NCBI GenBank assembly: GCA_024405875.1
Contig: JAKSOA010000022.1
Location: forward strand, 1 to 34,323
Source: Paludibacteraceae bacterium
GTDB lineage: Bacteria > Bacteroidota > Bacteroidia > Bacteroidales > Paludibacteraceae
DNA: 34,323 nucleotides
Direction: 5' to 3'
The notes below the pieces were generated by a model. The model searched no databases, was not told the origin of the DNA, and saw only the letters and a program-made list of their open reading frames with translations. Each line of letters begins with the position of its first letter. Within the stretch, counting starts at the first letter, position 1. Position numbers and translations under genes: made by a program. This document shows positions 1 through 34,323 of the stretch, one piece after another.

Positions 1-56
1 GTTAGAGCATCTGACTGTTAATCAGAGGGTCCTTGGTTCAAGTCCAAGAGGGAGCG
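1..56 (+). tRNA. tRNA-Asn (anticodon GTT), 5' end cut by the window
   Basis: The window opens in the D-arm region of a tRNA. The anticodon stem is 10-14 with 22-26, and its loop reads CTGTTAA with anticodon GTT at 17-19. The T-arm is 32-36 with 44-48 around loop TTCAAGT. The 3' acceptor strand is 49-55 with discriminator G56. CCA is not encoded. The 5' acceptor strand and most of the D-arm lie outside the window, so only the 3' part is seen. Confidence 0.95.
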
Positions 57-61
57 CAAAC

Positions 62-99
62 AAAACGGATACCGCAATTACTGCGATGTCCGTTTTTTT
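62..99 (+). terminator. Rho-independent terminator of the tRNA gene
   Basis: AAACGGA (63-69) pairs with TCCGTTT (89-95), with an inner GCA/TGC pairing (74-76 with 82-84), followed by a T-run. It lies six bases after the tRNA. An ATG at 86 inside this hairpin would extend the next gene, but it is not a credible start. Confidence 0.85.
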
Positions 100-133
100 A
101 TTCTTAACTCGCTACTCTAAAAATTTACTAACA

Positions 134-1759
134 ATGAAGCGTCTGTTTGCTATTTTTACCTCTTCTCTGCTTATTTCAGGTTTTGCGGCAGCGGAGACAC
201 TTGAAGATGTATCAAAAAATCTGGATATATTCAACTCTATTTATAAAGAGTTGTATATCAACTATGTAGATACAATACCCACTGAAAAGATTGTTATGGC
301 TGGCATTAACGGTATGCTTAACAAACTTGACCCGTACACCACTTACATTCCAGAGGACAAAGAGAAGGATTTCAAACTTATGACCACGGGTGAATACGGA
401 GGCATCGGGGCGCTTATCGGGGTAAAGGGAGACAGTATAGCCATAAATCAGATTTATGAAGGACGTCCCGCTCATAAATACGGACTGCAAGCCGGCGACA
501 TTATTCTTGAAATTGACGGTAAGAGTATGATTAAAAAGAAACCTGTAGATGCAAGTACCGCTCTACGGGGTATGCCTGGCACATCAGCAACTGTTAAAAT
601 AAAGAGATACGGGGAGAAAAAGCCTCTGAAGATTGAGATTCAGAGAGACAAGATTGCTCTCAGCCCTATAAGATATAGTGGAATAGTGGCGGACAGCATA
701 GGAATGATTAGCCTTACCTCATTTTATGATAAGAGTTCAGATGAACTAAAAAAGGCGTTTGTAGGTCTGAAGGAGCAAGGTATCAAGGCTCTTATTCTTG
801 ATTTGAGAGACAACCCAGGCGGTATTCTCACTGAGGCTACCAATATCTGCAACCTTTTTATGCCTAAAGGAAAGACTATTGTTACAACAAAGGTAAAGGG
901 CGGAAAAGTAGGCAATGTTCATAAAACAGCATATCAACCTATTGATACTGAGATACCTATAGTTGTTCTTGTGAATGGCAACAGTGCAAGTGCGAGTGAG
1001 ATTGTGAGCGGAGCCTTGCAAGAGGAGGACCGTGCCGTTATTATGGGGCAACGCACCTACGGAAAGGGATTGGTTCAGCAGACTGTGGCACTGCCCTATG
1101 GTGGTAAACTTAAGGTTACGGTAGCAAAATACTACACTCCAAGCGGGCGTTGCATTCAAAAAATCAACTACACAACTAAAGATGGTGAGAAAAACGGAGA
1201 GATTCCAGACTCTCTCACAAATGAGTTCAAGACAAGGAACGGGCGCACGGTAAGAGACGGTCGTGGCATTATGCCCGATGTTAAACTTGACTCAGATACC
1301 GGCAAGGTGATTACCTACACCCTCATTCTTGAGAACCGTGTATTTGACTGGGCTACAAAGTACCACTATAACAACAAGGAGATTCCTGCCGCTACGGAGT
1401 TTGAGATTACTGAAGATGAGTACCAGGATTTCAAACAATATGTGATTGACAGCAAGTTCTCATACAAAATATCAACCAAGGATTTTCTTAAGGATTTCAC
1501 TGACGCGGCAAAATATGAAGGTGTGTATGAACAGAACAAAGCACTGTTTGACAGCCTTGAGACCGCATTAGAGCACAATATTCCAGTAGAAATGGACTCC
1601 GCTAAAAATGAGATTTGTGAGGCTCTTGCATCAGAAGTTATATCAAGATATTACTATGAGGCGGGAACAGCGGCATACAGCGTCAAGCACGACAAAGAGG
1701 TGAAACAGGCAATTGACCTGCTGAATGATGATAAGAGATATCAAGAATTATTAAAATAA
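134..1759 (+). CDS. S41 family C-terminal processing peptidase with PDZ domain
   Basis: This is an exported serine protease of the CtpA/Prc family, which cleaves proteins near their C-termini in the periplasm. The start at 134 gives 541 residues and a clean signal peptide (MKRLFAIF, hydrophobic core, then AAA-E near residue 20). The ATG at 86 would add 16 residues encoded in the tRNA terminator. A PDZ domain occupies about residues 75-160 (GGIGALIGV, then LQAGDIILEIDG). The catalytic core has Ser286 in SASASE and Lys311 in TYGKG. That spacing of 25 residues equals the Ser/Lys spacing of the known Prc and CtpA dyads. The C-terminal ~150 residues form a helical extension common in Bacteroidota members. 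ygiQ follows after 24 nt in the same direction and may be co-transcribed. The family is certain; the substrate is unknown. Confidence 0.95.
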   Translation: MKRLFAIFTSSLLISGFAAAETLEDVSKNLDIFNSIYKELYINYVDTIPTEKIVMAGINGMLNKLDPYTTYIPEDKEKDFKLMTTGEYGGIGALIGVKGDSIAINQIYEGRPAHKYGLQAGDIILEIDGKSMIKKKPVDASTALRGMPGTSATVKIKRYGEKKPLKIEIQRDKIALSPIRYSGIVADSIGMISLTSFYDKSSDELKKAFVGLKEQGIKALILDLRDNPGGILTEATNICNLFMPKGKTIVTTKVKGGKVGNVHKTAYQPIDTEIPIVVLVNGNSASASEIVSGALQEEDRAVIMGQRTYGKGLVQQTVALPYGGKLKVTVAKYYTPSGRCIQKINYTTKDGEKNGEIPDSLTNEFKTRNGRTVRDGRGIMPDVKLDSDTGKVITYTLILENRVFDWATKYHYNNKEIPAATEFEITEDEYQDFKQYVIDSKFSYKISTKDFLKDFTDAAKYEGVYEQNKALFDSLETALEHNIPVEMDSAKNEICEALASEVISRYYYEAGTAAYSVKHDKEVKQAIDLLNDDKRYQELLK

Positions 1760-1783
1760 AGCAGAAATAACTTTCAATTTATT

Positions 1784-3541
1784 ATGTTTCTTCCCACTAC
1801 AGCAAAAGAAGTAGCCGCATTAGGCTGGGATTATCTTGATGTGATAATCTTTACGGGAGACGCATACATAGACCACCCTGCCTTTGGTGCGGCTGTAATA
1901 GCACGTGTTCTTGAGGCAGAGGGATTGAAGGTGGCGGTTGTGCCACAACCAAATTGGCGTGATGACCTACGTGATTTCCGCAAATTAGGCGCTCCACGTA
2001 TGTTTTTTGCAGTTACGGCAGGTGCTATGGACTCAATGGTGAACCACTATACGGCGGCAAAACGTCTGAGAAGTGATGACGCCTACTCCATTGATGGCAA
2101 GTCGGGGTTCCGCCCAGACCGTGCTACAGATGTTTATTGCCACATTCTAAAAGAACTCTACCCTTCAACACCTATTGTCATCGGGGGTATAGAGGCATCT
2201 CAACGCCGTTTTACACATTATGACTATTGGGATGATAAACTGCGTGAGAGTATTCTTGTTACATCGAGGGCTGATTTGTTAGTTTGCGGAATGGGAGAGA
2301 AGCCTATGCGAACACTTGTGCGGCGACTAAAAAGCGGAGATGATTTTGCATCAATCAAAGATATAAATCAAACCGCATATCTTAGTGACATACAACAAGT
2401 TGACATAGAATTAGCGCCTCATTCAAAATGTTTGGAGAGCAAACGTGCCGAGGCTCAGAACTTCAAGATTTTTGAGACCGAGTCAAACAAGATGGCACCT
2501 ACAGCACAACTTGGACAGCGTGTTGGGAACAAGATGGTAGTATGCAACCCCGCATTCCCGCCTCTCACTACAGAAGAACTTGACGCAATATATGACCTGC
2601 CTTATACAAGGCAGCCGCATCCACGATATAAAGGCAAGCGAATTCCTGCCTTTGATATGATAAAATATTCCATAACTATGCATCGTGGGTGCTTTGGCGG
2701 CTGTTCATTCTGCACTATATCGGCTCATCAGGGAAAACATATAGTGTCCCGGTCAAAAGAGTCCATACTAAGAGAAGTACGTCAAATTGTCTCTGACAAG
2801 GATTTCAAGGGCTATATTAGTGATTTGGGAGGTCCATCGGCAAATATGTACCGCCTCACAGGAAAGAATCTTGAAGTTTGCCGAAAGTGTTCCAAACCCT
2901 CTTGCCTGCACCCTGCCATCTGCTCTAATTTAAACAGAGACCACTCCCCTCTTATTGATTTATACAGGTCTGTACGCAAGGTTGAAGGAGTGAAAAAGGC
3001 TACCATTGGCAGTGGAATACGTTATGACCTTGCTACACCGGAATATATTGAGGAAGTTGTCCGTTACCACGTTTCAGGGCGCCTGAAAGTAGCACCAGAG
3101 CACACATCAAACAAAGTTCTCAACCTTATGAGAAAGCCTGCGTTTGAAAATTTCATACAGTTTGATTCGTTATTTAATGAATTAAACACTAAATTTGCAT
3201 TGCGTGAGCAGTTGATACCATATTTCATCTCATCACATCCAGGTTGCACAGATGTTGATATGGCTGAGATGGCAGTGGCTACAAAGAGTCTGAATTTCCA
3301 TTTAGAGCAGGTTCAGGACTTTACGCCCACCCCGATGACGCTCTCTACAGAGATGTATTACACCGGACTTAATCCATACACGATGGAACCAGTCAAATGT
3401 GCGCGTACCATTGAGCAGAAAAAAGCCCAGCGCAGTTTCTTCTTCTGGTACAAACCAGATGAAAAGCGGAACATAATACGCAAACTTAAAGAGATAGGAA
3501 GAGCAGACTTGATAGAAAAACTTTATAGAATTAATAATTAA
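1784..3541 (+). CDS. ygiQ: YgiQ family radical SAM protein
   Basis: This 585-residue protein matches the YgiQ/UPF0313 radical SAM family, whose reaction is unknown. The 4Fe-4S/SAM motif CxxxCxxC is C303-C307-C310, in the context HRGCFGGCSFC. The N-terminal third has the family's typical openings (LGWDYLDVIIFTGDAYIDHP, and IVIGGIEASQRR). A second Cys cluster (CRKCSKPSCLHPAIC, about residues 366-380) could hold another metal. It is shorter than the roughly 740-residue E. coli YgiQ, mainly at the C-terminus. The ATG at 1784 follows the peptidase by 24 nt without a Shine-Dalgarno sequence, as usual in this phylum. The final codons (Ile-Asn-Asn-stop) lie inside the 7-bp repeat array at 3529-3556. 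Family identity is firm; substrate is unknown. Confidence 0.93.
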   Translation: MFLPTTAKEVAALGWDYLDVIIFTGDAYIDHPAFGAAVIARVLEAEGLKVAVVPQPNWRDDLRDFRKLGAPRMFFAVTAGAMDSMVNHYTAAKRLRSDDAYSIDGKSGFRPDRATDVYCHILKELYPSTPIVIGGIEASQRRFTHYDYWDDKLRESILVTSRADLLVCGMGEKPMRTLVRRLKSGDDFASIKDINQTAYLSDIQQVDIELAPHSKCLESKRAEAQNFKIFETESNKMAPTAQLGQRVGNKMVVCNPAFPPLTTEELDAIYDLPYTRQPHPRYKGKRIPAFDMIKYSITMHRGCFGGCSFCTISAHQGKHIVSRSKESILREVRQIVSDKDFKGYISDLGGPSANMYRLTGKNLEVCRKCSKPSCLHPAICSNLNRDHSPLIDLYRSVRKVEGVKKATIGSGIRYDLATPEYIEEVVRYHVSGRLKVAPEHTSNKVLNLMRKPAFENFIQFDSLFNELNTKFALREQLIPYFISSHPGCTDVDMAEMAVATKSLNFHLEQVQDFTPTPMTLSTEMYYTGLNPYTMEPVKCARTIEQKKAQRSFFFWYKPDEKRNIIRKLKEIGRADLIEKLYRINN

Positions 3542-3556
3542 TAATTAACAATTAAT
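3529..3556 (+). repeat. 7-bp tandem repeat (AATTAAY)4 across the ygiQ stop codon
   Basis: Four units AATTAAT, AATTAAT, AATTAAC, AATTAAT run without gaps through the last codons and the TAA of ygiQ. The same unit recurs at the end of ligA (25158-25206), and a variant (AATTAGT) occurs before dapA (24528-24562). Confidence 0.85.
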
Positions 3557-3558
3557 AT

Positions 3559-3599
3559 GTGAGGCTCCGCCTCACCGAATTAAGGTGCAAGCCCTTAAT
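3559..3599 (+). terminator. Two adjacent hairpins after ygiQ (possible transcription end)
   Basis: GTGAGGC (3559-3565) pairs with GCCTCAC (3569-3575) over a TCC loop. ATTAAGG (3579-3585) then pairs with CCTTAAT (3593-3599). There is no clear T-run, so terminator activity is a guess. The hairpins may instead be processing or stability elements. Confidence 0.4.
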
Positions 3600-3615
3600 C
3601 ACGAGCAAAGCGAGT

Positions 3616-3679
3616 AATAACCGAATAACCGAATCACCGAATAACCAAATCACCGAATAACCAAATCACCGAATAACCG
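3616..3679 (+). repeat. 8-bp tandem repeat, 8 units, ending one base before a start codon
   Basis: Eight contiguous octamers of pattern AAT(A/C)ACC(G/A), order A-A-C-A-C-A-C-A at the variable fourth base. The array ends at 3679 and the ATG of the next gene is at 3681. Octamers of the same family occur at 25132-25155 and 30661-30747. Confidence 0.9.
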
Positions 3680-3680
3680 A

Positions 3681-4397
3681 ATGAAAAATATAGCAATATT
3701 ATTAACTACTCTATTATTTGCGGCATCGGGGTATGCTAATGAGACTGAGGCAAAGATAGATTCTCTGCTGAAGACAAACATTGACCCATACGCAATAAAC
3801 GTCTCAGCATATAATAACGTTGGTTCCATTATGAGCGATGATGGCAAACTGCGTATAATATCGTGGAACAACCGAACACAAGATGGAGTTTTTGAGTACT
3901 ACACATACTTCATATATAAGAAAAAACATAACGCAAGAAGCATTGTCAAGAAAATGGTATGCAAAAACGCCAAAAAGCCTGACAATAAGGGCGACTACAA
4001 TGCGAATAATTGGTATGGTTGTTTATATTATAGTGCATTCGCAATTAAAAAAGGCTATATGTTATTAGGTTATCAGACTTACCGTGACATAAGCCGGGTA
4101 AAGGTTATTGAGCCACTGAAAATTAATGGCGATGAGTTTGTCTTAGGTGATAATGTATTCCAATGCGGAGACAAAAAAGGGAGCCGTGCTGTGTTTGAAT
4201 ATAGTTCCAACACCACTATGTCAATTGAGTACGACCCTTTCGGCAGACGTTTCATATTTGACCATCTGAGCCCTGAAAACCCAAATCTCAGTGGCATTTA
4301 TCAATATTATGGCCCCGATTTCACATACGATGCCTTCACACTAAAAAAAAAACTTTGGAGTCTGACAGAAGATATAGATATAAAGAACAAGGAGTAG
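3681..4397 (+). CDS. Secreted protein of unknown function (C-terminal YGPDxxYDAF motif)
   Basis: The protein has 238 residues with a signal peptide (MKNIAILLTTLLFAASGYAN, cut likely after Ala19). The mature part shows a pattern I associate from memory with an uncharacterised Bacteroidota family: DGKLRIISWN, then WYGCLYY, then ISRVKVIEPL, then FEYSSNTTMSIEYDP, then FDHLSPENP and YYGPDFTYDAF near the end. It is probably a beta-rich periplasmic or surface protein. No catalytic motif is recognised. It is preceded directly by the octamer array and followed after 5 nt by the M49 peptidase gene, so the two probably share a transcript. It ends in TAG, which shows that TAG is a normal stop here. The function is unknown. 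Confidence 0.75.
   Translation: MKNIAILLTTLLFAASGYANETEAKIDSLLKTNIDPYAINVSAYNNVGSIMSDDGKLRIISWNNRTQDGVFEYYTYFIYKKKHNARSIVKKMVCKNAKKPDNKGDYNANNWYGCLYYSAFAIKKGYMLLGYQTYRDISRVKVIEPLKINGDEFVLGDNVFQCGDKKGSRAVFEYSSNTTMSIEYDPFGRRFIFDHLSPENPNLSGIYQYYGPDFTYDAFTLKKKLWSLTEDIDIKNKE
4389..4394 (+). promoter_or_regulatory. Shine-Dalgarno sequence AAGGAG deciding the DPP III start
   Basis: AAGGAG lies 8 nt before the ATG at 4403 and overlaps the last codons of the preceding gene. Good Shine-Dalgarno sequences are rare in this window. This one supports the start at 4403 over the upstream in-frame ATG at 4355, which lies inside the previous gene. It suggests translational coupling. Confidence 0.65.
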
Positions 4398-4402
4398 ATA
4401 AG

Positions 4403-6313
4403 ATGGACACATCATTCAAGTACAGCATTGACCATTTTGCCGACATTGAGATATTACGATATAAAGTACCAGGTTTTGAGCAACTGACACTACAGCAAAA
4501 ACTATTCATATATCATCTGACAGAGGCTGCCGCCGCAGGCAGAGACATTCTGTTTGACCAGAACTACAAATATAATCTGGAGATTCGTCATATTCTGGAG
4601 ACCATATACACCCAATATGACGGAGAGCGTAACACAGCGGAGTTCAAGGCGTTTGAGACATATCTTAAAAGAGTATGGTTCTCAAACGGAATCCATCACC
4701 ACTACTCCACACTAAAGTTCACGCCAGATTTCTCAAGAGACTATTTCACCTCTCTTATGCAGCAGTGCGGCATTGAGTGTGAATTTGAGATTTTAGATGC
4801 TATTTTTAACCCCACAGTTGACACTAAGCGTGTTAATCTTGACCCCGATGCAGATGTAATAGCCTCATCTGCAAATAATTACTACTCAGGTGTCACAACC
4901 GCCGAAGCGGAGAAATTCTATGGTGATATAGCTGATTCATCTGACCCGGCACCAATTTCATACGGAATGAACTCACGCCTTGAGAAAGATGCTGACGGCA
5001 GACTTATAGAGCGTGTATGGAAAATCGGTGGTCTCTATTCACATTATATAGCAGTAATTGTAAAACACCTGAATGACGCCAAACAATTTGCTGAGAATGA
5101 CGCTCAAAAGCATATAATTGACCTGTTGGTTGAGTTCTATACTACCGGAGACCTGAAAAAATTTGACGAATACTCCATAGCGTGGGTTCAGGATACAGAG
5201 TCACGCATTGATTTTGTTAACGGCTTTATAGAGACTTACGGAGACGCATTGGGACTTAAGGCAAGTTGGGAGTCAATAGTAAACTTCAAGAATCTTGAAG
5301 CCACACAGCGCACTCACACTATAAGTTCCAACGCCCAATGGTTTGAGGACCACTCCCCTGTTGACACTCGTTTTAAGAAAACGGAGGTGAAAGGCGTATC
5401 TGCAAAAGTTATTACAAACGCATTCCTTGCCGGAGACTGCTACCCCGCCACACCTATAGGCATAAACCTGCCAAATGCAAATTGGATTCGTCAGGTCTAT
5501 GGCAGCAAGTCTGTCACCATTGAGAACATAATGAACGCCTACTCAGAGGCATCAAAAGGCAACGGATTTGCAGAAGAGTTCTACTTGCACCCAGCGGATA
5601 TTGAGGCATATAACAAATACGGTTTCATTACAGACGTATTGCACACTGACCTTCACGAATGTCTTGGTCACGGTTCCGGCAGACTTCTTGACGGAGTGTC
5701 TCAAGACGCACTGAAGAGTTTTGGCGCCACTCTGGAAGAGGCTCGCGCAGACCTCTTCGGGCTATATTATATGGCAGACCCCAAGATGGTTGAGTTAGGT
5801 CTGCTGCCTGATATGGAGGCTTACAAACCGGCATATTACCGTTATATACTTAACGGAATGATGACACAACTGATACGCATTCCTCTTGGTGAGAATGTTG
5901 AGGAGTCTCATATGCGTAACCGCCAACTCATAGCATCGTGGGTATATGAGAAAGGCTCTGCCAACGGAGCGTTAAAATGGGTGGAGAAAGATGGCAAGCA
6001 CTACCTTGAAGTCTATGACTATGACAAAATGCGAGCCCTGTTTGGAGAACTACTTGCTGAGGTTCAACGCATTAAGTCAGAAGGTGACTATGAGGCTGGC
6101 AAGAATTTGGTTGAGACCTACGGTATTCTCCCCGATGCCACACTTCATAGAGAGGTGCTGGAACGCCATAAAAAACTTGACATAGCACCCTACAAGGGCT
6201 TTGTAAACCCAGTCTATCACCTTGTGAAAGATGCAGACGGCAACATAACTGATGTAACGCTTGACTATACAGAATCATATACAGAACAAATGCTTAGATA
6301 TTCAAAAAAATAA
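4403..6313 (+). CDS. Dipeptidyl peptidase III (zinc peptidase family M49)
   Basis: DPP III removes dipeptides from the N-terminus of peptides and is usually cytosolic. The 636-residue product has no signal peptide. The zinc motif is HECLGH (residues 418-423), and the second motif EEARAD (445-450) supplies Glu446 as third ligand. The 23-residue gap between His423 and Glu446 is the short bacterial spacing known from the Bacteroides thetaiotaomicron enzyme. Human DPP III has about 53. Cys420 inside the motif is also the Bacteroides form; eukaryotic enzymes have HELLGH. The start at 4403 has an upstream AAGGAG. The gene follows the secreted unknown protein by 5 nt and is the last gene before a non-coding stretch of hairpins leading to malQ. 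Confidence 0.95.
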   Translation: MDTSFKYSIDHFADIEILRYKVPGFEQLTLQQKLFIYHLTEAAAAGRDILFDQNYKYNLEIRHILETIYTQYDGERNTAEFKAFETYLKRVWFSNGIHHHYSTLKFTPDFSRDYFTSLMQQCGIECEFEILDAIFNPTVDTKRVNLDPDADVIASSANNYYSGVTTAEAEKFYGDIADSSDPAPISYGMNSRLEKDADGRLIERVWKIGGLYSHYIAVIVKHLNDAKQFAENDAQKHIIDLLVEFYTTGDLKKFDEYSIAWVQDTESRIDFVNGFIETYGDALGLKASWESIVNFKNLEATQRTHTISSNAQWFEDHSPVDTRFKKTEVKGVSAKVITNAFLAGDCYPATPIGINLPNANWIRQVYGSKSVTIENIMNAYSEASKGNGFAEEFYLHPADIEAYNKYGFITDVLHTDLHECLGHGSGRLLDGVSQDALKSFGATLEEARADLFGLYYMADPKMVELGLLPDMEAYKPAYYRYILNGMMTQLIRIPLGENVEESHMRNRQLIASWVYEKGSANGALKWVEKDGKHYLEVYDYDKMRALFGELLAEVQRIKSEGDYEAGKNLVETYGILPDATLHREVLERHKKLDIAPYKGFVNPVYHLVKDADGNITDVTLDYTESYTEQMLRYSKK

Positions 6314-6316
6314 TAT

Positions 6317-6324
6317 TATATTTG
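6317..6324 (+). promoter_or_regulatory. Possible -7 box (TATATTTG) for malQ
   Basis: TATATTTG fits the Bacteroidota -7 consensus TAnnTTTG and lies four bases after the DPP III stop. No convincing TTTG -33 box is seen. If used, malQ would have a leader of about 155 nt containing three hairpins and one arm of the inverted repeat that covers its start codon. Confidence 0.45.
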
Positions 6325-6333
6325 CAATTGAAA

Positions 6334-6379
6334 GCCCGCTTCTGCGGGCCGTGCGAAGCACGAAAAGAGGCGAAGCCTC
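6334..6379 (+). other. Three consecutive short hairpins between DPP III and malQ
   Basis: GCCCGC-TTCT-GCGGGC (6334-6349), CGTGC-GAA-GCACG (6350-6362) and GAGGC-GAA-GCCTC (6367-6379) follow each other almost without spacing. The last two carry the GAA loop closed by G-C and C-G pairs (core GCGAAGC), a known very stable DNA mini-hairpin. An A-run follows but no T-run, so this is not a textbook terminator. Confidence 0.75.
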
Positions 6380-6393
6380 ATAAAAAAAGGATA

Positions 6394-6495
6394 TGACTTT
6401 CATAAATTTTACCAATAGAAAGCATATTATTAAAAAAAAAGAGAATATAATAAATACAATATAACTACCAAATACTATAAAATTTATGAAAGTCA
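6394..6495 (+). repeat. 18-bp perfect inverted repeat, right arm covering the malQ start codon
   Basis: Left arm 6394-6411 (TGACTTTCATAAATTTTA) is the exact reverse complement of right arm 6478-6495. The ATG of malQ (6486-6488) sits in the middle of the right arm. The 66-nt loop is A-rich. In RNA the arms could hide the start codon. Confidence 0.85.
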
Positions 6496-9179
6496 CATTT
6501 AAGGTTAATTACAATACCAATTGGGGAGAGACTCTGTATGTGTGCGGTTCCACTCCTGAGCTTGGAAACAATCTCTACTCCAAGGCCGTTAAAATGGAGT
6601 ATAAGGAGAATGGCAACTGGGAGGCTACAGTTGACTTCCACGTAATGAAAGAGTTGTCATACCGCTACTATGTGCTTGCTGATGACAAACGTTACTGGAC
6701 AGAATGGGGACCTAACCGCCGTGCCATTCTTATTAAAGACGCTCCACATACATTCAATGACACCTGGCGTGTAAACGGCGTTGACAAGACCTACTACTCA
6801 GGTGCGTTTACAGAAGGACTTATTCTTCACAAACCTATTGACCCTGAGATTAAGCTTCCACGGTCAGCAAAAGTGCTTGGCTTTGTAATATCAGCACCAA
6901 ACATAAGTCAGGACCTATGCGTTGGCATACTTGGTTCTTGCAAAGAGTTGGGAAACTGGGACGAAAGCAAGGTTGTTCTTCTGAATGACCACTTCTACCC
7001 TATGTGGATGACCGCCATAAACCCCACTAAACTTCCAGAGCGTATTGAGTATAAATATGTTGTTTGTGAGCGTGACACAAAAAAGGTGATAGCGTGGGAA
7101 TGGGGAGAGAACCGTTATTTGTCAACCGCCGGGATTGAAGGCATAAATGTTATACGAGATGAGGTTTTGCGTTACGGCATCGGGGATTTCAAATGTGCCG
7201 GTGTTGCAATACCTATATTCTCACTACGCACAAATGAGAGTTTTGGTATAGGAGAGTTCTCTGACATAAAGAAGATGGTGGATTGGGCAAACAAGAGCGG
7301 TCAGAAAGTTATTCAGACTCTGCCAATCAATGACACCACACGTTTCCGCACAAACGCAGACTCATATCCGTACAGTGCAATTTCTGTAATGGGACTGCAC
7401 CCTATCTACATTAATCCGTTTGAGATAGGTGAACTTGCTGACAGTGCCAAGATGGAAGAGTTCCGCAAGGCTCAGTCAGAGTTCAACCAAAGTCCTACCG
7501 TTATGTACCAGGAGGTTTGCGCTAAGAAGTGGGAATATTTCCGCCTAATATTCAAGCAAGTTGGCAAACAGGTGCTTGCAAGCGCTGAATTCAAAGCATT
7601 TGATAAAGAGAATGCAGAGTGGCTTCACCCATACGCTTGTTTTTGTCTGCTTAGAGATGAGTACGGCACATCAGATTTCAAACAATGGGAGACAAACTCA
7701 CGATATGCCAAGGAGTTCTATACAAGCATATCTAAATCAAAAGAATATGGTGACAAACTTAAAATACACCTATTCCTGCAATTTATAGCACATAAGCAAC
7801 TACTATCAGCAACACAGTATGCAAGTGAGCACGGAGTTGTTTTAAAAGGCGATATCCCAATCGGCATAAGTCCTGAGAGCGTTGAGGCTTGGACAGACCC
7901 ACAACTCTTCAATCTTGACAGCCAGGCGGGCGCTCCACCTGACCCGTTCTCCGCAACAGGTCAGAACTGGGGATTCCCTACATATAACTGGCAGGCTATG
8001 AGTGAGGACGGTTACAGTTGGTGGATGAAGCGTTTCAAGAAGATGGAGACCTACTTCAAAGTCTATCGTATTGACCACGTTCTTGGTTTCTTCCGTATAT
8101 GGAGAATGAATGGCGGTGATGTACAAGGTTTGCTCGGACAATTTGACCCCGCCCTGCCTATGACAGAGCAAGAGATTTGCAGTTATGGAACTTGGTTTGA
8201 GTATCATAGAATGACGCATCCGTTCATTCGTGAGTATATGCTCTCTCAGATGTTCGGAGATAACGCACAATTCGTCAAGAACACATTCCTTGAGATAGTT
8301 ACAGCAGGTATCTACCGTTTCCGTCAGGATTTCCCTAACCAAAGAGCCGCTGAAAAATTCTTCAACAATAACAGTGCTGAGAAATTAGGACTTTCAGAAG
8401 ATGACTATAAATGGATTGAAGGTGGCGTAATGAGTCTCTACACTGAGGTACTCTTTATTGAGGATTGTCACGAGAAAGGCAAGTTCCACCCAAGAATAGG
8501 AATGCAGAACACATACTCTTTCAGAGAACTCAGTTGGAATGACCAACAGGCTCTGAACCGCTTGTATGATGATTTCTTCTATCACCGTCACAATCAATTC
8601 TGGGGAGAACAGGCTATGAAGAAACTACCGTCACTGCTTAATTCAACCAATATGTTGTGCTGTGCTGAGGATTTAGGTATGATTCCAACTTGCGTTCCTG
8701 AGGTTATGAAGAACCTCTATATGCTCTCACTTGAGATTGAGCGTATGCCAAAAGACCCGCACGATGAGTTTGTACAACTCCATAAAATACCATACCTATC
8801 TGTTTGCACCACATCAACCCACGATATGGCCCCTATACGCCTATGGTGGAAAGAGGACCGCGGACTTACACAGCGTTATTACAACTACTATCTTGGCAAT
8901 TGGGGCGACGCACCGGAGAACTGCGAGCCTTGGATTTGTGAGCAGATGCTTAACCGCCACCTCTACACTCCTGCTATGCTGGTTATCCTCCCACTGCAAG
9001 ACTGGCTATCAATTGACGGTGATGTAAGACGTGCTAACGAGAATGATGAACGCATTAACATTCCGTCAGACCCACACCACTTCTGGTGCTACAGAATTCA
9101 CAAGAATCTTGAGGAGTTAATTAGCAACGATGTCTTGAATAATAAAATTTCAGAGATGGTAAAAAATAGCGGTCGCTAA
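6486..9179 (+). CDS. malQ: 4-alpha-glucanotransferase MalQ (GH77) with two CBM20 domains
   Basis: This amylomaltase transfers alpha-1,4-glucan segments between maltodextrins, releasing glucose. The 897-residue protein has two N-terminal starch-binding CBM20 domains (about residues 1-105 and 125-235; LYVCGSTPELGN and VGILGSCKELGNWD) followed by a GH77 barrel (about 245-885). Catalytic residues are Asp530 (nucleophile, RIDHVLGFFR), Glu728 (acid/base, CAEDLG) and Asp780 (STHDM). The layout matches plant DPE2 and the MalQ of Bacteroidota rather than the single-domain E. coli enzyme. No signal peptide is present, so it acts in the cytoplasm. The start codon lies in an 18-bp inverted repeat and the gene ends with a strong terminator. 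No other starch gene is in the window. Confidence 0.95.
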   Translation: MKVTFKVNYNTNWGETLYVCGSTPELGNNLYSKAVKMEYKENGNWEATVDFHVMKELSYRYYVLADDKRYWTEWGPNRRAILIKDAPHTFNDTWRVNGVDKTYYSGAFTEGLILHKPIDPEIKLPRSAKVLGFVISAPNISQDLCVGILGSCKELGNWDESKVVLLNDHFYPMWMTAINPTKLPERIEYKYVVCERDTKKVIAWEWGENRYLSTAGIEGINVIRDEVLRYGIGDFKCAGVAIPIFSLRTNESFGIGEFSDIKKMVDWANKSGQKVIQTLPINDTTRFRTNADSYPYSAISVMGLHPIYINPFEIGELADSAKMEEFRKAQSEFNQSPTVMYQEVCAKKWEYFRLIFKQVGKQVLASAEFKAFDKENAEWLHPYACFCLLRDEYGTSDFKQWETNSRYAKEFYTSISKSKEYGDKLKIHLFLQFIAHKQLLSATQYASEHGVVLKGDIPIGISPESVEAWTDPQLFNLDSQAGAPPDPFSATGQNWGFPTYNWQAMSEDGYSWWMKRFKKMETYFKVYRIDHVLGFFRIWRMNGGDVQGLLGQFDPALPMTEQEICSYGTWFEYHRMTHPFIREYMLSQMFGDNAQFVKNTFLEIVTAGIYRFRQDFPNQRAAEKFFNNNSAEKLGLSEDDYKWIEGGVMSLYTEVLFIEDCHEKGKFHPRIGMQNTYSFRELSWNDQQALNRLYDDFFYHRHNQFWGEQAMKKLPSLLNSTNMLCCAEDLGMIPTCVPEVMKNLYMLSLEIERMPKDPHDEFVQLHKIPYLSVCTTSTHDMAPIRLWWKEDRGLTQRYYNYYLGNWGDAPENCEPWICEQMLNRHLYTPAMLVILPLQDWLSIDGDVRRANENDERINIPSDPHHFWCYRIHKNLEELISNDVLNNKISEMVKNSGR

Positions 9180-9238
9180 TACATTTGGGAAACTTTTGAG
9201 AGGTGTTAAAAAATTAAACGCCTAACAATCAATAAATT

Positions 9239-9281
9239 AAAAAATATTTTGGAAAACTTTGATTTCCAAAATATTTTTTTT
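9239..9281 (+). terminator. Rho-independent terminator after malQ
   Basis: A 17-base left arm (9239-9255, ending TTTTGGAAA) is perfectly complementary to 9263-9279. The 7-nt loop is ACTTTGA and the hairpin ends in a run of T. The AT-only outer part also gives an A-run on the left. The stretch 9282-9396 after it contains no gene or recognisable signal apart from a short CAGCATA/TATGCTG pairing. Confidence 0.85.
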
Positions 9282-9396
9282 GTTAATAACTTCAATCAAA
9301 ATTTCTTCATAAAAAGTTGTTTCATTTGTAAAAGTTCCATAGTTTTGCAAAGTCAATCGCAGCATATTTTTTGCAACTTGTTTTTATGCTGTGAAA

Positions 9397-9570
9397 AATT
9401 TATAAAACAATACGAACACCATAACGCCGCCCGAAGTAGAATCACATACAAAACAAGGCACGAACAGTTAGCCTACGGAGTAGGCGTATTTTTGTGAGTC
9501 TCCGTAGTTTTGTGTGATTATACGAGGGATATACGGGCGTTCCCAAAGGTGTGAGTATGTTTTATAAATT
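9397..9570 (+). ncRNA. Repeated structured element, copy 1 (malQ-nrdJ gap)
   Basis: The segment folds into one long branched-free hairpin. Outer arms AATTTATAAAACAATAC (9397-9413) and GTATGTTTTATAAATT (9555-9570) pair with one bulge. Inside them come ACACC/GGTGT, AACGCC/GGCGTT, AATCACA/TGTGATT, CAAAAC/GTTTTG, CACGAA/TTTGTG (one G-U pair) and the apical hairpin GCCTAC-GGA-GTAGGC. About 140 nt of the core are closely similar to 28011-28177 read on the minus strand, while the outer arms and the apical stem differ in sequence but still pair. It ends 53 nt before nrdJ on the same strand. It may be a structured RNA or a palindromic mobile element. I do not recognise it as a named family. Confidence 0.75.
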
Positions 9571-9623
9571 ATAGAAGGTTTGCATAAGAAAACAACAATA
9601 TAACATTAAAATAAATAAAAACT

Positions 9624-12158
9624 ATGGAACAAAGAACTTACTCCTTTGATGAGGCAATGAAAGCCACCACGGAATATTTCCTTGGTGACGAACTTGCAGC
9701 CAAAGTCTGGATTAACAAGTATGCCTTGAAAGACTCTTTCGGGAACATATTTGAGCAGACACCTGCAGATATGCATCATCGTCTGGCATCAGAGATTGCC
9801 AGAATTGAAAACAAGTACCCTAACCCACTCACAGAGCAGCAACTCTTTGACCTGTTTGACCACTTTAAATATATAATACCTCAAGGTGGCCCTATGACAG
9901 GTATTGGCAACAACTATCAGATTGCCTCACTCTCAAACTGCTTTGTAATTGGATTTAATGAGGAATCAGACTCATACGGTGCTGTAATGAAGATTGATGA
10001 GGAGCAGGTTCAACTTATGAAACGTCGTGGCGGTGTAGGTCACGACCTATCTCACATACGCCCATACGGTTCTCCGGTAAAGAACTCAGCACTTACATCT
10101 ACAGGTATTGTTCCGTTTATGGAGCGTTACTCAAACTCAACACGTGAGGTGGCACAGGACGGACGTCGTGGTGCTCTAATGCTTAGCGTCTCTATCAAGC
10201 ACCCTGATTCAGAGTCATTTATTGACGCTAAGATGACAGAGGGCAAGGTTACAGGCGCAAATGTTTCTGTCAAAATCCACGATGACTTTATGAAGGCTGT
10301 CATTGACGGGAAACCATACAAGCAGCAATACCCTATCAATGCTAAGAAACCACAGTTTGAGAAGGAGATTAACGCAACGGAACTTTGGAAGAAGATTGTT
10401 CATAATGCTTGGAAATCAGCAGAGCCGGGAGTACTCTTCTGGGATACAATTACACGTGAGTCAGTTCCTGACTGCTATGCAGACCTTGGTTACCGTACCG
10501 TTTCAACAAACCCTTGCGGAGAGATTCCACTATGTCCGTATGACAGTTGCCGCCTTATAGCACTTAACCTCTACAGTTATGTTGAGAACCCATTCACTCC
10601 AAACGCAAAGTTCAACTTTGAACTATTCAAGACACACGCCGCTCTTGCTCAGCGCATAATGGATGACATTATTGACCTTGAGATGGAGAAGATTGATATG
10701 ATTCTCGCAAAAATCAACTCAGACCCTGAATCAGAGTCAATTAAGCAGACAGAGCGTGAACTTTGGGAGAAAATCAAGTCAAAAACAATCAAGGGTCGTC
10801 GTACAGGTGTGGGCATTACCGCTGAAGGTGATATGATTGCCGCCCTAAACCTACGCTATGGAACCCCAGAGGCTACAGATTTCTCAGAACAAATTCAAAA
10901 AAATCTTGCGATAGCCTGCTACGGCTCATCTGTTAATATGGCTAAGGAGCGTGGCGCGTTTGAGATTTATGACACTGAGCGTGAGGCTAAGAACCCATTC
11001 ATAAACCGTCTGAAAGAGGCTGACCCAGGACTCTATGAGGAGATGAAGAAGTATGGACGCCGTAACATAGCCTGTCTTACAATTGCTCCTACAGGCACCA
11101 CAAGCCTTATGTCTCAGACAACATCAGGTATAGAGCCAGTGTTCCGTCCTGTATATAAACGCCGTAGAAAAGTGAATCCTAATGACATTCAGGCTCACGT
11201 TGATTTTGTTGACCCCGATGGAAACTCTTGGGAGGAGTTCATAGTGTTCCACCACAAGTTTGTAACCTGGATGGAGGCTAACGGATACCCTACCGCAAAA
11301 AAATACTCTCAGGAGGAACTTGATGAGATGGTTGCTAAGTCACCATACTTCAAGGCTACCGCAAATGATGTTGACTGGCTTGAGAAGGTAAGAATGCAGG
11401 GAAGAATACAGAAATGGGTTGACCACTCAATAAGCGTCACCATCAACCTGCCTTCAGATGTCTCTGAGGAACTTGTAAACGAGCTCTACATTGAGGCTTG
11501 GAAATGCGGATGTAAGGGCTGTACTGTATATCGTGACGGCTCACGCACAGGCGTTCTTGTTGACAGTAACAAGAAAGAGGAGTCAAAACCTTGCAACTGC
11601 TATCCTGAAATAACTCCAAAGCGTCCTAAAGAGTTGGATTGTGACGTTGTCCGTTTCCAAAACAACAAAGATAAGTGGATTGCCTTTGTAGGTCTTTTGA
11701 ATGGTAAACCATACGAAATATTCACCGGTCTTGTAGATGATGAGGACGGACTTATGCTTCCAAAATCAGTTGAGAAGGGAAAAATCATAAGAAACGTACA
11801 CGAAGACACTGGCGTTAAGACCTATGACTTCCAATTTACCAACAAATACGGTTACAAGATTACAATTGAGGGTCTGTCACACAAATTCAACCCTGAATTC
11901 TGGAACTATGCAAAACTGATTTCAGGTGTGCTACGTTATGGTATGCCTATTGACCAGATTGTAAAACTTGTTGGTAGTCTGCAACTTAACAATGAGTCAA
12001 TCAACAACTGGAAGATGGGTGTTGAGCGCGCTCTTAAGAAATATATCCCTGATGGCACAGAGTCAGGTCAGAAATGTCCTCACTGCGGTCAGCCACTCAC
12101 ATTCACAGAGGGCTGTATGAAGTGCAATAACTGCGGATATTCAAGATGCGGTGGATGA
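9624..12158 (+). CDS. nrdJ: Adenosylcobalamin-dependent ribonucleotide reductase (class II)
   Basis: NrdJ reduces ribonucleotides to deoxyribonucleotides using coenzyme B12 and needs no oxygen. The 844-residue protein has the class II core: SLSNC with Cys106 (first redox Cys), NPCGE at 296-300 (Asn296, thiyl-radical Cys298, Glu300) and Cys309 (second redox Cys, 11 residues after Cys298 as in the Thermotoga enzyme). The C-terminal tail carries CPHCG, CMKCNNCG and CGG (residues 818-844), the Cys-rich swinging arm that re-reduces the active site. The loop KRRGGVGHDLSHIRP is also typical. No cobalamin riboswitch is visible upstream; instead the repeated structured element lies there. The gene is convergent with the ABC-F gene, 27 nt apart. 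The nrdJ assignment is secure. Confidence 0.95.
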   Translation: MEQRTYSFDEAMKATTEYFLGDELAAKVWINKYALKDSFGNIFEQTPADMHHRLASEIARIENKYPNPLTEQQLFDLFDHFKYIIPQGGPMTGIGNNYQIASLSNCFVIGFNEESDSYGAVMKIDEEQVQLMKRRGGVGHDLSHIRPYGSPVKNSALTSTGIVPFMERYSNSTREVAQDGRRGALMLSVSIKHPDSESFIDAKMTEGKVTGANVSVKIHDDFMKAVIDGKPYKQQYPINAKKPQFEKEINATELWKKIVHNAWKSAEPGVLFWDTITRESVPDCYADLGYRTVSTNPCGEIPLCPYDSCRLIALNLYSYVENPFTPNAKFNFELFKTHAALAQRIMDDIIDLEMEKIDMILAKINSDPESESIKQTERELWEKIKSKTIKGRRTGVGITAEGDMIAALNLRYGTPEATDFSEQIQKNLAIACYGSSVNMAKERGAFEIYDTEREAKNPFINRLKEADPGLYEEMKKYGRRNIACLTIAPTGTTSLMSQTTSGIEPVFRPVYKRRRKVNPNDIQAHVDFVDPDGNSWEEFIVFHHKFVTWMEANGYPTAKKYSQEELDEMVAKSPYFKATANDVDWLEKVRMQGRIQKWVDHSISVTINLPSDVSEELVNELYIEAWKCGCKGCTVYRDGSRTGVLVDSNKKEESKPCNCYPEITPKRPKELDCDVVRFQNNKDKWIAFVGLLNGKPYEIFTGLVDDEDGLMLPKSVEKGKIIRNVHEDTGVKTYDFQFTNKYGYKITIEGLSHKFNPEFWNYAKLISGVLRYGMPIDQIVKLVGSLQLNNESINNWKMGVERALKKYIPDGTESGQKCPHCGQPLTFTEGCMKCNNCGYSRCGG

Positions 12159-12171
12159 AAACAGTGAAAAG

Positions 12172-12199
12172 TTAACTTTTATTTTTTAACTTTTAACTA
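12172..12199. repeat. 28-bp TTAACTTT-type repeat between nrdJ and the ABC-F gene
   Basis: The 28 bases from 12172 to 12199 are identical to 18315-18342, and a diverged relative lies at 29707-29742. They are built from TTAACTTT units around a T-run. The stop codon of the ABC-F gene (12186-12188, minus) lies inside. AAAAGTTAA at 12167-12175 can pair with TTAACTTTT (12186-12194), so a convergent terminator role is possible. Confidence 0.7.
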
Positions 12200-14108
12200 G
12201 ATACATCCATTCTGTTTCTAAGGCTTCAATCTCTTTTTTGAGGGTGGCATATTGAGTAAAGATGGCGTTGTCAAAATTTGATGACGCCATTTTCTCTTCC
12301 AAAGCCTTAATCTCAGCCTCCTTATCAGAAATCTTTTTCTCTATCTCAGCAACCGCCTTGTCGGCACGCTGCTGTCTGCGTTGCTGCTCCTTACGCTCCT
12401 CGTATGAGAGTTGAGGCTCTTTTTTGACATCGGGGTTACTCTTTTGTGGTGACTGTATAGGCTTTTGAAGAGTTTTATTTCTCTCCAACTCCTGAAGATT
12501 GGCAATTTTCTTATCTTGAAGGAAATCATAGATGCCGCCTATGTGAGGAACTACCTTCCCACCACCAAACTCATATACCATAGATACCAGACCATCAAGA
12601 AACTCACGGTCGTGGGAGACAATTATGGCTGTGCCGTCAAACTCCTTAATAGCCTGTTTCAGAACATCTTTACTCATCATATCAAGGTGATTCGTAGGCT
12701 CGTCAAGAATGAGCAGATTCACCGGCTCAAGTAGCAGTTTTATCATTGCGAGCCTTGAACGCTCACCACCAGATAGCACCTTCACCTTCTTGTCTGACGC
12801 CTCGCCACCAAACATAAAGGCACCCAATATATCTCGTATCTTTGTTCTGATATCACCTACGGCAACATTATCAATGGTCTCAAACACAGTCTGAGTCTCA
12901 TCAAGCAACGATGCCTGGTTCTGGGCGAAGTAACCAATCTTAACATTATGCCCTATTTTTAGTTCTCCTGTATGCTCCAACTCCCCCATTATACATTTGA
13001 CAAGAGTTGACTTACCCTCACCGTTTTTACCCACGAAGGCTACCTTCTGACCTCTCTCAATTGTCAGTTCCACTCCGTCAAACACCTTATGACTGCCAAA
13101 ACTCTTACCAACACCCTCCATTATAACCGGATATGAACCGGAACGTGGTGCAGGCGGGAACTTCAAACGCAGAGCACTGTTATCCTCCTCATCTATCTCA
13201 ATACGCTCAATTTTCTCCAAAGCCTTTATTCTGGACTGAACCTGAACAGATTTTGTGGCTTTGTAACGGAAACGTTCAATAAACTCCTCCGTATCCTTAA
13301 TCTCCTTCTGCTGGTTAAGATAGGCACGCATCTGTTGCTCACGGCGTTCTTTACGCAGTTCCACATACTTGCTGTAGTTTGCTTTATAGTCATAAATCTT
13401 ACCCAGACATATCTCTATGGTGCGGTTTGTGGCGGCATCAAGGAAAGCACGGTCGTGGGAGACAAGCAAAACGGCGCCAGAATAGTTTGCGATAAAGTTT
13501 TCAAGCCACCCTATTGACTCAATGTCAAGATGGTTTGTAGGCTCGTCAAGCAACAAAAGTGACGGATGTTGCAGCAGAATCTTGGCAAGTTCTATTCTCA
13601 TACGCCAGCCACCGCTGAACTCAGATGAGGGACGACTGAAGTCTGAACGCAGGAAACCAAGACCCATAAGAGTCTTCTCCGCAGCCGCTGTCTTATCCTG
13701 CCCGCCCATAATGGCAAGACGTTCATTCAAAATGCTTATATCATCAATAAGTTTCTGATAACTCTCAGTCTCATAATCCTCCCGCTCACATAGTTCCTGA
13801 TTCTTACGCTCCAACTCCGCCTCAATCTCATTAATATGACTGAACGCCTTCATAACCTCGTCAATAACCGTTGTGTCATCGGCAGGAATCATTGTCTGCG
13901 GTAAATATCCTATGGTATATCCTGACGGTATGTTCACTCTCCCCGATGTAGGTGTTTGCAGACCCGCTATAATCTTGAGCATTGTGCTCTTACCTGCACC
14001 GTTCTTACCGGCAAGGGCTATACGGTCTTTGTCATTAACCACGTATGAGACTTTGTCAAACAAAGCACGGTCACTGAATATTACTGATAAATTCTCTACT
14101 GAAATCAT
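12186..14108 (-). CDS. ABC-F family ATPase
   Basis: ABC-F proteins are soluble twin-ATPase proteins that act on ribosomes; they have no membrane domain. The start at 14108 (MISVENLSV, 640 residues) is preferred because an upstream extension would run through the promoter. Walker A motifs are GKNGAGKST (34-42) and GKNGEGKST. Signatures are SGGWRMRIELAK and LSGGERSRLAMIK, and Walker B/Asp loops are LLLLDEPTNHLD and LLILDEPTNHLD. The linker between the cassettes is charged and helical (about residues 235-300), as in the P-site tRNA interaction motif. The last ~100 residues are a Lys/Glu-rich coiled coil, resembling YdiF/Uup. The gene appears to be transcribed as a nearly leaderless mRNA. Housekeeping ABC-F is more likely than antibiotic resistance, but the sequence alone cannot decide. 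Confidence 0.93.
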   Translation of the reverse strand: MISVENLSVIFSDRALFDKVSYVVNDKDRIALAGKNGAGKSTMLKIIAGLQTPTSGRVNIPSGYTIGYLPQTMIPADDTTVIDEVMKAFSHINEIEAELERKNQELCEREDYETESYQKLIDDISILNERLAIMGGQDKTAAAEKTLMGLGFLRSDFSRPSSEFSGGWRMRIELAKILLQHPSLLLLDEPTNHLDIESIGWLENFIANYSGAVLLVSHDRAFLDAATNRTIEICLGKIYDYKANYSKYVELRKERREQQMRAYLNQQKEIKDTEEFIERFRYKATKSVQVQSRIKALEKIERIEIDEEDNSALRLKFPPAPRSGSYPVIMEGVGKSFGSHKVFDGVELTIERGQKVAFVGKNGEGKSTLVKCIMGELEHTGELKIGHNVKIGYFAQNQASLLDETQTVFETIDNVAVGDIRTKIRDILGAFMFGGEASDKKVKVLSGGERSRLAMIKLLLEPVNLLILDEPTNHLDMMSKDVLKQAIKEFDGTAIIVSHDREFLDGLVSMVYEFGGGKVVPHIGGIYDFLQDKKIANLQELERNKTLQKPIQSPQKSNPDVKKEPQLSYEERKEQQRRQQRADKAVAEIEKKISDKEAEIKALEEKMASSNFDNAIFTQYATLKKEIEALETEWMYLVKS

Positions 14109-14116
14109 AAACGCTG

Positions 14117-14147
14117 CAAAGTTAGTGCAAGCCGAGAGCAAAACAAA
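14117..14147 (-). promoter_or_regulatory. Bacteroidota promoter of the ABC-F gene
   Basis: On the minus strand TTTG (14144-14147), a 19-nt spacer and TAACTTTG (14117-14124) fit the -33/-7 consensus. The ATG at 14108 lies 8 nt after the -7 box, so the mRNA would be leaderless or nearly so. The same GTA/GCA-CTAACTTTGCA core occurs before pyrK. Confidence 0.75.
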
Positions 14148-14212
14148 ATTTATTTTTGTGTTGCCGAGGGGTTTCAGGCGTTCCTTTCGGTTTTATATGT
14201 TCTAATTTAGTA

Positions 14213-14238
14213 TTTGTACTGAATTATTTTTATATTTG
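14213..14238 (+). promoter_or_regulatory. Probable promoter of the AddB-like gene
   Basis: TATATTTG (14231-14238) fits the -7 consensus and ends four bases before the ATG at 14243, which implies a leaderless mRNA. A TTTG lies at 14213-14216 but with a 14-nt spacer, shorter than the usual 19-21, so the -33 box is uncertain. Confidence 0.6.
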
Positions 14239-14242
14239 CAAT

Positions 14243-17047
14243 ATGTTAAAATCACTTGCAAAACACTTCATAACGCAGGATATCAGCAACTACTGCTTTG
14301 TGTTCCCAAACCGCCGTGCCGGACTCTTTTTCAGGGAGTACTTGAAAGAGGTGGCTACGAAAACATTCATAACGCCTGCAATTACCACGATTGAGGATAT
14401 TTTCCAGCTGTACAGCAAACTAAAAAGCGCTGACCAACTTACACTTATCTTCAATCTGTACACAGCATATACAAATGTTATGAGTGCAAACGGAAAAACG
14501 GCAGAGAATTTTGAAGAGTTCATTCCGTTTGGACAGACACTGATTAGTGATTTTAATGATATTGACAATTACCTTATAGATACTGCCAAACTGCTGAGGA
14601 ATATTGATGAGCTACAACAGATGGATTCATCAGATGAATATTTGAATGATGAGCAGATTAAAGTGCTTAAAGAACTCTTCAACTATTCAGAGAAGGAGCA
14701 TATACACAAGTTTAAATCCACTTGGAATCTGCTTCTACCTATATATCAGGAATTTAAGAAAATTTTAAGCGAGCAGGGACTGGCATATCCAGGAATGCTG
14801 TGCCGCTCTGTTATTGAAGAGAGCAAGGGTGACATTAACACTGACTTTGACAAAATTGTATTTGTAGGGTTCAACGCTCTTGACAATGTTGAGAAAGCGC
14901 TGTTCAAGTCATTAGGAACAAAGGCCGATTTTTATTGGGACTATAATATCAAACCATATAATGAAGACCCGGATAATCTTGCCAACTTTTTCAAAGATGA
15001 AAATCTAAGACGTTTTAACAGCAAAGAGAAGGTTGATTATGAACCGTTACCGCAAACCACTCATTTTTACAACATAGTAACATCTTCTATGACCGCTCAA
15101 ACTATTGAGGCTCAGAAGATTATTAGAAGATTAAATGCAAATTCCACCGATACGGCCATAGTCCTACTTGATGAGAATATGCTGCTTCCTATGTTAATGG
15201 CGTTGCCACTGCAAAAAGATGACGCCGGCAGAATTAACGTGACAATGGGATATCCGATATCACATACAACGGTGGTTGAGTTCATAGAGAACTATTTTCT
15301 TTTGCAGAACAGTGCTGTTGAGACATCGGGGGAGGTGGAATTTTATCATAAACACGTACTCTCAATATTATCTCACTCATATATTCAGCACCTATGCACT
15401 TCGGCGGATAATATTACAGATGTGATTGACAACATTCTAAGAAATAACCAGATTATGGTTCCGGCAAGTGCCATATCTGAAAAATTGTCTTCAATAAATA
15501 TTGTGTCAGAGGTATTCAAGAAAGTTAAAGTTGATGAGTTACTGCAACAGACAACCAATATATTGAGACTTGTTACCCCTGACAATGATTATGAGAAGAA
15601 GTGTATTGAGCAAGTGCAACTATCTGTTGGAACAATAAACCAACTGTTTGATGATTTTCTTATTGCAAGTCAACTCTCCCCGATACGTATGTTGCAGATT
15701 ATCAAGCAATCCATATCAGGAGTGAGCGTATCATTTAAGGGAGAGCCTCTTAGCGGACTACAGATTATGGGAACTCTTGAAACCAGATGCCTCTCTTTCA
15801 AGAACATACTGTTCTTGTCATTCAATGAGGGCATATTCCCCAAGAGCGGCAAAAGCAACTCAATTATTCCATACAATATAAGAAAAAGTTACGGATTACC
15901 TACAACAGAGCATCAAGATGCCGTTTACGCATATAACTTCTACCGCTTGGTGGCACACGCTGAGAATGTATATCTTATATCAGACAGCCGTACTGACAAT
16001 ATGCGCAGCGGAGAGCCAAGCCGTTATTTGAATCAGTTGAAATACATATACAACGCCAACATAACAAACAAAGTTATTACAGGTGATATTAAGATTGAAA
16101 AAGAGAACTCTGAGATTCAGAAACCTGCCGATTTTGCTCAAAAACTACTGAACGGCACTATAAAATTATCACCAAGCAGCCTTAACACATACTGTAGTTG
16201 CCCATTCCGTTTCTACCTGCAACAATATTTAGGTATATCAGAGAGTGATGAGGTTACAGAGATTATGGAAGAGAGTGACTTTGGCAGCGTATTTCATAAA
16301 GCGATGGAACTTCTCTACACTGAATTGAAGAGAGATTTTGGCGGCAGTGAGTTTACAGCGGAAATGCTAAGGACTCTGAAATCAACTCCGCATAAAATTG
16401 ACGATGCTATTACAAGAGCCTTCAATGAGCTCTATTTCCATAATAATACCGAACCATATAAGGAACTTAATGGCGTAAATTACCTTAACGCACAGGTAAT
16501 AAAGCACTATATAAACTCAACTCTTGATGAAGACATAAGAATTGCGCCATTTTCATTAAAACAGTGCGAATATAAATGCGAAGCACAATACTCAAATAAA
16601 AATAATACACTATTCGCAAATAAATCAATAACAATTAAAGGTTCTATAGACCGCATAGATGCTTTTACCCACCCCGGTGACAAAAAAGTACATCTGCGTC
16701 TTCTTGACTATAAGACAGGTAAGGTTAAATGTGTGTTCAAACCTGACAAGCCAAGAAATGATGATGGTGCGGCGGCAAGACAGTTGTTTCTCTACAGATA
16801 TATGATAGAGAATGACAAAAATTTTAAAGAGCCGTTTAATGCTGTGGATTTAAGGATTTATGGTGTAGGAGCACTCGGCAAGCCAGGAGGTGAGACTGAT
16901 AAAGACCTGACAGATGAAAAATATAATGAGTTCCTCCCTATTCTTGACAATATTTTGTCAGAGATGATTAATATGGAGGAACCCATTAAAAAGGATTATA
17001 GCAAATGCAAATACTGTGCACTTACAGATATTTGCAAAAGGATATGA
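14243..17047 (+). CDS. AddB-like PD-(D/E)XK nuclease with 4Fe-4S cysteines
   Basis: This 934-residue protein resembles the AddB/RecB-type nuclease subunits that process double-strand breaks. The start at 14243 follows a -7 box directly; the longer reading frame would begin inside the promoter. The N-terminal ~600 residues are helicase-like but lack a Walker A (FVFPNRRAGLFFREYL at that place), so this part is probably structural. The nuclease domain starts with SPSSLNTYCSCPFRFYLQQ. The catalytic motif is D803/D806, then LLDYKTG with Asp822 and Lys824. Cys653, Cys922, Cys925 and Cys931 match the AddB iron-sulfur ligands, with the last three at the same spacing (3 and 6). No AddA/UvrD helicase gene is adjacent in the window. 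The stop codon directly abuts the stop of the convergent TPR gene. Confidence 0.88.
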   Translation: MLKSLAKHFITQDISNYCFVFPNRRAGLFFREYLKEVATKTFITPAITTIEDIFQLYSKLKSADQLTLIFNLYTAYTNVMSANGKTAENFEEFIPFGQTLISDFNDIDNYLIDTAKLLRNIDELQQMDSSDEYLNDEQIKVLKELFNYSEKEHIHKFKSTWNLLLPIYQEFKKILSEQGLAYPGMLCRSVIEESKGDINTDFDKIVFVGFNALDNVEKALFKSLGTKADFYWDYNIKPYNEDPDNLANFFKDENLRRFNSKEKVDYEPLPQTTHFYNIVTSSMTAQTIEAQKIIRRLNANSTDTAIVLLDENMLLPMLMALPLQKDDAGRINVTMGYPISHTTVVEFIENYFLLQNSAVETSGEVEFYHKHVLSILSHSYIQHLCTSADNITDVIDNILRNNQIMVPASAISEKLSSINIVSEVFKKVKVDELLQQTTNILRLVTPDNDYEKKCIEQVQLSVGTINQLFDDFLIASQLSPIRMLQIIKQSISGVSVSFKGEPLSGLQIMGTLETRCLSFKNILFLSFNEGIFPKSGKSNSIIPYNIRKSYGLPTTEHQDAVYAYNFYRLVAHAENVYLISDSRTDNMRSGEPSRYLNQLKYIYNANITNKVITGDIKIEKENSEIQKPADFAQKLLNGTIKLSPSSLNTYCSCPFRFYLQQYLGISESDEVTEIMEESDFGSVFHKAMELLYTELKRDFGGSEFTAEMLRTLKSTPHKIDDAITRAFNELYFHNNTEPYKELNGVNYLNAQVIKHYINSTLDEDIRIAPFSLKQCEYKCEAQYSNKNNTLFANKSITIKGSIDRIDAFTHPGDKKVHLRLLDYKTGKVKCVFKPDKPRNDDGAAARQLFLYRYMIENDKNFKEPFNAVDLRIYGVGALGKPGGETDKDLTDEKYNEFLPILDNILSEMINMEEPIKKDYSKCKYCALTDICKRI

Positions 17048-18295
17048 TTACTGAATAACTTTAAGTTCAGCGTCAATTGCCTGATATTCAGGGCTGCTTG
17101 CTCCCTTTGTTTGCATATACAAAGTCTTCATTGTTTGCAGCATAACCTCATAATTGCCATCGTCTGATTTCATTTGTTTCTTTGCATCCTCAAAATACTT
17201 TAAGGCCTTGCTGTAACAATCTTTAGATTTCAGCATTGCAGCGTTATATGCGTTGTTATCCTCTAATAACGATGCTTCATCTTGAATGCTACCGCCCTCC
17301 ATAGTCCAGCATTTACCAAGCATATAAAGAGATTTTGCGCTTTCTCCACTTTGAGATACAGCGGCATTAATCACCTCTTTTGCCTTGTCAAACTGTTTTA
17401 GTTGTATTAAAAGTTCTGCTTTTACATTAATATATTCAAGATTTGTAGGGTCTTTTGCTATCACCTTGTCAACATACTCCAATGCTGATTTGTAATCTCC
17501 TGATGAGAGGTAATAGTTTACAAGACTGCCAATAAAGAACTGACTTGATGGATAAGCCTCCAAACCATCTTGAAGTGCTTTCAAATAGTTAACAGAGTCA
17601 TTTAATGCGTTATATGTGCTTGCAATCTGCTCATAAACACCCTGTTTGTCAGCGTAGTTGCTTTGTGTAAGTTCCTTTAACAATACAAGTGCTTTTTGTG
17701 GTTGCTCTCCATAGAGGGCAGAGAGGGCGGCGTAATACTTAACCTCATTATATGTAGAGTCAATCTTAATTTTATCCTTTGCCTCAAACATAGGATTATC
17801 CACAATAAGGTTATAGTCATTAAGTATCTCGTATGACTTCTCGTATGAACGGTTCTGAAGCAAAGTAACTCCAGTGGCGTAATAGACCACAAGCATCTCC
17901 TTGAAATCACCCTTTATATTCTTTCTCTGTGTATATTTAGGGTTACCCTTCTTATCAAGAACCTTACCGTCAAGAGCGTCAGCCTGAATGTAGTTGTTAT
18001 ACATCTCTGACAATCCTGCGTAAAGAACATCAGCGTCAGGTGTCTGATTCAAATAACGCTTATTCCACTCATTATTGGCAAGTGTGTAACCAATACGTCC
18101 TGCCACATACCAAGTCTTTGGTTCTGAGGCGGTTGTCTCATCAACTTTAGCCTCCGCAATAGCGGCACGGGCCTCGTCATAATTAACTGGATCCATATAC
18201 AAAGCGCTACTTGCCTTGCTTACATTGGATTTTTGAGCAAATACCATACACCCCGATGTTAGAAGTGCGGCAAATAAAAACAAACTTTTCTTCAT
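17048..18295 (-). CDS. Exported tetratricopeptide-repeat protein
   Basis: The 415-residue protein begins with a signal peptide (MKKSLFLFAALLTSGCMVFAQ). Cleavage after FA before Gln is likely; LTSGC is a weak alternative lipobox. The rest is helical with TPR-like repeats, clearest at about residues 235-320 (QFFIGSLVNYYLSSGDYKSALEYVDKVIAKDPTNLEY, and LIQLKQFDKAKEVINAAV). TPR proteins are scaffolds for protein contacts; no enzyme motif is seen. The gene lies 48 nt downstream of gyrA on the same strand, with a TTAACTTT-type repeat between them, and may be read from the gyrA transcript. Its partner is unknown. Confidence 0.85.
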   Translation of the reverse strand: MKKSLFLFAALLTSGCMVFAQKSNVSKASSALYMDPVNYDEARAAIAEAKVDETTASEPKTWYVAGRIGYTLANNEWNKRYLNQTPDADVLYAGLSEMYNNYIQADALDGKVLDKKGNPKYTQRKNIKGDFKEMLVVYYATGVTLLQNRSYEKSYEILNDYNLIVDNPMFEAKDKIKIDSTYNEVKYYAALSALYGEQPQKALVLLKELTQSNYADKQGVYEQIASTYNALNDSVNYLKALQDGLEAYPSSQFFIGSLVNYYLSSGDYKSALEYVDKVIAKDPTNLEYINVKAELLIQLKQFDKAKEVINAAVSQSGESAKSLYMLGKCWTMEGGSIQDEASLLEDNNAYNAAMLKSKDCYSKALKYFEDAKKQMKSDDGNYEVMLQTMKTLYMQTKGASSPEYQAIDAELKVIQ

Positions 18296-18314
18296 AATTT
18301 TGAACTTTAAACTT

Positions 18315-18342
18315 TTAACTTTTATTTTTTAACTTTTAACTA
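18315..18342. repeat. Second copy of the 28-bp TTAACTTT-type repeat
   Basis: Identical over 28 bases to 12172-12199. It lies between the gyrA stop (18344-18346) and the TPR gene. The flank 18302-18314 continues with related AACTTTAAAC sequence. Confidence 0.8.
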
Positions 18343-18343
18343 T

Positions 18344-20878
18344 TCACTCTTCTGTTACTCCCTCAATGTTATCAAACTCTTTCTTCGCCTCCTCAAGTTC
18401 TTCTGATACCTCATCTTCAAGTATCTCTTCCTCTTGGTAGCGGTCAACGGCACATATTGAGGCAATCTCATCCTCACGCTTCTCAAGGTTTATAAAGCGT
18501 ACACCCTGTGTGGCACGGCCTTGAACCCTCAATGACGCCACCTCAAATCTGATGGCTATACCTGATTTGTTAATAATCATAAGGTCATTCTCATCATTGA
18601 CGTTATGAATCGCCACAAGTTTACCTGTCTTCTCTGTAACATTGATAGTTTTCACACCTTTACCGCCACGATTGGTTATACGGTACTCATCAAGGTCAGA
18701 ACGTTTGCCGTAACCCTTCTCTGAAACAACAAGAATATTATCTGTTGTATCCTGAGGAACAGTAACCATTCCTACAACCTCATCATCGCCACCGTCAAGT
18801 GTCATACCACGCACACCGGTTGACATTCTACCCATCTCTCTAACCTTACTCTCATTAAAGCGTATGGCACGTCCGTTACGGTTTGCAATAATAACCTCAC
18901 TATTGCCATCGGTGAGTTTTACTTGTATAACCTTGTCGTCCTCACGTATGATAATTGCGTTCACACCATTCTGACGCGGGCGTGAGTATGCTTCAAGAAG
19001 TGTTTTCTTTACAATACCGTTCTTGGTACAGAACAACAGGCAGTGGCTCATATTAAATTCAGTGTCTTGCAACCCTTTAATCTTTATGAACGCTGTTATC
19101 TTGTCTTCTTTCTCAATGCTCAACATATTCTGAATGGCACGCCCCTTTGAGTTCTTTGTACCCTCTGGAATGTCATAAACCTTTAGCCAATAGCAACGTC
19201 CGCTCTGAGTGAAGAATAGCAGATAACTGTGCATTGACGCCTGATAAATATGCTCAATGAAATCCTCATCACGGCTGTCACTACCCTTTGAGCCCATACC
19301 ACCACGATTCTGGGCACGGTACTCTGTAAGCGGAGTACGCTTTATGTAGCCAAGATGTGAGATTGTTATAACCATCTCATCATCAGCATAGAAATCCTCT
19401 GGATTGAACTCTTCTGAGGCATATACAATCTCTGAGCGACGCTCATCGCCGTATTTATCTTTGACTGCTATAAGTTCCTCTTTTATAATCTGATATCTGC
19501 GACTCTCATTGGCAATTATATCCTTGTAATCCTCAATTGTAATAAGTAATTGGTCATATTCGGCTCTAAGTTCATCTTGTTTGAGACCTGTGAGTTGACC
19601 AAGTTTCATTTCAACAACAGCCTGTGCCTGAATCTCACTAAGTGAGAAACGCTGCATAAGAGCCTCTTTTGCCGCTGAAGGATTAGCGGAAGATTTAATA
19701 AGGTGAACAACCTCATCTATGTTGTCTGACGCTATTATAAGACCTTGCAGAATGTGGGCTCTCGCCTCCGCCTTTTCAAGCAGGAACTGTGTACGACGCA
19801 GAATAACCTCCAAACGGTGTTCCACAAAGTTCACAACAAGGTCACGCAGTGTGAGCAGTTTAGGTCTGCCCTTCACAAGCGCTATGTTGTTTATGCTGAA
19901 TGATGATTGCAGTGCGGTCTCCTTATACAGTTTGTTAAGCACTACGCTTGCGTTGGCGTCACGCTTAATCTCTATGACCAGACGCATACCCTCTGAACTT
20001 GTCTCATCGGTCACGCTTGATATGCCATCAATCTTCTTATCCTTGACAAGTTCGTGAATGTGCTTTTGCAGTTCCGCCTTATTAACCATATAAGGTATCT
20101 CTGTTACAATAAGGCGGTCGTGGTCTTTGTCTGACTCTATCTCAACCTTACTGCGTATAACCACCCTGCCACGTCCTGTAAGATAGGCGTCCTTAATGCC
20201 CTGATAACCGTAGATTATACCGCCTGTAGGAAAATCAGGAGCCTTAATGATGCGTATAAGTTCCTCATCCTCAATCTCTTTATTATCAATGTAGGCGACT
20301 ATTGCATCAACAGTGTCAGAGAGGTTGTGAGGAGCCATATTGGTAGCCATACCAACGGCTATACCTGTGGCACCGTTAATCAGAAGGTTAGGAATGGCGC
20401 AAGGAAGCACAGTCGGCTCTTTCAGGGTCTCATCAAAGTTACTAACCATATCAACAGTGTTCTTGTCAATATCATTAATCATCTCATTTGAGATTTTCTG
20501 AAGCCTTGCCTCAGTATAACGCATTGCCGCCGGTGAGTCACCGTCAACAGAACCGAAATTACCCTGACCCTCAACAAGCGGATAACGCAGTGACCACGGC
20601 TGTGCAAGATGCACAAGAGTACCGTATATGGATGAGTCACCGTGAGGGTGATATTTACCCATAACCTCACCCACTATTCTGGCACACTTCTTGGTTGGTT
20701 TGTCGTATGTGTTGCTGAGTTCATTCATTCCAAACAGCACACGCCTCTGAACAGGTTTCAAACCGTCTCTAACATCAGGCAACGCACGTGACACAATAAC
20801 TGACATAGAGTAATCTATATACGCCGTGCGCATCTCCTCCTCAATGTCCACTTTTACAATTCTTTCGTCTTCAATCAT
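18344..20878 (-). CDS. gyrA: DNA gyrase subunit A
   Basis: GyrA is the DNA-cleaving and rejoining subunit of gyrase. The 844-residue protein has the typical opening (residues 19-50: [28 protein letters not shown]) and catalytic Tyr121 ([10 protein letters not shown]). Its quinolone region reads [17 protein letters not shown]. The C-terminal beta-pinwheel begins around residue 500 and has a GyrA-box-like QNRGGMG. The tail is acidic ([21 protein letters not shown]). The residue equivalent to E. coli Ser83 is Ser82. The residue equivalent to E. coli Asp87 is Gly86 (codon 20621-20623). ParC is unlikely given the length and the GyrA box. The promoter is shared in a divergent region with clpC. Confidence 0.95.
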
Positions 20879-20953
20879 CGTTGAAATTATATTAGTTTAT
20901 ACTACTCACAAAAGGTGAACAGAGAATCCAATCACCTTTATCTCTAAAACATA

Positions 20954-20961
20954 CAAAGATA
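20954..20961 (-). promoter_or_regulatory. -7 box (TATCTTTG) of gyrA
   Basis: TATCTTTG on the minus strand fits TAnnTTTG and lies 75 nt before the gyrA ATG. No exact TTTG is seen at -33. The divergent clpC promoter must lie between here and 21060; AATATTTG at 21027-21034 (+) is the nearest candidate but departs from consensus. Confidence 0.6.
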
Positions 20962-21073
20962 GTAATTTTAATTGAAAATTGGAAATTGAAAGTTGATAGT
21001 TTTTCAAGTTTTTCAAGTTTGGCACAATATTTGCAGAAAATATATTAATTTTACACTCAATAAATACCTTAAT

Positions 21074-23590
21074 ATGGAAAAAGAGTATTCAAATGACGTA
21101 CAGAATATAATAAGATATTCTAAAGAGGAGGCGATGAGGCTTGGGAATGACTATGTAGGACCGGAGCACCTTATGCTTGCCATAATACGTTCCGGAGAGG
21201 CGACTCCCGCCTATAAGATACTGAGTGACAATATGCACATTGATATGAACGGGCTCAAAAAGAAGATTGAGCAGCGCATTAAGACCAACAAAGACACTTA
21301 CGGGCAGAAACTCTCCACGCTCTCATCAACTGAGCGTATAATGAAATTCTCACACCTTGAGGCACGTAACAGTGACACCATTGAATCACAACACATTCTG
21401 CTTGCCATTCTCAAGGAGAACGCAAACCTTGCCACTGAGTTGCTCTCACCAGAGGGCGCCACGTATGATAAACTGCGTGCCATAATATTCCCTACTGAAG
21501 CGGCGTCAATTGAGAAAGCCACGGTAATAAGTGACATCTATGACTCAAAAGACCAGAATGACAATGGCTCAAATGATGATGATGACGATGATGAGGATTT
21601 CACCAAGACTGTCAAAAAATCAGGAAAAAACTCAAAGACACCTGCGTTGGACCACTTTGGCACAGATATTACCAAAGCGGCGTCAGAGGGCAAACTTGAC
21701 CCTACCGTAGGCAGGGAGAAGGAGATTGAGCGCATAGCCCAGATTCTAAGCCGTCGTAAGAAGAATAACCCGGTGCTTATAGGTGAGCCTGGCGTTGGCA
21801 AGTCAGCCATCGTGGAAGGTCTTGCAACTCAAATAGTTGAGTATAAGGCACCGCACATTCTTTGCAACAAGAGAATAATATCACTTGATATGGCTTCAAT
21901 GGTTGCGGGCACAAAGTACCGCGGACAGTTTGAGGAGCGTCTGAAGGCTGTAATCAAGGAACTTGAGGATAACCCCGACATCATTCTCTTCATTGATGAA
22001 ATCCACACCATAATAGGAGCGGGAGGCACAGCAGGGTCACTTGACGCCGCCAATATGATGAAACCTGCGCTCTCAAGAGGCAGGATTCAGTGTATAGGCG
22101 CCACCACCCTTGATGAGTACCACAAGAGCATTGAGAAGGACGGAGCCCTTGAGCGTCGCTTCCAGAAAGTCATTGTAAAGCCTACATCGGAAGATGAGAC
22201 ACTGACAATTTTGCAGAACATTAAGGAGCGTTATGAGGCTCACCATAATGTAAGATATACCCAAGAGGCACTTGAGGCTTGTGTGAAACTCGCTTCCAGA
22301 TACCTTACAGACCGCCAGTTCCCCGACAAGGCTATTGACGCAATGGACGAGGCGGGAGCCAAGGCTCACATATCCAACACCTCTGTACCTCAGAACATTA
22401 AGGACATTGAGAAAAAGATTACGGAACTTGACGCCCTAAAACTTGAGGCGGTACACAATGAGGATTTCTACCTTGCCAATAAATACAAGGATGAGTCTGC
22501 CGAATTGTCAGTCCAACTGCAGAAGGCACAAAAGGAGTGGAGCAAACAAGATGAGGAGAACGCAGTAACAGTTGACGCCAATGACATAGCACGTGTTGTG
22601 TCACTCATATCAGGTGTGCCTGTTCAGAAAGTTGAGGAGACTGAGTTCACCAAACTACGTAAGATGAACGGCATACTCAAGAGCCAGGTAATAGGTCAGG
22701 ACCGTGCCATAGACTCAATCTGCCGCAGCATTCTACGTAACCGTGTAGGTCTCAAAGACCCTAACCGCCCTATCGGCTCTTTCATTTTCTTAGGACCGAC
22801 AGGTGTGGGGAAAACCTACCTCACCAAGATGCTGAGTGAATATATGTTCAACTCAAAAGATGCCATCATACGCATTGATATGAGTGAGTATATGGAGAAA
22901 TTCAGCGTCTCTAGGCTTATAGGAGCGCCTCCGGGCTACGTAGGCTATGAAGAAGGCGGCCAACTTACAGAGAAAGTAAGGCGTAACCCCTACTCCATAA
23001 TTCTCTTTGATGAGATTGAGAAGGCTCACCCCGATGTCTTCAATCTGCTGTTGCAGGTGCTTGATGAGGGTCGCCTTACAGACAGTGACGGACGCAGCGT
23101 TGATTTCAAAAACACAATAATTGTAATGACCTCAAACGCCGGCACACGCCAACTCAAGGAGTTCGGGCAAGGCGTAGGTTTTGCCACATCGGCACGTACG
23201 CTTGACACCAAATACAGTGATGGCATTATTAAGAAGGCGTTGCAAAAGACATTCTCTCCTGAGTTTCTGAACCGTATAGATGAGATTGTAATCTTTGACT
23301 CTCTGCAAAAAGAGTCAATTTCAAAGATTATTGACATTGAACTTGGCAAGGTTCTCAGCCGTATAGCAAACCTCGGCATCAAGATTGAGATTACAGATGC
23401 CGCAAAAGAGCAGATGATTAAGGAGGGTTATGACATACAATATGGCGCACGCCCTATGAAACGCACCATACAGAAGTATGTTGAGGATAATGTGGCTGAA
23501 CTTATAGTCAACTCTGACAATGCAGACTTTCACGGTCGCACAATCAAGATTGATAGTGTTGATGGTGCTATAAAAGCACTGTTATCTTAA
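21074..23590 (+). CDS. clpC: ATP-dependent Clp protease ATPase subunit ClpC
   Basis: ClpC unfolds proteins and feeds them to ClpP. The start at 21074 ([10 protein letters not shown], 838 residues) is preferred over the in-frame ATG at 20993, which lies in promoter-like DNA. The domains are a double Clp-N repeat (about 1-150), an acidic linker with a run of Asp (about 168-185), and AAA-1 with Walker A GEPGVGKS (237-244) and Walker [11 protein letters not shown] middle region with UVR-like helices (about 435-500) follows, then AAA-2 with Walker A GPTGVGKT (574-581) and [10 protein letters not shown]. Val701-Gly702-Phe703 (GQGVGFAT) is the loop that docks on ClpP, which separates it from ClpB. 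No clpP is in the window. It is convergent with dapA, 22 nt apart. Confidence 0.93.
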
Positions 23591-23612
23591 GGCAAGCAGT
23601 CTGCCGTTGTCA

Positions 23613-24491
23613 TTACAATTCCTTCAGAACCTGTGCTATCTTCTGGTATGTGGTAATTGTAGTCGGGACAAGCGGTAAGCGTAACTTGTTCTCAATCATA
23701 CCCATAGCGTTAAGCATACTCTTAACTCCGGCTGGGTTGCCGTCAACAAAGAGCAGGCTGAAGAGTTCCGTAAACTTGTGGTGAATGCCGCGGGCGTTCT
23801 CATAATCACCGGCAAGAGCAAGGCGTACCATTCTGCTAAACTCCTTTGGGAAGGCGTTTCCAATGACAGATATAACGCCAGAAGCACCTTGAGTTATAAG
23901 AGGGAATGCAATGCCGTCATCACCTGATATTACAAGGAAATCCTTGGGCTTGTTCTTCATAATGTACTCTATCTGCTCCATTTTACCTGAAGCCTCTTTT
24001 ATGGCGATTATGTTTTTGAAGTCACGGGCAAGACGCAGTGTTGTCTCACCTGTCATATTAGTACCTGTTCTGCCTGGTACGTTATATAGGACAATAGGTA
24101 CCGGTGATGCCTCTGCAATAGCCTTATAGTGTTGGTATATACCCTCTTGTGATGGTTTGTTGTAGTAAGGGACTACAGAGAGTATGGCATCTACGCCTTT
24201 GAAATTACCTGTTTTAAGTTGCTCTACAATAGCCATTGTATTATTGCCTCCAAGACCAAGGACAACGGGTATTTTCCCGCCTATCTTGCCTATGACCAAC
24301 TCCATAATCTTCTGTTTCTCATCTTCTGAGAGAGTCGGGGTCTCAGCTGTTGTGCCAAGCACAACCATATAATCAATGTCATTTTTAATCTGATAGTCAA
24401 CAAGTGACGCAAGTGCGTCATAGTCAACAGAACCATCAGTTTTAAAAGGGGTTATAAGGGCAACCCCCATTCCTTGTAAATTAACCATCAC
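23613..24491 (-). CDS. dapA: 4-hydroxy-tetrahydrodipicolinate synthase
   Basis: DapA condenses pyruvate with aspartate semialdehyde, the first step of the diaminopimelate/lysine branch. The 292-residue product has GTTAE at 46-50, Tyr136 (LYNVPGRTG) with Arg141, and Schiff-base Lys165 (IAIKEASG). Numbers drop by one if the second Met (24488) is the start; the sequence does not decide between the two adjacent ATGs. It is the last gene of a minus-strand run ligA, DUF6913 gene, dapA, but has its own TAnnTTTG box, so it may also be transcribed alone. Confidence 0.95.
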   Translation of the reverse strand: MMVNLQGMGVALITPFKTDGSVDYDALASLVDYQIKNDIDYMVVLGTTAETPTLSEDEKQKIMELVIGKIGGKIPVVLGLGGNNTMAIVEQLKTGNFKGVDAILSVVPYYNKPSQEGIYQHYKAIAEASPVPIVLYNVPGRTGTNMTGETTLRLARDFKNIIAIKEASGKMEQIEYIMKNKPKDFLVISGDDGIAFPLITQGASGVISVIGNAFPKEFSRMVRLALAGDYENARGIHHKFTELFSLLFVDGNPAGVKSMLNAMGMIENKLRLPLVPTTITTYQKIAQVLKEL

Positions 24492-24513
24492 AAATATGCT
24501 TTTTTGCGAGCCA

Positions 24514-24521
24514 CAAAGTTA
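24514..24521 (-). promoter_or_regulatory. -7 box (TAACTTTG) of dapA
   Basis: TAACTTTG on the minus strand fits the consensus and lies 22 nt before the dapA ATG. Nineteen bases upstream is ATTG, a partial -33 box. The upstream DNA is the 7-bp repeat array 24528-24562, so changes in array length would shift what lies at -33. Confidence 0.6.
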
Positions 24522-24527
24522 ATAAAT

Positions 24528-24562
24528 AATTAGTAATTAGCAATTAGTAATTAGTAATTAAC
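24528..24562. repeat. 7-bp tandem repeat (AATTAGY), 5 units, before dapA
   Basis: Units on the plus strand are AATTAGT, AATTAGC, AATTAGT, AATTAGT, AATTAAC without gaps. The array lies between the DUF6913 gene stop (24565) and the dapA -7 box. Confidence 0.85.
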
Positions 24563-24564
24563 TT

Positions 24565-25122
24565 TCAATTCTTATTAATTACTTCCAAATAGTTAATTAT
24601 CTGCTTATAGACACCTAAAGGGAATGAGGTGTCATCTGATGGCTTGAAAAGAAAATTATAGCGGGCACCCTGCTCGTCACGCTGTACGGCAATCTTAAAT
24701 TTTGCGTGAGAGTATTGTGCAAGATATTCCAATGGCCAGCAGGTTACAGGACTGAGGTTTATGAGGGCGTCAGCATCGTCCATCATAAAATCAGTATATG
24801 TACGTTCATCGGGGCTATATGTCCATTTTGAGAAGTTCTCATTTGTCACCGATGTCATATTAACACGCTTTGTCTCATTAAGGGAATTATCAACAAAGAA
24901 TGTCAGTTCACATTTTATGCCACGCAGCCTCAAATCCTCAAGTATAGCATACATATCAGCATAATGCTTTTTTGCATCAATATCTAAAGGCTCATTCAAA
25001 TAATAAAGAAGCGTCAGACTCTTAATCTTTGACAAATTTAGAAACTTATGCTCCTCTATCTGTGCTATTTTCTGCAAATTCCGCTTTGCGAGAAATACTT
25101 TTATGTTATCTATTATTTCCAT
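24565..25122 (-). CDS. DUF6913-like protein (conserved Bacteroidota unknown)
   Basis: This 185-residue protein has no signal peptide or membrane segment. Features include a basic helical N-terminus (FLAKRNLQKIAQIEEHKFLN), then an alternating alpha/beta core (LTLLYYLNEPLD, KCELTFFVDNS, DDADALINLSPVTCWPLEYL, FKIAVQRDEQGARYNFLFKP). I assign it to DUF6913 from memory of its sequence and of its position between ligA and dapA, which recurs in Bacteroidales. The function is unknown. Conserved linkage to ligA and dapA may just reflect operon heritage. It ends in TGA followed by a 7-bp repeat array. Confidence 0.75.
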   Translation of the reverse strand: MEIIDNIKVFLAKRNLQKIAQIEEHKFLNLSKIKSLTLLYYLNEPLDIDAKKHYADMYAILEDLRLRGIKCELTFFVDNSLNETKRVNMTSVTNENFSKWTYSPDERTYTDFMMDDADALINLSPVTCWPLEYLAQYSHAKFKIAVQRDEQGARYNFLFKPSDDTSFPLGVYKQIINYLEVINKN

Positions 25123-25131
25123 AATTATAAT

Positions 25132-25155
25132 GGTTATTCGGTGATGTGGTGATGC
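25132..25155. repeat. 8-bp tandem repeat, 3 units, before the DUF6913 gene
   Basis: GGTTATTC, GGTGATGT and GGTGATGC on the plus strand, the complement of the octamers at 3616-3679. The array ends 10 bp from the ATG of the minus-strand DUF6913 gene at 25122. Confidence 0.8.
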
Positions 25156-25157
25156 GA

Positions 25158-27193
<2,036 letters not shown>

Positions 27194-27243
27194 AATACCT
27201 TATTTTATGACTATGAATATTCTTTGTTACAAGCGTTATCTTG

Positions 27244-27251
27244 CAAACTTA
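27244..27251 (-). promoter_or_regulatory. -7 box (TAAGTTTG) of ligA
   Basis: TAAGTTTG on the minus strand fits TAnnTTTG. It lies 50 nt before the GTG start at 27193, which supports transcription of the full-length frame that contains the amber codon. No TTTG is seen at -33. Confidence 0.55.
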
Positions 27252-27275
27252 CTTAAAAAAATTGAAAAATAGTGT

Positions 27276-27283
27276 TAATTTTG
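27276..27283 (+). promoter_or_regulatory. -7 box (TAATTTTG) of trmD
   Basis: TAATTTTG fits the consensus and lies 24 nt before the trmD ATG. The -33 region has only a partial match. The promoter is divergent from that of ligA, about 25 bp away. Confidence 0.6.
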
Positions 27284-27307
27284 CGGTAAAGATTTTAACA
27301 AACAGAT

Positions 27308-27985
27308 ATGCGTATAGATATATTGACAGTGCTACCTGAACTGCTTGAAAGCAACTTTGCCTACTCAATAATAAAGCGCGCCCAAGATAAGGGGCTGGCG
27401 GAGATACACCTTCACAACCTGCGTGACTACTCCACAGATTTAAGACACCGCCGTGTTGATGACTATCCGTTTGGCGGAGAGGCTGGTATGGTTATGCAGA
27501 TAGAGCCTGTTGACCGTGCCATTGAGCATCTGAAGGCGGAACGTGAGTATGATGAGATTATATACACCTCCCCTGATGGTGAGATGTTCACCCAAAAGGT
27601 GGCGAATGAGTTCTCTATGATGAACAATATAATTATTCTCTGCGGTCACTACAAAGGCGTGGACCAGAGAATAAGGGAGCATCTGATAACAAGGGAGATT
27701 TCAGTTGGTGATTTTGTTCTGACAGGTGGCGAATTGGCTGCCTCAATAATAGCAGACGCAACCATTCGCATAATACCTGGCGTTATTTCTGATGAACAGT
27801 CAGCCTTGTCAGACTGTTTCCAGGATGACCTGCTTTCTGCTCCTGTATATACCCGCCCTGCTGATTACAAAGGGTGGAAAGTTCCTGAGATTCTACTCTC
27901 AGGTAATGACCGCCTTATAGCGGAATGGCGTCTGGAGCAATCACTTGAACGCACTCGCAAATTAAGACCTGATTTACTAAAATAA
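27308..27985 (+). CDS. trmD: tRNA (guanine37-N1)-methyltransferase
   Basis: TrmD methylates G37 next to the anticodon in tRNAs reading CNN codons and so prevents frameshifting. The 225-residue protein has the SPOUT-fold hallmarks. They are [13 protein letters not shown] (about residues 51-63), the SAM-binding trefoil-knot segments [11 protein letters not shown] (about 111-121) and [13 protein letters not shown] (about 131-143), and the C-terminal helical domain ending in RPDLLK. Length is normal. It is the only gene in its transcript here. In many bacteria it sits with rpsP-rimM-rplS, but here its neighbours are ligA (divergent) and a structured element. Confidence 0.95.
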
Positions 27986-28010
27986 TTTTTATAGAGTGGT
28001 TTTATTTTCC

Positions 28011-28177
28011 GTGTTATAACCTACTCACACACAACCAACGCCCTATATCCCTCGCAAAATCACACAAAACTACGGAGACTCACAAAAATACGCCACCTAT
28101 GGTGGCTAACTGTTCGTGCCTTGTTTTGTACGTGATTTTGCTTCACGGGGCGTTATGGTGTTCTTAGGTCATAACAC
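28011..28177 (-). ncRNA. Repeated structured element, copy 2 (trmD side)
   Basis: Read on the minus strand this is the second copy of the element at 9397-9570. Outer arms GTGTTATGACCTA and TAGGTTATAACAC pair with a single G-U. The core stems AACGCCC/GGGCGTT, AATCAC/GTGATT, CAAAAC/GTTTTG and CACGAA/TTTGTG are conserved, and the apical hairpin is GCCACC-ATA-GGTGGC. Conserved single-stranded or mixed stretches include AAGGCACGAACAGTTAGCC and GTATTTTTGTGAGTCTCCG. It lies in the convergent gap after trmD (+) and beyond the terminator of the DUF3078 gene (-), so it seems to be outside both transcripts. Confidence 0.75.
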
Positions 28178-28206
28178 TAAAAAACTACTCTATAAAAAGC
28201 CTAATC

Positions 28207-28244
28207 AAAAAAAGTATCACCGCCACACTCGGTAGCAGTGATAC
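28207..28244 (-). terminator. Rho-independent terminator of the DUF3078 gene
   Basis: On the minus strand GTATCAC and GCTAC pair with GTGGC and GTGATAC (12 bp including one G-U) around a CGAGT loop. Seven T follow (28213-28207). The G-U pair would be an A-C mismatch on the other strand, so the minus orientation fits. Confidence 0.8.
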
Positions 28245-28254
28245 ATAAATTGTA

Positions 28255-28354
28255 TTTTTGAATTATATTTGAGATAAAATTTAAAGTGAAAGAGGGAGCA
28301 TAGTGGACTATGTGACCGATTGAACTTGAAATTTTAGCCAAATAGAATCAAAAA
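28255..28354 (-). other. Long imperfect hairpin in the 3' UTR of the DUF3078 gene
   Basis: The 100-nt segment starts right after the stop codon of the minus-strand gene. Arms pair in steps (plus-strand reading): TTTTTGA/TCAAAAA, ATTTG/CAAAT, AAAATTT/AAATTTT, AAGT/ACTT and apical CATAG-TGGA-CTATG, with internal loops between. It precedes the terminator, so it would be transcribed. The role is unknown. Confidence 0.65.
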
Positions 28355-29605
28355 TTATTTTTCAAAGCGGTATGCCAGACCAATACTAACAAACTCCTTC
28401 AACTGAAGTTTGGCAATATCCCAGCCAGTCTTGCCTTCCGGAGCGGCGACAGTTGAGTCATATCGTGGATTTACAGAGAGACGGGCTGTCAAGAGTTTAT
28501 ACAGTGTGAAATCTGCTGTAATCTCCCAATCAACCTCTATGCCCTTGTAGTCTGTGTAGAATTGCAAACGGCTGAATAGAGATACATTATCATTGAATTT
28601 CTGACGATATTGAACATCAAAAAGAGATCCAACGTTGTATGATTTGTGATGATTAGGATTAACATAAGCGGCGGCGTTGTTCAACTCATTATAGAAAGTA
28701 GTGAAATCTGCGACACTGTGAGCGTCCTTAGCCTTTTGAAGAGCGGCGTCATATGCAGCCTGATTTGTAATGTTCTGACCAATACCGGCAACATCGCTTA
28801 TTGAAGAAATTTGCAAATCACCAATGGCGTCACCATCGTCCTTGATTGAAGCGAACTTTGTCATATCCTCAACATATACAAGTTTGTAAGCGTATGGAGC
28901 AATGTAAACAGAGAGCTCGATATTCTTAGCAGCATTCTCATATTTGTAATCAACACCAATACCGGTTGTGAAACGCAGAGGAGATACGCAAGCACTTGCA
29001 AATGCGTCTGACATATGGTTAGGGTCAATTCCAGACATTAGGTCAGATGATACTGGGAAGAACATCTTGGCACGATTATCTGAAATTGTTGAGTAGTTAC
29101 GGAAGAGAGTTGTGGTAAGGTCTCCGTTCCAAGCAATGTTCCAACCTTTGCCAATAGCATAGCCTAACTTTGTAGAGTAAGAGGTCTTGTCATCAGATAG
29201 GTGCCACGCTCTACCGGCGGCATCTTTAGAGAAGTTTGTACCAATACCATACTTCAGTTCCACAAGGTTATCCCACATAAGTCCTTGCTCACCCTTGTAG
29301 TTAAACCAACTCTTTAGTGCAAACAGACCAGAGAGACTGCTGTTACCACCGTTGTACCACTCAGATGACCACGATGTGTTCTTAGAAACAAAGTTCTGTG
29401 TACCTGTAAGAGCAATGTCAACACCCATCTTCCAAGGGCTTGGCTTTGCCTCTGTAGCCTTAGCGGCATCAGAAGCGGCAGCTGTAGCATTTGATAACTC
29501 TGTAATGGCTTGAGTAGCCTCTGTTGCTGTTGCAACCACAGCATCTTGTGCATTTGTGGCAAATGCCATCAAAACCGCACCAACAAATAGTAGAATTCTT
29601 TTCAT
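28355..29605 (-). CDS. DUF3078 family outer-membrane protein
   Basis: The 416-residue protein has a signal peptide (MKRILLFVGAVLMAFATNAQ, cut before or near Gln20). An Ala/Thr-rich low-complexity stretch follows (residues 22-52), then a beta-rich domain with alternating aromatic strands. It opens with WKMGVDIALTGTQNFVSKNTSWSS-like sequence and ends in GLAYRFEK, with the aromatic near the C-terminus expected of an outer-membrane barrel. The pattern W..GG.SS.SGLF.LKSWFNYK.....WDN..ELKYG matches DUF3078, a Bacteroidota family of unknown function. The insertion at about residues 270-310 is helical and Ala-rich. Its 3' UTR holds a long hairpin and then a terminator. It is downstream of pyrD on the same strand but separated by about 130 nt. 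Confidence 0.85.
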   Translation of the reverse strand: MKRILLFVGAVLMAFATNAQDAVVATATEATQAITELSNATAAASDAAKATEAKPSPWKMGVDIALTGTQNFVSKNTSWSSEWYNGGNSSLSGLFALKSWFNYKGEQGLMWDNLVELKYGIGTNFSKDAAGRAWHLSDDKTSYSTKLGYAIGKGWNIAWNGDLTTTLFRNYSTISDNRAKMFFPVSSDLMSGIDPNHMSDAFASACVSPLRFTTGIGVDYKYENAAKNIELSVYIAPYAYKLVYVEDMTKFASIKDDGDAIGDLQISSISDVAGIGQNITNQAAYDAALQKAKDAHSVADFTTFYNELNNAAAYVNPNHHKSYNVGSLFDVQYRQKFNDNVSLFSRLQFYTDYKGIEVDWEITADFTLYKLLTARLSVNPRYDSTVAAPEGKTGWDIAKLQLKEFVSIGLAYRFEK

Positions 29606-29734
29606 AATTTTTTTTGTTAAACATTAGTATTATAATAATCTGTTAAATTCATATATTTTGGAACATTTACATAATCTATTTGAAAAAAATTATGAAAAAA
29701 ATTCCTTTAACTTTTAACTTTTCTTTTTTCACTA

Positions 29735-30649
29735 TTAACTAACTTCCAGCGCTCCGATAATCTCTCTCACTGACTTATAGCCGTGCCTTACAAGATACTC
29801 CTCTATTCCTGCGGCAACCTTCATTGTAACTGAAGGGTCAACAAAATTAGCCGTACCAATCTCAATGGCACTTGCACCGGCAAGCATAAACTCCACGGCA
29901 TCAGTAGCGTTTGAAATACCGCCAAGACCTATTACAGGAATCTTTACAGCCTTTGACACCTGATATACCATACGCAGCGCCACAGGCTTTATGGCGGGAC
30001 CGGAGAAACCGCCTGTAACCATAGATAGTATAGGTTTACGCCTTTCAGCATCAATAGCCATACCATTCAGGCAGTTGATAAGAGATACGCTGTCAGCACC
30101 CTCCGCCTCCACAGCACGCGCAATCTCTGTAATATCCGTTACATTGGGCGTAAGTTTTACAATCATAGTCTTAGGGTACGCCTTACGCACTGCCTTTATA
30201 ACGCTTCCTGCCGCCGCACAATTCACCCCGATGGTCATTCCGCCCTGCTTTACGTTAGGACATGAGATATTAACCTCAATGGCTGGAATCTTGTCTAACA
30301 ATGCCAACTTTTCAGCACACTCAGCATAATCTTCAGGGCAGGTTCCAGAGACATTTACAATTATATTTGTATCATAATCCTTAATCTCAGGGTATATATG
30401 TTCAATGAAATAATCAACCCCTTTATTCTGTAGCCCGATAGTATTCAAAATGCCACTAGAGACCTCTGCAAGGCGTGGATACGGATTTCCCTCTCTTTTG
30501 CGAAGAGTAGTTCCCTTTACAATTATACCACCCATTCGCGAAAAGTCAACAAAGTCCTTGTACTCTGTTCCGTAACCAAACGTCCCCGATGCGGTCATCA
30601 CCGGATTCCTTAGTTCCAAATCCCCTATTTTTACTCTTGTATCAATCAT
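29735..30649 (-). CDS. pyrD: Dihydroorotate dehydrogenase B, catalytic subunit
   Basis: Class 1B PyrD oxidises dihydroorotate to orotate in pyrimidine synthesis and passes electrons through PyrK to NAD. The 304-residue protein has the FMN-barrel motifs ASGTFGYG (20-27), [11 protein letters not shown] (46-56) and Ile-Gly-Leu-Gln-Asn-Lys-Gly. Catalytic Cys130 lies in [12 protein letters not shown], and phosphate-binding GGISNATDA and EIGTANF are present. Cys at the catalytic site (not Ser) indicates the soluble class 1 type. pyrK lies upstream on the same strand, 93 nt away, and the two form the usual heterotetramer. Their order and pairing support the 1B assignment. The gap holds inverted octamer arrays. 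Confidence 0.95.
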
Positions 30650-30660
30650 AATTCTACATT

Positions 30661-30747
30661 GGTGATGCGGTTATTCGTTTATTCGGTGATTCGATGTGAT
30701 TACAATATGTTTTTCGCATCACCGTATCACCACATCACCGAATCACC
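30661..30747. repeat. Inverted pair of 8-bp repeat arrays between pyrK and pyrD
   Basis: Plus strand 30661-30692 holds GGTGATGC, GGTTATTC, GTTTATTC, GGTGATTC. 30716-30747 holds the complementary-type units GCATCACC, GTATCACC, ACATCACC, GAATCACC. The two arrays can pair as a hairpin with about 23 nt between them. The pyrK stop (30743-30745) lies in the last unit. Confidence 0.8.
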
Positions 30748-31507
30748 ATATTAACTCATTAATATTAAACACCGGTCCATCAGAGCAAACGCACTTATGC
30801 CCCTCTTTAGTCTGCGTAACACAGCCAAGACAGGCTCCAAGACCGCAGGCCATCATATTCTCAAGTGATACCTCACAGTCTGTACCACTCTCTATGGCGC
30901 ATTTTGCCACACTCTTCATCATCGGAGTAGGACCACATACATACATCCTGTCAAATTTACTGTTTATTACAGGGTGATTTGTAACAAATCCCTTAACACC
31001 TATACTGCCGTCCTCAGTTGTGATATTCACATCACCTACAGCCTCAAACGCACTCAAATCAATAATATCACTATTATACTTAAAACCAAGCAAATATGTA
31101 ACCTTTACGCCTTTCTCACGCAGTTTTCCGCCCAGATACAGAAGCGGGGCTATTCCAACACCACCGCCTACAAGTATGGCAGAACCATTTTCAAGCAATG
31201 TAAAACCATTGCCAAGAGGCAGAAGAAGGTTTAGAGAGTCTCCTGCACATAGTTTTGAGAGAGCGTTGGTTCCGTCTCCCACATTCTTTATTATGAGAGA
31301 TAGTCTGTTTGCCTTATAATCAACATCATTTATTGATATAGGGCGACGCAGGTAAACTGTTGTGGTATTCTCTACCTTAACCTCCACAAATTGCCCAGGT
31401 AGCATCTCTGGAAGGGGGTTAGGGTGAGTGAGAATAAGTTGAAAGTATGAATTATTGAGTTTTTTGTTCTCAACAACAGTTAATATCAATTCAAATTTCT
31501 TAAGCAT
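30743..31507 (-). CDS. pyrK: Dihydroorotate dehydrogenase electron-transfer subunit
   Basis: PyrK carries FAD and a 2Fe-2S cluster and links PyrD to NAD. The 254-residue protein has an FAD domain (RRPISI at about 54-59, and IIKNVGDGTNAL). A NAD-binding GGGVGIAPLLYLG and CGPTPMM follow. The iron-sulfur ligands are Cys221, Cys226, Cys229 and Cys241 (CGLGACLGC, then CSDGPVF). The length is normal and it pairs with pyrD downstream. It has its own near-consensus promoter. The last codons run into the octamer array. Confidence 0.95.
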   Translation of the reverse strand: MLKKFELILTVVENKKLNNSYFQLILTHPNPLPEMLPGQFVEVKVENTTTVYLRRPISINDVDYKANRLSLIIKNVGDGTNALSKLCAGDSLNLLLPLGNGFTLLENGSAILVGGGVGIAPLLYLGGKLREKGVKVTYLLGFKYNSDIIDLSAFEAVGDVNITTEDGSIGVKGFVTNHPVINSKFDRMYVCGPTPMMKSVAKCAIESGTDCEVSLENMMACGLGACLGCVTQTKEGHKCVCSDGPVFNINELIW

Positions 31508-31531
31508 TCAACCAATGTTCTTAGGTTTTTG

Positions 31532-31563
31532 CAAAGTTAGTACAAGACGAGCGCAAAAACAAA
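31532..31563 (-). promoter_or_regulatory. Promoter of the pyrK-pyrD operon
   Basis: Minus strand: TTTG (31560-31563), 20-nt spacer, TAACTTTG (31532-31539). The ATG at 31507 lies 24 nt after the -7 box. The core CTAACTTTGCA is shared with the ABC-F promoter. Confidence 0.75.
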
Positions 31564-31585
31564 TGTATTGAAGTGTATTTTAAAT

Positions 31586-31752
31586 AATTTTTATATTCAC
31601 CTTAGCGTAATTTGGAAGTTCCCGAAAAAAATACGTCATTTTGGAAGACAAAAATGAGTGTTTGAGCGAAGCGAGTTGCGTTTTTGGCTGAACAAAATAG
31701 GATTTTTTGAGGAAATAGAACTTCCGTATGGAGCTGAGGTGAAATAAAAATT
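31586..31752. other. Long imperfect hairpin between pyrK and the XRE gene
   Basis: The ends AATTTTTAT-A-TTCACCTTAGC (31586-31606) and 31733-31752 (GCTGAGGTGAA then ATAAAAATT) pair over 20 bp with one bulge and one G-U. GGAAGTTC (31614-31621) pairs with GAACTTCC (31718-31725). Weaker T/A-rich pairing continues to an apex at GAGCGAAGCGAG (31664-31675). Length, 167 nt, is like the repeated element but the sequence is different. It lies after the XRE stop and upstream of the pyrK promoter. Confidence 0.6.
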
Positions 31753-31780
31753 AATAATTACACTTCTATTACAAATAATA

Positions 31781-32212
31781 TTATGACCTAAACTCCTCAA
31801 AGGTGTTGTCTGAATAATAGACTACAATGCGTAAAATCTCCTTAGATGGAATCTGACGTACAACCTCCTTTATAATAGTCTGAGGTTCAACTGTTTGCTG
31901 AGGAATTTCAACAGATTTCGCACTCTCTTGACGCTCTGAGAATTCAATTTTTGACTCTTGCGTGTACTCCTGACCGAATAAATTGCCCTGAATCGCCCTC
32001 TCATTCTTGTACATAGGCTCCTTATCAAGCATCAACCATTCTGGATTTATATTAGGAAAAGCTGTCATCACACTTTGCAAAATAGCCACTCCAGGGTTGT
32101 TACGGCCATTTATTATGTGTGAAATGGCTGATGGCTGAACACCAAGTTTGGCTGCCAACTCTCTTGGTTGCAGCCCCTCTTTCTCCATAATTTTCTTAAA
32201 TTTTTCTATCAT
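31781..32212 (-). CDS. XRE-family helix-turn-helix DNA-binding protein
   Basis: The 143-residue protein has an N-terminal HTH-XRE domain (about residues 3-62: LQPRELAAKLGVQPSAISHI recognition region, then NPGVAILQSVMTAFPNINPEWL). A polar linker rich in Gln and Glu follows (65-110), and then a short C-terminal tail (EILRIVVYYSDNTFEEFRS) that could be a multimerisation or ligand part. Such proteins are repressors or small regulators. The upstream 700-bp gap holds many TTTACA/TACAATTGTA-like sites, so self-regulation is plausible. No toxin, phage or integrase gene is next to it. The target genes are unknown; mazG is the divergent neighbour. Confidence 0.85.
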   Translation of the reverse strand: MIEKFKKIMEKEGLQPRELAAKLGVQPSAISHIINGRNNPGVAILQSVMTAFPNINPEWLMLDKEPMYKNERAIQGNLFGQEYTQESKIEFSERQESAKSVEIPQQTVEPQTIIKEVVRQIPSKEILRIVVYYSDNTFEEFRS

Positions 32213-32756
32213 AACTTTAAGGGCAAATAGATTTTACTTTGAATTTACAAATGTACAATATTAGATTTACAATTGCAATAGTTTACAGGTTTAATCTTGT
32301 ATATATTCAGTGACAAATGTAATATACAGTTGTACAAATACATATTATCCGTGATTTTAGCAATATGAATACAGCATACTATAGGCTACGAGTTTTACTT
32401 TATGTAAAAAGACTTAACTACACTGATTTTTAATATATTATATTAACTATAAAATAAAAACTCAGTGCATTATGCTTTTAATTCGCATTTTATTCATCAA
32501 ATCTTCGGCTAAACTTTATATATACATATATAAACGGCTGATTTTCAATTATTAATTTTTACATTTCATTTATTTTGCATATACAATTCTTATTCATATT
32601 TACAATTTTAAAATATATATAATATAAGTAGCAGTAACAATAACTCTTGTACAAAATGCATCAAAATACAATTGTAAAAACTGTGTGCTGTTCTTATGGT
32701 TTTACATTTGTATTGAAAAATGACGTTATTTTTGTAAACCACTATTTTTAACTTTT
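32213..32756. promoter_or_regulatory. Long AT-rich XRE-mazG intergenic region with repeated operator-like sites
   Basis: No credible gene is seen here. A -7 box TACATTTG lies at 32248-32255 (minus), 36 nt before the XRE ATG. Sites resembling TTTACAATTGTAAA occur at 32245-32259, 32266-32280, 32311-32324, 32325-32342, 32398-32411, 32646-32658, 32665-32680 (with perfect palindrome TACAATTGTA at 32667-32676) and 32700-32715. A hairpin CACTGATTTTTA/TAAAAACTCAGTG spans 32421-32467. A palindrome TTTATATAT/ATATATAAA lies near 32515-32534. Confidence 0.5.
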
Positions 32757-32788
32757 TTTGCCCGAAAATTTTTTAATTCATAAATTTG
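32757..32788 (+). promoter_or_regulatory. Consensus promoter of mazG
   Basis: TTTG (32757-32760), a 20-nt spacer and TAAATTTG (32781-32788) match the Bacteroidota consensus exactly. The -7 box overlaps an inverted repeat AAATTTGT-GGT-ACAAAATTT (32782-32801), a possible operator. The mRNA would have a leader of about 120 nt. Confidence 0.8.
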
Positions 32789-32820
32789 TGGTACAAAATT
32801 TAGGAAACTACTCTACCCTA

Positions 32821-32900
32821 TAAGATCTCTCGCTTCGCTCGAGATGACGTATGAAGAGTTGAGATGACGGATGAGGAATTGAGATGATGGATGAATTATC
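32821..32900 (+). repeat. CTCGCTTCGCTCGAG hairpin followed by three 20-bp tandem repeats
   Basis: A short palindromic segment (32828-32843, loop core GCGAAGC on the other strand) is followed by units at 32841-32860, 32861-32880 and 32881-32900, each beginning GAGATGA and containing ATGA. The units lie in the mazG leader; the third holds an in-frame ATG at 32891. Confidence 0.8.
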
Positions 32901-32917
32901 TAACTGACGAAAGAATT

Positions 32918-33733
32918 ATGGAAAAGAAAAAACTTGAAGCATTTGAAAGAATTGGAGACATAATGGACCGTCTCCGCAGTGAGTGTCCTTGGGACAGGAA
33001 GCAAACCAATGAGTCTTTAAGAATCCTGACTCAGGAAGAGGTCTTTGAACTTTGTGATGCAATTATCAAAAAAGATGACGCCGGAATCTGTGAAGAGTTA
33101 GGTGATGTGCTACTCCACATTCTTTTTTACGCCAAAATTGCAGAAGAGAAAAATTCATTTACTATTGCAGATGTATGTAACCATTTGAGTGACAAGATGA
33201 TACACCGTCATCCGCACGTTTTTGGCTCTGCTGAGGCGAATTCTTCCGCTGAGGTTATAAGGAATTGGCAAATTTTAAAACTACAAGAGGGTAAGGGAAA
33301 GACTGTTCTTGGCGGAGTACCTGACTCACTACCCTCTCTTATTAAAGCGTATAGAATCCAAGATAAGGCACGCAGTGCCGGCTTTGATTGGAAAGCAAAA
33401 GAAGATGTTTGGGAAAAGGTTAAGGAAGAGGTCTCTGAGGTTGAAGTGGAAATTTTAGAACAATCAAAACTACAAGACTCAGAAACGGATATAAAAAAAC
33501 TACAAGCAATCGCAGAACGAATTGAGGAGGAATTCGGAGACCTTATGTTCAGTATTATTAATGCGGCACGCCTCTATAAAATTAACCCCGATAATGCCCT
33601 TGAACGCACTAATCAGAAGTTCATAAAGCGTTTCAACTACATTGAGTCTAAGGCTAAAGAGCAGGGAAAAACAGTGAATGAACTGAGTTTTGAAGAGATG
33701 AACGCCCTATGGGAAGAGGCTAAGCATTGCTAA
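32918..33733 (+). CDS. mazG: Nucleoside triphosphate pyrophosphohydrolase MazG
   Basis: MazG hydrolyses NTPs and dNTPs to monophosphates and diphosphate and clears damaged or excess nucleotides. The start at 32918 (MEKKKLEAF, 271 residues) is preferred because homologues begin about 8-11 residues before the EAF motif. ATG 32891 would start inside a 20-bp repeat. Two MazG domains are present: CPWDRKQTNESLR with QEEVFEL and EELGDVLLHI (about residues 20-90), then EEVSEVEVEI with EEEFGDLMFSIIN (about 165-220). The metal-binding E-E-x-x-E and E-x-x-D patterns are intact in both. Length is normal. A bidirectional terminator follows. Confidence 0.93.
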   Translation: MEKKKLEAFERIGDIMDRLRSECPWDRKQTNESLRILTQEEVFELCDAIIKKDDAGICEELGDVLLHILFYAKIAEEKNSFTIADVCNHLSDKMIHRHPHVFGSAEANSSAEVIRNWQILKLQEGKGKTVLGGVPDSLPSLIKAYRIQDKARSAGFDWKAKEDVWEKVKEEVSEVEVEILEQSKLQDSETDIKKLQAIAERIEEEFGDLMFSIINAARLYKINPDNALERTNQKFIKRFNYIESKAKEQGKTVNELSFEEMNALWEEAKHC

Positions 33734-33752
33734 CAACAATAACACGCACAAA

Positions 33753-33786
33753 AAAGGCTGGCATCACTGCCAGCCTTTTCTTTTTT
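33753..33786. terminator. Bidirectional terminator between mazG and the partial surface-protein gene
   Basis: AAAGGCTGGCA (33753-33763) pairs with TGCCAGCCTTT (33768-33778) over loop TCAC. T-rich DNA follows on the plus strand and an A-run precedes it, giving a T-run on the minus strand. It serves the two convergent genes. Confidence 0.9.
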
Positions 33787-33799
33787 ACACCCTGTTATA

Positions 33800-34323
33800 T
33801 TAGTCTATAATAACTCCTAACATATTGCTTTTCACTCCGTTCTTTACAATTATCAAATTGTAATTCTCATCATAATACTTATACTCTGCAGGTTCTGCAT
33901 CATCTGATGGCTTATCATCACCTGTCAGAGGGTCAAGAGACACAGTAACGCTACCATCGGCATTCTCTGCAATATAAAGATTCTGAGCACCTGTAGGCAA
34001 CATTAGTTTATCGTGTCCTGAAGCAATTGTTGAAACATCGTACATAACAACAGAACGAACTTCACCTGCCCATCCGTTAGTCATATAATCTATTCCCGAA
34101 TTATACTCATGAACAAATACGTATGAAGGAGTTGACGGGTCTGCTGTAATGCTGCTTATATCCGCTACACCATTTATAAACGGATAATCCTCTCCATTAT
34201 AATCAGCACCACCAATCCATCCATATATGTACCATGCATTATCACCAGGAGTTGGACCAGGAGTTGGGCCAGGACCAGGGGTATCACCACAACCCGTACC
34301 TGCACCTATGTATAATTGATCAT
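33800..34323 (-). CDS. Partial surface or secreted protein with Pro-Gly-Thr linker
   Basis: The frame is open from the window edge to TAA at 33800; at least 174 residues are visible and the N-terminus is missing. Near the edge it reads YIGAGTGCGDTPGPGPTPGP and continues as a Pro/Gly/Thr linker. A domain then begins with Asn-Ala-Trp-Tyr-Ile-Tyr-Gly-Trp and ends with YYDENYNLIIVKNGVKSNML. Such linkers join domains in Bacteroidota surface lipoproteins, including SusE/SusF-type glycan-binding proteins, and the aromatic Trp-rich opening would suit that. I cannot confirm a family. An apparent ATG at 34084 is internal and should not be used as the start. Confidence 0.7.
   Translation of the reverse strand, partial: DQLYIGAGTGCGDTPGPGPTPGPTPGDNAWYIYGWIGGADYNGEDYPFINGVADISSITADPSTPSYVFVHEYNSGIDYMTNGWAGEVRSVVMYDVSTIASGHDKLMLPTGAQNLYIAENADGSVTVSLDPLTGDDKPSDDAEPAEYKYYDENYNLIIVKNGVKSNMLGVIID

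What the first reader, a model, noticed from the sequence alone, without database searches (positions are those of the whole stretch)
9397..28177. A repeated 167-174 nt structured element with base-pair covariation, copies at 9397-9570 (+) and 28011-28177 (-)
The two copies share about 140 nt of closely similar core, including AAGGCACGAACAGTTAGCC and a GTGAGTCTCCGTAGTTTTG stretch. The apical hairpin differs (GCCTAC-GGA-GTAGGC against GCCACC-ATA-GGTGGC), yet both forms pair fully. The outer arms also differ completely between copies (AATTTATAAAAC against GTGTTATGACCTA) but each is self-complementary. G-U pairs in copy 2's outer arm and in CACGAA/TTTGTG would be mismatches on the opposite strand, so the stated orientation is favoured if it acts as RNA. 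Two copies in 34 kb beside unrelated genes (nrdJ; trmD and DUF3078) argue against a simple gene-specific riboswitch. I know of no named family with this sequence.
Basis: seen in the sequence. Interest (0 to 1): 0.85.

Follow-up and report, generated by a model that had tools for sequence, protein, structure and literature searches.

The report
Mobile hairpin repeats with private stems
The two copies belong to an unlisted family of short non-coding hairpin repeats scattered through a few related bacteria; the middle is shared between copies while the base of each stem is nearly unique to a copy and still pairs with itself, which makes the family a good natural test of how hairpins spread and stay paired.

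Summary
Both window copies fold as one long hairpin far beyond shuffled controls (z -7.27 and -8.34), with no Rfam family on them. They are two of 26 copies in 5 of 16 genomes of the genus, 9 in the window's own genome. Outside the genus I found only one partial match, judged chance, in samples of 200 family and 393 order genomes.

The fold is real: 18 of 30 core pairs show two-sided changes, 99.1% of cells pair, 0 of 500 shuffles match. The stated strand folds better in 25 of 26 copies. Copies lie beside unrelated genes in both orientations, so a gene-specific riboswitch is unlikely.

The striking part is decoupling. Copies with near-identical cores can carry unrelated outer arms, and the reverse, yet each copy's two arms pair (own mean -29.8, crosswise -10.3 kcal/mol).

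Best reading: a REPIN/MITE-like folded mobile repeat whose core is swapped between copies and whose stem is kept paired by fold-back (template-switch) copying. The mobilising enzyme is unknown; transcription is untested.

The parts
9397..9570 (+). Copy 1 of the hairpin repeat, whole element (outermost predicted pair 9397-9570)
   Evidence: z -7.27 against 200 shuffles
9417..9545 (+). Copy 1, conserved core matched by models R1 and R2
9397..9408 (+). Copy 1, left private outer arm AATTTATAAAAC
   Evidence: own-arm pairing ranks first of 26
9559..9570 (+). Copy 1, right private outer arm GTTTTATAAATT
9471..9485 (+). Copy 1, apical hairpin GCCTAC-GGA-GTAGGC; followed by a T-run, terminator-like (1 found in the region, 0.3 expected from shuffles)
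28011..28177 (-).
   Evidence: z -8.34 against 200 shuffles
27986..28198 (-). Copy 2 with the further stem predicted when more flank is folded
28033..28160 (-). Copy 2, conserved core matched by models R1 and R2
28165..28177 (-). Copy 2, 5' private outer arm GTGTTATGACCTA
   Evidence: own-arm pairing ranks first of 26
28011..28023 (-). Copy 2, 3' private outer arm TAGGTTATAACAC
28092..28106 (-). Copy 2, apical hairpin GCCACC-ATA-GGTGGC

Best explanation
A family of short (about 170-190 nt) non-coding, dispersed, mobile hairpin repeats, in kind like REPINs or MITEs. SHOWN: many copies per genome at mostly different sites; either orientation to genes; one conserved fold with a preferred strand; cores that reassort with arms; outer arms that differ between most copies but pair within each copy; other repeat modules nested in some copies. 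INFERRED: the unit is recognised or maintained as a folded single strand (ssDNA during replication or transposition, or an RNA) and reaches new intergenic sites by an unidentified enzyme. Cores are then exchanged between copies by recombination or gene conversion. The private arms arise and stay complementary because a hairpin is a hot spot for fold-back (template-switch) synthesis: a nascent strand folds at the stem and copies the other arm, which mends mismatches in bulk and can extend the stem into flanking DNA. My confidence is about 0.8 for 'dispersed mobile folded repeat', 0.65 for core/arm exchange and 0.4 for fold-back copying as the source of the arms; the score is for the whole chain.
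For: 26 copies in 5 of 16 genus genomes. G002, G003 and G010 lack the element at the nrdJ and trmD sites. Only one site was found shared between species, L011 in G000 and L026 in G003, and there the orientation is opposite. Both neighbours in the element's sense in 10 of 26, both opposite in 11 of 26. Two-sided changes at 18 of 30 core pairs, 99.1% of cells paired, 0 of 500 shuffles. Sense strand better in 25 of 26. Own arms pair at -29.8 kcal/mol on average against -10.3 crosswise; 0 of 10,000 permutations reach it. Core 0.92-0.97 with arms at background (L075/L079, L022/L024, L023/L026) and arms about 0.8 with cores 0.66-0.78 (L023/L024, L026/L022). Three copies in two genomes share one set of arms (L073, L079, L080), as expected if arms can move with the element. 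Published template-switch mutations create and mend hairpins (PMC8794818, abstract seen).
Against: No transposase was found: Y1 transposases in 0 of 5 carrier genomes, reverse transcriptase in 3 of 5 carriers and 2 of 11 non-carriers, none in the segments between arm pairs examined in G002; but carriers are 79-96% complete. No near-identical empty allele is held, so no insertion event was seen cleanly; orthologous sites hold other repeats or are too diverged. At L071 both arms look absent from the empty site in G002, which does not favour copying of one host flank. If fold-back copying dominated, the conserved bulges and G-U pairs of the core should have been corrected to perfect pairing, so selection on the core is also needed. 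The alignment behind one search was fitted with the model, which leans the counts towards the structure.
Confidence: 0.45

Rival explanations
1. An ordinary MITE: a non-autonomous DNA transposon with long, fast-diverging terminal inverted repeats, moved by a transposase not identified here or lost. The arms are transposase sites and co-vary because both ends must match.
For: Size, intergenic habit, copy number and inverted ends fit. Three copies in G002 and G010 share the same arms at different sites (L073, L079, L080).
Against: The ends are the most variable part and the middle the most conserved, the reverse of a usual MITE. No clear target-site duplication could be read by eye; for L020 the outermost flanks are inverted, not direct, repeats. 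No transposase partner found.
Confidence: 0.25
2. Insertion into pre-existing palindromes or terminator-like hairpins: the conserved core enters the loop of a host inverted repeat, so the private arms are host sequence.
For: At the trmD 3' end G002 and G010 carry a plain short hairpin (TAGGTTCTA..TAGAACCTA) where G000 carries the element with an extended stem. 15 of 26 copies have a stop codon within 25 nt of the outer window (no random expectation computed). A second repeat family sits at some of the same sites.
Against: At nrdJ G002 shows no comparable palindrome, and at L071 the terminator-like hairpin lies outside the element. Many arms are AT-rich and would close into loop-less palindromes, unlike terminators.
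Confidence: 0.15
3. A functional non-coding RNA or transcript-end element, with copies kept because the RNA (or its hairpin at gene ends) is useful; arms change by compensatory mutation.
For: Strong covariation, strand preference, conserved unpaired positions, frequent placement next to stop codons. In copy 1 the apical hairpin plus T-run looks like an intrinsic terminator.
Against: No orientation preference towards neighbours (10 sense, 11 antisense of 26). Cores identical over the trimmed length carry different arms (L016/L017), too fast for stepwise compensation. Apical hairpins of other copies differ and most were not scanned for a T-run. No expression data.
Confidence: 0.15

Closest known systems
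REPINs / REP sequences mobilised by RAYT (Y1) transposases (PMC3116915, passages seen; PMC3733652, abstract and outline seen)
   Same: Short extragenic units that fold as long hairpins in ssDNA or mRNA, many per genome, compensatory changes in the spacer stem, presumed mobile.
   Different: REPINs have conserved ends and a variable spacer and go with a RAYT; here the middle is conserved, the ends are variable, and no Y1 transposase is found in the five carriers.
MITEs and small enterobacterial repeats (ERIC/RU-1 127 bp, RU-2 168 bp; PMC2229807 and PMC2759123, start of abstract in the search listing)
   Same: Similar size, intergenic, no coding capacity, inverted-repeat architecture.
   Different: Private outer arms, exchangeable cores, no partner transposase found. 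No sequence comparison with ERIC or RU was made.
Palindromic candidate structured RNAs of the human microbiome, e.g. HMP2_4078, 109 bp, mostly Bacteroidetes (PMC8040213; outline, section 8)
   Same: Palindromic folded intergenic units, several in Bacteroidetes, most of them interpreted there as terminators.
   Different: Not compared by sequence: the supplementary list could not be opened.
Integron attC sites (recalled)
   Same: Recombination sites that work as folded single strands, with structure kept while sequence varies.
   Different: attC sites end cassettes in arrays near an integrase; these are isolated, with a long conserved core sequence. The integrase was not searched for.

Membership tests
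REPIN/REP with RAYT | RAYT-type Y1 transposase in the genome | tested here: not met
   PF01797: 0 of 5 carriers, 2 of 11 non-carriers; carriers 79-96% complete
REPIN/REP with RAYT | Two conserved end units in inverted order with a variable spacer | tested here: not met
   Core conserved, ends variable
REPIN/REP with RAYT | Long hairpin in single-stranded form, extragenic, multicopy | tested here: met
MITE | Terminal inverted repeats | tested here: met
   but not conserved between copies
MITE | Target-site duplication | tested here: inconclusive
   Read by eye only; AT-rich self-complementary flanks, no clean empty allele
MITE | Partner transposase with the same ends | tested here: inconclusive
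   Arm pairs up to 4 kb apart in 1.89 Mb of G002; the four ORFs scanned in Pfam gave no transposase
Known Rfam family | Match at gathering score | tested here: not met
   Window: tRNA only; 4 of 26 copies at permissive threshold, nothing on the element
Cis-regulatory riboswitch/leader | Constant position and sense orientation upstream of related genes | tested here: not met
Functional ncRNA | Conserved secondary structure with covariation | tested here: met
   can also arise by DNA template switching (PMC8794818)
Functional ncRNA | Discrete transcript | not testable with these tools
   No expression data

The most novel reading that the evidence does not exclude
These genomes carry a system of nestable folded repeat modules in which a shared hairpin core and a copy-specific base stem are separate, exchangeable parts. 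New base stems are written at a site by fold-back copying of one flank onto the other, so that insertion or later replication itself creates a private inverted repeat. A second, unrelated core family in the same genomes shows the same kind of private arms.
Probability: 0.3. Interest if true: 0.8.

Novelty: new variant of a known kind. Interest (0 to 1): 0.55.

Why it matters
Two-sided base changes are normally read as proof of a functional RNA. Here many of them come as wholesale arm differences between copies whose cores are nearly identical, which points to a DNA-level cause. If so, the family is a natural experiment on how hairpins are born, extended and kept paired by template switching, and a warning for covariation-based RNA discovery in repeats. 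It also shows mobile folded repeats with no RAYT-type transposase in sight.

Tried and rejected
Exact 18-19 nt core patterns: the single genome-contig hit (L007) and the three viral-contig hits (L008-L010) do not show the element's fold and are judged chance. Plasmid and phage collections: no match with the copy 1 core. blastn in 41 genomes found only the own genome, so covariance models were needed.

The weak G061 match (model positions 31-97 only) does not show the element's long hairpin when folded and was dropped as chance. In one search two extra rows were antisense matches of L020 and L022 and were not counted as copies. L015 was dropped from the first arm test (own arm best in 19 of 25). 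In one search all 26 were used, and the left-arm windows of L082 and L076 were moved outward after one search showed that an inserted module had displaced them; without that shift L082 ranked 4th and L076 1st.

Rejected or not supported: a Y1/RAYT-driven system; reverse transcriptase as a general cause (found in G000, G002, G012, not in G003 or G010, and also in G006 and G011); a gene-specific riboswitch; integron-like cassettes at the C18 pair (two copies 1606 bp apart, each upstream of an ORF6N/RhuM-type gene or its paralogue), because no third copy follows there and the other copies are isolated. An integrase was not searched for.

The empty sites in G002 did not decide between insertion into palindromes and fold-back copying, because intergenic DNA in this genus turns over too fast. 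In one search my pattern took a wrong 9.5-kb stretch of L128 as one of three seeds, so long rows in L128 and L029 are artefacts, and the output was cut; only short rows that show the second family's fold were used, and no total is claimed. Literature: six searches listed no paper that I recognised as describing this family; only listings were seen except for the papers named, and the library lacks most subscription papers.
Full report
OBSERVATION. Both elements are present as described. Copy 1 (9397-9570, +) and copy 2 (28011-28177, -) each fold into one long hairpin at -61.0 and -74.8 kcal/mol, far below shuffles (z -7.27 and -8.34; 0 of 200 as good in each). The predicted stem of copy 2 extends further, to 27986/28198. 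Rfam finds only a tRNA in the window.

COPIES. blastn with copy 1 found four good copies in the own genome and none in 40 relatives. A covariance model from those four (R1) found eight in the own genome. In 200 genomes of the family it matched G000, G003 and G010, plus one partial match in G061 that I judge chance. A second model from 17 copies (R2) found 26 matches in 5 of the 16 genomes of the genus: G000 9, G003 6, G002 5, G010 4, G012 2. In 393 genomes of the order only the own genome matched. Searches used stricter filters, and R1 had missed G002 and G012, so rarer or more diverged copies elsewhere are not excluded. The weakest of the 26 are L082 (24.9 bits) and L076 (21.9 bits, E 0.019); both were later seen to have paired arms.

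FOLD. On the 17-copy alignment A4 RNAalifold predicts 30 core pairs, 18 with two-sided changes. Pair counting on the 15 distinct rows gives 99.1% of cells paired against 79.1% in shuffles and at most 52.1% when slid; 81 cells change on both sides against 24.4; 0 of 500 shuffles reach any of the five measures. The alignment was fitted with R1 and the structure derived from it, so these numbers lean towards the structure. The helix that reads CAAAA/TTTTG in some copies and GTTTT/AAAAC in others is nevertheless plain. The sense strand is the more stable in 17 of 17 and 8 of 9 more. Conserved unpaired features include a two-nucleotide bulge and GGCRYGARC...GYGAGYC, which would allow tandem G-A pairs (my reading; it is not kept in every copy, e.g. 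L028). No long ORF lies in the element; short ORFs of 82-94 codons overlap some copies.

PLACES. Copies are intergenic, except that in L011 the upstream reading frame runs 54 nt into the core. Both neighbours are in the element's sense in 10 of 26, both opposite in 11 of 26, and 5 of 26 are otherwise (crude ORF calls). A stop codon lies within 25 nt of the tested outer window in 15 of 26, counting small overlaps; I computed no random expectation. Copy 2 lies between trmD and a DUF3078 gene. Neighbours of other copies include an N6 methylase, an amidohydrolase, a glycogen debranching enzyme, an esterase-like protein, a pyridine nucleotide-disulphide oxidoreductase and an ORF6N/RhuM gene.

MOBILITY. 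G002, G003 and G010 lack the element at the trmD and nrdJ sites. Among the copies whose flanks I could place, only one site is shared between species: L011 in G000 and L026 in G003 occupy the same intergenic region in opposite orientation, and G002 carries there a different hairpin repeat next to a remnant of this family's right arm. L015, L016 and L017 have identical trimmed cores, L017 on another contig. L023 and L025 are alike in flanks too and lie beside paralogous sequence, so they may be a plain duplication.

PRIVATE ARMS. The outer arms differ between most copies yet pair within each copy. Own-arm duplexes average -29.8 kcal/mol against -10.3 for arms taken from different copies. The own partner is best in 20 of 26 and among the best three in 26 of 26; of 10,000 permutations none reaches the own mean (best -16.5). 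The six copies not ranked first are beaten by copies with related arms. Not all arms are private: L023/L025, L014/L015/L016 and L073/L079/L080 share arms within their group.

DECOUPLING. Pairs with nearly the same core but arms at background include L075/L079 (0.97 core, 0.57 arms), L022/L024 (0.93, 0.59) and L023/L026 (0.92, 0.55). Pairs with similar arms but different cores include L023/L024 (0.66 core, 0.79 arms) and L026/L022 (0.78, 0.81) (median arm identity over 325 pairs 0.59, median core identity 0.66). L014 has the arms and lower stem of L016 with an apex like L012. So core and arms exchange, and the arms did not simply drift step by step with their cores.

NESTING AND OTHER FAMILIES. 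A further, interrupted copy in G002 (L145:4560-4900, not among the 26) has the arms of L075 but two inserted modules containing GCAGAAGCC...GGATTATGC. L082 and L076 carry the same kind of module, with paired arms beyond it. A second family with CCCTCCC motifs and often TATACC-type arms, seen in G000, G002 and G003, also has copy-specific arms that pair. G002 intergenic DNA is dense in repeats: the largest cluster of short repeated intervals has 291 members (a loose cluster that joins several families).

MECHANISM. The evidence shows a folded dispersed repeat that moves or has moved. How it moves is unknown: no Y1 transposase in the five carriers, a reverse transcriptase in three of five, and no transposase in the four ORFs scanned between or across arm pairs in G002; the carriers are 79-96% complete. 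For the arms, fold-back copying seems to me the simplest account: the hairpin holds the two flanks side by side, and a strand that folds back copies one onto the other, as published for template-switch mutations that create and maintain RNA hairpins (PMC8794818; abstract and outline). Insertion into palindromes and ordinary terminal-repeat evolution stay open, because no near-identical empty allele is held. Copy 1 also has a terminator-like apical hairpin, so a role in transcript ends is possible.

COMPARISON. REPINs are nearest in how it may work (PMC3116915, passages; PMC3733652, abstract and outline). Membership fails on the transposase and on conserved ends. MITE and ERIC/RU elements match in size and habit (listing only). 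No Rfam family applies to the copies scanned. Palindromic candidate RNAs in Bacteroidetes are in print (PMC8040213, section 8) but could not be compared by sequence.

VERDICT. Real, not in Rfam, and more unusual than first stated because of the copy-specific, exchangeable arms. A new variant of a known kind (mobile folded intergenic repeats); function as an RNA is unproven.

Noticed in passing
L046 (G003, just after trmD), L097:1991-2163, L128 about 12990-13130, L135:3896-4010, L137:1998-2106, L155:12253-12364, L175:13460-13627, L129:15151-15374, L029:7052-7202: A second hairpin repeat family (CCCTCCC motifs, often TATACC-type arms) in G000, G002 and G003, also with copy-specific outer arms that pair.
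   Followed up: partly
L128:13130-13163, L129:14734-14774, L085:6243-6300: Three composites in G002 in which a second-family hairpin is followed directly by a right-arm remnant of the present family.
   Followed up: partly
L145:4560-4900, L082, L076: A module with GCAGAAGC...GATTATGC inserted inside copies of the present family; two such modules in L145.
   Followed up: partly
G000 contig C18:911-2644 (L015, L016, L031): Two copies 1606 bp apart, each upstream of one of two paralogous ORFs, the first an ORF6N/RhuM protein; identity runs 237 nt rightwards from the core start but only 18 nt leftwards.
   Followed up: partly
L165 (L075), L037, L039, L172:14271 and 18218, L088:15400: Paralogous loci share a block with AAATTACCCCCCCCGAT...GGGGAGGGTAATTT, beside which different repeats stand in different paralogues.
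   Followed up: no
L083, L140, L103 (G002): Another abundant intergenic repeat with GGGGATATGCCCCAAT and GGAGCGAAGCGACAGAGAAC-type hairpins.
   Followed up: no
window 3541-3681: The site orthologous to copy L079 of G002 holds in the window a different insertion with simple CCGAATAA-type repeats.
   Followed up: no
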